Source: Mycosarcoma maydis (Eukaryota > Basidiomycota > Ustilaginomycetes > Ustilaginales). From it: 64,000 nt of DNA. The stretch is from the NCBI RefSeq assembly GCF_000328475.2, contig NC_026496.1, positions 496,001-560,000 of the forward strand, read 5' to 3'. The notes under the pieces are model-generated. The model was not told the origin of the DNA, did no database searches, and saw nothing but the letters and a program-made list of their open reading frames with translations. The position numbers and the translations under genes were made by a program. This document shows, one piece after another, positions 1 to 64,000 of the stretch (its first letter is position 1; each line of letters opens with the position of its first letter).

Positions 1-157
1 TGTCTGAACACATGCAAGAGTGGAACGCCTGCTACATCGACCAGTCGGCCTGTCGCATGTAGCAGACTATGCGTATAAAATCGGTGAGAGATGTGCATGT
101 AGACATGCGCGTGGTGATTCGTATCAGCACGTTGGATCGAGCCAGCTTGCAAGCCTG

Positions 158-1834
158 TCAACCAAAGCGGAAGCCGGGTGGAGGACGAGCGCCTCTTTGC
201 TGACCGGGGAAACCGCCTCCCATACCGCCCATACCTCCCATACCACCCATCGGGAAGCCACCGCCCATTCCCCCACCAGCACCGAACAAATCGGCGAGAT
301 TGATCTCGACTCCTCCTGGACCACCGAATCCACCGGCCATTCCCATACCGTCGTGTTCGAGGTCATCTGCGCCGGCATCGTAACGCCTTCGCTTGTTTTC
401 ATCGCTCAGGACGTTGTAGGCCTCGCTACAGAGCTTGAACTTTTCTTCATCTCCGCCCTTATCCGGGTGATGCTTGAGAGACTCCTTGCGATAGGCCTTT
501 TTGATATCGCTATCTGAGGCATCCTTGGCGACGTTGAGGATCTTGTAGTAGTCCTTCTTCTTGCTTCGCTTAAGGTCGATTTCGGCGGAGCGCAGTTCGC
601 GCTGCAACTGTTCGGCTTCTCGTCCTCCGGAAACCGACGCTTCTTGGAGCGCGCTCTTAAAATCGCGCACGGCGTCTTCATACTTTTCGGTAGCGAGCAA
701 TGCTCGTGCACGCGTACGCAGCGCTTTCACATAGCCGGGATCGAGTTGGAGCGCAGCATCGCAGTCAGCGATAGCCGCTTTGTGGTCGCCTTTCTTCGAG
801 TTGGCAGTAGCACGATTCGAGTAGAGGATCGCTTTGAAGCCTTGGGCGGGTCCATCGCGTTGCGAGTTGTCACCAGCAATTTCCAACGCCTCAGTGTAGC
901 TGCGTACAGCAGCGAGGTTGTCGCCTTTTTTAAAGCTCGTGTTTCCCTCTTCCTTCTTGGCTTCGAGTCGACGACACTTTTTGAGCAGATCCCTGGCACC
1001 GGACTGTTCGGGATCGGAACGCAGCGCAGCCTGACAGTGCGCAATCGCTTTGGCCGTGTCACCCTTGGCGAGCAGGATGCGTGCACGTACGAGGAGCGCT
1101 TCTGGATTGCTAGAGTCGGCACGGAGCGCGTCAGCAATAACGCTGTTGGCCTGGTCGAGGTTGTTCTTGTGCAGGTAAACCGTGGCGCGCATGATTCTCC
1201 ATGCGAGCGGCACATCGCTCTCGGAAATGCCTGCGTGCGATTGAGCCTGGTCGAGCGCAAAAGCGGCCACGGACCAATCGCCCTGAGCGCAAAAGCTCTG
1301 GAAGGAAGCGAGGTGATCTGCGACACTGTTGGCCTGCTTTTCAAGTTGCTTGGCCTGCTTGAGCGTGGGCTCATCCAAATCGCGCAGGCTGACAACAGGA
1401 TTGAGCACTGAGAGCGCACCTGAAGGATTGCCAAGGTAGAGGTGACACCTTGCCAGACGGATCAGCGTCTTGGGCTGAGCAACGGCATCGGGCGACTGCT
1501 TGGCCTGCACATCTTTGGCGAGCTGACAGTCGGACAGTGCAGACTTGTACATCTTGAGACTCATCTTTGCGGCCGCACGGTTGGTGAGAAACGTCGAGTC
1601 GGTGGGATCCAGCTCGTAAGCTCGTGTGAAGGCATCGATGGCTTTCGAGTATTCCTTTGCTGAGAACAGCTGGTTGCCCTGTGTCTTGTACTGCTGTGCT
1701 TGATCTTTGTCCTCTTGTGATGGCTCGCGGGGCACTGTGGAAGCAGAAGCGGTCGAAGCACCATTGGCGTTGCCGTTCATGTGTGTGCCATCTTGCTGGT
1801 GCGAGGACGAGGGGCGGGGTGAAGAAGATGTCAT
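158..1834 (-). CDS. TPR and J-domain cochaperone (DNAJC7/Tpr2-like)
   Basis: A 558-residue single-exon protein opening with ATG at 1834. An N-terminal Ser/Ala-rich stretch is followed by about 350 residues of tetratricopeptide repeats (for example around residues 45-110 and 300-400). A J domain lies at about 427-486 with the HPD triad at 456-458, which in this family stimulates Hsp70 ATPase. The tail is Gly/Met/Phe-rich (GGMGG repeats) and ends PPPGFRFG. The order TPR array, then J domain, is that of animal DNAJC7, which passes clients between Hsp90 and Hsp70 in the cytosol. That role is inferred from the family. It is divergent from the downstream pseudouridine synthase, with about 1 kb between the two starts. 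Type II Hsp40s would have the J domain at the N-terminus, so the C-terminal position supports this call. Confidence 0.93.
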
Positions 1835-2842
1835 TGAGCTAAGGTGCCGAGCCGGGTACGGAGAATGCTCTCGCTTTTGGGGTGATCAAGTAGGCAGGAG
1901 CCGATTCGAGATCGATGCGTCTGTCGAGCTTTTCTTCCGAAAACAAGCGAGAAGAGCGACGATGATGAGGACAATAATCAGATGGACAGTCTGAAGGATC
2001 TTTTGTCGTTGGTGGTCGTGTGATGGTTGACCATCGTGCATGTGTGAAAAGTCGAGTCCAACGACTTCTCACGTCAATCGTGAATCGTTGAATCAATCGT
2101 GAATCGTGAATCGTGAATCGTGAATCGTGAATCGTGAATCGTGAATCGTGAATTCACTATGCAACCTATTCGTGATTCAGATTTGAATGAATTTATTGAG
2201 TGTCCTTCTGCCTGTTTCTCAAATCACCGACTCACCAACTCGATTCCGTTTCGCGTTGCGCTGTGTTTTACCGCGTTAAACGTTGAGCGGCTTTCAAAAT
2301 CTTTTTCCAAGTCAGTTCTTCTTGTCCCAACCCGATCTTGTGTCGCGTCGCCGATCAAGTAGACCAACACGCAAAGACATCGTCAATCGTCAAGCACGAA
2401 TTGTGAATGTTGGCGATTCGGGAAACGGAAAGCGGAAAGCGGGTAAAGGTTGAATCGTCAATCACGAATGTTTCGCAAAGCAAACGAAAACTTTTTGAAA
2501 TATTTATTGGTGGGTTGGATCTTTTCAGAGAAAAAGACGAAAGCTTTCGTGTTGATTCGGTGGTGATTCACGATTGATCCGCATCACCCACGACGCGCAA
2601 GTCACGAGTGGCACATCGCCATCATATCTCTCTTGTTGCTAGTACGACCGAGCTGCTTGTGGCGTGCACCAGCAGCAACATCTTGGCACTCTCGTCTCTT
2701 GCACGCGTCGCACCGCGTTGCTGCGCATTCGGCACACGATTGGTTCGTCGCGCTCGGAATCGGCCAAGGCCAACGAATCCCTAGTCAAGGTACACTGCTC
2801 TACTCGGACACGATCGACGAAAAGCTCGCCAAGATCCAAAGC
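1835..2842. other. Divergent intergenic region, 1.0 kb
   Basis: This is the shared upstream region of the cochaperone (-) and the pseudouridine synthase (+). It holds the heptamer array at 2099-2154 and further scattered copies of the same word near 2390-2475. I see no convincing coding frame and no RNA gene. Confidence 0.6.
2099..2154 (+). repeat. (GTGAATC)n heptamer array, about 8 copies
   Basis: Seven perfect tandem copies of the 7-bp unit GTGAATC are followed by one GTGAATT. Single and paired copies of the unit and its reverse complement GATTCAC occur in nearly every intergenic space of the window. This is the longest perfect array seen. Confidence 0.95.
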
Positions 2843-4690
2843 ATGACGCAAAGGCTTGAGCAGCAAGTTGGTGCTGCGGAGGCAATGTCCAAAGCCACGG
2901 CTGCACCTGACACGCACACGCACACGCACACGCACACGCACACGCACACAAACGCCCTGAAACGAGTGCTCGAGCCTGAGCCGGAAACTGCTCCTCCCAC
3001 AACCGCCGCTTGCTCCACCGGCAACAACGGCGAACCAGCCAAAGAAGCATCCACATCCAAACGAGCACGCTTCGACAACGCCATCAACAAGGACGGAAAG
3101 AACAAGTGGGAGCGTCGAGATCGACGTGGCACCGGTCGAGCCCAAGATAACGAGTCACCGTCCACCTGCGAAGCGTCTGCGTCAACGGATCGTCTACCGA
3201 AACGCAAGGTCGCCGTCAAGTTTGGCTACTGCGGAATCGGATATTCCGGGCTGCAGATCAACCCGGGCGTCAAGACAATCGAGGGCGACATCTTCGATGC
3301 GTTCTGCACTGCCGGTGCCGTCTCGTCCGACAATGCAGTCAACCCAAACAAGGTGGGACTGCAACGGGCCGCTCGTACAGACCGCGGTGTGCATGCGGCG
3401 GGCAACCTGCTCAGCCTGAAACTCATTCTGCAGCCGCAAGGCTTGAAACCCGGCGAAACGTTGGTCGACAAGGTCAACGAGCTGCTCCCGCCGTTTATCC
3501 GGATCTGGGGCGTGACTCGCGTGCAGAACGGATTCAACGCTAGGCAGAGCTGCGATAGCAGAATGTACGAGTATCTGCTACCGACCTACGTGTTCATCCC
3601 GCCCAAGCCGGGGTCTACGATGCACGACATGTTGGTGCGCATCCGTCAACAGGAGCTCGCTAGACTGAGCGAGTCGGAAGCGCACGTCTCAACCACATGC
3701 TTGGACGAAATCATCGACCATCCCTTTTGGAAATCACACGGCACAACGTCCGAGTTCAGTGTCGACATGGCCGCTAAGAAGCAGTACCGGCTGACGCCCG
3801 CACACCTCGCCAAGATCCGCTCGATCTTCAACCGGTTCCTCGGTTCGCACAACTTCTACAACTTTACTGTCGGCAAGGAGTTCCGCGATCGGTCGTGCCA
3901 AAGGTTCATGAAGAAACTCACGATTTCCGAGCCCAAGATGATCCAGGGCGTCGAGTGGCTGAGCATCAAGTTCCACGGTCAGAGTTTCATGCTGCACCAG
4001 ATTCGCAAGATGATCGGCTTGCTGGTCTTGATCGGTCGAACGGGAGCGGCCGAGCGGTTGGTGGACGAGTGTTTCGGCCCCGCTCGCGTCCATATTCCCA
4101 AAGCACCCGGACTGGGACTGTTGCTGGAAATGCCCATCTTCGACGCATACAACACGCGCATCCGCAACAACAACGACAAAATCACCAAGCTCATCAAGAA
4201 GAAAACCCGGGCGGTCAACACACACCCCGAAGACGCCTCGCAAACAGGTAATGCTGCTTGCACGTTGTCAGACGAACTGCGCGACGCTATCACCTACAAC
4301 GACCACACATCCCAAATGCAACACTTCAAGCAGCAGTGGATCTACGACCGAATCATCGCCACCGAACAGGAAACAAACGAGTTCGGCAAATGGCTCAACT
4401 ACCTCGACGTCTTCCAAGGCCCCGACTTCGAATTTCTCAACCCCAGAGGCGTCATCCCCAGCCAAGCCATCGTCAAGGTCGGAGAGTTTCACCGTCATCA
4501 CTCGATCAAACGTCGTCCTGATTCCATGCTACACACGCCGCCCATTCCCGACACCGAGAATCCATCGCAATCCCACAACCACAACCACAACCACAACGAC
4601 GACGACGACGACAACCACAACGACAACGACGACGAGGACGCAGAGGCGTACGCTAAGAAAGGCGCCGAACTGGACGAGTATGAGGGTTGA
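2843..4690 (+). CDS. PUS1: tRNA pseudouridine synthase, Pus1 (TruA) family
   Basis: Converts uridine to pseudouridine in tRNA, and in yeast also in U2 snRNA. It acts mainly in the nucleus (family knowledge). The frame stays open upstream to 2633, but the only ATG in that stretch is at 2843, giving 615 residues. The catalytic aspartate lies in ARTDRGVHA (D180 counted from this ATG). Other family blocks are the RMYEYLLPTY segment, HNFYNFTVGK and FMLHQIRKMIGL. A His-Thr dipeptide run near the N-terminus comes from an (ACACGC)n microsatellite. The C-terminal tail is rich in His, Asn and Asp (HNHNHN, DDDDD) and is probably disordered. An unseen upstream exon with an earlier ATG cannot be excluded. 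Pus2 is the nearest alternative name. Confidence 0.92.
   Translation: MTQRLEQQVGAAEAMSKATAAPDTHTHTHTHTHTHTNALKRVLEPEPETAPPTTAACSTGNNGEPAKEASTSKRARFDNAINKDGKNKWERRDRRGTGRAQDNESPSTCEASASTDRLPKRKVAVKFGYCGIGYSGLQINPGVKTIEGDIFDAFCTAGAVSSDNAVNPNKVGLQRAARTDRGVHAAGNLLSLKLILQPQGLKPGETLVDKVNELLPPFIRIWGVTRVQNGFNARQSCDSRMYEYLLPTYVFIPPKPGSTMHDMLVRIRQQELARLSESEAHVSTTCLDEIIDHPFWKSHGTTSEFSVDMAAKKQYRLTPAHLAKIRSIFNRFLGSHNFYNFTVGKEFRDRSCQRFMKKLTISEPKMIQGVEWLSIKFHGQSFMLHQIRKMIGLLVLIGRTGAAERLVDECFGPARVHIPKAPGLGLLLEMPIFDAYNTRIRNNNDKITKLIKKKTRAVNTHPEDASQTGNAACTLSDELRDAITYNDHTSQMQHFKQQWIYDRIIATEQETNEFGKWLNYLDVFQGPDFEFLNPRGVIPSQAIVKVGEFHRHHSIKRRPDSMLHTPPIPDTENPSQSHNHNHNHNDDDDDNHNDNDDEDAEAYAKKGAELDEYEG
2910..2951 (+). 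repeat. Coding (ACACGC)n microsatellite
   Basis: A run of the ACACGC hexanucleotide lies inside the pseudouridine synthase frame and encodes alternating His-Thr. Length changes in multiples of 6 would keep the frame. Confidence 0.9.
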
Positions 4691-4966
4691 TCCAATCTCT
4701 CCACTCTCTTGCACTCGCTTACCCAAAATCACGAATGGCGCGACATCACTTACGACTTGTGCGCTCGATTCGCTCCTGGTTCCCACCTCGCGGTACATCT
4801 TCACTTTGCGTCTGTCTGATGCACCTCACTTGATCTCGCCTCACGGTCTGCTTCGCTGCTGCTTTTCAACCAAATACTTAACTTGACTTGATCGAGACAA
4901 ACGACAAGGAAATGCAAATGCTGAAAACGATACAAAAAGCGGCCAACCCCTTCCATTCATACTCAC

Positions 4967-7900
4967 TCACATCTCGTCCGCGGCAGGCCGGAATGTGATA
5001 ACATCCATGCATGTCTTTTCGCCCCTCTTACACAACACCACCACCTTGTCATCGCGGTAGCTCACCTTCCACACCTGTTCGCATGGTTCGCAGATCTCGC
5101 GAATGAACTTGCCCGTCGCAAAATCCCACAGCTTGACCCGGCCATCGTTGCCACCGGTGACAATGTAACGATCGTCAAACTGCAGACATGTCACCGAGTT
5201 GTCGTGCGCGCAGAGCCGGTGCAGGCACTCGTAGGTATTGAGACTGAACACAATCACGCGTCCATCCGAGCCACCCGTGACCAACGTATCGTCCAACAAC
5301 TGCAGTTGACCCACGAGCGATGTGTGACCTTGGAACAATGCTAGGCAGTCGCCCGTTTCTGCTGACCACACGCGGACCGTCGAATCGAGCGATCCCGTCG
5401 CCACGCGCTTTCCGTCAAACGCAACAGCATAAATGTAGTGAATGTGGCCACGGAGCGTATGCAGGCATCGTCCCGTGTCAAGGTCCCAAATACGGCAAGT
5501 GCCGTCGTAGCTGCCAGAGGCGACCTTGTTGCCAGCCACTTCAATGCATCGTACAGAGTGCTGGTGGCCCGCAAGCAGATGCAGATGTTCGCCCGTCTCG
5601 ACATTCCACACGCGCAGCGTTGAGTCTCGCGATCCGGACACAGCAATCGGTTTGCCGTCGAGCACCTTGAGGCAACGCACTGTCGACGTGTGGCCATGCA
5701 ACACGTGCTTGCACTCTCCTGTGCGGAGGTCCCACACGCGCACGTCACGATCGCAGCCGCCGCTCACTACAATGGCGTCCGAGTTGCCAAAGCCAAGCAC
5801 GCTTCCGCACGGATTGCCCATTCCTAGCGCGTTGCCTGTCAGCTGCGAGGCAGCAGCACCAACACCGCCAGCCGATGCACTGCGTGTTCGGTGCCTCCCA
5901 CTAGCTCGACCAGCAAATGCTTCAGTGGCAGTCGCAGATGCTGACGCAACCTCATCATCACGTCGAATCCTTTCAGCTAGCTCCGCCGGTACCTGACCCG
6001 TGCCGTCAGCCATGATAGCATCGCGGATGGCACCTGCTTCTGCCTCTGCGATGGCTCTGGCATTCTCACGAATAGACCTTGCCCGAGTCGAGGAACGTGT
6101 CTCACGGTGAACAAGCGAGGGACCATCGGAGCGGATCGACAGATCGGCATCGGAATCTGCTGCGCCAAAGATAAAGTCGTGGTCGTCCATTGCGAGGTGA
6201 CGCTGACCGCGCGGCAGATCGTCTCCCACCGCTGATGCTGCAGCCGCTGCTGCAGCTTTCCTTATGCTCTGCTGACGTCGCAGTGCACGGCGAGCCTTGT
6301 GGAACCATTGCAGCGTCTCCCCCTCTCCGTACGTTTGGCGTGCTTTACCCGAGGCTGGCGTGCTCGAGCTCGAGGAGGGCCTGGCGCGGTTGCCAAACAG
6401 GTCCTCTTCGGATAGGTCGGCCGACGACGGGGGAGGCGATAGCAGTACGTCAGCTGCATCGGGACGTGGGTCGTGGTGGATGAGACGGAGATCGCCATCC
6501 GCAGCAGCCTGATACGGCTTGCCGCCGCTACCGTCCTCGGGGTTGGTAATGACCATCTTACCCTTTTCTCGCTCGGACGCAGCCGCGTCGTCGTCGTTTC
6601 TGCCGTCCTTATTCGTCCGGCTGATGAGGGTGAGACACCAGACTCCTGCATCGTGACCGAGAAGTGTGTGTGCATAGAGTCCAGTCTCGGCGCTGAAGAC
6701 GTGAATCTTGGAGTTGGCCATGCCGACAACGATCCATTGACTGTCAATGGCCAGGCTGGTGACGACATGGCCCGCATCCGCTGAGACGTGCTGCGTCTGG
6801 AGTCGACCGCCTTTGCGCCAGTTGGACTCGGTGAGGTAAGCCATCTTGAAATGGGTGCGGTAGCTGAACGGCAACTTGGCAGATCGGTGGCGGTGGATGT
6901 GTGCTGCGGTTGGAGGTGAAGCGACGGAGGGGCGCGATGGGCCGGCAGTGACGGATGAACGCTCCCGGAGAGGCGAACGCAAAGCAGAACCAGCCACCAG
7001 GTTGTGGCCAGTGGAGGAAATTGAATCGTGCCTATCGCCGGTGGAGGCGGAAAGCAACGTGGAACTCCTGCGTTGTTGCCTCGGGAGCGGATTGCGGCGA
7101 AGTTCGCGAGGACCGGGGACCAAGGAGAAAGGGTTTGCATTGGCTCTGGCCGCGGCTTGCGTGTTTACAGATGGAGATGCCGCCGATGCAGAAAATCGGC
7201 CGGTGGGCGAAGCGTAGTGCGGCAGCGACGCAAGTTGGGGCGCATTAGGAGGATGACCGACGGGTTGGGTCGATGGTGCATCTGCGAAGGACGATGAAGA
7301 AGCAAGGATGTCCTGGTCGTCCATGTCCATAGCTTCGTCAAGCTCGGCACTGAGGCGGTTGGTCTCCTGGGCGGCAGGAGTAGCCGGGTCGGCGGAGGCG
7401 ACGAGGAGAGCGGACCGCTGGGGTAAATCGGAGCGAGGTGCGGTGGAAGCAGCGGGCGTTGACTGTTGGCGCTGCCATCCGCTCAACCGATCGAGTCGGC
7501 CGGAAGCTGTTCGGTAAGCTCCGCTGAGGGCGTGGTGGGAAGATGTCGGAGCAGCAGGCGAAGGAGACGAAGCGATTGCTCTTGTCTGCTGGGAGGCAGA
7601 AGCGGAGGCGGGTCGTGCGCTCAACCATCCGAGGTGAGATGCAGATGAGGTGGCCGAGACGTCGGTATTTGATATGAGCAACAACCGTGAGCTAGACGGA
7701 GAGGCGGGAGCAGCGGCGGAGGAGGCAGAGGTGGAATGAAGAGCGGCGAAGTCATCGATCATAGTAGGCTCGTCTCCGTAGCGTGCGCGACTCTCTTCTT
7801 CGACAATCTCTTCGAGCTGAGCGTAGAAGGCAAGATCAGCTTCCGACATGGGCGCATTGAGACTGCCGTGAGCACCGTCCTGCTTGCTGAGAAAGAGATC

Positions 7901-8797
7901 GTGGAGAGTGCGCAGCTCGTGAAGGGCGTTGGAAGGATCAAGGCCTCGATCTCGGTAGCGCTGATAGAGCGAAGCGAGCACGGCGGCATCATCATCGTTG
8001 TCAAAGTCTTGAGCGTCATCGGCATGCTCGCCGGATGCGGTGGCGCGGAGCGGCTGCTCAAAAAGAACGCCGAGTGAGCTGGAAGCATTGCTCCTTGAAT
8101 TGGACAATGTGGCTGGAGCCGATGCAGACGGAACTGATGGTGGATCTGTACGTGCACCAGCCAAGGTGAATGCCGGTGTAGGGTGGATGCTGGGCGTGGA
8201 GAGGGATGGAGCGAGAGACGATGTGGCGATGGATCGCATGAGACGGTGGTCGAGCGAGAGAGTTGCGGCGTTGCTGCTGCCGCGCCTACGATACTTGTGC
8301 TTGAGGCACATGACCTTCCAGGTGTGCTCGTCGTTGACGAGACTCCTCCAAAAGCGGCTGACGCAGCTGGCGCGTGCGAGCGTTTTCGGATCATCGATGA
8401 AGCTGAGAATATTGAGGCTAACTTCGATGGGAAGTGCGGAGAGAAAGTCGACCTTGAGCTTGGGTGTGATGACGGACGAGAGGTGAGCCAGTTCGCGGAG
8501 GCTGAAGAGGTCGGTAAGTTGAGAGACAAGTTTGAACCGCGCCGACTGTGTGTACTGGGGGAGGACGAGAGACAGATGTTTGAGCAGCTGCGACGGATCG
8601 TTGGGGTCAATGGCGAGAGCGTGCTGCGCAGCTGAGCTGGAAGACGACGACGGGTTTCCGACTGCGGTGGCTGCGGTGGCTGCGACGGCCACTGCGGCAG
8701 CATTGTTGGCGAGACGTATGGAAGTGTGCAGATCGGGCTGAGGCGATGGTGCCGGAGTGGGCGGGCTGATGGCGCGGTGGCGCGGCGAGCTGCTCAT
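4967..8797 (-). CDS. F-box/WD40 protein, Cdc4/Fbw7-like SCF substrate receptor
   Basis: Expected to recruit phosphorylated substrates to an SCF ubiquitin ligase (family knowledge). The frame is open to 8863 but begins there with TTG. The first ATG is at 8797 and gives 1276 residues. An F-box at about 118-165 (LSALPIEVSLNILSFI, then the RFWR segment) would bind Skp1. Long Ser/Ala-rich disorder follows to about residue 650. A first WD40 blade at about 666-722 is separated from seven more (about 989-1265) by roughly 260 residues of low-complexity sequence. Blades carry clear motifs such as VRVWDLRTGEC, LRVWNVETGEH and CRIWDLDTGRC. The total of eight blades matches Cdc4/Fbw7. Met30 or Pof1 would be the alternatives. 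It is divergent from the Zn2Cys6 gene at 10981. Confidence 0.9.
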   Translation of the reverse strand: MSSSPRHRAISPPTPAPSPQPDLHTSIRLANNAAAVAVAATAATAVGNPSSSSSSAAQHALAIDPNDPSQLLKHLSLVLPQYTQSARFKLVSQLTDLFSLRELAHLSSVITPKLKVDFLSALPIEVSLNILSFIDDPKTLARASCVSRFWRSLVNDEHTWKVMCLKHKYRRRGSSNAATLSLDHRLMRSIATSSLAPSLSTPSIHPTPAFTLAGARTDPPSVPSASAPATLSNSRSNASSSLGVLFEQPLRATASGEHADDAQDFDNDDDAAVLASLYQRYRDRGLDPSNALHELRTLHDLFLSKQDGAHGSLNAPMSEADLAFYAQLEEIVEEESRARYGDEPTMIDDFAALHSTSASSAAAPASPSSSRLLLISNTDVSATSSASHLGWLSARPASASASQQTRAIASSPSPAAPTSSHHALSGAYRTASGRLDRLSGWQRQQSTPAASTAPRSDLPQRSALLVASADPATPAAQETNRLSAELDEAMDMDDQDILASSSSFADAPSTQPVGHPPNAPQLASLPHYASPTGRFSASAASPSVNTQAAARANANPFSLVPGPRELRRNPLPRQQRRSSTLLSASTGDRHDSISSTGHNLVAGSALRSPLRERSSVTAGPSRPSVASPPTAAHIHRHRSAKLPFSYRTHFKMAYLTESNWRKGGRLQTQHVSADAGHVVTSLAIDSQWIVVGMANSKIHVFSAETGLYAHTLLGHDAGVWCLTLISRTNKDGRNDDDAAASEREKGKMVITNPEDGSGGKPYQAAADGDLRLIHHDPRPDAADVLLSPPPSSADLSEEDLFGNRARPSSSSSTPASGKARQTYGEGETLQWFHKARRALRRQQSIRKAAAAAAASAVGDDLPRGQRHLAMDDHDFIFGAADSDADLSIRSDGPSLVHRETRSSTRARSIRENARAIAEAEAGAIRDAIMADGTGQVPAELAERIRRDDEVASASATATEAFAGRASGRHRTRSASAGGVGAAASQLTGNALGMGNPCGSVLGFGNSDAIVVSGGCDRDVRVWDLRTGECKHVLHGHTSTVRCLKVLDGKPIAVSGSRDSTLRVWNVETGEHLHLLAGHQHSVRCIEVAGNKVASGSYDGTCRIWDLDTGRCLHTLRGHIHYIYAVAFDGKRVATGSLDSTVRVWSAETGDCLALFQGHTSLVGQLQLLDDTLVTGGSDGRVIVFSLNTYECLHRLCAHDNSVTCLQFDDRYIVTGGNDGRVKLWDFATGKFIREICEPCEQVWKVSYRDDKVVVLCKRGEKTCMDVITFRPAADEM

Positions 8798-9410
8798 GAT
8801 CGAAACCGTGCGTGAGCACCTCTGAGTGGCCGGATCGAGCTTGTTCGGTGACGGATGGTGCAACGATGAGCAAACCAGGAGAAGGCGAACTCAGAGGCTT
8901 TCCACAAATGACTTTGGGAAGCTATCGTGTATGCCAGAGCGGGCACGCTGAGATGCGACGAATATCGATAAAAGGCAGAGAAATCAGGTGCTTGTTCGAT
9001 GTTATACGTATATCGATGATGCAAATGCAGAGTCGGCGCAATCCGATGGCAGGTATGATGGTGGTGATGTGGCAAACTGCTACAGTCAAACGAAGCGCGA
9101 CACTGCAGCGTTCGCGTTACAAGCAACGAGAGCGTTCCTTAGCTTGTCGGCGAGACGCCGATGGGTGGATTGGGCCACCAAAGTGGGGACGTTCGGAGGT
9201 GCCACAGCCAGAAGTGGTGATCGGGCAAAGTGTGAGAAAGTAGGGTTTGCGACGGTGTGAAGATGAACAAGGTGATGCGAACAAGGTGATGCGGTGAGAG
9301 TGTGAGCTGTCGATGTACAGATGAGAAATGTAGCCAACCAGTAGGCGAGGCTCAACAGCGGCTAAGCCGATCAACTGTGATACGTAAACGTAGGAAAAGC
9401 TCAAACTCAG

Positions 9411-9412
<2 letters not shown>

Positions 9413-9437
<25 letters not shown>
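9413..9437. repeat. (CA)n microsatellite
   Basis: A dinucleotide run of about 12 CA units in the upstream region of the F-box gene. Confidence 0.9.
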
Positions 9438-9442
<5 letters not shown>

Positions 9443-9608
9443 GAGTGTAGTGACGAACTGAGTTGCTGCATGATGCTCGTGGCTGCTACTCGTGACTGAC
9501 ACTCAGTGACTGACAACTCACGACTGTTGCTGCGTGCGTTCTTGCGTGGATCGCTTGCACAGCTCCATTCACGATTTTCACTGTAAAGCCAGCCACAAGT
9601 CTGAGTTG

Positions 9609-9635
9609 GAATCGTGAATCGTGAATCGTGAATCG
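9609..9635 (+). repeat. (GAATCGT)n heptamer array
   Basis: Nearly four tandem copies of the 7-bp unit also seen at 2099-2154, in the same orientation. Confidence 0.92.
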
Positions 9636-10967
9636 CGGAAATTTGAAACGCCTTCCCGTATGAAATCACATCGCTATCGTGAACTGGACTTGACGCGACT
9701 CGTTGTGCTTAGTCATACAGTCATTCACGAGTCGTGCGTGGTTCAGATTCGTGATTCACGACTCACAATCACGAATTGTTTGCTATCGAGCTGGCAAGCA
9801 CAGTACATCAATCGTGAATCACGGATGGGAGGACGTATTCACGATTGTGTCTCAACTTCAAATTACGACAGCCAAACACCTGATCACGAATCGGTCGAGC
9901 ATAGTCGAGTTTCGGTGTCATGTCCATATGTCGTTTGCCTGAGCCGAATCCAGTTGCTCCTTGACAACTAAGAGTCAAGTCACAGTGTAGAGTCATCGAG
10001 GCGACATAATAACGCACGATTGCTTGGCTACGTGAGCCTCGCTTACGCCCACATCAGCTCATCTCGCACAGCGCACAGTTGCACGTGACGCGCATCTTGT
10101 ACGAGAAGAAATTCGTGATTTATTACGCCAAGCTGCAAGCTGCTTTGGGAGGAAGTTAAAGCGGAGAGCTTCGCTTTTCCCAGCCTCGATTCTACGTTGC
10201 TTTCATTTTTATTTTTATTTTGGCTCACGTTTCTCTGCTGCTTCTGTCAAACGCCCTCTTGATTCGTGTTTGTGGCTCGCGAATGCGGGGTGCTTCACGG
10301 CCACGCCCATTTCATCCACGATGCCCGATCTCTAGGTAGGAGAAGGATAGCGAAAGTAGCTGGCCAAACCCAGACGGCCACAACTTGGGAAACAGTCGAT
10401 CGGTGTGATCAAGCCAAAAGATTGCTGATGGCTTCCGTTAACCTTTTATGCATCTCTGGAACGTCGGCAATCAACCGATGTTGCCTCCGTCGCGTCATTG
10501 GGCTGTCTCCCACTCTTGTCACGGTAACTCTGAGCACCAGCGACTGCCAAAAGAATCACGTATCCGTGAGTGTTGAACGGAAACCGAACCAAAGTGAGCC
10601 CAAGCAGGTCGCAAGAAATGGTGCCCGTGGTTTGCTGTGTGACTTGTGTAGAGAACCGCCTCCCATTCACGATTTCTTTTCGAGCTGAACCAAACCTTTT
10701 AGCGGCCCAATCACGAATCGCGAATCACACGGAACTGCCGGTAACGTTCCAAAATTAGCGCTATCAGCTGATCCTTCTGCGTCAAATGCGATCGGCAACG
10801 TCGTCTCCCTTGTAAGACTTGTCGATTTCTGCAATTGACGCCACCGCCATCGTCATCGCCATCGCCATCCATCAACTGGCCCTGCTCATTGTGACACTAT
10901 CGCGTCCTCTCCTCTATTGATATCTCGGCATCTTGACTTCCAGTGCAGCGCACACTCAGCCCATCCG

Positions 10968-11102
10968 ATGGCTAATATGGATGATGGCCCGCTATCAAAT
11001 TGCGCACTCAAGCTTGGGCTCAAGTCCCGTCCCAATGCGACTCTCAGCCTCGCAATCCAGCTTAGCTATGGCCACTCCGGAATTGGAGATAGCTGGGAAT
11101 AA
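10968..11102 (+). other. Upstream ORF overlapping the start of the Zn2Cys6 gene
   Basis: A 44-codon ATG frame (MANMDDGPLSN...) starts 13 nt before the first ATG of the transcription-factor frame and overlaps it in another frame. It ends at TAA at 11100-11102, past every candidate start of the main protein. If transcribed, it would be met first by scanning ribosomes and could dampen translation. Whether the mRNA extends this far is not visible. Confidence 0.35.
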
Positions 11103-13947
11103 TCGCCATCATCATCACCACCACCACCACCACCACCACCAGCAGCAGCAGCAGCAGCAGCACAACCACCCGCATCCGCTACCACAGCAGCCGCCAGCCC
11201 TCGCAGCGCAACCAGTCAAACGTCGTCGCTATGCACGTCGCTCTTGCCTCACTTGCCGATCCAAAAAGACACGCTGCGAGCTGCCTGACGAAGCCGTCCC
11301 GTCTTCATACGATCCTTTGCCGGTATCCAAGGCCTGCCATCGATGTCGCGCACTCGACATTCCCTGTGTCGTGTGGGATGGCAATCGCAAACGCAAACCC
11401 CGCATCGATTCTGTCCCCTCCTCATCTGCGCTCTCCTCATCCTCTTCTCCTTCTCAGCCTCGCAATTCTCACCCGCTCGATCGTGCACGCGCCTCGCATG
11501 GCGCGTCTCCTCCTCCCGCCCTTGATCAAGCAGATCCCGGCAATCTCATTGCACGTTCCAGCCATCGCAATGCGTATCCCCACCCTAGCGACCAAAATTG
11601 TTGTCTCGCCAACAATTGGCTGATACCGTCTACCTCGAGCCAGAGTCCTCGACGTTCCAATTTGTACGAACGACCTTGGCATGTTTCCGATGCAGCTCCG
11701 CGCATCCCGCCACCCTATGCTTCTCCTCCGTCCGCAACAAGGCCTTCAACAACAACTACTTCCAGCTCAAATGTCACCTTCCACCGCAGCGCTGCTGCTG
11801 CCGCTTCCGCTGCCACTGACGGCGAATACGACGCTGCGCTCTTCATCAATCCCAAATTTTCAGATAGCATCAAGACAAAGGTGGCAGGAGGCGAGATCCA
11901 CATCCTCAACAATCAATGCATGCACTCGCCCCTAGTAACGCTCAATCGTTTCATCACCAGGATTCCTTCCTTCTCACGTCTGATACGTCCCGAGATGGAC
12001 CGCTCCTTCAACGGTCAGCTCTCTAGTCTGCTCACAGATGAAAACATCGGCGCGCTCGAGTCTCATCTGCCACGACTACGCATGTGGCATCCGCATGTAT
12101 CTGACCTCGAATCGCTCCGCACCGCTTTCCACCACCGACCGAATCCTTCGACCTCACTCCTCCTCGCCACAATCTGCCTTGTCGCCTCCAACATTGCAGG
12201 CAAGCGTCATCTGGCAAAGCACTTCGCCGTCCACATTGATCGCATCGGCCTGCACGTGCTAATCTCGGCACCCAAAGAGCTCCACGCCGCCCAAGCCTTT
12301 GAGCTGCTCCTCTCTCACGCGCCGTCGCTCATCGGCGCCAGCGTTGATCCTTCGGGCGCAGCACACAACGACTCGGCCGTCTTTGGCGAATCACTCCACT
12401 CGAGTGCCATCGCCATCGCCGAAGCCATCGGCCTAGACCTCGTCATGTCGCAAGCCTTGCAAGATGGCTTTCACCCTGCCGACCATGATGACAACAGTCC
12501 CCAGCGACTGGACAAGCTTCGCTCTTACCTCGGCCGCTTCTCGCTCTGGTCCAGCCTTTCCATGTGGCGCGCCAAATTCCTTTTCCTCAACTCCGTCGTA
12601 CGTCCAGCCGACTTTTCGCGCCTCCGCCGCGATGCAGAGCTAGCCATCTCCCTGGTCGAAACGCTCTCTCGATCCGATCCACAGCACGCTGTGCCATCCA
12701 AGGACGAAGTGCTCTTCCGAGCTGGTGTGCTTGCTCTGGCTTATCGCGCCATCCAGGTCGCTGACTTTCACTTGCGCCTCTCACAGCTCGAGACACTTTG
12801 GAACAGTCGACCGCTCTTTTCGGACCTGGAGGTCCGACGCGAGGTCAGCAGCCGTGTCGACGATAATCTCAAGTTCCTCGCACACTTCAAGAACACCAAG
12901 CGCCGCAAGTTGTGGGCCATGGCCAATCTGGCCGAGCTCAAGTTTCTCGATCGCTGGATTGATCTCGAGTTTGAGTCCGACAGGGTCTATCTCTTCCAGC
13001 TCTACATGCGCATGGTGCTGCCCATCAACAAGGCTGCTGCCACTGTGGTCGATGTCTCGCACTCGATCGACCGAGATGTTGGCCTGTTCTGTTTCCTCTT
13101 TAATGTCGGAGAGCGCAGCTACCTGAACGACGAGAGGGTGCTTGCCGGTTTTGCCGCTACTCCACAGTTTCCAGGCGAAAGTTTCGAGCAGATAGGGCTG
13201 CCGCTTCTTTTGACGTGCGGATACATCCTTCACATCAGTATCTGTATCATGGAGGGTGTCAATTTTGTCTACTATGGCACGCACGACTCGGCCATGCGCG
13301 AGGACATGTTTGCACTCCTGTTGCGTAGGCTCGCAGAGCGAATTTGTCCGCCTGGGCAAATAGAAAGCGAAAGTCTGGAGAAGCTCGTTTCCAGCATGCT
13401 GGTACAGATGGCTCGGCGCCTCGAAGAGTGGGAGTTCTATAAAGTCACCCAGAGCCCTCAGCAGCGTACATCCACATCGACCTCGCAACTGCCCTACGCA
13501 GTCTCTAGCAACAATGACCACCAGCGTCCCAGCGGTCCGCCGGCGTCGGCATCGGCATCGGAGCGCCAACCGCCAAGCCTCGCAGACAACTGTACGCGGC
13601 AAGGCCAAGCGACCCCTGTGGCCGACGTGGGTGCAGTACGCGGAGACATGCCGTCGATGGGCTGGCAAGACGCATCGGACTCTGGCGAGTCCCCGGCGTG
13701 TAAGCAAGGGCGCAACCATCTTACGCATGCGCTGCCGACTCCAGCCCACGCCGATATTTCAGTCGTGATGTCTGATAGTGCCGACGCAAAGGCTTACGCT
13801 GCAACGTCATCTAGCGCCAATGCAGATGCGCTGCTGCCTTGCTCTGATGTTTGGTCACCGGACAACATGGCGCGCATCATGGACGAAATCCTCTCATGGA
13901 ACATCATGCCAGACGCGCACTCTGCAAACGGTAATGGAGCGAGCTGA
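10981..13947 (+). CDS. Zn2Cys6 fungal transcription factor (paralogue of the one at 53006)
   Basis: A nuclear DNA-binding regulator by family. The frame is open from a TTG at 10933. The ATG candidates are 10981 (used, 988 residues), 11035 and 11068, the last with a strong Kozak context. Poly-His and poly-Gln runs precede the Zn cluster, whose six cysteines are residues 89, 92, 99, 119, 122 and 129. The spacing is CX2CX6CX19CX2CX6C, with an unusually long middle loop. Basic residues flank it (KRRRYARRSC, NRKRKP). The central part, about 300-800, resembles a fungal regulatory region (SLLLATICLVASN, LISAPKELHAAQAFELLLSH). It shares these blocks with the gene at 53006, so the two are paralogues. 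Target genes and ligand cannot be read from sequence. The C-terminal 150 residues look disordered. Confidence 0.92.
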   Translation: MMARYQIAHSSLGSSPVPMRLSASQSSLAMATPELEIAGNNRHHHHHHHHHHHQQQQQQQHNHPHPLPQQPPALAAQPVKRRRYARRSCLTCRSKKTRCELPDEAVPSSYDPLPVSKACHRCRALDIPCVVWDGNRKRKPRIDSVPSSSALSSSSSPSQPRNSHPLDRARASHGASPPPALDQADPGNLIARSSHRNAYPHPSDQNCCLANNWLIPSTSSQSPRRSNLYERPWHVSDAAPRIPPPYASPPSATRPSTTTTSSSNVTFHRSAAAAASAATDGEYDAALFINPKFSDSIKTKVAGGEIHILNNQCMHSPLVTLNRFITRIPSFSRLIRPEMDRSFNGQLSSLLTDENIGALESHLPRLRMWHPHVSDLESLRTAFHHRPNPSTSLLLATICLVASNIAGKRHLAKHFAVHIDRIGLHVLISAPKELHAAQAFELLLSHAPSLIGASVDPSGAAHNDSAVFGESLHSSAIAIAEAIGLDLVMSQALQDGFHPADHDDNSPQRLDKLRSYLGRFSLWSSLSMWRAKFLFLNSVVRPADFSRLRRDAELAISLVETLSRSDPQHAVPSKDEVLFRAGVLALAYRAIQVADFHLRLSQLETLWNSRPLFSDLEVRREVSSRVDDNLKFLAHFKNTKRRKLWAMANLAELKFLDRWIDLEFESDRVYLFQLYMRMVLPINKAAATVVDVSHSIDRDVGLFCFLFNVGERSYLNDERVLAGFAATPQFPGESFEQIGLPLLLTCGYILHISICIMEGVNFVYYGTHDSAMREDMFALLLRRLAERICPPGQIESESLEKLVSSMLVQMARRLEEWEFYKVTQSPQQRTSTSTSQLPYAVSSNNDHQRPSGPPASASASERQPPSLADNCTRQGQATPVADVGAVRGDMPSMGWQDASDSGESPACKQGRNHLTHALPTPAHADISVVMSDSADAKAYAATSSSANADALLPCSDVWSPDNMARIMDEILSWNIMPDAHSANGNGAS

Positions 13948-16539
13948 TTCGAGTCAGCATTTGCCGACATGCTCGTCAGTAGCTCAGGCACTGGTTCCGT
14001 CAACGCCCAAGGCTCGAACCAAGCGGCTGTTATGCCCTCGGCTCAGCCATTGGCGTTGAATATTGACACTGGCCCACCTTGGAGCGCCTTATCGCAGCAC
14101 TCTCAGCCGTCGTTTTACAAGTGCCGCATTGGCCCGATGAATTCAAACCGAGTATGTCGTCATGGTAAAGCACCAAGCAGGATGAGGAAGCATGACAGTT
14201 CCGAGTGGTGTGACTATCAGCCTAATTTTCATTTCAGCAGACCGTCGGGGCGAGTGAGGCGCAGATCGGGAGCTGGTGCCAACACGGTAGATTCACGATT
14301 GTGCGTTGATGTTCTACGGCGAGGTGCCTACATGAACTTGATTCAGTTGCGTCTTGCTCACCACTCGGATCGCCAAGTGTTGTGCTGCATCTACTCGGCG
14401 GTCGCATTCAGAATACAGAGCATGCTTTGCGCTTCGTAAGCGCTCTTGCTAGGGGTGAAAGGAGTGGAACAAGCCAAGGCTGTTTCAGTAGCCACATTCG
14501 ATTAGACAACGTTTGGGACCTTGAAAGGGTCTGAAACAGCGATTAATGTGGGAATCTTACAACCACCTTATGCAGCCCATCATGAGTCGACTCGTGACTT
14601 TACTGATTCACGATTCGTGATTGGACGGAGGACGATCGACACACACGCACACTCTCTCTCTCTCTCTCTTGCTGTCTTGATGTTCAGAACCTTGGCGGAA
14701 ATTTATGATGGGAAAAATGTGAATCAAAATCACGAATGGCAAGCCTAATTTTGACTGGCTCATCAACTTTGATCGAGATCCTCCACACAACGCTATTTTG
14801 GTCAACCAAAGTGAACGATCACGGATGTTTTTCGTGATTCACGATTGCTAGCTGATTCTGTGCTTCTGTGGTTGTCTGGCCGGGCAAAATGTGAATTTGA
14901 TCTGCGAGTCACAGAGTGCACCTCGTGTCTTTCTCTCACTGCTCGGTGTAACTGCATGGTCGGAGTTTCATTCTTCTGGAAAACCGAGCGAGGCCATCAC
15001 AACAAATCAAAACACCGACCGAAAACCACAAGAAAAACAGTCAATAACGGGATGTGTGTCATACCCTCTTTCGCTTGATCAGTCATGAATTGTGTCGCTT
15101 ATCACTGCTATCACACAGAGGTAAACAAAGGCGCTGAGAGAACGCATGGTGTTGATCATCAACTCAAGCGACCAAATCGAGCGAAAGAGAGGAGCGGCAG
15201 AGTGACAGCACATCACTCGACAACGCCCTGACGCCCAAGCATAGAAATACGACAACCACAAACGACGAAGCATACCTAGCGCGGCCAGCAGAGCAAATTG
15301 AATTTTGACTGCTGCCAGCTGTCAAACAAGGGAGGCGCGATCAAACTGGATGCGGCACATTTCGACAAGGTCTATGTGCTACTCACGACCAAGTTAGTCA
15401 CTTACGTGCTTGTGCTATACTCGGCGACTGTCCTGTTCTGAACTCGTCCACGGTCGAGTTGCTCTCGAAGATCCCTAGTGGCTTTCAAGGTCCGCAGACT
15501 TGTCTTGCTGTCCGACTTTTCGCTCGTTGCTATTCCATGAACGTTGATCACGCTGCATACAGAACATCAGCACGCGGAAATTAGTCTTGGTGATAGCGAC
15601 ATGAAAGCAAGCGCTGTTCGGCTGACAATCGGCGTCCTGCGTCGGTGACACCGCAAGCATCGTTCGTCGCCCGAGACTGTGCCCTGTTTTGGGATCTAAT
15701 GACATGACAATCACAAATGAATCATACACTGCGACATGAGACGTTTGATTTAGTCGCCATGATCGATAATTGCCAATAGCAACACTACACCTGAAGCGTT
15801 TCTCACCAAGGACTAGTCTGAGTCTCAAGCTTGAGCTTAAGCATTTCAATCAGCCATAAGCGATGTCTGACCTGGCCGCACCCTCAATAAGTACCCCCAT
15901 TGTTCGTTCCCCATCCTCCTTAATCTCCCTATTTCCTTTGCTTCCCTTGCGCTCCCGGTGTGGCTGGTCCGTTTCGATCCAAGCGTTGTGTTGTTGGTGG
16001 CGTACCAAAGGTTTCAGTCTCCGACGTTGTTCGATCCGACTTATCGGTCACCTCTCTGCTTCGGTCGTACCTACAGTGTTGCGCTTGACCTTGGTCTCGC
16101 ACGTCGAATCAAAACAGCAAGGCAGACGGCGAAAGCACTATCCCCCGATTGACGCTGAGCTGGTATCCAACAGCTCGGCCTCTGCAAACTGTTACTTGCT
16201 CCTTCGTAACTGTCCTAGAGACGTACATTGTTTCACATAGACAACTGAGCGCTGGCGCTAATCTGCAGCAGGTCTGCAGTGGATTGTCGGAGATTTGTCT
16301 ATCGCAGCGCGGTTGTGCTCTCCGTGATATAAGAGGTCAGAAACAATCGTCGACTCTCTCCGATACCGGGTGCGCACTCTGCACATCTTGTTTCAACTTG
16401 ACCGGTCTAAAGTTCCTGCCATTTGCATCCGTCAACCTCGATCTTTCAACTCCGTTCTCCACCTTGGTACCGCGGTTTGACAACGCCGTTCACCACCATT
16501 GACAGCCAGCAACGCTGAGCAAGCGACCTTGCAAGTACA
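13948..16539. other. Intergenic region, 2.6 kb
   Basis: No gene is supportable here. It contains a CA/CT run at about 14641-14669 and scattered heptamer words (14290, 14605, 14820, 14840). The last 400 bp before 16540 are probably the promoter of the secreted DUF1996 gene. Confidence 0.55.
14641..14669. repeat. (CA)n/(CT)n microsatellite
   Basis: A short CA run passes directly into a CT run in an intergenic region. Confidence 0.85.
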
Positions 16540-17877
16540 ATGTTGGCAACTCGCAGATTGGTCTGCTGGACGCTGATCGCCGTGTGGTGTGCACTGTTTG
16601 GCACCAAAGAGGCGTCAGCTACATTGGCAAACCCAGTCATGTGGATCTTGGCGCATCAAAGCCTCAAACAGGCTCGTGTCGACCCTATCGTCACGCCTGG
16701 GGGAGTGTCGTCTCATGTTCACTCGCTTGTTGGCGCGAATGGTGTCAGTGCCGACACCACCACGGCCGAGAGCCTAGAGGCAGCTTCGACCTGCACTACA
16801 GCTGGACTGCACGCCGACATGTCGTCGTACTGGGCACCTTCACTCTACTCGATCAATCCGGATGGCACTTTTACCCCGAGACAGTTGTACTACGTCAATA
16901 CGTACTACCTGATGAGGGGCAATGTCGAAATCAAAGCGTTTCCTAGAAGGACTTCAACTGCTGGCGGGCAGTGCAATGCGCAGAGGACCAGGACCTACGA
17001 AGCAAGCCGACAATACGGCATCGTTTGTTTGCCCTCAACTACGCCGACGGCAGCTCGCAATCAGAGACGATTCCTGCACGAGCTTGTCCCGCAAGGGCTG
17101 CGGCTGCAGGTGACGTTCCCGTCGTGCTGGAATGGCAAGGATCTCGTCTCTGCTGATCACTCTCACGTGGTATACCCACTGGGTGATGACGCAGATCAAG
17201 GTGCATGCCCAGCGTCGCACAGCGTTCGACTGCCAACCTTGTTCTACGAATTCGTCTGGGACGTTACCGGCATCACCAACACCAACAACTCGGAGCTGGT
17301 GCTTTCTAACGGTGATTCGATGGGATACTCTTTCCATGCCGACTTTATTTCCGCCTGGGACGAGACGATTTTGCAGGCAGCCATCGATCAGTGTGGAGGC
17401 AGCTTGTTTAACGATCTGGAATCCTGCCCTCCACTCGCACAGACGCTGGACAGACAAGCTTCGCGTGACTGCACGGCGACCTCAACAGAAGCCATGTCGG
17501 GCACCTTGGCTTCGTTGCCCGGCTGCAACATGGTTTGGAACGGTCCACACGCTGGAATAGGACTGACGGCAGGATGCGACCCGACCAAGGTGGTGATGAA
17601 GCCCGATGGCTACATGGGCAGTTCCAACATCAGCTCGAGCTCGAGCTTGAGCTCTAGCTCTCTTTCGGCGACTTCTTCGACGGCACCAACCACAGAAGCA
17701 ACCAAGAACACGGCAGTAGCGGCAAGTATGACCAAGTCCAAGACTAGAAGGGTAAAGCAAACGCCCAAGGCAACACCTGCTCCCAAGAAGAAACACAAGT
17801 CGACGGCCATAAATAAGAAGAAGCACAGGCGGCCTACCAAGGTGCAGCGAAAGAAGAGGCCGAGAAAGTGCTCTTGA
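16540..17877 (+). CDS. Secreted DUF1996-family protein
   Basis: 445 residues from ATG at 16540. A signal peptide of about 28 residues ends near EASA. The DUF1996 domain follows (about 30-340), with the diagnostic block DPIVTPGGVSSHVHSLVGAN, an MSSYWAPSLY segment and many paired cysteines, as expected of an extracellular protein. The biochemical function of DUF1996 is not established, so none is assigned. After the domain comes a Ser/Thr linker likely to be O-mannosylated. The last 50 residues or so are strongly basic (PAPKKKHKS, KKKHRRPTK, KKRPRKCS). The basic tail could bind acidic cell-wall polymers, which is inference. A GPI signal is not evident because the C-terminus is charged rather than hydrophobic. 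Confidence 0.9.
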   Translation: MLATRRLVCWTLIAVWCALFGTKEASATLANPVMWILAHQSLKQARVDPIVTPGGVSSHVHSLVGANGVSADTTTAESLEAASTCTTAGLHADMSSYWAPSLYSINPDGTFTPRQLYYVNTYYLMRGNVEIKAFPRRTSTAGGQCNAQRTRTYEASRQYGIVCLPSTTPTAARNQRRFLHELVPQGLRLQVTFPSCWNGKDLVSADHSHVVYPLGDDADQGACPASHSVRLPTLFYEFVWDVTGITNTNNSELVLSNGDSMGYSFHADFISAWDETILQAAIDQCGGSLFNDLESCPPLAQTLDRQASRDCTATSTEAMSGTLASLPGCNMVWNGPHAGIGLTAGCDPTKVVMKPDGYMGSSNISSSSSLSSSSLSATSSTAPTTEATKNTAVAASMTKSKTRRVKQTPKATPAPKKKHKSTAINKKKHRRPTKVQRKKRPRKCS

Positions 17878-18470
17878 AGGCTCTCCCATTCGACATGGGC
17901 AGCAGCCATCAGCGTCAGCCATCAGCCATTAGCCATCAGCCACCAGCTGGCACCTGTTTCGAGGTGCTGTAGATAAATATATATATGTTTCCGGCCATGA
18001 ATCTTGCTCAGTTTTGTTACACAATCGTGAGTAGTGTGTGCTTTCACGATTGCATCTTGGGCATGGCTTCGGTGAGCGCCGGCCTTTGGTCAAGCAAGGA
18101 TGGATGTTTTTGTGGCGACATGCTAGTGAGGGGCGAGAGCTGGATGCTTCCAATGCGAGCGTGTTTTTGGCACGCTCATCATGCGATTCGTGGACGAGTC
18201 ATGAGGTGTCAAGCACAGACTTTGCTTGGCGTTTGCTCGGCGTTGCGCGGGTAATTACGGAACGCTGTGGCAGCTTCAGGGTCCACGAACCGATGTGCCA
18301 GAGAGGCGCACGCGTGAGGCCGAATCGTAAATCGTAAGTCGTGAGTTTGCAAATCCATCCAATATCAGTACACTGATTGATTTCAGGCGAAAATTACAAA
18401 CACAAACAGTGAATCGAACGTGCAAACACCACACACGCACGACGGCTGCTGGACGGAGGATTTTCAGGGA

Positions 18471-18710
18471 TGAATCACGAATTTACGATACGATTCTTGA
18501 TTCATGACTCGCGACTCGCGACTCACGACTCGTGGTGACTAGTCAAGATTTGCTGAGAAATCGTGGATCCAAGCCAGGTTTTTTAGACAGGGTCCCCGCA
18601 ACACATGGCCGAGGCGGCGTTCACCGTCATGAATCACGAATTTAGCGAAGCACGAAGCACGAATCGTGAATCACGAACCACAAATCTCGAATGAAGCACG
18701 AAGCGTGGAG
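18471..18710. repeat. Mixed heptamer-word cluster
   Basis: Words of the GATTCAC/GTGAATC type stand next to GACTCGC and GACTCAC variants, on both strands. They form two blocks (18471-18535 and 18627-18710), so the GAATC and GACTC subfamilies occur side by side. Confidence 0.75.
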
Positions 18711-18867
18711 CTGGATTTGAAATATGAATAGACGGCAGAGCACATAGGCATTTTTCAATCGGTTTCGGCACCACTCACAACTCATCGACTGTCGCATTCT
18801 TCCTCTCCCTTTCACATCTCCTCTTTCGCCTCACACGGTCACAACCCGACTCAGCCGAGCATCGCCA

Positions 18868-18930
18868 TCCGTCACTGTCGCCATCGCCATTTCCATTTCC
18901 ATTGCCATCGCCATCGCCATTGCCGTCTTG
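18868..18930. repeat. Hexanucleotide CCATCG/CCATTT tract
   Basis: An imperfect array of CCAT-containing hexamers upstream of the NRAMP gene. A similar CCATCG tract lies at about 10845-10872. Confidence 0.75.
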
Positions 18931-19062
18931 TAGACGGTTGCAGTCTCGCGCGCTTCTTGGCATTGTCCTGTTTCGTCTGCACATATATTCATATATAAAT
19001 TTATATATGACCATGTCGATGCGGATACACTCGCTCTCATAGCCCTTCTTCCTAAACACAGC

Positions 19063-21169
19063 ATGTCTTCGTCGACGATCCCATTGCGTTCAGCGATGGC
19101 ACTACCAGCACCTCGGCCATCGACCTTCAACGAGCGAATGGCTGCTCGTTGGGCTACCATTCTCCGAGTCCTCCATCGGCACCTCTACTTTCTCGGCCCC
19201 GGCATCGTCGCTTCTGTCGCCTATGCTGACCCGGGCAACTGGGCCACCGACTTGCAGGCAGGCTCCGAATTTGGGTATTCGCTTCTCTTCATCGTCCTGC
19301 TCACCGGTTGCTTCGCCGTCTTTATTCAAATCCTCTCTTGCCGCGTCGGTGTGGTTACCAACGCCGACCTGGCACGACAATGCCGTATGCTCATTCTCAA
19401 AGAGGATCGGCTCGGCAATCCTACGCAGCGCCACGTCTCGCGCCCCAGATTGCGCCGATGGGCGCTCCTCTATCCACTCTATGTCATCGCTGAGGGTGCC
19501 ATCGTGGCCACAGAGCTCGCAGAGTTGACCGGATCTGCCATCGCTCTCAATCTCCTCTTTCCGGCATTGCCACTGTGGGCGGGTATCTTGATCACCTCGG
19601 TCGATGTTATCATCATCCTCTTCATCTACAAGCCGCCACCCAACGGAAGCTTTCGGCTGCTGGAAGCTCTCATCGCCGCGCTCGTCTTTACCGTCTTGGC
19701 TTGCTTCATCGTCCTGCTCGTCAGAATCAAGCCTCACTGGCCCGACGTGTTTCATGGCTATCTGCCTTCGCATCACGTAGTGCAGAGCGGTGCACTCTAT
19801 GTCAGCGTCGGTATCTTGGGCGCTACTGTCATGCCCCATGCTATCATCCTCGGCTCTCACTTTGCTTCTATCGACCGACTTCCTAGCCTCGACCCGCCCT
19901 GCGCCAGTGACGACGTCCAACATTGCGCAGACCAGTCCCGGTGGCAGCTCATCAGCTCCTCCTTTTCTCGCCTCGTACGCCCGAAATCAGAGACAAAGAC
20001 CGAAGTGCTCCGACTTACGCGCGTCGTACGCTCGCTCATATCGCATCGCACCGGCACGGACGACATTGAAACCGACTCGATGCGGCAGAGACGACGTGAG
20101 CGTTACAAAGCCGAGGACTTGCCACCACGGACGCTCGACAACATCCGGATTCACATCAAGCACGCTTCTGTAGATATTGGCATGTCGCTTGTCAGCTTTG
20201 CCATTGTAATCAACAGCGCGATCCTCATCGTCGCAGCAGCAGCCTTCTACTACACCGATAATGGTACCGGTACCGGTACTGCCACGGGTCAGGTGGTGGT
20301 AGCTAGCCTGTACGACGCTTTCTACCTGCTCAAGGATCGTCTTGGTAGTCTTGCAGCCGTCTTGTTTGCCGTTGCGCTGCTAGCGGCTGGACAGAGCGCG
20401 AGTATCACTGTGACGTTGGCCGGACAGTTGGTGAGCGAAGGGTTTATCAATTGGCGCACCGATCCGTTTTTGCGTAGGATCGTGACGAGGTTGGTGGCAA
20501 TCGTGCCGAGTTTGACCGTCTCGCTAGCGGTGGGTAAGGACGGTCTGGATGAAATGCTCGTGGCTAGTCAGGTGGCTCTGAGTATTGAGCTTCCGTTTGT
20601 GCTGCTGCCTTTGATCTTGGTCACAGGTAGCAAGACAAGGATGACGGCACAAGTGGCGACCGAGCGGCGCGATGCCTGCTCGGTGAGATCCAGTGTTGAG
20701 CTTGATGCACCAAGCGTCGAAGCGAACGACCAAGCAAGCGCGCAGGCTACTGCATGCACGGCCCAACATGGACGCCAGCTCGAGAGGAATGACAGCACGC
20801 GTGCTTCGCTCGGCGTCATCGAAAGCTTGCCCCGAGAGCAAGACGCGCCAGCACCGGATCAGGACAACAAGGAGTCGCAGCCGCAGCAGCCGCAGGCGTC
20901 TGCGTCAACACGCGTTGCCTCACTAGCGGATGCGCTGGATTCGTCCCAAGACAGGTCGCATTGCTTCGCCTCGGCATGGTACGTGCAAGTGGTGGCTTAT
21001 GCGATTTTTGGTGTGGTAAGTATGCTGTAGTGTCGACGCGGCGCGCGTTCGAGGCGTGCACAAAGTGGGCATGGTCGACTGACGCTTAGTTGATTTTTTC
21101 CATCTTGCTCGTGCACAGATCGTGGTCGCAGACGTCTATGTGTTGGTAACCACGTTCATGGATATATGA
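19063..21169 (+). CDS. NRAMP-family divalent metal transporter (Smf-like), two exons
   Basis: A proton-coupled Mn/Fe transporter by family, in the plasma membrane or an internal membrane. Exon 1 is 19063-21015 and exon 2 is 21119-21169, giving 667 residues. The signature DPGN of helix 1 is D56-N59, and the helix 6 motif is MPH at 257-259. Both bind metal in this family. Reading straight through, the frame would stop shortly after the GTAAGT at 21016. Splicing to the CAG at 21118 instead extends the last helix with the hydrophobic end IVVADVYVLVTTFMDI, which supports the intron. A hydrophilic loop of about 120 residues (roughly 530-645) precedes this last helix. The gene converges with the MFS gene, with 272 bp between the ends. 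Confidence 0.93.
21016..21118 (+). other. Intron of the NRAMP gene
   Basis: 103 nt with a GTAAGT donor and a GTGCACAG acceptor, plus a CTGAC branch-like motif near 21079. Removal restores a hydrophobic C-terminal helix in frame. Confidence 0.85.
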
Positions 21170-21441
21170 GTCACTCGAGCCTCCCTGCACACATGTAGTT
21201 TACATGCACGGTGACAGCCAATCACGAGTGTTTCTCACGAATGTCTGCCTGGTACGATCTCAGCGTATCACAATCGCGCATCGCGCGTACACTCGGGACT
21301 CGTATGTGCGGACTCGGACTCACGATTGTTGCACCACATGCGAATAGAGCGCGCCGGAATAGACAGTATATTGGTTTGTGTTCGTGCTTACTGATGCATG
21401 ACTCGATAGAAGCGAGCCAGATTGACGAATGCTACGGAGGT

Positions 21442-23556
21442 TCAATGCGGGGCGGTATGGTTGCAAGTGTCGAGTAGGTCAAGCTGGATGGGCCGAGGTT
21501 GGACGATGCGGATGTCTTGCTGGGTCTGGCGCGTGCAAGCTGACTGGCACTGTTGGTGAGGATGCGAAGATAGTGTTGCGGACGGCAGGGATGGGTCGTG
21601 GATCACTGCGGTTCGGGGATCTTGCAAGTTGTCATTGAGACCCTTTTCTGAATCATGAGCAGCACGCCGGGCGTCAACGGGAGCGAAGCGTTGGTCCACG
21701 TGATCATGCATCTGGACCTCGGCCATCAAGAAGCATGCACCCCATCCTACGGCAGCAAATGGAATGAGGAGTAGCCATACATGTCTCAACGCAAGGCTAT
21801 ACACGCTACGCACAGCGAAGCTGGCGTCAGGAGTCAAATGACGAAGTGCACCAAAATGCATCGAGTAGGGTGATGCGATATCTTGAATGTTGAACGGAAG
21901 TGAACCATTGGCGACTAGTGCTTGAATCGTCGATGACTTGATGGCGTTGTGTACCGAAGATTGAAAGACCGCTTCGGCCAGCATGATTCCGAGAGTTTGA
22001 CCAAACGATGCAAAGAAGAGTTGCAGCGCTAGCGCTTTAGACGCCATCTCGACAGCGACGGATGCAAGCACGGGGAATTGGGGTGCCACAAACAGAATGC
22101 CACAACCGATGGCGATCGGAAACTGAACCAGAATCCACGTCGCTGCACCCGTCTCGACGCGTAGTAGCAAGAGCAACGGTACACCGAGCACAGTCAAGAA
22201 CCAGCCAAGATGGTTTTGCGGTACGTAGCGTTGTGACACTTCGATGCTGATCGCAAATCCGATCGCGCTCAAAGCGACGGTGCAGCTGAACGGCAATACC
22301 ATCCAACCAGACATGATAGTCGACGAAAGTTTGACCGCTTGGAAGTACGTAGGGATGACATAGATGATGGCCATTGTGACGACGCCGTGTGCAAAGCTGG
22401 TGATGTGTGCGCTGAGCGCAGTACGGTTCGACAGCAACGCCCTTGGTACAGTCGGGTTTTGCAGACGAAAGAGCTCCACGTAGAAAAATGCGCCAAACAG
22501 GAGGATGGATAGCACCAAAGGCACCAACACCGTAGCGCTCGACCACGCATATTTGGCACCGCCCCACGTCAATGCCAAACCGAGCGCAACGGTAGCGCCG
22601 ATCAAGAGAGCGTTACCGGACCAATCCATGCGTTTCAACTTGGACTTGACGTCGGACTTGGGTGTCTTCATGTTCATGAATACGCCGATCATGATAATCG
22701 CGATCACGGTGATGGGTATGTTTAACCAGAACAACCACCTCCATCGATTCTTGCGAGAAAAGACGCCGCCAATGGGTGGACCGATGGCACTTGCGCCTGC
22801 CCAAACAACACCGAGGATGCCCTCATAGGTACCTCTCTGCGCCAACGGCACCAGATCCGCCACGACGATCTCGGCGAGGCTGATAATACCACCGTCACCA
22901 ATGCCCTGTAGTACACGACCGGCGATCATCATGTCGAGCGAATTACTGGCGCCGCAGACGACACTACCAAAGAGAAAGAAGAAGAGCGAGGTGAGCAGAA
23001 TAGCTTTTCTGCCCCAGATCTCGCACAATCCACCAGTGAGAGGTAGAATGGCCATGCCGGCAATTGTATACGCTGCACCGATCCAGATGTAGGTGCCTGC
23101 AGCACCGGAAGTGGCTCCATTATTAGCAGTTGGTGGTCTGGGTGCAACGTGATGATGGTTTCTAAAATGGATTGCGTCGTCTTGCAGATCGGCAACAATG
23201 GTTGGCAACGCCGTCGAGACCGTGGTCAGATCTAGCGCGCTCAGAAACGACGATACGCACAGCGCCGAAAACACGAGCAAAAAGTGAAGTCGTTTACCGA
23301 CGCTTTTGCTTAGACTTGATCTTGTCTCGATGCTCTCGCAAGAAGTTGGGTAGCGATCCGATGCGAAATTGTGCGGAGTGGATTGCATCGTATCCATGGA
23401 TATCGTGCAGACGTCCTGGTTCGCGACGTAGGATGGTGGTGCTGGATACGGTGCGAGCAAAGGTGGGTTCGACGTCGACGTGTGTAGCAACGACTCGTGA
23501 CTGCTGCTCCCAGCGTTTTCGACTACTGCACCAGCTCGCTCTTGCCCAGCTGTCAT
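21442..23556 (-). CDS. MFS transporter, DHA2-like 14-TM drug/proton antiporter
   Basis: 704 residues from the first ATG at 23556; the frame upstream begins only with GTG. The first helix carries SALDLTTVSTALPTIVADL, which matches the family's first-helix motif. The loop after helix 2 has GGLCEIWGRKAIL (motif A), and helix 5 carries the GAIGPPIGG-like motif C (here SAIGPPIGGVF). Helix count and length fit the 14-TM drug:H+ antiporters, which export toxic compounds or siderophores, or move basic amino acids at the vacuole. The substrate cannot be chosen from sequence. A short insert rich in His and Pro sits in the first extracellular loop. The hydrophilic C-terminal tail of about 90 residues is unusually long. 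It converges with the NRAMP gene. Confidence 0.9.
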   Translation of the reverse strand: MTAGQERAGAVVENAGSSSHESLLHTSTSNPPLLAPYPAPPSYVANQDVCTISMDTMQSTPHNFASDRYPTSCESIETRSSLSKSVGKRLHFLLVFSALCVSSFLSALDLTTVSTALPTIVADLQDDAIHFRNHHHVAPRPPTANNGATSGAAGTYIWIGAAYTIAGMAILPLTGGLCEIWGRKAILLTSLFFFLFGSVVCGASNSLDMMIAGRVLQGIGDGGIISLAEIVVADLVPLAQRGTYEGILGVVWAGASAIGPPIGGVFSRKNRWRWLFWLNIPITVIAIIMIGVFMNMKTPKSDVKSKLKRMDWSGNALLIGATVALGLALTWGGAKYAWSSATVLVPLVLSILLFGAFFYVELFRLQNPTVPRALLSNRTALSAHITSFAHGVVTMAIIYVIPTYFQAVKLSSTIMSGWMVLPFSCTVALSAIGFAISIEVSQRYVPQNHLGWFLTVLGVPLLLLLRVETGAATWILVQFPIAIGCGILFVAPQFPVLASVAVEMASKALALQLFFASFGQTLGIMLAEAVFQSSVHNAIKSSTIQALVANGSLPFNIQDIASPYSMHFGALRHLTPDASFAVRSVYSLALRHVWLLLIPFAAVGWGACFLMAEVQMHDHVDQRFAPVDARRAAHDSEKGLNDNLQDPRTAVIHDPSLPSATLSSHPHQQCQSACTRQTQQDIRIVQPRPIQLDLLDTCNHTAPH

Positions 23557-25031
23557 GATGGTACCGAGCCTGTGCAAAGACACGAACGCAGCTTAGCGTC
23601 AATGTAGATGCAGCTCAAGTGCTCGCTCGTGTGTTATTTGCTGTCAGAGACTGGTGTGGGGCTTGGTGGTGACGGTGGGCAAGAGAAATTGTGCTCGTGA
23701 CAGATGGCGTGAGGACCAAACCGTCGAATGCAGCGTCTTCTGGAGAGTTGCTCTGGACAAGACCAAAGTGGACTAAGCTGCGGCTAGGACGATTGTATTT
23801 CTACAACCAAAATGGAAATTGCGTGCAGCGGTGGTCAAGTAGCGGACAATGAGAGATTGTTTGGACGACGCTGTAGTGTGTGGCTGTGTGAGAGGTGGGG
23901 AGAGCAAAGTAGAGGTACGTTTTCGGTTGCTTGTGCGTGGCTTGAGATGGTCAAAGTGCCAAGAACGGGAGCGGAAAACAAGCAAGCAGGTAGGTAAGTA
24001 CAAACAGAAGTGAATGCAAGACGTTGAGCAGCAAGGGGGATGATGGAACGTCGACAAGTCGGCAACGCGAACCCGATTGGGGCCCAAGTGGAGCAGCCTT
24101 TACGATTCGCGATTGACGATTCCCCGAGGTGCACTGCTGTCGAGCAAGCGCATGTGATAGGTGTGGCTTTAAGCTCAGCACTCGACTCGGTGCTTGCAAG
24201 CGTAGGCTTCTGGCGGACTGGCGTCAAGGTCAGCGCTGTAGCGCTTGAGGCATAGCAGCATTTGATTGGTGATTGATACACGACGCCGCAGCCCCGGCAA
24301 GCTGATCGAGGGCGTGGAATATGCAGACTGCAAACGCAGAGTCACAAGGCAGCCAAGTTTGAGCTTGTCGAAGCGCACACGGGTTGAGGATGGCGCAAAG
24401 GAATAGCAAAGCGGCGCGAGCTCAAGTTGGGGATACTTTGCACGGCTTGAAGCATAGAATTGGATTATACTACTTCACAGCCTCTTCTAAGCCATCTGTA
24501 AGAGTGGCCAGCTTTGACAGCGGCACGATGAGTGGTGAAATGCAAGGGCAGGTTTGATCTAAGTTAACTTGACTATTACAACAAGCACACAAGGCGGTGT
24601 CGACGCTGCATGGCCACAGCCCGCCCGCTCGGGAACAAGAAAAGCTTCGGTCTTGGTCGATTCCAGAAAAGCGACGCAGAAATGCACACGTGGGTGTTTG
24701 CGAGAACGAGGCAAGAACGGACATGAAAGGCGACCAACGATGTTTGTGCTGTGGATGAGCTGTGAGCTGTGGGCTGCGGGCTGGAATTGAAATTCCAACT
24801 CCGTGTCATACTAGAGCGTTAGCGTGCACCAAGAGGCGTTGCCAGAGACAAGCGTAGACGTGTCGGTCAGTGAGTGAATGTACATGTAAGACATGCATTC
24901 AGATTGGTAGCGCACCCCCAAACGAACCGACCCAAGTTGAAGTGCTCACCAAACTGTGCGCGCAGATGGAATGTTGGAAGCACTGTTGGATGGGCGTTTG
25001 TTGATGCGTCAACTGAGCGAGCATTCCAGAC

Positions 25032-25063
25032 GCAAGCTCGCAAGCTCGCAAGCTCGCAAGCTG
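25032..25063. repeat. (GCAAGCTC)n minisatellite, 4 copies
   Basis: Four tandem copies of an 8-bp unit, the last with one changed base. Confidence 0.9.
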
Positions 25064-25775
25064 GGAGAAGGCGCGAAGTGAGGCGCAAGCCGGCCTGCCG
25101 AGAAGCTGTCGAAACCGGCAGGACGAACGGCATTACAGGTAAAATAGCGAACCAAGCCAACTAATCACGAATGGTGCCAAAACGACTTGCTGGCTGTCTG
25201 TTAGCTGAGCAGCGTGAGCAGCGGGAATGTGGACTGAGGGGTTCTAGATCTAAACTCACTTGACTCGGCTAGCTAGTCAAGAATTGATCGACAGACGCCG
25301 CCAACGCGGACGAGAGACGTCAAACCAGCGTCAACGGAAGTCCAACGCTGCTTTTCGCGGTTCAAAGTGCGAGACATTCACGATTGCCGATTAATAATTC
25401 GTGATTGTGCAGCAATTTTGCCCAGGTCGTCAATCTTTGCCCTGGTCTAGCCGCTGTGGGGTGCGGGCAGAGGCTGGTCAATTTTATTATTTTTTTTTTT
25501 TGTTTTTCAAACGAGTCGACACTTTCGAATCACGGATACATATTAATAAACAAGATGCGATACTTGATTTACAACTGACGCACATTCACGATTTTGCACG
25601 TGTCTCCGGAATTCCGTTGTTTTAAAAGCACAGCTCTCTTTTCGGCATTTCAACATTTCGACGGTCGTGATGCGACCCGCTTCGGCTTGATCCGTCAGCC
25701 GCGTTCCAACGTTGCAATCGTGAATCCAAACATGACGTGCCTCGTCTACCGCCTACGCTCCAAGTTGGCATCCCT

Positions 25776-25877
25776 TTCAATCACAATCAAAATCACAATC
25801 ACAAACTGTGAATCGTGAATGTGGTTTGGAAAGTGAGATTGGCAAAACAGAGATTCACATTCACGATTCCCGATTTT
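25776..25877. repeat. Heptamer-word cluster
   Basis: Copies of AATCACA, GTGAATC and ATTCACGA words lie in both orientations around a short unique stretch. Confidence 0.7.
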
Positions 25878-26173
25878 CCAGACCAACAACCCAACTATTC
25901 ACGATTTAAATATACTATAATATCAACAAAGATTCTAGTATTAATAATTAATCACCAATAACGTTTACTGGTGACCCCCTTTTTGAATCACTCGCCGACT
26001 TGCCGAAGGCTGAACCGACGGCATCCAATTCCAGCCGAAATCTGAGCAGAATAAGAATCACGAATCGTGAATCACAGAATGGAAAAGAAAAAAGCGCTGT
26101 CCAGTTGCACTGATGGATCGTACACTGGTCTCATGCCGAAGCGTTATGCATCATGTCCGCTGCGCTATGGCCG

Positions 26174-26222
26174 CTTTGCTTTCGCTTTGCTTTCGCTTTG
26201 CTTTCGCTTTGCTTTCGCTTTG
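26174..26222. repeat. (CTTTGCTTTCG)n minisatellite, about 4.4 copies
   Basis: A perfect 11-bp tandem repeat in an intergenic region. Confidence 0.93.
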
Positions 26223-27343
26223 ACTCGCAGGAAAGCAATGAGCAGGAAACGTGGGCAATTTAGGTTGGTCGTTTTTGGACATGGGCCATCCCACCTCGAC
26301 GCTCTGTCACTTTGGCCACCAATGTCAAACCAAACAACCAAAGTGGACATCCGTGGTGGTCGACTTGGTGCCTGTTCATCCCGCCCCCCTGCCCTTTTCA
26401 TATCTTGCATGTGTTCTAGGCTGCCAGCGGCTGCCAGCGTCTGTCAAGCGTTGGTCGTAAATCAAGTCAAGCTATCAGCTAGCTTAGCAGCCGTCAGTGT
26501 TTCGCACTTACACTTTGCACAGCTCCTTTGTTCCTCAGTCTTCGGCCCCATGACTTTGCGCCCGTTGGCACCACCAACCAAATCAGTATCCTTGTCTTTG
26601 CTCTCAGCTCGCATCTTGCGCGCATCAGCCGACTTACCTCAGCTGTTACCCCCCTCCCCACCGGCTGACCTTCTGTCCAGAATCTGAAAATGAAGAAAAT
26701 AGTGAACAGCCTGGCCCCCCATCGTACTGCTGGCCTGTCCAGAGCTCCGCATTCTGCACCCATCCTTGTGCATAAGCTTGACTTGCTCCCAATACAGCCA
26801 GCAGACACGCTCAGCCGGTGGGTCCTTCTTTCGAGTCAAGCTACATGTTGCGCAACAGCCAATCAGCCCTCTCTGCATCTCCCAACGCGTTTGAGACCAG
26901 GCTACACCAGTCTCGAGGCCTCGAATGTCTCGATGCATGCCTCTCCGAGTGTCAACCCTTGCACTGCTGCCCTTCCAGCGACGTAACCCAGCAGCCACAG
27001 CTGCTGACGAGAGCTGCACACGCTTCGTCCCTTGCTTTGAGCCCCACAGCTGCAAAGTGCAACTCTTCGCTCGCCCGCCAATGTGAAACCCAAACATCTT
27101 CTGGCTTTCCGCTCCCCCATCAACCTCCTGTCACCTCGATCGTCCCCCTCCCAGCCAGCGACGTTTCTTCATAAAACTCGTAGCTCGAGCTTGCACACAT
27201 TCTCCCCTTCCACCATCATCATCATCTTTCTGCTCCTCCCCCTTCCCTCTTTTCCATCCCGAGCGCTCCTCGTCTCTCACTCTGCTCAATCCCTACTTAG
27301 TCCTGCTCTCTCTGCGCCTCGGCCAAGCCTACTCAACTCTGTC

Positions 27344-28798
27344 ATGAGCTCGACTCGCAGCCCCTCGCCAAGCGGCACCGAACGCTCCTCTGCTACCGAC
27401 ACTTCGTCCGATGCAACCAGCATCGTTGAATCCATCTCAAATCTTCACACCGACGACGACACCATCGTGCGCGAACAAACCATTCAAGACGTACTCAACG
27501 GTTCTCGCATCCTCGTCACCGGTGCTGCTGGCTTTGTCGGAGCTGCTCTCCTCCATCGACTGCTGACCGACCAGAGCTTCAACGTAAAGCAGATCGTTGC
27601 CATCGTGCGAGCAAAAACCCCACAAGATGCGCTCAAACGTCTACCCAAGGCAGTTCACCACCACGCTGAGCCCGAGTGCAACGGTGCGCTCGCCAAACTT
27701 GTCGTCGTCAACGGTGACTGTGCTCGTCCCAACTTTGGTCTCGACGAAAAAGAGTTTGAAAAGGTCCGCAAGACCGAGATCGTCATCCACTGTGCCGGTG
27801 ATACCCGCTTCACACTCCCCATCTCCAAGGCGTTTGAAGCCATGGCGGATCTGGCCTACTTTACCGCTCGTTTCTCGCTGCTCACCTGGAATGTCAAGAC
27901 TCACATTCACGTATCGACCACCTTTGTCGGATGGTACCTCAACAACGGCTCGCTCGTCTCCGAGACCTTGACCCCTCAGGGGTGTGGAACTCGCGTTGAC
28001 GAGCAGTCTGAACACGTCAACACTTACTTCCAAGCCAAGACGTATGCCGAATCGTGCGTCAACTCGCTCTTCACCTCACAGGTGGGCCGAAAGCTGCACG
28101 GAAAGGCGTGCCGTATCGTTCGATTGGCCACGCTTGGTCCAGCGATCGACTTTCCGCGTCCAGCGTGGGGTGCCGGTCATCCGTCAAGCCCCGTATGCGC
28201 TGCTTTGGCCGCCCAAGTGGTGGACCCCAGCCTGGTGTTCCCCAACGCCGGTCTGGACGTGATTCCGGTCGACATTGCCGTCAACCAGATCCTTGCCATT
28301 ACCGCATCCGCACATGCACTCCAGAAGCTCCCCACAACGCACCGTCTTCATCCTAAGAACCCCGCCGCCATCACAAGCAAGCATCTCGCCGAAGTGCCGT
28401 GTTACCACGTCGCTTGTGGTCGCGGCGACCAAGCTCGAATCCCTATGACGCTCCTCAATGCCGAAAACGTGAAAATCGAAGAACCTTACATCCCCACCGC
28501 CAACCTGCTCAAAGTGTACGACCCGTTCATCACAAAGATTGTCGAATTCGACGTCGCGCGTACCCGCACCGTGCTCGGTCTTGGCGCGCTCGTTGCCGAT
28601 CAAGAGCGCAAAATCAATAAGGCGACCATCGCAGATTTGCCGCTCAAACATGCTTCTCTCCAACTCGACATTATCAAGTCGATCCAAGAGCGTTTCGGAC
28701 ATCAGGACCTTGAGGGCTGGACAGGCTACCTCCAGCAGGTCCGAGACCAGATGGAGGCTATGGGCCCTCGCTCCGACTGGGAGACGTTTGTCGACTAG
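27344..28798 (+). CDS. NAD(P)-binding protein, fatty acyl-CoA reductase / male-sterility type
   Basis: 484 residues from the ATG at 27344. The frame runs further upstream but begins with GTG and lies in CT-rich promoter-like DNA. The Rossmann motif TGAAGFVG is at 59-66. The extended-SDR catalytic pair Y-x3-K is YFQAK (Y228, K232). The segments ILVTGAAGFVGAALLHRLL and VHVSTTFVGWYLN-like IHVSTTFVGWYLNNG fit the NAD_binding_4 family. Members reduce activated fatty acids to alcohols or aldehydes, or act on other CoA or carrier-bound acyl groups. The substrate is unknown here. There is no adenylation or carrier domain, so it is not an Lys2-type enzyme. A C-terminal membrane anchor is not evident. 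It converges with the amine oxidase gene. Confidence 0.78.
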   Translation: MSSTRSPSPSGTERSSATDTSSDATSIVESISNLHTDDDTIVREQTIQDVLNGSRILVTGAAGFVGAALLHRLLTDQSFNVKQIVAIVRAKTPQDALKRLPKAVHHHAEPECNGALAKLVVVNGDCARPNFGLDEKEFEKVRKTEIVIHCAGDTRFTLPISKAFEAMADLAYFTARFSLLTWNVKTHIHVSTTFVGWYLNNGSLVSETLTPQGCGTRVDEQSEHVNTYFQAKTYAESCVNSLFTSQVGRKLHGKACRIVRLATLGPAIDFPRPAWGAGHPSSPVCAALAAQVVDPSLVFPNAGLDVIPVDIAVNQILAITASAHALQKLPTTHRLHPKNPAAITSKHLAEVPCYHVACGRGDQARIPMTLLNAENVKIEEPYIPTANLLKVYDPFITKIVEFDVARTRTVLGLGALVADQERKINKATIADLPLKHASLQLDIIKSIQERFGHQDLEGWTGYLQQVRDQMEAMGPRSDWETFVD

Positions 28799-29252
28799 CT
28801 CATGACTATCGACGCCTTCACACCCTGCATACCCACACTTTTTGTCGCTTGATCCTTGCGGTTACGTAGATCGTCACTCGTCTTGTTGTAATCAATGAAT
28901 AGCCGTGTTACATTATCTGCCTCCTACCGTTCAGAGAGCCAAGCCTGCGATTTGTGATTGGTGCGTTCGTTGATGTTTACGTCGACCCGAGCTGTGCGTG
29001 GCAAGTAGCCAAGTGTTCCCTTAACTTGGTGTGACATTACAATCGTGAATGAAAAGTGCAGTGCATCGAGTCAGAACAGAGGTATAAGTCGACATTGTGA
29101 AAATGGCAAGACAGACAGAACCGGATGCAAGACGGCGAAATGGGTCTCAAGCAATCACAAATCATGAATACCACTCGACAAGCTGAGGTCAAATGCAACG
29201 AATCGAGAGGGTTGACAAACGTGAATACCGACCAAGCTTGGCTTGCACACGC
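28799..29252. other. Convergent 3' intergenic region
   Basis: Lies between the 3' ends of the reductase-like gene and the amine oxidase gene. It has a few heptamer words (near 29040 and 29155) and no gene. Confidence 0.6.
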
Positions 29253-30863
29253 TTAGGGCTGAAAAGTGGAAATGATACGCGAAGCTACGCGCCTGCCGGA
29301 GAGCAAGGCACCTTCCATGTAGCCCTGCCAAATCTCGCTGGTGGCGTCACCAGCAAAGTAGAGGTTGCCAATCTTGGACATTTCGTCGCGCTCGTCCTCA
29401 TCGAAGCTGGTGAGCACTCCGGGAGGATTGAAAGAGCCATAGCCTCCTGTGGCATAAGGAGCGAGCGTCCAGTTCATCTCGTGCACGTGGGTAGCATTGA
29501 GCGCCTCGCACCCAAACACGCTCGCGAGAAACTCGAGCACAATCTTCTTGCGCGTCTCAGCATCTGCGTTCTGATGTACAAACCGACGAGAGTTGTTTCC
29601 CAGCACAAACGCAACAATCACTCCCTGCTTGGCGTCCGCAGGCGAGTTGTCATACGTCATCTGAACCGGGCTCATACCGTCAGCGTTGATCATGGCACCA
29701 CTCAGTCCAGCCGCACGCCAAAAGGGCGAAGCGTAGCTGACGTTGAACTTGATCGCTGAGCCCATCGGTTGACGACGGTAGTACTGAATCAGACCGGACG
29801 GCAAAGCTGGCTGGAAGTCCATCTGGCAGATCAACGGTCGAGGCGGAGTGATGATGACAACAGGCGCCTTGACACTCAGTCCCTGCACGGTCGAGACCTC
29901 GTAGAAAGCGTCTTGGCCCAATGCTGCGCCTTGATCGGATGCGCGATGGATGTTGAGCACCTTTTGATTGAGTTGGAGCGTATGCTTCGGTAGACGCGCT
30001 GCAAGACGCTCACTGATGGATTGCGGGCCTTGAACGATACGCGTCGTCTGCGCATCGCTCAACACTTGCTCGATATCTCCACCTGCACCCGCCACGGTGG
30101 CAAGAAGGTCCAAGAAGCTGATCGATTCCGAGTCTTCCGCATACACGGCTTTGATGGCCATTCGAAAGAGCTGCTTGCCCTCTGTTGTCCACATGGCGTC
30201 ATCGATCCAACAGCCGATGGATCGTTCGTCCCAGTATCGCGCATTCTTGGCCTGACACGGTGTCTTTGCAGGTACACCTTTGGATAGGCTGTTGATCTTG
30301 CGCGTGGCCATGAGAAGATCGAGCGATGCGAGCACACCGCAGGGAATCATGTTCTTGTACGACTTGATCTTGCCGTCGGTGGAGCGGTAGATGCTGCGTC
30401 CCTGATCGTACGTGTCGTGCGTATCCAGACCGAGCTCTTTGATGAGCTTCAGGATCTGATTCTGTCCAGGGCCGATCCATTGACCGCCCATTTCGACCAC
30501 GTTGCCATCATCCAGACGCACATCGAGCGTCCTGCCACCGACGCGGTCATTTGCCTCGAGCACCCTAACACCCAGGCCAGCTCTAACGAGCTCATCGGCC
30601 GCGATCAGCCCGGACAAGCCAGCACCGATGATGATCACATCCACATCGCCCGTCCGTGTTAGCTTGGTGGTCCAAGCACCAGACTTGGCCGTTGTGGTGT
30701 CTGTGCATCGTGAGGCGACAGTGGTCGAGTCGCTCTCGGACGGCCGATCCTTGTGCGAAACTCGATCTTTGGATGTCGATGTTGACTGACCCTTGCTGGT
30801 ACAAGGCTTGGACTGATTCCAAGTACCAGAGCCAGGCAGCCACGCTGGTCTTTTCCAAGCCAT
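29253..30863 (-). CDS. Flavin-containing amine oxidase (MAO family)
   Basis: Oxidises an amine to an aldehyde with release of hydrogen peroxide (family). 536 residues from the ATG at 30863; the frame upstream starts with GTG. The FAD-binding motif GAGLSG is at 80-85, with the ribose-binding Glu in VLEAND (E103), followed by GGRT. The C-terminal FAD segment is GNLYFAGDATS followed by GYMEGALLSGRR. In animal MAO the flavin is attached through a cysteine in an SGGC-like segment. The matching position here reads ATGGYGS, without Cys, so the flavin is probably non-covalent, as in Aspergillus MAO-N. No peroxisomal signal is seen at the end (STFQP). A hydrophilic N-terminal extension of about 70 residues is of unknown use. 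Confidence 0.9.
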   Translation of the reverse strand: MAWKRPAWLPGSGTWNQSKPCTSKGQSTSTSKDRVSHKDRPSESDSTTVASRCTDTTTAKSGAWTTKLTRTGDVDVIIIGAGLSGLIAADELVRAGLGVRVLEANDRVGGRTLDVRLDDGNVVEMGGQWIGPGQNQILKLIKELGLDTHDTYDQGRSIYRSTDGKIKSYKNMIPCGVLASLDLLMATRKINSLSKGVPAKTPCQAKNARYWDERSIGCWIDDAMWTTEGKQLFRMAIKAVYAEDSESISFLDLLATVAGAGGDIEQVLSDAQTTRIVQGPQSISERLAARLPKHTLQLNQKVLNIHRASDQGAALGQDAFYEVSTVQGLSVKAPVVIITPPRPLICQMDFQPALPSGLIQYYRRQPMGSAIKFNVSYASPFWRAAGLSGAMINADGMSPVQMTYDNSPADAKQGVIVAFVLGNNSRRFVHQNADAETRKKIVLEFLASVFGCEALNATHVHEMNWTLAPYATGGYGSFNPPGVLTSFDEDERDEMSKIGNLYFAGDATSEIWQGYMEGALLSGRRVASRIISTFQP

Positions 30864-31833
30864 CGTGCGTCTGCACGCCGAAAAAGCAAGCGACTGTCTG
30901 TGTAGAGGAGAGCGCACGCAACAGGACGGGACGCGAAGCTGCGAATACAAACAATGGCGGTAGTCGGTAGTTGTCACAGTGGAAGCGAGAAGAGTCGAAT
31001 TCGTGAGTAGGTCACCTTAACCCAGATGAAATGAGGTAACTTATGCGGTAACTTAGCACAATCACAAATCGTGAATTCTCCTGTCTCAACCAGCCGCGCT
31101 ATTTTTTTAAAAACTTTATTTATTGATAACTTAGTCGTGAATGTGAATTACTGATAAGTTAGCATTCGTGATTCACGTTGCACGGCCACATCGCAATCTG
31201 TGAGTCACAGTCACGAGTCTCGGCAACACCACGCGCGGCATCACATTGGACCGCCGGCAGCTACAATCGTGAATTTACGAGTTTGCCACTCCACATTTCT
31301 GTAGACGCTCGCTTCTTCTGTACACAGCCCCCCTTTTTTAAACATGTTTTTATGTTTTCTATCAATCAAGAATCACGAATCGGAATGCATCCACGCATAA
31401 GCGTCGTGGACTTCTGTGCTTTTCTGTGCTTCAAATTTACCTCGTCAAGCGAATTCGCTACCCTTACAGTACACTTTTTTTTAGTCACGAGTCGTGAGTT
31501 GCTTCGAGCCTGTGGTCATGCAGACGACATCTGGTCGTCCATGGATGGCTCTTGCCAACAAAGCACTAACTTAACCTCTCTATCTCTTGCCGAACGCATG
31601 ACTCGTCAGAGCTACACCCACCAACTCGTGACTGTGGCTTCCGTGGCTGTCTTGGATCCTACCTCGTCACAGCTTTGTTTTGCCGTCGACAACGCAACAG
31701 CCTGTGGTCTGGGCCTAGACGCGCGAGTCCATGTGATGCTCGTCCTTGCTTTTCCACTCTCACGATGGAAATGCCGCGCTCCATGCTGTGCCAACATAAT
31801 GCAATTGTCTTTCTGAATCGTGTGGTCACGTGA
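30864..31833. other. Intergenic region, 1.0 kb
   Basis: Upstream of the amine oxidase gene (-) and of the tRNA gene (+). It contains T-rich runs (31099-31130, 31329-31340, 31477-31484) and heptamer words (31060, 31135-31180, 31265, 31370). No protein gene is supported. Confidence 0.55.
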
Positions 31834-31933
31834 GGGCCAATCGTATAGTGGCTTATTATGCTGTCTTAGGGCACACTCGTATTCGCAAGCACTAAGTTGA
31901 CAGAGGTCCCCGGTTCGATTCCGGGTTGGCCCC
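31834..31933 (+). tRNA. tRNA-Pro (anticodon AGG) with a 26-nt intron
   Basis: The acceptor stem GGGCCAA (31834-31840) pairs perfectly with TTGGCCC (31926-31932), with discriminator C as in eukaryotic tRNA-Pro. The anticodon stem is CTGTC (31861-31865) with GACAG (31899-31903). The loop starts TTAGGG with AGG at 31868-31870. A 26-nt intron (31872-31897) sits one base 3' of the anticodon, the standard nuclear position, and removal gives the loop TTAGGGT. The T arm is CCCGG TTCGATT CCGGG (31909-31925), which includes the B box. The mature length is 74 nt. The D stem is weak. A T5 run follows 8 nt later. Confidence 0.94.
31872..31897 (+). other. tRNA-Pro intron
   Basis: 26 nt between positions 37 and 38 of the tRNA, bounded by a perfect 5-bp anticodon stem. 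It would be removed by the tRNA splicing endonuclease. Confidence 0.88.
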
Positions 31934-32515
31934 CGCTTCCTTTTTGCAACTCCTCAGAAGCTCATTTTTCCTCACCTGCAGTTGTGAGGCAGCCAGCTTG
32001 ACGAGCCAAATTTAGATGCCAAGTCACGTGGACGATAGACGAAATAGGCGCTGCTCTCCAGCTGTATTGACTCATGACTCAACACATCCGAGTGAGGGAA
32101 GAAACAATTTGCTCTATTCTGCTGAGGTTGAGCCTCGATTCCCCAACTGAGTTAGTCCTTGAGGTTTTGTAGGGCTTTCCTCATAGGACCCCAGAGGGAC
32201 TTTTCACTTCGGCACGCGGGCTAAACGTCCTTGCGTATGGTTTCTGCATCAGAACTGAGGCCTTTACCTAGTCTTCTCAACCACTACTTGACGGCAGTCT
32301 GCATGGTCCGCTATTCAACGCCTCGGACGGACAAATCGTCAGGAAGAGCGTGGAGCACCGAGGCAAAATCCGACCGCTGATCCGCTTTGAAACCGTCTGG
32401 AGCCGTTGATTTGGTTTGTTTTGTTTTTGATTTCGTATACCGACCGAAGCCTATGGGGCTCATATTGGAGACGATATACTAAAATACAGGCGGTGAATGG
32501 ATATATTACATGTAG
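31934..32515. other. Region between tRNA and first LTR element
   Basis: About 580 bp with no recognisable gene. It could include more decayed transposon sequence, because the left edge of the neighbouring element is not sharp. Confidence 0.5.
31941..31945 (+). terminator. RNA polymerase III terminator
   Basis: A TTTTT run lies 8 nt after the tRNA discriminator base. Confidence 0.8.
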
Positions 32516-33144
32516 TGTCAGCATGCTGTATGGTTCAGTCAGCTCGCTCTCAGTCATGAGTCGTGAGTAGAGCACGAGGCCCCGAACGATAGCGGACCGG
32601 AACGAGTAACCGGTAAACGAAGCTGTCAGCAACAGAAGAACCAATTAGCTCACAGATTATCAGAAGTTCTCATCATCTCGTAGCTTATCAGAGTTCATTT
32701 CACTGACGGCATGGCGCCAATAGCTAGAAGCCAAGAGGAGATTCACACGGCTTGCTGGTCAACATTGGAACCACGCCACTGGCCGATTCCTCGCGCAAAG
32801 CGGTAGAATCTGGAAGAAAAGACACTCACGCATCTGATCAGTCGTGGTCACGACTAGTCAGCAGTATCAGGAGCCGACGCATAGGGAGAAGCTCCTGTAG
32901 GAAACTCCAGTCAGCTCATGTACATAACTACAGGTAGAACATTCGCTCTGAGTAGATATTTCCTTGTCCAAAACGCATTGTCCAAACACATTCCAAACAA
33001 TTCCCAGTCCAATCCTCGACCATCACAAGGCTCCAGCCCGCCTCTTTAGGAAAGGGTGACGTCGACTATAGAGTGCTCGCTAAGTTTCTTGATTTCCACC
33101 AGACGTGGCCATTCACAGTTTCGCCCCGCAACAGATTTACAATA
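32516..33144 (+). repeat. 5' LTR of element B (divergent)
   Basis: Aligns along its right two thirds with the LTRs of element A, including the AAGCTC(A/C)TGTAGG and ATGTACATAA segments. It carries many substitutions. The right end abuts the primer-binding site at 33145. The left end, placed at TGTCAG, is uncertain. Confidence 0.6.
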
Positions 33145-33155
33145 GGTTAGAGCCC
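33145..33155 (+). other. Degenerate primer-binding site of element B
   Basis: GGTTAGAGCCC, equal to the site of element A with one T missing. The loss also removes the ATG that starts gag in element A. Confidence 0.75.
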
Positions 33156-33156
33156 A

Positions 33157-34467
33157 ATGAACGGTCAAGACCTTGCCTTCTCTATGAGGGTTGGACTACC
33201 TAAACCGCTTATGTCCTCGAAGGACTACTTCAAATGGGCGACCTCGATGCAAAATGTTCTTGTATGCAAGAACGCGAACCTATGGATCATCATCGAAGGA
33301 CGACTCATCAAGCCCGAGGAGCACCTGGGTGAGGGAGACCTTCAGCCTCAACTCCCTCGGGCCTGCCCAGCGAGCCCTGGTCGATACGTCAACTTATGAT
33401 CGAAAATTCCGGGAGAAACTTCGCGACAACTACGCGCAGAACGTTGCCCAACAAACTGCTTCACTCGAAGCGCAGTTGGCGAACCTCTACCAAGGAGATG
33501 ACAAGATCAACGTCTACTCCTACAAGTTGGAGACGATCTGCAGAAAACTTGACCACGTGGATGCTCCAGTTAGCGGACTCCGCAAACTGAGAACCTTTCT
33601 GCGTGGCCTCGGTCCCCAGCACGATGTCTGGCGAAAAATCTTCTACTTCAACACTCGCCTCTTCTTCGAGAAGGAAGGAGATTCCGACGAAACAGCTAAC
33701 AAGAAGGCCATGGAAGACTACGAAATTGCCGTCAGCACGATTATGGCTGAAGAAGCCGAGCAAAGTCTTTCCGGCGCCAACCTCCAGCTCGGGCCATGCA
33801 AGCCCAGTCGCAGCCTGTCAAAAAGGGCAAAGACAAATTCTGCACTAACTGCAAGAGGGATAACCATAACCTCGAAGACTGCTTCATGGAAGGAGGTCCC
33901 AAACACAAGGATCGCACCGAGAAGCAAAAGCAGAAGAAAACCAAGAAAGTGACGGGAAACCTGGCACAAGTCGATTCCGACGAGATGAACCTTTGTCTCC
34001 ACGTGTCCACACCCGATGACAACGTCGCTCCCCAAAATGATACCTGGATCATTGACTCTGGCGCAAGCCGACACATGACCGGCGACAAGACCCTCTTCTC
34101 GACGTACGGACCATCTCCTGTCAAGGAGGTATTCGTCGCTGACAACAGAGGAGTTATGGTTGCTGCCATCGGCAACGTCAAACTGGTGATCAGTAATTCG
34201 AACGGATCGCGGAAGTCAATTACACTTCAAAATGTCCTCCACGTTCCAGGACTTGGGAAGAATCTCTTCTCTACACCAAAGGTGCAATGCCTCGGTGGAA
34301 GCATCAGCTTCACCAAGAAAACGGTCGAAATCTTCGATAAAAAGGGTCGACTGGCCCTGAGGGGTAAACGTCGTGGAGATGTGAACTATCTGCTAGCGGA
34401 AGGAACTACCACCGCAGTAGCCAAACTCCTTACTAGCGAGAAGCCAAACTCTGGCACCAAAGGCTAG
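33157..34467 (+). pseudogene. gag-protease remnant of element B
   Basis: Begins with ATG at 33157 (MNGQDLAFSMRVGLPK...). About 90 bp present in element A are missing near 33348, which shifts the frame. The gag text continues in the second frame to near 33780 and then shifts again into the frame with the zinc knuckle CX2CX4HX4C (about 33840-33880). The retroviral-type aspartic protease motif IIDSGASRHMTG lies at about 34050-34085. The frame closes at 34467 where element A goes on into the integrase zinc domain. Confidence 0.82.
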
Positions 34468-35492
34468 GCCACCTCCACATGCAGGCTATGCTCAAGACAG
34501 CATTGCTCACCGATGCATGAACCTAACGACTACGTCGGGCTCCTCTGTCGGGAACAACTGCGAAACCTGCATCAAGTCGAAGCATAGGCACACACCGATC
34601 AAGAGCCGTGGACCCAAGACAACTCGACCACCCGAGCTAGTCCACGTGCATCTTGCAGGACCTCTGCCGGAAGACTTATCCAAAGAGAGGTATTGCCTAC
34701 TCATGGTGGACGATTGCACTAGATACCCCTTCGAGGAACTTTCGGATGATGAAACTGGAACCACGGAGAAAAATCTCCCGAGGCCCGTATTACCGGCTCT
34801 GGTCCGATCATCGCTGAATATCCCCAGGACTTCCCCCATCGTCCGAAGAGCCCAGTCGACCAGTGGGAGCCACCTACAACCCTCATCACACCTCAACGGA
34901 GGAAGCGCAATCGGAAGATACTACCGAGAGCGGTAATTCACTGGAGCGTACAAGTCAACGACTTGTTCCTTCAGCAGAATCCACATATGACGAATTCCAT
35001 GAACCTATCCACCTCATTCCCTCACGAAGGCGGCCTCAAGACATTCGAGGCCGGGACTCCCCACGTGGCATCAAGAAACAGATGACGAGTCCGATGACCC
35101 TCTCACCCTTCTCCCAACTCCTCACCAAACAGTGGAAGGAGATACAAAAAAGTGGGAGACAACAACGCAAACGAGAGCACGGGTGACGAGTCACGTTACA
35201 ACCTTAGGGCACGGCCCAACAGACTTGGCAATTACGCCCGACACGTGACATCGAAACTTCCAAAGCCACAGGCCACCATGAAACAAGCTCGCATGCCCGC
35301 CGACTGGACGCTGATTTTGCAAACCAGAAGGCGATCTACTCTGCGCCGACGGTGTTACCAACATCGAATACATACGAGTCAGGGGAGAAACGAGCGGATG
35401 CGCTCACAAAGACGCTCAACTGTCAGCAGATCGAAAAGTTCTGCAAGGAGATTGGCCTGACAGACAGGCCCAACGAGAAATCCTCTCGATAA
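34468..35492 (+). pseudogene. integrase and RNase H remnants of element B
   Basis: The frame from 34517 keeps the integrase zinc-domain cysteines (NCETCIKSKH). At the first catalytic position, where element A has MDLAGPL, it has VHLAGPL, so the Asp is lost. It then jumps from DDCTRY to the post-integrase linker PFEELSDDETGTT. From 35152 comes the segment before reverse transcriptase (SRYNLRARP), which is cut after ADW. A short piece of RNase H and the very end of pol follow. No reverse transcriptase remains. Confidence 0.8.
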
Positions 35493-35757
35493 ACTCCATG
35501 ACGGAAACATCTGCCTTTCACAACCTTCTCTTCGCCCTCGCTGAACGCGTGCGAAAACTAGGCAGATCGATACAACAACAGAAAGCCTGTTGGCCTCAGC
35601 TTTCGACCTGATGGGTTTGGATCATCCAAAGAAGGTCCGATCAAGGTTCAAGGACATGCAAAAGGACTGGAAATCCAACTGACACAGTGGTATCCACAAA
35701 CCTCACCATGCATACTTCCTGATTCTCCCTCCACTGGAGGATAACGAGAACGAATAC

Positions 35758-36132
35758 ATGATGTATTCAGGGAACAAAACCTCACGCGTCGCCAAAAAAC
35801 GAGCTGTGAAAGTTCCCAAATCACGAGCATCACGTAGGTTTCCCAGGACCATGGAGCAGTCAAGTAGTCAACGAAAGCTCACCGAACGAAGCTTCAACGA
35901 GGGCCCACCTAGAGGAAAGATGCGCTGGAAAGAGCCGCAGCGCACCTCAAATGCCCCAGACACTTACACATCGATCCGTAAGAGGACACGGCGCACACAC
36001 CTTCCAAACTTGGACGGAAAGCTTTACGCCACACACATCAAGACAGAGAGCAACATGGCGCGATCCCCGCCGAGTGGGAGCGTCAGTGTCTCTGCAATTC
36101 ATGATTGGGGCACTCAAACACCATTCGAGTAG
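35758..36132 (+). CDS. Basic ORF between pol and 3' LTR (element B copy)
   Basis: A 124-codon ATG frame, rich in Lys, Arg, Ser and Pro (RVAKKRAVKVPKSRASRRF, then PPRGKMRWKEP). It lies in the long untranslated 3' region of the retrotransposon. The same frame, missing one A near its start, persists in element A at 38497-38832. It resembles nothing I recognise. It may be an accessory ORF of the element, or a chance frame in a conserved non-coding region. Confidence 0.35.
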   Translation: MMYSGNKTSRVAKKRAVKVPKSRASRRFPRTMEQSSSQRKLTERSFNEGPPRGKMRWKEPQRTSNAPDTYTSIRKRTRRTHLPNLDGKLYATHIKTESNMARSPPSGSVSVSAIHDWGTQTPFE

Positions 36133-36135
36133 GAG

Positions 36136-36714
36136 TGTTAGAATATCTGCGATTGGCGTTTAGTCTGATCGCCCACAATCATGCAGCCCTTGCAGTTACC
36201 CAAACGGTACACACGAGTGACCGGATGGGAACGAGTAAGCTCGCGGAATGTCCGCAACCCTCTCAGTCACCGGACGGGTACGAGTAGGTGTCTCAGAACG
36301 CCGGAGTTTTACCCGGTTCATAACATAGCGCTGGTAGCGAGAAGCCCAGGGTAAATTCACACAAGTCGCTGGACGACTGTGGGAATATGCCGTTGGCTAC
36401 AGACTCACGACTCGCACCAAGTGATAGAACCTGAAAGAGAACAGACTCACGCATCTGGCCAGTTGTGGCCACAGCTAGTCAGTTGTATGAGCAGCTGACG
36501 TATAGGGGGAGAAGCTCATGTAGGATACTCCAGTCAACTCATGTACATAAATACAGAGGGAACGCTCACACTTTGTAGTTTGTCCCTCGTCCAATACACG
36601 CTATCCAAATACATTCCAAACCATTCTCGACCCTACTCAGTCCCAACTCGCCTCTCTAAAGAAAGGGAGACTTCAATCATATAGCGCTCGCTAAACGTGA
36701 CCAATCACGAAACA
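36136..36714 (+). repeat. 3' LTR of element B
   Basis: Starts TGTTAGAATATC after a mutated polypurine tract (GAGTAGGAG) and is close in sequence to the LTRs of element A. It lacks their 77-bp GC-rich tandem array and carries an extra 7 bp (ACGACTC) near 36405. The right end, placed at AAACA, is approximate because the last 20 bp differ from element A. Confidence 0.78.
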
Positions 36715-36799
36715 CAATTTCCCTTACAAAGAAGCTGCAATAGTGGCGTAGTCACGAGTCGTGATTGAGCTGTATTCCGGGACCGGTTGCTTGATGGCG

Positions 36800-36832
36800 G
36801 TTGGTTCCAAGGACGACTTTTTCCTTCTTTTT
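36800..36832 (-). repeat. Single end of the GTCGTCCT hairpin repeat
   Basis: On the minus strand it reads AAAAAGTCGTCCTTGGAACC, the same end as the repeats at 37358 and 47311, without a partner end. Confidence 0.6.
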
Positions 36833-37338
36833 CATTCGTGATTTGTTGCAAAATCACGAACAAAAGATGGAAGAATAACGATGTTGACCCATTTCATTAA
36901 GTTAATCACAAATCTCTCGCGCAAGCCAGCAAAATCACAAATCACAGAATATTGCAACTTTCTCTAAACAGGGTTGTCGTCGAATTGCACAATTATTTTG
37001 AAAAACGGAGTATCAAAAAAGTCATGAGTTATGAGTGAGGGTGTAGCCCCGTGTTCATGATTTATGTACATCAGCTGAGTGACCAGCGATTGCATCTGCA
37101 TCACGCATGTTGTGAGGCACTCGTGACTGTATGACGTGACCCTCTCAGCGCTTTATGATATGCAATTTTGGCTAACAGGTTATACCTGTTAATCGTCTTT
37201 GTCCGGTCACTCGTGTGGTCCGGAAACGTGTATTAGCTAATTTTTGGGGATTGGGCTAAGGCCAATCACGAATCACAGACGATTCTAAAGAGGCTTAAAG
37301 GTCTTTACTGGAATCGTAAATTACGAATCGTGGATCAC

Positions 37339-37560
37339 ATCGTGAAGAAAGGAAAAAGTCGTCCTAGGAACCACACCGGCAACCACCCAAGGTGGGCCAT
37401 AGGTGGTTTCTCACCGCAATCACCCCTCACAGGTAGCTTCTAGTGTGGCTCCGAGGACGACCATCCTCTCAATAGCTCGTCAGCCAGTAGCATAGGTGAT
37501 CACACACTGTGACACAAGACACAAGACCTGGTATTGGAACAAAACGGCCATAAATGTATG
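37339..37560 (+). repeat. ~200-bp repeat with hairpin (left copy)
   Basis: Contains a 104-bp segment (37358-37461) with inverted ends, GTCGTCCTAGGAACCACA against TGTGGCTCCGAGGACGAC (16 of 18 paired). It is followed by about 95 bp shared with the copy at 47131-47334, which lies in the opposite orientation. It is MITE-like in build, but no target duplication was identified. Confidence 0.75.
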
Positions 37561-37771
37561 CATTTTGATTTGTGATTCGTAGCCCAGCAATTACGAATCA
37601 CGAGTGTGAATCATAAATCACGAATCATGAACATGTTTACCCTAAACTTTTTGTATGCTTAGACAAAATCATTATTTTTACGTGGGACTGTGCTCGTGAC
37701 TGTGATAATCACAATCGTGAATCACGAATTGCGCGAGGTGTGGGTGAGATAAAGCCTACCTTGGAACGGTT

Positions 37772-37776
37772 GCTTT
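37772..37776. repeat. Target-site duplication GCTTT (left)
   Basis: GCTTT abuts the left LTR and is repeated exactly at 44326-44330. Five base pairs is the usual copia target duplication. Confidence 0.92.
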
Positions 37777-38502
37777 TGTTCAATATTCGCGGTGAATCCT
37801 TAGCGGGCGCTGGATGATCGAAGTCTCCCTTTCCTTAGAGAGGCGAGTTGGGACTGAGTAGGGTCGAGAATGGTTTGGGATGTATTTGGATAGTGTGAAT
37901 TGGACAAGGGACTAACTACAAAGTGTGAGCGTTCCCTCTGTATTTATGTACATGAGTCGACTGGAGTATCCTACATGAGCTTCTCCCTATACGTCAGCTC
38001 CTCATACAACTGACTAGCTGTGGCCACAACTGGCCAGATGCATGAGTCTGTTCTCCCTCAGGTTCTTCCACTTGGTACGAGTCTGTAGCCAACGGCGTGT
38101 TCCCACAGTCGTCCAGCGACTTGTGTGAATCTACTCTGGGCTTCTCGCTACCAGCGCTATGTTGTGAAGCGGGGAAACTCTGGCGAGTTACTATACTTGC
38201 GCGCGTACCGCGGTCGTACTGCGGGTGCATTGAGCGCGTGTCGCGCGCGTATGGCGCGCGTACTGCGAGTGTATCGCACGCGTACCGCGGACGTACTGCG
38301 GGTGCATTGAGCGCGTGTCGCGCGCGTATGGCGCGCGTACTGCGAGTGTATCGCACGCGTACCGCGGACGTACCGCTGGTGTATTGAGTGCGCGTCACCT
38401 ACTCGTTCCCGTCCGGTCACTCGTGTATACCGGTTAGTGTTACTGCAAGGGTTGCATGATTGTGGGCGATCAGACTAAACGCCAATCGTAGATATTCTAA
38501 CA
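37777..38502 (-). repeat. 3' LTR of element A (726 bp)
   Basis: In element sense it starts TGTTAGAATATC and ends TATTGAACA, with TGTT/AACA inverted ends. It contains the 77-bp tandem array at 38202-38395. Confidence 0.95.
38202..38395. repeat. 77-bp GC-rich tandem array in LTR
   Basis: Two full units (38202-38278, 38279-38355) and a partial third, built from CGCG-rich words such as CGCGTACCGCGG. The other LTR has one full unit and a partial one (44076-44219). Confidence 0.9.
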
Positions 38503-38832
38503 CTCCCACTCGAATGGTGTTTGAGTGCCCAAATCATGAATCGCAGAGACACTGACGCTCCCACTCGGTGGGGATCGCGCCATGTTGCTCTCTGTCTTGA
38601 TGTGTGCGGCGTAAAACTTTCCGTCCAAGTTTGGAAGGTGTGTGCGCCGTGTCCTCTTACGGATCGAAGTGTAAGTGTCTGGGGCATTTGAGGTGCGCTG
38701 CGGCTCTTTCCAGCGAATCTTTCCTCTAGGTGGGCCCTCGTTGAAGCTTCGTTCGGTGAGCTTTCGTTGACTACTTGACTGCTCCATGGTCCTGGGAAAC
38801 CTACGTGATGCTCGTGATTTGGGAACTTTCAC
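38497..38832 (-). CDS. Basic ORF between pol and 3' LTR (element A copy)
   Basis: About 110 codons matching the 124-codon frame of element B (35758-36132). Relative to that copy, one A is missing in the AAAAAA run just upstream of this open stretch, so the ATG lies out of frame here. The frame reads through the polypurine tract into the LTR and stops at the TAG of TGTTAG. It is rich in Arg and Lys. Function unknown. Confidence 0.3.
   Translation of the reverse strand: MKVPKSRASRRFPRTMEQSSSQRKLTERSFNEGPPRGKIRWKEPQRTSNAPDTYTSIRKRTRRTHLPNLDGKFYAAHIKTESNMARSPPSGSVSVSAIHDLGTQTPFEWEC
38503..38510 (-). other. Polypurine tract of element A
   Basis: In element sense AGTGGGAG abuts the 3' LTR, where plus-strand synthesis would be primed. 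A second GAGTGGGAG lies about 45 bp further upstream. Confidence 0.75.
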
Positions 38833-39142
38833 AGCTCGTTTTTGGCGACGCGTGAGGTTTTGTTCCCTGAATACATCATGTATTCGTTCTCGTTATCCTC
38901 CAGTGGAGGGAGAATCAGGAAGTGTGCATGGTGACTTTTGTGGATACCACGTGTGTCAGTTGGGTTTCCAGTCCTTTTGCAAGTCCTTGAACCTTGATGG
39001 GACCTTCTTTGGATGATCCAAACCCATCAGGTCGAAAGCTGCGGCCAACAGGCTTTCTGTTGTATCGATCTGCCTAGTTTTCGCACGCGTTCAGCGAGGG
39101 CGAATTGAAGGTTGTGAAAGGCAGATGTTTCCGTCATGGAGT

Positions 39143-40996
39143 TTATTGAGAGGATTTCTCGTTGGACCTGTCTTTCAGGCCAATCTCCTTGCAGAACTTT
39201 TCGATCTGCTGACGGTTGAGCGTCTTTGTGAGCGCATCCGCTCGTTGCTCCCCTGACTCGGTATATTCGATGTTGATAACACCGACGGCGGCCAATTCGC
39301 GTATCTTGTGGTAGATGATGTCGATGTGCTTTGTAGCCTTGTGAAGTACCGCGGTTCTTGCATAGCTGGATCGCTGCCTGGTTGTCAATGTAGTGAGGTA
39401 TTGCTTCTTTTCCTCGAAGTTGAAGGGAATGAAACAGGCTTCTGATCCACAACGCTTCTTTCGCGCCTTCCGCGGCCGCGATATATTCAGCCATTTGTGT
39501 TGAGGTTGCGATGATAGGTTGTTGTTTGGATAGCCAGCTGATTGGGGAACCGTTCATTAGGAAGATCATTCCTGTGACGCTTTTGCGAGGGGTGTTTGTT
39601 GTGTCGACCGGTATGACGATCTTGTTTTTGGTGGTTAACTCTTGATTGGGAGAGTAAATCGCCTTCTGGTTTGCAAAATCAGCGTCCGTGAAGACCTCTA
39701 GGGTCAGATTCCTCCCACTCGCTAGTTTGGGGAACCGGAGGCGATAGTCCTGCGTAGTCTTGAGGTAACGGAGAAGGTGTTTTCCAGCAGAGAGTGCGTG
39801 GATCGTCGGTTGAGCTAAATAAGCGGCTGAGAGCTTGTACCGCGTATGCCACATCTGGTCGAGTGTAGCAAGCCAGGTAGTTGACAGAGCCTACGTAGCT
39901 GTTGGAAGAGTTCCTTGTCCGCGACGGAGCAGTGCTCGGGGTTTTCGGGATGAGCAATGCCAGTGGCGGGTAATGGTGTGAAGGCGGGTTTCGCTTCGAG
40001 CATCTGGAAACGATCGAGGATCTTTTGGATGTAACCCAGGTTGGCCTAGGGAAGTGGAATTGGTAGATTTCGACACGCTGACGTTGAGCACAGAAGATAA
40101 ATCGCCCTGATCTGTGATTTTAAAATGAGTTTGGATTTCGGTGTGGAGCCAGGCGAGTTCCGATGCTTTTGGTGACGCAGCGACGAGGTCATCGACGTAT
40201 AATGCAAGTAAGATCTGTCGTCCGGCCTTCTTGGAATGAAAGAGGCAGTGGTCTTCTTGCAGTTTCGTGAATCCGAGCTGTTCGAGTACCTTCGTAGCGA
40301 AGAGGTACCATTCGCGGCCGGCTTGCTTGAGACCGTAGATGGCTTTGTTCAGGAAGCAGACCTTCCCGGGTACTTCGTGACCGGGAGGCATCGTCATGTA
40401 TACTTCTGCCGATAGGCGTCCGTTTAAGAAAGCAGTGACTGCGTCCCAATGAACAATCTTCCAGTCGAATGCCGCGGCGAGGCCGATGAGGATGCGTAAC
40501 GTGGTGGCCTTTACTACTGGAGAGAAGGTTTCGTCGTAGTCGTATCCGTATCGCTGTGTGAAGCCTCGTGCGACTAGTCGTGCCTTGTATTTGTCGAGAG
40601 ATCCATCGGCCTTTTTCTCTGATGGCGAATACCCATTTGCAGCTGACCACATTGGTGGCTCTTGTTTTGTGGGTGGTCTACGAGGGTCCAAGTCTTGTTG
40701 GATTCATGACTTTTGAGTTCTGCCTGGATGGCACCTTCCCATAGGGGCCAGTCGGCGCGCATGCGAGCTTGTTTCAGGGTGGCCGGTGGCTTTGAAAGAT
40801 TTGTTGTCACGTGCCGGGCGTAATCGCCAAGTCTGTGGGGCCTTGCCCTAAGGTTGTAACGTGACTCGTCACCCGTGCTCTCGTTTGCGTTGTTTTTGTC
40901 TCCCCACTGTTCTTGTATCTCCCACTGTTGTTGTATCTCCTCCCACTGTTTGGTGAGGAGTCGGGAGAAGAGCGAGAGAGTCATCGGACTCGTCAT
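39143..40996 (-). pseudogene. Reverse transcriptase and RNase H of element A, frameshifted
   Basis: Reverse transcriptase is recognised by KARLVARGFTQ, DAVTAFLNG, YGLKQAGREWY and the catalytic YVDD (about 40190-40200). RNase H shows VFTDADFAN, a TQMAEYIAAAEGAKEALW block and YIDNQAAIQLCK. The pieces fall in different frames, with breaks near 40900, 40650, 40610, 40050, 39905, 39790 and 39370. Several look like single-base gains, for example one C and one A near 40650 and 40610. The last piece ends GLKDRSNEKSSQ at 39143. Confidence 0.88.
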
Positions 40997-42981
40997 CTAT
41001 TTCTTGATGCCGCGATGGGGAGTCCCGGCCTCGGATGTCTTTGAGGTCGCCTTCTTGAGGGAAATAGGTTGATCGGTTCATGGAATTCGTCATCTGTGGA
41101 TTCTGCTTGAAGAACACGGTGTGAGTTGGACTCTCCAGTGAATCACCGCTCTCGGTAGTATCTGCTAATTGCGCTTCCTCTATTGAGGCGAGATGAGGGT
41201 AGTTGGTGGCTCCCACTGGTTGACTGGATTCTTCGGACGATGGGGAAGTCCTTGGGATGTTCAGCGATGAGCGGACCGGGGCCGGTAATCCTGGCCTCGG
41301 GAGATTGTTTCCCGTGGTTCCAGTTTCATCATCTGAAAGTTCCTCGAAGGGGGCTTCAGATTTTCGCCGAATCCGCTCGTTCTCCCGGAAGATGACGTGC
41401 CGACTTGTGAAGATCTGGCCGGTTTCTACGTCCATGAGTCTGTATATGTAAGGGTGGTTATTGCTAACATGTCCCAGGTGTATGCATTCAACAGACTTGG
41501 GATCCAGGGATTTGCGGAGTTCGTCAGGTACGCGTGCCCATGCTTTACACCCAAAGACCCGGAGGCCTTGAAGATCCTGGCGTTTGCCATGCATTCCTTC
41601 ATGAGGTGTCTTGGAAGAATCCGTGCTGGTGGCCGACATGTTTCGAAGCTTCAGCCCGTGACTGAAGGCGAATGGCCAGTACTGGGTAGTCAAGTTTGCT
41701 TCTTCTAGCATGCACCGAATATAATCCTTGACAATCTGGTTAGTGCGCTCCACGAGACCGTTGGATTGTGGTGTGAATCTTGGAGTGACCTCTCGTCCTA
41801 TACCTCGGTGATTGAGGTAGTTCGAGAACTCTCTGCTCAAGAATTCACCACCATTGTCCGTTCGGACTCGGCAGATACGCTTTCCCAGTTGCGTTTGGGT
41901 CCATCGATCGATGGTTCGGAATGCTTGGAAGGCTGATGACTTATAGATCAGTGCCGCCCCGAAGCAGTATCTCGTGCAATCGTCCACCATGAGTAGGTAA
42001 TATTTCTCTTTGGATAAGCCTTCCGGCAGAGGCCCCGCAAGATCCATGTGAACTAGCTCGAGTGGTCGAGTTGTCTTGGGTCCACGGCTCTTGATCGGTG
42101 CGTGCCTATGCTTCGACTTGATGCAGGTTTCGCAGTTGTTCCCGACAGAGGGGCCCGACATAGCCTTTAGGTTCATGCCGTCGGTAAGCGATGCTGTCTT
42201 GAGCGTGGCCTGCATGTGGAGGTGGCCTAGCCGTTGGTGCCAGAGTTTGGCTTGGTCCAAGGCTTTCTCGCTAGTAACGAGTTTGGCTACTGCGGTGGTA
42301 GTTCCTTCCACTAGCAGGTAGTTCACATCTCCACGGCGTTTGCCCCTCAGGGCCAGTCGACCCTTTTTGTCGAAGATTTCGACCGTTTTCTTGGTGAAGT
42401 TGATGCTTCCACCGAGGCGTTGCACCTGTGGTGTAGAGAAGAGATTGTTCCCAAGTCCTGGAACGTGGAGGACATCTTGAAGTGTAATCGACTTCCGCGA
42501 TCCCTTCGAGTTACTCATCACCAGTCTGACGTTGCCCATGCCAGCAACCGGAACTCCTCTGTTGTCAGCGACGAATACCTCCTGGACAGGAGATGGTCCG
42601 TACGTCGAGAAGAGGGTCTTGTCGCCGGTCATGTGTCGGCTTGCGCCAGAGTCAATGATCCAGGTATCATTTTGGGGAGCGACGTTGTCATCGGGTGTGG
42701 ACACGTGGAGACACAGATTCATCTCGTCGGAGTCGACTTGTGCCAGGTTTCCCGTCACTTTCTTGGTTTTCTTCTGCTTTTGCTTCTCGGTGCGATCCTT
42801 GTGTTTGGGACCTCCTTCCATGAAGCAGTCTTCGAGGTTATGGTTATCCCTCTTGCAGTTAGTGCAGAATTTGTCTTTGCCCTTTTTGACAGGCTGCGAC
42901 TGGGCTTGCATGGCCCGAGCTGGGTATTGGCGCCGGAAAGACTTTTGCTCAGGCTTCTTCAGCCATAACCGTGCTGACGGC
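40869..42981 (-). CDS. Gag C-terminus, protease and integrase of element A
   Basis: About 700 codons without a stop. It starts with the zinc knuckle CTNCKRDNHNLEDC, a nucleic-acid binder. The protease motif IIDSGASRHMTG follows, then the GAG-pre-integrase/zinc region (LWHQRLGHLHM, then CETCIKSKH). The integrase catalytic triad follows: Asp in HMDLAGPL, Asp in RTDNGGEFL and Glu in SNGLVERTNQ. The frame has no start of its own and overlaps the end of the gag frame. It would need a +1 shift at the gag stop to be made. The frame stops at 40869, where the next pol segment lies in another frame. Confidence 0.9.
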
Positions 42982-43644
42982 AATTTCGTAGTCTTCCAGG
43001 GCCTTCTTGTTGGCTGTTTCGTCGGAATCTCCTTCCTTCTGGAAGAAGAGACGAGTGTTGAAGTAGAAGATCTTTCGCCAGACATCGTGCTGGGGACCGA
43101 GGCCACGCAGAAAGGTTCTCAGTTTGCGAAGTCCGCTAACCGGAGCATCCACGTGGTCAAGTTTCCTGCAGATAGTCTCCAACTTGTAGGAGTAGACGTT
43201 GATCTTGTCATCTCCTTGGTAGAGGTTCGCCAACTGCGCTTCGAGTGAAGCAATCTGCTGAGCAACGTTCTGCGCGTAGTTCTCGCGAAGTTTCTCCCAG
43301 ACTTTTCGAGCAGTAGTTGACGTATCGACCAGGGCTTGTTGGGCGGGTCCAAGGGAGTTGAGGAGTATGCTGCGTGCTTCCACGTCAGCTCGATAGTACT
43401 CGGCGATATCCTTAGTAGGGAATTTGTTGCCGAGCTTCACTTCCTTAAGGTCTCCCTCACCCAGATGTTCCTCGGGTTTGACGAGTCGTCCCTCGATGAT
43501 GAACCATAAGTTCGCGTTTTTGCACGAAAGGACATTTTGCATCGAGGTCGCCCATTCGAAGTAGTCCTCCGAGGACATCAGCCGTTTGGGTAGTCCAACC
43601 CTCATAGAGGAGAAGGCAAGGTCTTGATCATTGATTGGGCTCAT
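42949..43644 (-). CDS. Gag N-terminal part of element A
   Basis: 231 residues starting at an ATG that lies inside the primer-binding site (43644-43642). It is the capsid-like region of copia Gag (MSSEDYFEWATSMQNVL, then YSYKLETICRKL). It ends with MAEEA and a TGA at 42951-42949. Across this stop, element B reads GCC GAG with no T, so the stop depends on a single inserted base or else is a frameshift signal. Confidence 0.88.
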   Translation of the reverse strand: MSPINDQDLAFSSMRVGLPKRLMSSEDYFEWATSMQNVLSCKNANLWFIIEGRLVKPEEHLGEGDLKEVKLGNKFPTKDIAEYYRADVEARSILLNSLGPAQQALVDTSTTARKVWEKLRENYAQNVAQQIASLEAQLANLYQGDDKINVYSYKLETICRKLDHVDAPVSGLRKLRTFLRGLGPQHDVWRKIFYFNTRLFFQKEGDSDETANKKALEDYEIAVSTVMAEEA

Positions 43645-43648
43645 AACC
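43637..43648 (-). other. Primer-binding site of element A
   Basis: In element sense GGTTATGAGCCC lies directly after the 5' LTR. Drosophila copia has a near-identical site that pairs with the anticodon region of initiator tRNA-Met, so a half-tRNA primer is likely. Confidence 0.85.
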
Positions 43649-44325
43649 TATTCAATATTCGCGGTGAATCCTTAGCGGCGCGCATGGATGATCGAAGTCT
43701 CCCTTTCCTTAGAGAGGCGAGTTGGGACTGAGTAGGGTCGAGAATGGTTTGGGATGTATTTGGATAGTGTGAATTGGACAAGGGACTAACTACAAAGTGT
43801 GAGCGTTCCCTCTGTATTTATGTACATGAGTCGACTGGAGTATCCTACATGAGCTTCTCCCTATACGTCAGCTCCTCATACAACTGACTAGCTGTGGCCA
43901 CAACTGGCCAGATGCATGAGTCTGTTCTCCCTCAGGTTCTTCCACTTGGTACGAGTCTGTAGCCAACGGCGTGTTCCCACAGTCGTCCAGCGACTTGTGT
44001 GAATCTACTCTGGGCTTCTCGCTACCAGCGCTATGTTGTGAAGCGGGGAAACTCTGGCGAGTTACTATACTTGCGCGCGTACCGCGGTCGTACTGCGGGT
44101 GCATTGAGCGCGTGTCGCGCGCGTATGGCGCGCGTACTGCGAGTGTATCGCACGCGTACCGCGGACGTACTGCGGGTGCATTGAGCGCGTGTCGCGCGCG
44201 TATGGCGCGCGTACTGCGACACCTACTCGTTCCCGTCCGGTCACTCGTGTATACCGGTTAGGTTACTGCAAGGGTTGCATGATTGTGGGCGATCAGACTA
44301 AACGCCAATCGTAGATATTCTAACA
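43649..44325 (-). repeat. 5' LTR of element A (677 bp)
   Basis: Nearly identical to the LTR at 37777-38502. It ends GAATA rather than GAACA next to the primer-binding site and has about 50 bp less of the 77-bp array. Confidence 0.95.
43812..43822 (-). promoter_or_regulatory. TATA-like element in the 5' LTR
   Basis: In element sense CATAAATACAG lies in the second half of the LTR and is conserved in both LTRs of element A and the 3' LTR of element B. It is a plausible core promoter for the element, by position only. Confidence 0.4.
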
Positions 44326-44330
44326 GCTTT
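44326..44330. repeat. Target-site duplication GCTTT (right)
   Basis: Exact copy of the 5 bp at 37772-37776. Confidence 0.92.
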
Positions 44331-46516
44331 AGCCTAAATTCATGACTGAGACTGCAGATACCTGCGCGCAAGTCATCACCCGTTAATCATGAATGTTTTG
44401 TTTTACATGTAGTGAAGACGATGCTCGTTGCGAAGGATAGGAGACTGGTCAGTACTCTCACAATATCTTTTTTTTTTTTTTTTTTTGCTCTTTTGCTTTT
44501 ATTTTTCCTCATCTGGATCATGAATGATCTGGCACCTGGCTCGAACGAACAGTCAAGAGTATGTCTTTGGTAGCTCTAAGGATGAATTTTTCCGATTGAA
44601 CGATTGAATCACGAATCACGAATGTGAGTCACGAATCGTGAATTTCATAAAGATTCACGATTCACGATTCCGTAATTTAACGCGCCTCTTCGGGACATCA
44701 ACTTTTTGACCATCACGCATCACGCATATATTCGTGATTAATTGCCAAGATTCGTGATTCGTGATTTGTGATCCATGATGCCCAGTCGTGAGTTACTCAC
44801 GACTCATAATTATCTATCATCGAAGGTGACATTTCAAAATCTTGACCAGAATCGTGACTGCTACACGGCACAAATCATGTATCAAGAATATAAACACCAT
44901 TCACGATTCGTGATTCGTGATTCACGATTTTGCGTTACGCGCGTATCGCGTACAAACAAGTCGTGAGTCATGAGTCGTGAGTTCGTTGAAAGTCACGAGT
45001 CTGGTCATCTCACCATGACTCACGACTCACGACTAGCTACATAAATGTAAAAGTTTCCGGGACTTCTTGTGTCTTCGAGGTTCAGAAAGAGAAACACAAG
45101 CTTGCGTAGCAACGCATACAGAGCGGCGAAAAGGTTGCAATCCGCCGAGGCCATGGCTCAGTGGCTCATAGGGCAGCTGAAAAAGAAGCAGTTTTCGTGA
45201 CTTGCCGCTGCTTTCCTTTCGCCAATGTGAATCAGAATCACGAATCACGAATCACGAATCACGAATAACTCACTACTCGTGGCTGATGGCCGAATTTTCC
45301 GGCACTCATGACTCACGACTGGCCACAAGATAGAAAGGGTTCACACCAAACTTCTGACACCAGCTTGTACAATCACGAATCATGGATGCCTGTGCTCTGT
45401 ATACAGGGCACCTTCCTCGCTGCTTCAAGCAAGCTACGGTCGTGGGGACTGCGTAAGCACAACAAGCCGAACTGCATGAAGCCAGGTGCTTATCGTCCCA
45501 TTCATGATCCATGATTAGTCTTCTCTGCCCCTCGGGCAAGCTGTCTTCTTTCATTCACGAGATTACCGCTCGCATCGTTGCAGAGAGGCTCGCCAAACAT
45601 TCACGACTACGATTATGAATTACGAATAACAGAACGGACGACACTCACGACTGTGCACTCACGACTCATGACTCGTGGCTATGGACGTAAAGGGCACCTA
45701 CAGCGCAGTGCACGTCCACCACATGGCCGAGGCCCTCAATATGAATCATGAATCGAGCTTCTTTGCTCAAGCGCATTGTGCAATGGACCTCTTTGTTCAC
45801 GAGCGGCAGCCAAGCGCGCCTCAAGCTCGAAGGATCGTACCTAGGCCCTACGTGCGAAGCCAATCGTGAATCACGAATGTAGGACTACCTCAGGGAAAAT
45901 TCAGCTTGAAGCTCATGTGTTTAAAACATACACGTGATACAGTCGAGATATGGTAGAACCATGAACATGAGTGTGGGATGGGTTGATGACAGAGACCTGC
46001 TTTTTGACACTAGAATCGCAAACGTGCGCTACAGACACGAGAGTCGAGCTAATCCTCCAGATCGTAGGAAGCTACCTGTGAATCGAGCTTCGATCCGGCA
46101 AAGTCAAGGTACCTGATCTTCTCCCCAAAAAGAGCCCCAGGGAGCTTGGGCGACATTCGTGATTGAGTTGCTAGGCTCCCGTCTAACTCGGGCCCATGAG
46201 CTTAAGATCCTCGGTGTGACAACGTGGAAACCAAACCAAAGAAGAAAGCAAGATGGTGTCAGTAGGCAGACTCGTCAGGTCAGGGCACGCCGAAGAAACA
46301 GCACCGAGTCGGAAGAGGAGATATAGAGCTTCGATCCGAATCACGAATGGCCTCAAGAGAGACTCGTCGCTGAGCTCTATTGGAGAGAATGCCGTATTCG
46401 GCTTCATCAGCCGGGCCGAGTCCAGCCAAGCTACCCGTGGCAGCTGGCAGTTGAGTTAACCCGAGTCTAGCATCTAAGAGCCGATCGATACCGTCGTCCC
46501 CATCCAGCAGGCAAGC
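44331..46516. other. Repeat-rich intergenic region, 2.2 kb
   Basis: Dense heptamer words, especially at 44606-45015, 45236-45266, 45590-45680 and 45860-45880, plus a poly-T tract at about 44467-44486. No coding frame is convincing: most are crossed by the words. Confidence 0.6.
44606..45015. repeat. Dense heptamer-word cluster with hairpins
   Basis: GAATCAC, GTGAATC, GAGTCGTGAGTC and GACTCACGAC words lie in both orientations. Some sit as close inverted pairs (for example around 44635-44665 and 44895-44930) and could form hairpins. A pure (GAATCAC)n run follows at 45236-45266. Confidence 0.8.
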
Positions 46517-47126
46517 ATGCGAGACTTCTCGGGCGCTGGACACCATCCTCCTCAATCCGCCAACACGCCTTTGCCGTCTACCCGCAACGATCAAGACGAG
46601 CCAAACAGACAAGACGATTCAGGCACTGTGCTGGAACGATTCCAAGCGCTCGAATCAACCATACGCAATCTCAGCGATGAGATGCGCTCCTACTACCAAA
46701 GCATTGCCCAGTCGCTGCACTGGCTTGACAATGTGATCCCCCACATCTACCCTGCAGCCGCTCGTGCTGCATCCGCCACAAATCCCCCTCTGGTGCCGCT
46801 CGATACCTCCTCTCACAGAGGCGTGAGGCGGAGGTGGTCCCAAACGAGACTGCAAAAGCCGTTCCGAGACGAGCTTCGTCATCGAATCGTGAATGGGCTT
46901 GCAGCCACGGAACCCTCTCCCGCCCTTTGAGGAATCACCGCCATCCTTGCACGGCGTGCCCGTCCTGCGATTCAACTGGTCGCAGAGGCCAGACGCCTAC
47001 ACAGAGCTGGTCAGGTCGATCATTCGCAGGCTTTGTAGCCGCGATCGATGCTCCAGCAAGCTGATGACTTTGCCATTGACTCTCTTGCAGCAGTACCTTC
47101 TCGAATTGCTAGGCTACGAATGTTAA
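46517..47126 (+). pseudogene. Small unknown gene, probably broken by a 7-bp word
   Basis: An ATG frame of 137 codons (MRDFSGAGHHPPQSAN...) has a helix-prone middle (FQALESTIRNLSDEMRSYY). It runs into the word GAATCGTGAAT at 46884-46894 and soon stops at 46930. A second frame from the ATG at 46893 reads to 47126 (MGLQPRNPLPPFEESPP, then VPVLRFNWSQRPDAY). Leaving out the 7 bp at 46886-46892 would join the two exactly into one frame of about 200 codons. I do not recognise the protein. A short unseen intron is an alternative explanation. Confidence 0.42.
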
Positions 47127-47130
47127 TACA

Positions 47131-47334
47131 TACATTGTTCTGCTCCAATACCAGGTCTTGTGTCTTGTGTGTGATCTCCTATGCGATTCGTGACTGGCCG
47201 ACGTGCTGTTGAGAGGATGGTCGTCCTCGGAGCCACCCTAGGGGCCACCTGCGAGGGGTGGTTGCTGCGAGAAGCCACCTAGGAACCACCCCGGGTGGCT
47301 CCTAGGACGACTTCTTCCTTTTTTCACGATATAA
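47131..47334 (-). repeat. ~200-bp repeat with hairpin (right copy)
   Basis: An inverted copy of 37339-37560. Its hairpin segment is 47220-47311, with ends GTCGTCCTCGGAGCCACC and GGTGGCTCCTAGGACGAC. It has 7 bp more than the left copy at the word CACGAATC (CGATTCGTG on the plus strand near 47184), and 8 bp less at another place. Confidence 0.75.
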
Positions 47335-47403
47335 ATCCGTAAAGCGCTCACGACTCATCAGGTCGGTGTAGGTTGTGAAGGATAAAAAAGGACATCGCGT
47401 AAA

Positions 47404-48483
47404 TCAGGTTGGTGAGCGAGTGTGTTGAGCGCAGACCCAAGTGTGGCGTTGAATGCCAAAGCCAAGAGTATCATGATCTCCTGCAGCGGTGGGAGCTACG
47501 ACGTCCTGGAGCGACCAGGAAGTCGGCATAAACATTATCTGGACTTGGGCTGAGCGCAAAAGCAGTCTGTCTAAGAAGGCTTTCCTCGCTGCCATCTGTG
47601 TTAGAACCTTGTCGCGTGCCCAGGCGTACAACCTTCTGAAATGCGCCTTGTCGACAGCGTCCCAGCGCTCTGCCGCATGGCTAACCAGACGCTGGTAAGC
47701 CGAAGTGAGTGGGCCAAAGATCAAGACGTCCAGAGGTTGCGTAATCTGTGAATGTGGGTCGCGTGTGGAGATGATGCGGTGGGACCGCAGCACGTTGGAA
47801 ATCGCCTGAGACGTGTTGGATCGTTGCATTCGATGGCGGTGACCGACTCTCGTGTTACTCACGACTGGCTGAGCCCTGTACGGAGAAGCCGATTCACCAC
47901 GAGGTACGACGATGCGCTCACTAATGGCAACGCTGAACATGAAAACGGTTCCATCCATGTTGAAGACGTTGGCCGGTATCACATAGAAGTCGTATATGGA
48001 TTCGGCGCCGCAATCAAACCACTGGCGTACAATCTTCTCCGTGGCACCGATGAGGCGCTCGATGTAGAGGTAGCGGGACTAGTGGGACTGAATTAGAGGA
48101 GCGTCGAAGCAGGAAGCCTTGAAGCTAGCCACGACCGACGTCGACCACCTCGGATTAGCCCGGAACCCCCCATGTGTAACGGGGCTGGCATAGTCTTGGA
48201 GCAATCCTGAATGGCGGCGTGAGATGAAAGCCGATACAGGAACAACGCCAGATATGCTCGACGAGGGCGCTCAAGACGGCCAGTGCAAGTCCCTGCTGGT
48301 CGGTATGAGCGTCTTTCTTGGTGCGATCTTCATGCGGTGGCGCAGAGTCGCTTCTGAAATGCTTTGAACTGCAGCAGCTTTCTGGGGGCTGCCATGCTGC
48401 CCGTTGCCAAGCTCGGCAGCGGCGAGCTGGAGAAGAGCCTCCTTTTCCAATTGGTTGCTAGCCCAAGACGACCGAGAAGTCAC
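47404..48483 (-). pseudogene. Decayed pogo/Fot-type transposase (Tc1/mariner superfamily)
   Basis: The right end encodes a Psq-type helix-turn-helix (KEALLQLAAAELGNGQHGS, then KAAAVQSISEATLRHRM). The left end has the DDE domain pieces WFDCGAESIYDFYVIPANVF, NMDG (usually NMDE) and SERIVVPRG. The block ITQPLDVLIFGPLTSAYQRL corresponds to the LLQPLDVGVFGPLK motif of pogo elements. The segment with the second catalytic Asp is missing, and stops and frame changes lie between 47980 and 48270. Terminal repeats were not identified. It belongs to a cut-and-paste family but is dead. Confidence 0.75.
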
Positions 48484-49420
48484 AGAGCGGTTCGGACACC
48501 CACGAAGCCGTAAACAGAAGCATGGATTATTGACAGAAGCGGTGTTGGCGGTGGACGTGGTGAAGAAAACGGGGTCCAGAAAAGTAGGTGGGACTCACGG
48601 AAGGCAGACACTCAGGGCTCACGATTATGCAGGCTCACCCGTAGCCACCTCTCACAGGCCGACCTGACCTGCCGACCGTGAAAGACGGGATGTCAATCAC
48701 GAACAGCTGCAATCGTGAATCGCGCCTAAGCATCTCCCGATGAGGATATTCTGTAGCTCGTTGACCTTGCTGTTGCCAGTGTTGATGGCACACGAGGTGT
48801 CGCCGTCGGTGCCAGAGACAATAAAAGCTGCTTGGAACGTCAAAAACCCCGGCACGCGAGCGTTTCGAAGCTCGGCTGATTCTTTCTGGGTATCAGGAAC
48901 GTTCATCGCGCCGAAGAGCCGAGCTCATATCGGGTGCAGCCATGTGGTGGGACCGAGTAGGTGGCAACACTAGCTTATACCTTTGGAGAGAGAGTGCAGA
49001 AGGAGTGTTAGACAGCGATCGACAATGCGAGCCGGTGAGCACACTGAGCCGCTGTGCGAGTATGAGTGCTTGACCACAGCCGACACACGAGGGATGAGAA
49101 GGAGTAGTCGTCAATAAAATGCAAATGCAGATGTCAAGAGCCAGGGAGCAGATCACGTCTGTCTGGGTTGAGGTATATAATACAAGCACCATTAAGTGCG
49201 GAGGGAAAGAGCAAGCCAGAATTGGACGGAGCCTGGACGGAGATAAAGGTTTGCTACCTTTGAATGAGGTGGCCTAATTGAGGTGGTGATGTGAGGCAAA
49301 TGCTGTTCAAAAGTCATTTCAAAAGTCATGTGAGGATGGCCGGTTACGGATGCATGTCGAAAACGATGTTTTGAAGTTTGGAGCTGCCGAAGGGAGCGTA
49401 GGTCTGCATTTGGCTGTGAC
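48484..49420. other. Region between transposase remnant and RLP24
   Basis: No intact gene. It holds a possible protein-gene fragment at 48697-48906 and a few heptamer words (48650-48725). Confidence 0.5.
48697..48906 (-). pseudogene. Possible gene fragment of unknown origin
   Basis: A 69-codon ATG frame with protein-like composition (ELRNARVPGFLTFQAAFIV, then SGTDGDTSCAINTGN). It looks like the end of a globular protein, and its last codons run into the word GCGATTCACGATTG. I do not recognise the parent. It may be a chance frame. Confidence 0.25.
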
Positions 49421-49966
49421 TTAGTCGGTGTTCATGCTCATGGCCATGCCAGAGTCGCCGGCACCTACCAGAGCGGATTTTGACTTGGCAGAGGTAGCCT
49501 TGACCTTGATCTTGTCTTTGGAGGAAGAAGCGGTTTGTCGGGAAGCTTCGATGGAAGCGCGAAGGTGTGCGTTGCGGTGGACAAGAAGACGATCTGCCTC
49601 CTTGGCCTTTGCCTTGACACCTGCCTTTGCCATGCGAGCTTTGTAGAAGGCAATCTCTCTGCGCGTCTTGATCTCCTGAATGCGCTTCATGGCGTTGAGG
49701 GTGGTGGCGACGAGCTCTCGGTCGTAGCGAACGGGTACGTTGCGCTTCTTTTCGAATTCGAGGGTTGAGTCGACAGTCATCTCTTTGCCGTTGGCTTTGC
49801 GGAAGGCCTTTGTCCAGCGAACCTTTCGTGGGTTGCGTTTCAACTTGAAGTTCTTGTGACATTTGGATTTGCAAAACTTGAAGATCTTTGCATCGTTACG
49901 CACGAAAGTGATACCCTTGCCCGGGTAGCAAGGAGCTGAGCAGAAGAAGCAATGCTCGATCCTCAT
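49421..49966 (-). CDS. RLP24: Ribosome biogenesis protein Rlp24 (L24e family)
   Basis: 181 residues from ATG at 49966. Rlp24 holds the place of ribosomal protein eL24 on pre-60S particles and recruits the AAA ATPase Drg1/Afg2, which releases it in the cytoplasm (known from yeast). The L24e zinc site is C6-x2-C9 with C32-x3-C36. The segment [20 protein letters not shown] is near-diagnostic. The tail beyond about residue 65, which distinguishes Rlp24 from eL24, is basic and helical. Yeast Rlp24 is 199 residues, so the length is normal. It is divergent from the CPSF30-like gene, and the shared promoter contains a sequence gap. Confidence 0.95.
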
Positions 49967-50700
49967 AGTGGATGATGTTGGGGTTCAATGTACTGTGTAT
50001 GAAGGAGGGGTATTTAAATCGACGACGGAGGCCTATAGTGCGGATGAACAGCAAGCGCCAAAGGTTGAGTGTCCAGTATGTGACGGGCTTAGAAGCGAGG
50101 TTGCAGCCCGGTTGGTGGATGGATTGGACGATGTTTCGAGTGAGTGGACGGATCGAGCTATTTCTGAGAGCACTTCCGGAAGAAGGAATNNNNNNNNNNN
50201 NNNNNNNNNNNNNNNNNNNNNNNNNNNNNNNNNNNNNNNNNNNNNNNNNNNNNNNNNNNNNNNNNNNNNNNNNNNNNNNNNNNNNNNNNCCCGTGTGCGA
50301 AAGGCGACTTGGATGATGGTGGTGGTGGTATTGAAGAACCGTTTGTTTGAGCTTGTGACTGAGGGTGAGTTGCCGATTCCGTGCCAGTCAAACTTTTCCA
50401 GCCACATTCGTGAATGAAGAAAATTCCACGACAAATTTCTCAAGTTGCGCGTTGGTTGCGGAAGTCGGAAGTGGAATTTCTGGTCGCCGATCTCATCGGG
50501 GAAATTTTAATCGGGAAGCGCTGAATCGTGTGTCGATTGGTGATTTGCACTTTGCAATCACGAATGTCTGCGAGTTGAGTTGTGAATGGGTGTGGAAGAG
50601 AGAAAGAGAGAGGCTAACCGATTCGAGAAAAGGCAAGCCTGGATATCACGTTGACCACTTTCATCATTACCATCAACACCGATTGCGTCGACATCAAAAG
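49967..50700. other. Divergent promoter region with assembly gap
   Basis: Shared upstream region of RLP24 (-) and the CPSF30-like gene (+), interrupted by N at 50190-50289. Heptamer words occur at 50405 and 50560. Confidence 0.6.
50190..50289. other. Assembly gap (100 N)
   Basis: Exactly 100 N, the common placeholder for a gap of unknown size. Confidence 0.98.
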
Positions 50701-51801
50701 ATGAACGCGCCACTCACGCTGCATCGAAGTGGTGCGGGACCAAGCTCGTATTCGTCACATAGACCGTTGATAACACAGCAGCGACTTGTAGGAGCCTCGT
50801 CTTCGATACCTTCGCAATTCATCCACAATGAATTCAGTTTTGAGCAGTATATCAAGGATCACCTGAATGTCAAGCTAGATAACGATGCGCAAATCTGTCC
50901 AGACTACTCGGAAAGGCTTCAGTGTCCTCGCGGTGCGTCATGCCCCAGGCGGCATGTCAGGCCAAGCCATCTCAACTTCCTGCCCGCAGGATCTACGGCG
51001 CTGCGAGATCCGAACAAACGCACGGTGTGCAAGCACTGGCTTCGAGGCTTGTGCAAGAAGGACGACCAATGCGACTATCTGCACGAATACGATATGCGAA
51101 GGATACCCGAGTGCAGGTTCTACGCCACCTTTGGGTTCTGCAACAGTGGTGACGACTGCCTGTATCTTCACGTCGATCCTGCGATCAAGAGGCGCGAATG
51201 CGAAAGGTACAACCGAGGGTTTTGCCCCAAAGGGCCACTGTGCACAAAGAAACACGTTCGGCGTGTTGCGTGTCCACTCTATTTGGCGGGCTTCTGCCCT
51301 GAGGGACTTGACTGCCCACGTGGACATGTCAAGAGCACCCCGGCTTCGAGTGCATCGCGGTCCAATTCGCCCATCCAGACGCATCGACCCTTGACAGCGG
51401 CCGAAGCATTTGGGACGGGCACGGGTCGCGGCGACGAGTATGGGGACGGAGCAGGTATGCGTAATCAGCGTGCACCTGCAGGAAGATACGGTTTGCCTAG
51501 TGGAGGTGCGGCTGGAGGAGCGGGGGCAGCGGATATAGGAGCATCGCGCGGAGGCATGGGCTATGCCAACAACATGCAGAGACGTCCCAACAATGTCTTC
51601 GGAGCGCCAGCACAAGGAGCGCAAGAGGGTGGGAGAGGATGGCGAAAGGATCTGTCCGAGGTGCTTTGCTTTAAATGTGGAGAGATGGGCCACTTCGCCA
51701 ACATGTGTCCGAATCCAGCACTTCCAGGCAATCGGGGTGGTGTTGAGCGTGGTCCAGGAGGACAAGCACGACAAGCACGAGATCGACCACGTCCGTACTA
51801 G
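50701..51801 (+). CDS. YTH1: CPSF30/Yth1 mRNA 3'-end processing zinc-finger protein
   Basis: Subunit of the cleavage and polyadenylation factor. In yeast and animals it binds the poly(A) signal region and Fip1 in the nucleus. 366 residues from ATG at 50701; the open frame before it lacks a better ATG. There are five CCCH fingers at C66-H85, C110-H128, C138-H157, C167-H185 and C191-H209. A Gly/Ala-rich linker leads to a CCHC zinc knuckle at 323-336 (CFKCGEMGHFANMC). Five fingers plus a knuckle is the animal CPSF4 layout; budding-yeast Yth1 lacks the knuckle. The C-terminus is RG/RP-rich. Confidence 0.94.
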   Translation: MNAPLTLHRSGAGPSSYSSHRPLITQQRLVGASSSIPSQFIHNEFSFEQYIKDHLNVKLDNDAQICPDYSERLQCPRGASCPRRHVRPSHLNFLPAGSTALRDPNKRTVCKHWLRGLCKKDDQCDYLHEYDMRRIPECRFYATFGFCNSGDDCLYLHVDPAIKRRECERYNRGFCPKGPLCTKKHVRRVACPLYLAGFCPEGLDCPRGHVKSTPASSASRSNSPIQTHRPLTAAEAFGTGTGRGDEYGDGAGMRNQRAPAGRYGLPSGGAAGGAGAADIGASRGGMGYANNMQRRPNNVFGAPAQGAQEGGRGWRKDLSEVLCFKCGEMGHFANMCPNPALPGNRGGVERGPGGQARQARDRPRPY

Positions 51802-52348
51802 CTATTGCCTGATTTGTATCGCACACGCCCGTCGTTCGTCATCTGTACTTTTACCCATTCGCATTGCATTGATTGGCACTCATGATTCATGTCACCCGAC
51901 TATCTACAGTACTGTACAAAAAGTACAGTATATCAGTCTCGCAACTGCCACCGCCGAATCGCAAAACGTGAATCTGCTGTTACCAAACTCATTCACAATT
52001 ACGTCGCCCAGTTCAGCCGGCGGCCAAGTCTGAACAAATCGAGTTCTTGCTGTAGCCACGACAATGTGAATCACAGAATCGTAGATCACGGAAAAATCTG
52101 GGGCTGGCGAGCACAGAGCCAGCACGAGCGGCGGTGCGTTGCACGTTCACTCTTGTCACAGTCACAGTCACGAGTCACAGTTGCACTTTGTTGCCTTGTT
52201 ACGTATTACCCTCATGCATCACGGACACGGGATGTGACTCACGTCTCACGGCTGCCACTTACCCCGCCTCGTCTGAGATGCGAAATCGTGAATTCGGGTT
52301 CTTCACGATTGATTTGAGCAAATGTAACAGTTGCAGCCTTAAAAACCA

Positions 52349-52390
52349 AAAAAAAAAAAAAAAAAACAAAAACAAAAACAAAAAAAAACA
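52349..52390. repeat. A-rich tract
   Basis: About 20 A followed by (CAAAA)n-like sequence, with heptamer words on both sides. It could be the tail of an old retroposed copy or a simple repeat. Confidence 0.7.
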
Positions 52391-52529
52391 CGAAATTCAC
52401 GATCCACGATTACAGAAATTAAAGATTACAACCCAAGTCCGATATTATTCACGATTTCACGATTCACAGATTCGTGATATTGGTTGTCTAGACCCTCCTT
52501 TTGGTACAGCCGGTTAAGCTTCAAGTACA

Positions 52530-52600
52530 GATCGCGAATCGTGAATCGTGAATCGCGAATATTATCGTGGAATCATCGATCGTGAATCACGAATTCGTGT
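52530..52600. repeat. Heptamer-word cluster
   Basis: Tandem CGAATCGTGAATCGTGAATC-type sequence with inverted GTGAATCACGAATTCGTG beside it. Confidence 0.8.
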
Positions 52601-53005
52601 TTGAATCTCACATTCGTGATGGACGATTGCGCTTCCTGCAGACCCTGGCCGGACCATCCGTTTGCGTCGATCGTCACCGTCCACCATCCACGGTATCGAG
52701 CCAGCGTTGCTGCTCCGCATCTGATCACACTGTCGCAACGCGCACCGAAACCGAATATCACTCTTGATCTTCACTCTTTCACGTCACCTTTTGGTGCGCT
52801 GCTATCACGTCTCCATTCTTTCGATTCGATTCAATCGTGAATTGGGCTCACTACCCTCATCTCGAGTTCGGAAAATCCCGCGATCCTCGTCCCCGCAATG
52901 TCGGCGCATGCTCTTGCACTTGCACTCTAAGTGACTTTCTCAACGCTCTCCCCCCAACTCTCACGAACACTGACCGCCATCGTCAAAGCACACTCATTCG
53001 CCGAC

Positions 53006-56000
53006 ATGCCGGCGGATCGAACCACTCCGCAGCATCTTTATCGTCACAATAAGCTCGCAGACGACAGCCCTGATTCTACCAGTGCACATGACAAGGCGGT
53101 CAAGAAACAGTCGGCCAGACGCAGAGCGTATGCAAAACGAAGCTGTCTCAAGTGTCGCGAAAAAAAGGCGAGATGCGAATTGCCAGAAGAGAGCCTCGCC
53201 ACTCCGTCCTCCATGACCCCGCTCTCCCTCGAGCTTGCCTGTCATCGGTGCAAGGTTCTATCACTCGATTGCATAGTATGGGATGGTGATCGCAAGAGAA
53301 GACCCAAAGTCTCTTTATCTAGTGGTCAAGACGACCATGCAGCCGCTTACACCCGTTCCAATCCAGACCCAAGCTCGTCTCGTCTTCCCTCGTCGCCTCC
53401 TCGCAGCCCTGGATCGCTCGAGCAACTTGCTGCCGCTGCCGCTCGTCTCTCGGATCAACGTCATTCCTACCATTCGTATCGAGATGCCAGCGATGCGTCT
53501 CCCCTTGCCACCTCCCTCTCCAACGATGCCACGAGCGCTAGAGGAGATGCCGCTTCCACCCTTGCTTCTGTCCAGTTCTTCAATCCCATCACCGACGATG
53601 CAGCAACCCCCAGCTCGGTCCAGTCCCCTGCTTCTCAGCGTACCTGCGATCGTCCTCACATGCGTTCCGCATCCACCTCGAGACACAACGCTCAATCTCC
53701 TTGCCAGGCTCATCCTTCCACACCGGGATCGACAGCCTCTACCACCTTTCGTGCCTCTTCCGCTCCATCTTGCTCCTCAGCTTCCAGCAAAGCGCAGCCT
53801 CCCGGTCGCACCTGGACCTCCCTTTGGAGACCGCTGTCGGTCCTCATTGACTATGCAGCCCAGCAGCCCAGCTTCACCACCTATCTTCTCGGTCGCATCG
53901 ACCGCAGTCTCACCGATCTTGACATCCTTGACCTCATCCCACGTCAGACCCTCNNNNNNNNNNNNNNNNNNNNNNNNNNNNNNNNNNNNNNNNNNNNNNN
54001 NNNNNNNNNNNNNNNNNNNNNNNNNNNNNNNNNNNNNNNNNNNNNNNNNNNNNATTCCTTTGGCATCCCATCTTCCTGGTCTCGATCAGATGTACACCGA
54101 CCATTGCAAGCGTCCCACTGTTTCCAGCGCTCTCCTTCTCAGCTCCATGTGTCTCGTCGCATGTCGACACGCCATGCCGCTCACCGATCCGCTCCCAACA
54201 AAGCTCTCGACGCTCGTCGACCAACTTGGCACTCAGATCTTGCTCTCGGCGCCCAGAGACATGTATACCGTCCAGGCGCTTGAACTACTCTTGGCGCACG
54301 AACCTTCTCTCGTCGGAACCAGCGTCGCCGGCTCTGCACAGGCTGGGCGTGCCAATGGTCTTCTTGGCGAAAGTCTGCTTGCCGCCGCTCTCACCATTGC
54401 CAGAGCTCTTGACCTCGACAAGGCCATCGACAACGTTATCGACATCTGCCGTCAGCTCCAGCCCAAAGACCGCAAAGAGGCGCAAATCCGCCGCGACGTG
54501 CTCATTAAGCACATGGCTGGTGCCTCCATCTGGGTGAGTTTGCGCATCTGGGAGGGCCACTTCTCCTTTGTCAACTCCACCGTTCGTCCGATCGATCTCG
54601 ACGACATTACCGCAAAGGTAGAAGCCATTGTCGCCATCGACAATGACGGTAAAAAGATCGAGCGAATGCAACGCGACCCGTTTCAGTCCACCGAACAACG
54701 CTTCCCTGGTCACGATGAGGACAGCATCCTCCGCTCTGCCGGCCGCACAGGTCTTGTCTACCGACTCCGAGCCATGTCTCGTTTTCAAGACACCATCGCC
54801 GGCATGTATCGTATCCTCGCATCTGCCCCCAAACCGTCGCCAAAGCCGGATCCTGATTCATCAGCGACCCTCACACCCACCACGCCACAGACACGCCAAC
54901 AGATGCTTGATTTGCTCGATTCTTCGTCACGCAAGCAGCTAGTCTGGCAAGCAGCCAAGGCGCAGGCCTTTAGTCCCTTTGCAAGCGTGCGTCCCGCTCT
55001 TTTGCTCGAAGATTGGGCTACCATGGAGTCCTACTCCCTCGAAGAACTCTTGCCCTGCCTTGCCATCTGCGCCTTCATGACGGGCGAACTGAATCACGGC
55101 TTTTCTGCCAACGAAATGGTCGAGGCTCTCGTGCACGATAGCAGCTTCCAAAAGCATTCCTCCACAATCTCAGATATCAGAGACAATCAAACGCAGCTCA
55201 TGCTCAGCGTTTTTCATCTCTTTGATCGTGGTCTCGGCTATTCCCAACCCGACATTCTGAACAGAGCCAGCGCTCAAACCCACAAGCAGCGCGGCTCTCT
55301 TTGGATTGAAGCCACGGGCGCTCCCTTGCTGCTCACCACGGCCTTTGCCACCGAAGGATGCAAATCGTTTCTCGAAAAAACCGCTTGCTCTTTGCACGGC
55401 TTTGATTTTTTGACTGTCACAGCTGACATGCACATTGTCATGATGATCAACACGCTCAACCGGCTCGAGGAGTGCGATCGCAACGAGTATTTGCCGCCCA
55501 TCCGCGCCAAAAAAACCAACATGCCACCCCCAAGCCGGAGCTTGCCGAGCCTCACTCCCGACCTGACCGATTCAAAGAACCAGGCGTCGCCCGGAAGAAG
55601 CATTTCGCAAATTGGCGTGCTCTTCATCCAAGAAATGGTGCAGGTCATGCAGAAATGGAAGTTGGGTGCATCTCTACAAAGGACGGTGCCTTTGCATTTC
55701 CGGGATATTCTTGGCAGTGGCAAGGCGCCAGCAGCCACGGCTCAAGGTGACAAGTTTCAGCATGCGTCTGCGGAAGCGTCCGAGCCTAACGAACAGTCGT
55801 CCAAGCCAAACGCCCCTTCACGTAAGACGCAAGTGACGGGACGACAAAATGCGGCTACAAGCTCACTCGCAGCGGACTCGGCAGGCAACGGGACGTTGCA
55901 TGCACATCCTGAAGGGAGCTTGAGCCAGGCGCAGTCGTTTGCCCAAAATTTCCAGACGAGATTCATCTCGGGCTTGCCGCAGCAGTCGACGGCTTCGGGT

Positions 56001-56639
56001 GCCACTGTTACCGGAAACGGTGGGCACGGAGGAATGTTTGATATCCCCATCTTTGACCTGTTTGGGCCTGCCTCGACGATCGACTGGACCAACAATGTGC
56101 CTTGGTTCGATCCGGTGGAAAGCGTGGCGTCTGGACCGGAGCTTGCTACGTCTTTGCCGAGCTTTGCGAACGGCGAGCCGACATCACAGTGGGCTACTTA
56201 CCAAGCGCCGTCCTGCACGCACAGCTCCTGGTCCGCAACATCGCCGAGGAAGCGAAGCGTAGGTACGCTACCCCCTCTGCAACACGCGACGATGCACTAC
56301 ATGCCACCTGCACCGCCGTCTCAGTCGCATGCGTACAACGGTGGCTATGCGGCCTACTCTTTGCCGAGTCCGAGCTCGATTACAAATCCGGGCGGTGGAT
56401 ACGGCGAGGCGCAGGCGGGTGGATACGCTCAGAGTCACGTGCATTCGCTGTCGAGCAACGGCGCGCATCATCGCCATCAACCACAGCAGGCGTATCCGCA
56501 TCTGCATTCACATTCGCACCCGCATCCGCATGAGCATCAGCTTCATCAGCATCCGAACCAGCATCAGCATGAGCATCATCGCGCTTGTCATGACGGTGGC
56601 GGAAACAGTCTCAGTGCAACTCATCACGGAGCACGATGA
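53006..56639 (+). CDS. Zn2Cys6 fungal transcription factor, interrupted by an assembly gap
   Basis: Starts at ATG 53006 (MPADRTTPQH); the frame further upstream has only a GTG. Before the gap it encodes 316 residues. After the gap (54054 on) the matching protein continues in another frame for 861 residues, which shows that the placeholder length is wrong, not that the gene is broken. The Zn cluster is CX2CX6CX21CX2CX6C (CLKCREKKARC, then CHRCKVLSLDC), with the same flanks as the gene at 10981 (YAKRSC, VWDGDRKRRPK). Shared blocks after the gap include SALLLSSMCLVA and LLSAPRDMYTVQALELLL. The C-terminus is His-rich (HPHPHEHQLHQH). Nuclear regulator; targets unknown. Confidence 0.92.
53954..54053. 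other. Assembly gap (100 N) inside the Zn2Cys6 gene
   Basis: Exactly 100 N. The coding frames on the two sides differ, and alignment with the paralogue at 10981 suggests that only a short stretch of protein is missing. Confidence 0.97.
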
Positions 56640-56959
56640 GCGAGCACGATGAGCGCGTCGTTCTGCAACGCCGGAACGAAAATTCGACGCAATCGTAGAC
56701 TGACTCTGTTTGATCGTGAACAACTTGTCCGTGAACACTGAGGAGCGAGTGAGTGTGGACAGGCAGCAGCAATCTCTCTTTGCTGCGATCGCTAGTGGCT
56801 GTGCTGCTGGTGGCGAGCGAGATGTTTGAGCCGGTGATGTACACAAGACACACACTTTGCACAGGCGTCGCGCCAAGCATGCAACCAAAACAGACGACGG
56901 TACCATTCGTGATTAGTTGCGGGAAGCGAGACTGCGAGAATGCGAAAGCGCGTGAACAA
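56640..56959. other. Convergent 3' intergenic region
   Basis: 320 bp between the ends of the Zn2Cys6 gene (+) and the bestrophin-like gene (-). Nothing else seen. Confidence 0.6.
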
Positions 56960-58117
56960 TCATTCTTGATCAACGGCTGGTACGACAGACTGGATAATGA
57001 GTTCGATCTGCCACCTCAATTTGCTGCACCACAGATCCAGGGGGTGATCGCTCTTATCCTCGCCGAATGGATCCTCAATTTCGCTGCTGATGCCCTCGAG
57101 TCCGATAAGCATCATGCTGAACACGCTCACAAACGGGACCATTTTCCAGCGCAGCTCTCCGACCAACGCGAGCGGCAAGGCGAGCAGGTAGATGAAGCAC
57201 GACTGCTTGAGGTGGATCGCGTAGATCAGCGGTGTCGGCGTGGTCGAGATGCGTTGCATCGACGACGCAAGCGTCGAGAGCGCCACAAGCTGAGTATTGA
57301 GCAGCGAAAAGCCGGCAGGACCGGCGTCGTCCAACAGACCCGCTCGACGCGTCGACGCAAGGTAACCATGCAGTTCGGCTAGAATGCGTTGCGAAACCGG
57401 CAGAGCATCGTCGACGCTGTGCTCAGCATCCAAAAGCAAAGGCTGCGTTTCGGACGAGGTGGTCAAGCCTGCGCCTTGCTCGACATCCATCGCCGTGTTG
57501 GTGCGGCTGCTGCTCGTCTTTGCGTTTGCGCTTGCGCTTGCGCCATCGGCATTGGCGTCGATTGCGCTGGCTCGAATCCACTCGTTGGGCAGGACGCCTT
57601 TAAAATCAGCCCACGCCGTGCCTGGTTCGGCCCTGAGTTCGTGTTTGACAGCCACCATGAAGGCGGTTAACAGCCGAAGCGTGCGTTTCTTGCTTGCGAT
57701 CCTGGCTTGCCGTTTCTCTGCTTCTCTTTCGGCATCGACGTTGATCCAGATGAGCAAGGCAAGCGTGCGCGCAGTGGTGGTGGCATCCTGCCAGAGCTTT
57801 CTACCCTCGTACCATCGATCGTAGCTGGTGCTGTTGCGAAAGACGAGCAGCAAGCCGACGACGACCGAGAGCGAGCTGGTGACCGAGTAGGACGTGTTCC
57901 ACTGCTGCTGCCACACCAGATCGGCAAGTGCTATGGCAGTGGCGTAGATGGTGAGGCAGAGTACCGACGGAAAGATGCGCGGCAGCACTGAGCCGGACAC
58001 GCGAAAACAGTCGCCGACGAACGACATGCGCGACAGACGCGGTCGGCATTGCTCGATCTGCTGCTGCGTCGTGTACAGGTTGAAGGCGGTCGAGGCGAAT
58101 GACGACGAGGTCGACAT
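56960..58117 (-). CDS. Bestrophin-like (UPF0187) membrane channel protein
   Basis: 385 residues from ATG at 58117. The family (bestrophin/RFP-TM) forms anion channels. Two hydrophobic segments near the N-terminus (about 45-95) are followed by the signature FRNSTSYDRWYEGRKLW. Another hydrophobic pair lies at about 295-340, then EDPFGEDKSDHPLDLW, which matches the EDPFG motif of the family. A hydrophilic insert rich in Ala, Ser and Thr sits at about 185-265 and is probably disordered. Fungal members are little studied, so location and ion are unknown. It shares its strand with PRP4, 437 bp away, with no overlap. Confidence 0.88.
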   Translation of the reverse strand: MSTSSSFASTAFNLYTTQQQIEQCRPRLSRMSFVGDCFRVSGSVLPRIFPSVLCLTIYATAIALADLVWQQQWNTSYSVTSSLSVVVGLLLVFRNSTSYDRWYEGRKLWQDATTTARTLALLIWINVDAEREAEKRQARIASKKRTLRLLTAFMVAVKHELRAEPGTAWADFKGVLPNEWIRASAIDANADGASASANAKTSSSRTNTAMDVEQGAGLTTSSETQPLLLDAEHSVDDALPVSQRILAELHGYLASTRRAGLLDDAGPAGFSLLNTQLVALSTLASSMQRISTTPTPLIYAIHLKQSCFIYLLALPLALVGELRWKMVPFVSVFSMMLIGLEGISSEIEDPFGEDKSDHPLDLWCSKLRWQIELIIQSVVPAVDQE

Positions 58118-58554
58118 GGTCGTGCACCCAGCACGAATGATGGCCAGCCAAGATGGTGTTCAAAATCCACAAAGCGCCGTACGTAGCACAGAGGCATATG
58201 CTTTGCTTGCGTGTGTGTGTTGGCAAAATGTCCTGAACCGTGCGCTGTGTAACTCAGCCGAGACCAACACTCACTTGTGACTGACCCACCGTGAGTCATG
58301 AGTGGGGGGTCTCGAGAGAGAACGCTTTCGGCTGGCTGAATCGTGAATTATTCACGATTTTGCATCCCAATTTCAGTCACACAGGCGTGAGTTGTGGTGA
58401 GTCGTGAAGCGCCTGAGAGGCTGAGAGGCTGAGAGGCTGAGAATACGTGTCCGGATTTTTGAAAGCGCGTGTCGCGTTTGCGTCTCGCAGCTGAATTGGG
58501 CCCAGTTGGATGGAGCACAGCTGGACGGCGCGCAGCTGGATGGAGAGCATATGG
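58118..58554. other. Intergenic region with short tandem repeats
   Basis: Upstream of the bestrophin-like gene. It holds (CTGAGAGG)n at 58413-58444, four copies of an 8-bp unit, and a degenerate repeat of GCACAGCTGGATGGA type at about 58505-58550. Heptamer words occur at 58340-58360. No gene. Confidence 0.6.
58413..58444. repeat. (CTGAGAGG)n minisatellite
   Basis: Three perfect 8-bp copies and one ending in AAT. Confidence 0.88.
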
Positions 58555-60108
58555 TTAGAGCGAACCCCAGAGCTTAAAGGTGCGACCCCATTCGCCGCTA
58601 ACGAGCATCTCGCCGTCGGAGCTGATGTCGACACTCATGACTCTGCCGGCGTCGCCGCTGAGTGTTCTGAGCAGCTGCCAATCGTCGGCCGACCAGATCC
58701 TGACCATTCCATCGTATCCGGAGGTGGCAAGGTAGAGGCCGTCGCGGCTGATCTCATCTTGTTGGGTATGCATCGAGTAGGGCGACTTGCGGTGCGAGAG
58801 TGAACGGAAGAAGCGAACGTCCGAGACCGACGATTTGTGCGCTGCGATCGTGTAGATCGACTTGAGCGCTCGCATGTCCCAGATCCTGACCGTGTCGTCT
58901 CCACTCGCCGTAGCAAGCTGATAGCCGTTGGGAGCAAAGTCGATCGAAAGAATTTCTTTAGCGTGCCCATCAAGTACCATCGCCGTTCTGCCAGTACGCA
59001 TGTCCCACACCCTGCCGATGGCGTCCAGACCACCACTGGCTAGCAGCGCACCATCGTCTTGGAATTCGACAGAGTACACCTCCTTGCTGTGACCTTCCTG
59101 GATGGTGAGGCAGTCCGAGGTGCAGACGTCCCACAGACGCCAGGTACCGTCAAACGAGGCGCTAGCTACATAGTTTCCCGTGGGATGGAAAGCGGTTCTT
59201 GCGACACGTGCCTCATGACCTTTGAGCGTAGCTAGGGGACGGTCGCTGTCGAGACTCCACAGGCAGACGGTGGCATCACCAGCGCCCGACACCAAGTTGA
59301 CCGCCGAAGCATGCTGACTCAAGGTGGCTTGCGGATGCCACGCCAGCCCGCCCACTTTGTCGGTATGCGCGCGAAGGGTGAGCTTGTGGTTGGCACTCGG
59401 CACTTGCCAGAGCTTGATGCTGCCGGACCAACTGGCTGTCGCAAGCAATTGCGAGTTGGGCGCAAAACGTGTTATGGATACGGGACGGTCGTCGCCAACC
59501 TGCGAGCCAAGGTTACTGTACGACTTGATGGGGTAGAAAAGTTTGGAGCGTATATGGACGATCGAGGAGAGTGGTACGGTAGCCTCTCTGCGTTGTTGAG
59601 CCAGCCTTTGCTTGGATCGCTGCAAGGAAAAGCAAGCGATGTTACGACGTGCTTGGATGAGGGAAGATGGACCTTCGGTGTAGAACTCTTCGTCTTGGTC
59701 GTCGCCGTCCGACTCGGTATCGCTGTCGCTTTGCTCTGATGTATGGGACTGTGCGCCTGAAGCAGTGGACAGAGTATTACCAGACGGTTGTTGCGCTTGC
59801 AGCTGTTGAGCGAGGACTTGGCGAAGACGTTGACGACGATCCATTTCACGTTCGCCGAAGCAGGTGATGGGATGGCCGAGCTGACGTAGACGTAGCCTTA
59901 CCTTTGCATCGGAAGTTGGTATGGCTAGGTTGCGAGCCATCTTGCGCGCATCCAGCTGAGCGGACAAGGCAGCATCGGAGGCAGACACAACGTTGGAGTG
60001 TGACGAAAGCAGGTCTTCGATCGTGACGCCCGAGGTGGATGGTGCATCTGGCAAAGAAGGGGAATCGACGTCCATGCTGCCACGACCTGACGGTGACGGC
60101 GCTACCAT
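58555..60108 (-). CDS. PRP4: U4/U6 snRNP splicing factor Prp4 (WD40)
   Basis: 517 residues from ATG at 60108, close to human PRPF4 (about 520). Component of the U4/U6-U5 tri-snRNP, acting with Prp3 in the nucleus. The splicing-factor motif shared with Prp18 lies at about 69-100 (VRLRLRQLGHPITCFGERE, then RRQRLRQVL). Seven WD40 blades fill about 205-517, with motifs such as SIKLWQVPS, TVCLWSLDS, TWRLWDVCT, IGRVWDMRT, TVRIWDMRA and MVRIWSADD. It is divergent from pmt4. Confidence 0.95.
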   Translation of the reverse strand: MVAPSPSGRGSMDVDSPSLPDAPSTSGVTIEDLLSSHSNVVSASDAALSAQLDARKMARNLAIPTSDAKVRLRLRQLGHPITCFGEREMDRRQRLRQVLAQQLQAQQPSGNTLSTASGAQSHTSEQSDSDTESDGDDQDEEFYTEGPSSLIQARRNIACFSLQRSKQRLAQQRREATVPLSSIVHIRSKLFYPIKSYSNLGSQVGDDRPVSITRFAPNSQLLATASWSGSIKLWQVPSANHKLTLRAHTDKVGGLAWHPQATLSQHASAVNLVSGAGDATVCLWSLDSDRPLATLKGHEARVARTAFHPTGNYVASASFDGTWRLWDVCTSDCLTIQEGHSKEVYSVEFQDDGALLASGGLDAIGRVWDMRTGRTAMVLDGHAKEILSIDFAPNGYQLATASGDDTVRIWDMRALKSIYTIAAHKSSVSDVRFFRSLSHRKSPYSMHTQQDEISRDGLYLATSGYDGMVRIWSADDWQLLRTLSGDAGRVMSVDISSDGEMLVSGEWGRTFKLWGSL

Positions 60109-60791
60109 TGTGCAGCTGCTGTGATGGTTGCCAATCTATGATGGAAGCAGGGTTCAACTCCACTCGCTGCTGACTCGGAGCAGGAAGCATCCTTACAAAA
60201 AATCACCCATCACCAACCAGCAGATTCCAACTACACCGATTTCCGGTTTCCGGTTTCCGGTTTCGCCATTCGCGACTTCCGATTTACAATCACGAACGTG
60301 GTACAGCATGACGCGCATGCAAAGCACACTCGTGATGGGTTAGAGAATGGACAGACCATTCACGCCTTTCGAGCCTACAGCAAGGCTGTTTGTGCTGCGT
60401 TGGAAGCTATTGGTAGTTGCAAAGTGAGCATCAGAGCGCGAGGTGAGAGTGTCAGTACAAGGACGAAACGGGAGAAAACAAACGACCGTGCGAGAGGTAT
60501 TCACGATTCGTGTTTGTTATTGTCGTGTTAACATTAAAAAGAGTATTCAATCACGAATCGTGAATCGTGAATTCGACAAAGCACGAAGCGTGAAGGGCGC
60601 GCACGGGCAACCGACCAGAACAAAGTCACGAGTGAAAGCCAGAAGAAAGCCAAAAGAAAGCCAAAAGAAAGCAGCACAAAAGAGACGGTGCGAGCGCTGT
60701 TGTGTAACGCCTTCGCTCCTTCCTTCGCGTCCTTTGCCATCGTATCAGATCGTGTCGTGTCGTATCGTACCGCTTCGCTTGGATCGTCAGC
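60109..60791. other. Divergent promoter region PRP4/pmt4
   Basis: 683 bp with a (TTTCCGG)n run at 60239-60263, heptamer words at 60548-60572 and an AGAAAGCCAAA repeat at about 60648-60678. No gene. Confidence 0.6.
60239..60263. repeat. (TTTCCGG)n short array
   Basis: Three tandem copies of a 7-bp unit unrelated to GTGAATC. Confidence 0.85.
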
Positions 60792-63125
60792 ATGGTCGAC
60801 GCTACAAAAGCACAGACGCTGCGGTCACGTCGCAACGACTCTGCCACTGCACATACCACCGACGCCGTCGCATCCACTCGAGCCGACCACTCGATCGTAA
60901 CCGATGTCAAACTTGGCTCCAAGTCGAACTGGGGCGTGGTATCGCCTCACGTCCATTCGCATGCAGCAGACTCGCTCATCACGTTGGTGCTCTTTGCACT
61001 GGCTGCTGCGCTTCGCTTGTATCGCATATCGTTCCCCGATCAGGTAGTGTTTGACGAGGTCCACTTTGGCAAGTTTGCCGCCTACTACCTTCGTCGCGAG
61101 TTCCACTTTGACGTGCATCCTCCGCTTGCAAAGCTCATCAATGCCTTTGCAGGCTACCTAGCTGGTTTTGACGGTCACTTTGAATTCGACCAGATCGGCG
61201 ACAAGTACCTCGACAACAACGTTCCCTACATTCGAATGCGTGCCGTGCCCGCCATCATCGGCAGTCTGCAGGTGCCCCTGGTTTACGCCATTATGCGTCA
61301 GAGTGGATATGCGCCCGTCATTGGCGTCTTTAGTGCGGCTCTACTGCTCTTTGACAATGCTCACATCGCCCAAGATCGTCTGATTCTGCTCGATGCTCCT
61401 CTGATCCTCTTCATGATGCTCAGCCTGTACTCCTACATCCGCTTCTACAAGCTTCGCTACAACGAGTTTTCGTCCGAATGGTGGGTTTGGCTCTGCGCTA
61501 CCGGTGTCAATCTCGCCTTGACCATGAGCTGCAAGATGGTCGGTCTTTTCACCTTTATCACGATCGGCTCCGCCGTCGCCTGGGATCTCTGGAAGCTCCT
61601 CGACATTCGACGAGGTCTCGAGATCGAGCACGTCGCGCGCCACTTTTTCGCGCGCTTCTTTGCCCTCATCCTCCTCCCCTTTGGCGTCTACCTGTTTTGG
61701 TTCTGGGTCCACTTTGCCATTCTCATCAAGAGCGGTCCTGGCGATGTGTTTATGAGCTCGCAATTCCAGCAGACGCTCACTGGCAACGAGATGCTTAGCA
61801 ACGCTCGCGACATCCAGTACTTTGACAAGCTCACCCTCATGCACAAAAACACAAAGGCCTTGCTTCACTCGCACGTCGAACGCTATCCTCTCAAGTACGA
61901 CGATGGACGCATCTCCAGTCAAGGCCAACAGGTCACCGGCTACCCGCACAACGACACCAACAACGTCTGGCAGATCATTCCAACTAAACCCATCCCCGAT
62001 CACGACGCCACTGGCCGTCTGGTGCACCACAAGGACACCCTCCGACTGCTTCACGTCAACACGGACTCGTATCTGCTCACGCACGACGTCGCGTCGCCGC
62101 TCATGGCCACTAACGAAGAGTTCACCACGGTACCTGCCAACGACACTTCGCGCTACGACGACACGCTCTTTGAACTTCACCTCGACGAAGCCGATGGCAC
62201 CGACAAGGTGGTCAAGAGCAGGGCGTCTTGGTTCCGACTCGTCCACAAGAACACGCGCGTCTGCATGTGGACCCACGGCGAGGCGCTTCCCGATTGGGCT
62301 TTCAACCAGCAGGAAGTCAACGGCAACAAGAATGCCATGGACAAAACTTGTCTGTGGTACGTTGAAGATCTCACCCCTAGCCCCGAGAGCCCGGACTATG
62401 AAGAGCGACTCAAGCCTCTTGCGCCGCGCAAAGTGGTCAAGATGAACTTTTTCAAGAAATGGCTCGAGCTTCAGCTGCAGATGCTTCAGCAGAATGCCGG
62501 CCTCACTCAGAGCCACCCTTACGCTACAGGACCGATCAACTGGCCGTTTTTGCTTCAAGGGATCTCTTTCTGGACGCAGGACGCTGGGCAGCATCAGATC
62601 TACATGATCGGCAACCTCGTCTCATGGTGGGGCACGATTCTCGCCATTTCCATTTTTGTCGGTGTTGTGGGCGCTGACCTGCTCGCACGTCGTCGCGCCA
62701 TCTACCCGATTCCCAGCGCGGTACGCAACCGCTTGCACAACTCGAGCGGCTTCTTTGTGATGGCGTGGGCGTGCCACTATCTGCCCTTCTTCCTCATGTC
62801 GCGTCAGCTCTTCATCCACCACTATCTCCCTGCACACGTCTGCGCGTGTCTGGTGGCTGGCGGCGTGCTCAACTTTGTTACCAGCGAGACGATCCAATTC
62901 CCCATCTCGAAACCAGGTCCGCTGCTTACCCCCAGACACTACCGGCCGAGGATGGACAATATCGTGCCGCAACAGGCGCGGGCTTTCATGGCTCTCGTCA
63001 TCGGTGCTCTTATCGTGTGCTTTTGGTGGTTGAGCCCGCTCACTTACGGCACGCCCGGTCTTACCAACGCAGAGGTGCATGCCAGAAGGCTCTTGCCATC
63101 CTGGACGCTCCACTTTGCAAAGTGA
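60792..63125 (+). CDS. pmt4: Protein O-mannosyltransferase Pmt4
   Basis: Transfers mannose from dolichyl-phosphate-mannose to Ser/Thr of proteins in the ER lumen. 777 residues from ATG at 60792. The first luminal loop carries the catalytic Asp-Glu pair (D88-E89) in VFDEVHFGKFAAYYL. The FGKFA(S/A)YYL form points to the Pmt4 subfamily rather than Pmt1/2 (FGGFA). The segment DVHPPLAKL follows. A luminal MIR region spans about 341-523. Many transmembrane helices surround it. The end TYGTPGLTNAEVHARRLL also fits Pmt4. Pmt4 prefers membrane proteins, and in Ustilago maydis it is needed for appressorium function and plant infection (published knowledge of the orthologue). No intron is needed. Confidence 0.95.
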   Translation: MVDATKAQTLRSRRNDSATAHTTDAVASTRADHSIVTDVKLGSKSNWGVVSPHVHSHAADSLITLVLFALAAALRLYRISFPDQVVFDEVHFGKFAAYYLRREFHFDVHPPLAKLINAFAGYLAGFDGHFEFDQIGDKYLDNNVPYIRMRAVPAIIGSLQVPLVYAIMRQSGYAPVIGVFSAALLLFDNAHIAQDRLILLDAPLILFMMLSLYSYIRFYKLRYNEFSSEWWVWLCATGVNLALTMSCKMVGLFTFITIGSAVAWDLWKLLDIRRGLEIEHVARHFFARFFALILLPFGVYLFWFWVHFAILIKSGPGDVFMSSQFQQTLTGNEMLSNARDIQYFDKLTLMHKNTKALLHSHVERYPLKYDDGRISSQGQQVTGYPHNDTNNVWQIIPTKPIPDHDATGRLVHHKDTLRLLHVNTDSYLLTHDVASPLMATNEEFTTVPANDTSRYDDTLFELHLDEADGTDKVVKSRASWFRLVHKNTRVCMWTHGEALPDWAFNQQEVNGNKNAMDKTCLWYVEDLTPSPESPDYEERLKPLAPRKVVKMNFFKKWLELQLQMLQQNAGLTQSHPYATGPINWPFLLQGISFWTQDAGQHQIYMIGNLVSWWGTILAISIFVGVVGADLLARRRAIYPIPSAVRNRLHNSSGFFVMAWACHYLPFFLMSRQLFIHHYLPAHVCACLVAGGVLNFVTSETIQFPISKPGPLLTPRHYRPRMDNIVPQQARAFMALVIGALIVCFWWLSPLTYGTPGLTNAEVHARRLLPSWTLHFAK

Positions 63126-63340
63126 AGCCATGTCAGCATCACCAAGACTGGCAAGCCGAATTGGCTACATCACACGCCCTTGTTGTCGACTGGATCGACT
63201 TTGGGGCATGGTACCCATCTCGGCGCTGTATCACTCGACAAAGACAACCACGATATGAATTTGCAAGCCAAGGAAAATCCGAATCCGAATCCCATTGCAG
63301 CCAACGTCCATTATGAACCGTGAATGTGTCGAGCGAGTGT

Positions 63341-64000
63341 CTACTCTAACCTTTCGTCCCCGTCGCCCTCGTGGATCGTAGTGAAATTGAGCGTCTCGAC
63401 ATTGCCCCTGCCTTTGATCTCGGACTGGATCAGTTCGTTGATCGTCTTGAGTGCGCCGGGATCGATCGAGGCAATGAGCTCCCACTGGTCGGACCAGTCT
63501 TCGTCGTCGACCTTGTCGGTGAGTGGCAGGATCTTGTCCTTGATCTTTTTGCCGTCCTTGTTGGGCATGGTGATGCGGATACGCATGCGCGCACGTTCGA
63601 TCGGGATCGTCTTTTTTTCCTGCAACAGCCGGATCACATCGAGAGCCTTGATGAGGTGGACACGGACGAAAACATCAAGACATCTAAAGCTAAGTAAGAC
63701 TCGTCGATCGAGCAATCAAGTAGGATACAGATGGCTGCTGCACTACTTACCTGCTGCTTTGCACTTCGCGCCGTCTTGACCGAATAGTGGACGTCGTGCA
63801 TCGCCTTTTCGATCATGCCCACCGTGTAGGGCCTCTGACTGGATGGATCCACGCACTTTTCCGCTACCTGCGTCGCAATGTCCTTCCAGGTATTGGTCAA
63901 TTCGTGCTGCCTCTCCTTTTCGCCCACCTGCAACTCGCCCTTTTTCAAAATCTCTTGCAAGATCTTTGGAATCTCGGTCGTGCCAAATGCCTTTTGCAAA
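63341..64000 (-). CDS. SDO1: Ribosome maturation protein Sdo1/SBDS (5' end outside the window)
   Basis: With the GTPase Efl1, SBDS removes eIF6/Tif6 from new 60S subunits in the cytoplasm. The visible part is exon A (63751-63999, 83 codons, cut by the window edge) and exon B (63341-63646, 101 codons and stop). A 104-nt intron separates them. The joined text crosses the splice as SAKQQ then ALDVIRLLQEKK, exactly as in the family. Other matches are KGELQVGEKERQHEL, RPYTVGMIEKAMHDVHYSVK and IPIERARMRIRI. The N-terminal FYSH domain is mostly missing here. It converges with pmt4. Confidence 0.94.
63647..63750 (-). other. Intron of SDO1
   Basis: 104 nt, donor GTAAGT, acceptor ATCAAG. An alternative acceptor (TTAG near 63692) would leave about 15 extra residues that the family lacks, so the chosen one is preferred. 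Confidence 0.85.

Follow-up and report, generated by a model that had tools for sequence, protein, structure and literature searches.

In the Mariner/Stowaway group, either end of the element may be kept upon excision, and donor elements are normally common. In the bacterial IS5 family, the ISL2 group is accompanied by ANT direct repeats, and its ends are said to begin with G. Element-derived overhang footprints have been published for Mariner/Stowaway (PMC4561436, excerpt). For CACTA elements, the available portion of PMC4423477 describes 3-bp duplications and CAC-tipped ends, and rice excisions are messy in the same source, with 8 of 94 being perfect. Here, we analyzed a short repeated unit in a 64-kb window (the whole stretch of DNA under study) of a 19.66-Mb fungal genome. 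The original prediction, made from the letters of the window, took no element of this form to be known; in agreement with it, no description of the feature was found in the literature listings searched, the coverage of which excluded subscription papers. The sequence words themselves occurred in 11 papers, at least two of which concern U. maydis, presumably as primers. The '7 bp' in the available part of PMC7593156 is a deletion.

A 10-bp unit with copied flanking trimers

The original prediction concerned a seven-base word, GTGA(A/G)TC, said to occupy nearly all intergenic spaces, dispersed on both strands, repeated with a period of 7 in tandem arrays and nearly absent from housekeeping coding regions. 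Enrichment was evident: counting both strands, we found 69 occurrences in the window, compared with a mean of 24.5 (sd 4.9, maximum 38) in 200 dinucleotide shuffles. The arrays that had been quoted (2099-2154, 9609-9635, 45236-45266, 44606-45015 and 52530-52620) are all present, and the period of 7 was recovered from the distances between CACG/CGTG pairs in the window, with 50 pairs at distance 7 versus 6-12 at distances 4-6 and 8-12, and further peaks at 14 and 21. The observation thus holds, but the unit itself had been misread. The underlying unit is 10 bp long, NNN-[CACG or CGTG]-NNN, with an identical trimer, mostly ANT, on both sides. Because GTGAATC and GTGAGTC are off-register slices of this unit, only 38 of the 69 seven-mers in the window overlap a perfect copy. 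Arrangements of the type ANT-CACG/CGTG-ANT with the same flanks occurred 117 times in the window; dinucleotide shuffles gave a mean of 0.67 and a maximum of 3. Within an array of the window, the trimer (AAT, ATT, ACT or AGT; also CAT and AAG) is constant, while CACG and CGTG alternate. Instead of the two subfamilies originally proposed, there are four (AAT, ATT, ACT, AGT), distinguished by the central base of the trimer that is duplicated.

Each tetramer was examined for the same trimer on both of its sides, an arrangement shown by CACG/CGTG in 149 of 755 cases in the window (about 21 expected) and in 430 of 2709 cases (65 expected) in a 264-kb sample, for which twenty 10-kb regions of one contig (C1) were added to the window. 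No other tetramer was enriched between copied trimers in this sample, except for shifted readings, poly-A and the decay form CATG (51/1201, 29 expected). Other insert lengths (1-10) and flank lengths yielded simple repeats, shifted readings and weak matches, and nothing comparable. Genome-wide, the pattern ANTCACGANT had 27,565 matches, compared with 262 for its reversed control and 831 for the scrambled-core control ANTCGACANT. On visual inspection of the first 100 listed matches of ANTCACGANT, the middle base was the same on both sides in about 93, versus about 30 of the first 100 listed for ANTCGACANT, which is near chance. The matches of ANTCACGANT were divided into 13,811 forward and 13,754 reverse, which bears out the predicted non-random dispersal on both strands.

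Altered cores were counted between copied ANT trimers in the 264-kb sample, among the top 25 tetramers, where perfect cores numbered 305. One-step changes were led by CpG transitions, followed by TACG/CGTA (15), CAAG/CTTG (13), CGCG (13), CGTC/GACG (12), CAGG/CCTG (7) and CACC/GGTG (5). Because CATG (29) and CACA/TGTG (25), the other product of CpG decay, occur at similar frequencies, mixed mismatch repair of overhangs, which predicts CATG and CGCG, is not needed. A 5-nt insert, CACAG, was found 11 times between copied ANT trimers in the sample, versus twice between different trimers; it uses the same target trimers as CACG and sometimes adjoins CACG units in the same arrays. Its pattern had 1177 matches genome-wide, compared with 56 when reversed, and about 82 of the first 100 listed matches had a common middle base (by eye). 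Since few cases in the sample have a single base added to one or the other end of CACG (0-3 each), CACAG is unlikely to represent simple decay. A 3-nt form, CAC, was weakly enriched (35 same-trimer and 33 different, P = 0.0075, 264-kb sample). Among other 5-nt inserts between copied ANT trimers, small unexplained excesses were seen for CGACC (6 same, 0 different), CGCAG (5 and 1) and CACTG (5 and 2), and the excess for CACTC (14 and 2) reflects a simple repeat.

Gain of units by insertion and target duplication

The units arise as a fixed core of 4 bp is repeatedly inserted, in either orientation, and a 3-bp target is duplicated with it. Eight sites in two repeat families carry both full and empty alleles, in which a 4-bp insertion and a 3-bp target duplication together add 7 bp; two of these sites were also hit twice, one was hit in both orientations, and decay was also seen. 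In the first family, site A occurs in both states in the window (Table 1), and in seven further genomic copies it is empty (one ACT) in six and full in the seventh (L074). The second repeat had 48 matches in the genome; in an alignment of 35 copies (L032, two window copies and 32 fetched ones; median pairwise identity, 0.87), seven sites (s1-s6 and s8) had full alleles beside empty ones. The dense-repeat families sit near other transposon copies.

The alleles of the second repeat were as follows. At s3, ATT-CGTG-ATT was present in 2 copies and the site was empty in 12; at s6, AGT-CACG-AGT was present in 1 copy, and the 13 empty copies read GGT or GGA in place of AGT. At s5, AAT-CGTG-AAT was found in L050 and L067, with AAG-CGTG-AAT in L052, AAT-CGCG-ATT in L055 and empty sites in 16 copies. 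At s4, ATT-CACG-ATT was present in 1 copy and 3 were empty, and the insert of 11 other copies was longer and included ATT-CGTG-ATT, intact or decayed. At s1, TCT-CATG-TCT, in which trimer and core are both off type, occurred in 1 copy, with 11 empty. At s2, 12 rows were full, most of them with a decayed core (CTTG, CATG, CATA, TATG, TACG, AATG); L055 had CACG, L073 had a doubled unit (AGT-CGTG-AGT-CATG-AGT), and 3 copies were empty. Finally, 26 aligned copies shared the sequence upstream of s8; by eye, 22 were empty, 3 were full and 1 was irregular (L042). The full alleles were ACT-CACG-ACT in L071, ACT-CGTG-ACT-TGTG-ACT in L058 and the window copy at 47186-47195, and since these carry CACG or CGTG, one target was hit in both orientations.

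Insertion rather than loss is supported by five of the seven sites, where almost every comparable copy is empty; at s2, the full state predominates, and the difference there may reflect either gain or loss. The alignment contained 44 distinct internal gap runs, including 7 of 7 bp, 3 of 14 bp, 5 of 8 bp and 9 of 1 bp, and other indels therefore occur in this repeat too. No 7-bp CACG difference was seen between Copia-like copies with about 99% identity, and the data accordingly offer no proof of present activity.

Multi-unit arrays represent existing units that were hit again. The 264-kb sample contained 240 ANT arrays, namely 198 single, 31 double and 11 longer ones, and the doubles (17 same-orientation, 14 mixed) were distributed as predicted by independent insertion events. 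Slippage, one of the mechanisms originally suggested, does not explain these doubles and accounts only for long uniform arrays such as 2095-2153, which need it as well. Simple re-hitting alone was rejected as the source of arrays: in the window, the filled fraction of intergenic ANT sites was about 6.6%, for which a multi-unit share of 17% is too high, and re-hitting must therefore be combined with preferential insertion at existing units or with a degree of slippage.

Table 1. Units, arrays and insertion alleles located in the window
Feature	Position	Strand	Remark
Span of all 90 perfect ANT arrays	2076..60633		
Array, 8 units, AAT	2095..2153	+	all CGTG
Array, 3 units, AAT	9610..9633	+	all CGTG
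Double unit, ATT	14606..14622		mixed orientation, CACG then CGTG
Double unit, AAT	26056..26072		mixed orientation; 5-nt variant AAT-CACAG-AAT directly after, 26070-26080
Double unit, AGT	31483..31499		mixed orientation
Site A, full allele	36403..36412		single unit ACT-CACG-ACT inside repeated sequence
Double unit, AAT	37713..37729		mixed orientation
Site A, empty allele	38072..38090	+	single AGT
Site A, empty allele	43946..43964	+	single AGT
Dense cluster, 12 arrays	44607..45034		AAT, ATT, AGT, ACT
Array, four cores, ATT	44899-44929		order CACG CGTG CGTG CACG; within dense cluster
Array, 4 units, AAT	45236..45266		all CACG
Double unit, AAT	45862..45878		mixed orientation
s8, full allele	47186..47195		ATT-CGTG-ACT on +, one flank one base different; 48-match repeat
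Double unit, AAT	52537..52553	+	both CGTG
Single unit	52585..52594		AAT-CACG-AAT
Array, 3 units, AAT	60549..60572		order CACG CGTG CGTG

The insertion target is a trimer, preferably ANT between G/C bases. ANT trimers were found in 305 of the 430 units of the 264-kb sample, and the flanks outside 199 single ANT units were weakly palindromic, with T depleted on the left (0.13), A depleted on the right (0.10) and, two bases out, G and C correspondingly depleted (0.14 each). The predicted near-absence from coding sequence was also evident: long ORFs of the window hold 1 ANT unit in 28,491 bp, compared with 108 in 23,678 bp outside them, and a retroelement-rich block of 11,631 bp holds 8. These ORFs were mechanical, with introns ignored; 16 of 19 were used, three nested ones being excluded, and the ORF at 40869-43085 was assigned to the retroelement block. 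Because a gain of 7 bp shifts the reading frame, this avoidance does not require a regulatory function.

Origin of the inserted core

The original prediction considered the feature too short to be a transposon, which is true of the word, although a 4-bp insert with a 3-bp duplication can be left by transposition. We consider it probable (roughly 0.6) that cut-and-paste DNA transposons, of a family with ends 5'-CACG...CGTG-3' and 3-bp duplications, left the 4-bp inserts behind as footprints of their excision; we never saw such a donor. Insertion of such an element would duplicate a 3-bp target, and on excision one strand would be cut 4 nt within the element, leaving a 4-nt overhang on each broken end. 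Repair retaining the copy of one end would then yield NNN-CACG-NNN and NNN-CGTG-NNN at equal frequency. CACAG could be left by a minor relative or variant of the element, units in genes would be lost since 7 bp shifts the frame, and the donor may now be extinct, very rare or unrecognised in the genome. CACG and its reverse complement are equally frequent, as predicted for a remnant of either end, although we infer their status as element ends, no element having been seen.

Several results were unfavorable to this footprint reading. The scars are nearly all exactly 4 nt, an unusual uniformity that counts against it. In the 264-kb sample, candidates for a long element within 6 kb, bounded by CACG...CGTG and by ANT trimers that match, numbered 341, compared with 379, 437 and 362 in the three other orientations, and inserts of 21 to 199 bp with CAC...GTG ends showed no excess (10 same-trimer and 26 different; all inserts, 19,647 to 55,181). 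Inserts of 6-12 bp of the CAC...GTG type with copied trimers (8 same, 4 different) were too few to use. Two-ended footprints had copied trimers in none of 3 occurrences of CACGCGTG and in 2 of 62 occurrences of CACGTG. The sample contains 240 ANT arrays but no fossil copy, which is unexpected, since the dead copies of non-autonomous elements ought to have persisted.

Known transposons were also considered as donors. Genome searches gave 46 matches for copia, 3 for PIF/Harbinger and 4 for Tc1/mariner-like elements, and the three DNA transposons with locatable ends all had ends other than CACG. PIF/Harbinger was rejected, as the element on C2 has the ends AGAGGTTTTGG and the flanks TTA/CTA. The Tc1/mariner-like copies were rejected on two of the four, L082 and L084, which have inverted ends, neither being CACG (L081 and L083 were not boundable). 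Plavaka, Transposase_21 and KDZ had no match in the genome; for Plavaka and Transposase_21 the 14 control genomes were silent too, as were the KDZ controls.

Because the element is missing and the scars are uniform, unlike the messy excisions of rice, we retain as a distinctly less probable alternative that the core was inserted directly. Some transposase-like or repair enzyme (such as a transposase that had been domesticated, or an end-processing enzyme carrying a template) would cut ANT with a 3-nt stagger and add or join the 4-bp CACG, without a longer element having ever existed; such 'micro-transposition' with a payload of 4-5 bp, CACG or rarely CACAG, might tentatively have seeded about 27,500 insertions. 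Besides the near-uniform 4-nt product, this alternative is favored by the lack of any long element or fossil in 264 kb and of CACG ends among the transposons that could be bounded, and the target and orientation statistics fit it equally well. However, the minor CACAG and weak CAC products look like terminal-sequence variants, which suits transposon ends, and we know of no enzyme that inserts such a 4-bp payload directly.

Multiplication of a 7-bp word by replication slippage, as in a heptanucleotide microsatellite, is in line with long uniform arrays, such as that of 8 units at the left of the window, and with the many overlapping (GTGAATC)3 matches at C1:883785-884008. As the general source it is very unlikely, since most ANT arrays are single, orientation flips inside arrays while the trimer stays, the trimer varies where CACG does not, and empty and full alleles exist; slippage survives as a secondary expansion. 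Equally improbable is a binding site or regulatory element under selection (e.g. bHLH, AP-1 or Gcn4-like). CACG and GA(G/C)TC resemble known cores, and intergenic enrichment would be in keeping with such a role, which the original prediction had also proposed. However, ORF avoidance is already predicted by frameshifting insertion, and nothing was found in support of a site: the trimer is copied on both sides whatever its sequence, orientations are equal, units decay within repeats that also have empty alleles, and the copies number about 27,500. Identical trimers would likewise result if local gene conversion or templated repair had copied a trimer across a CACG that was already there, without insertion, but this is hardly credible, as the whole 7 bp is absent from empty alleles, which contradicts it at the sites seen, and the ANT preference and palindromic flanks are left unexplained. 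Taken as a whole, the interpretation in the original prediction was thus partly supported.

The scars add roughly 0.2 Mb (27,565 × 7 bp), or about 1% of the genome, in 10-bp units that repeat finders would probably class as noise or microsatellite. Each scar is an oriented record of one insertion, and thousands of indel markers thereby become readable; frameshifts and changes in promoter spacing between strains are predicted. If the footprint reading is correct, the scars preserve the readable history of an element that has vanished or lies hidden, and a genome with few recognisable DNA transposons would have recorded tens of thousands of events. The copied-flank scan is applicable to any genome.

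Comparison with known systems

As in Mariner/Stowaway footprints (PMC4561436, excerpt), a few nucleotides lie between two copies of the target duplication, and they derive from the element there and putatively here. In contrast to Mariner/Stowaway (Tc1/mariner), in which the duplication is 2 bp (TA), that of the present unit is 3 bp (mostly ANT), and no donor was seen. The 3-bp duplication and the CAC tip of the putative end are shared with CACTA (EnSpm) elements, including the fungal Plavaka. However, the targets are variable in CACTA (PMC4423477, available portion) and mostly ANT here, and CACTA ends read CACT(A/G), whereas the fourth base of the putative end, of which no intact copy was seen, is G rather than T (CACG, also CACAG).

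PIF/Harbinger and Tourist elements likewise make 3-bp duplications, and PIF/Harbinger members are present in this genome; their target, however, is TAA/TTA (TWA) rather than mostly ANT, and their excision is generally precise and leaves no footprint, unlike the footprint-like inserts with a CACG core described here. Heptanucleotide microsatellites have the period of 7 in common with the arrays, but consist of a head-to-tail word, whereas the present units are mostly single, of mixed orientation and variable trimer, and exist as insertion alleles. The ISL2 group shares ANT direct repeats with the scars, although it is bacterial and the host of the scars is a fungus.

Inserts other than CACG/CGTG

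Besides CACG and CGTG, a less common 5-nt insert, CACAG or CTGTG, was found flanked by copied ANT trimers, at positions 26070-26080 and 52462-52472 of the window among others. Genome-wide, this insert pattern was counted 1177 times, compared with 56 for the reversed control. In the 264-kb sample, CAC...GTG inserts of 6-12 bp between ANT trimers were flanked by copied trimers in eight cases and by different trimers in four; those with copied trimers are possibly two-ended footprints. A slight, unexplained excess between copied ANT trimers was also observed in this sample for CGACC, CGCAG and CACTG (same versus different, 6/0, 5/1 and 5/2, respectively). Units with non-ANT trimers were present as well (CAT-CACG-CAT-CACG-CAT and AAG-CACG-AAG-CGTG-AAG, at 44590-45040 and 60500-60620 of the window).

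Tandem arrays and repeat borders

At C1:883785-884008, approximately 32 units of GTGAATC, an off-register slice of the unit, are arranged head-to-tail; this array is an extreme slippage product. In four copies of a repeat (L051, L054, L062 and L065), the sequence upstream of s8, an insertion site within this repeat, differs and CGTG units adjoin the repeat, as if the repeat start coincided with a unit; in L054, this side reads ATT-CGTG-ATT-CGTG-ACT-CACG-ACT.

Transposable elements

The elements are summarized in the table. The Tc1/mariner-like element has imperfect inverted ends, starting CAGCGCGCG, with TA at its flanks, and the PIF/Harbinger-like element contains a DDE_Tnp_4 ORF of 311 aa. 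The C20 match may lie within a spliced, domesticated Harbinger-type gene. Window positions 32700-44330 form a block rich in retroelements, with copies approximately 99% identical on other contigs.

Coordinates of transposon-related features
Feature	Location	Strand	Remarks
Tc1/mariner-like element	L084 306-1935 (C19:184606-186235)		
PIF/Harbinger-like element	L039 2008-3725 (C2)		ends AGAGGTTTTGG
Rearranged PIF/Harbinger-like copy	L040 2754-4748		91% identical; near C7 end
DDE_Tnp_4 match	L041 2289-2672 (C20:144289-144672)	-	low score
Copia-like reverse transcriptase piece	window 40041-40616	-	inside retroelement-rich block
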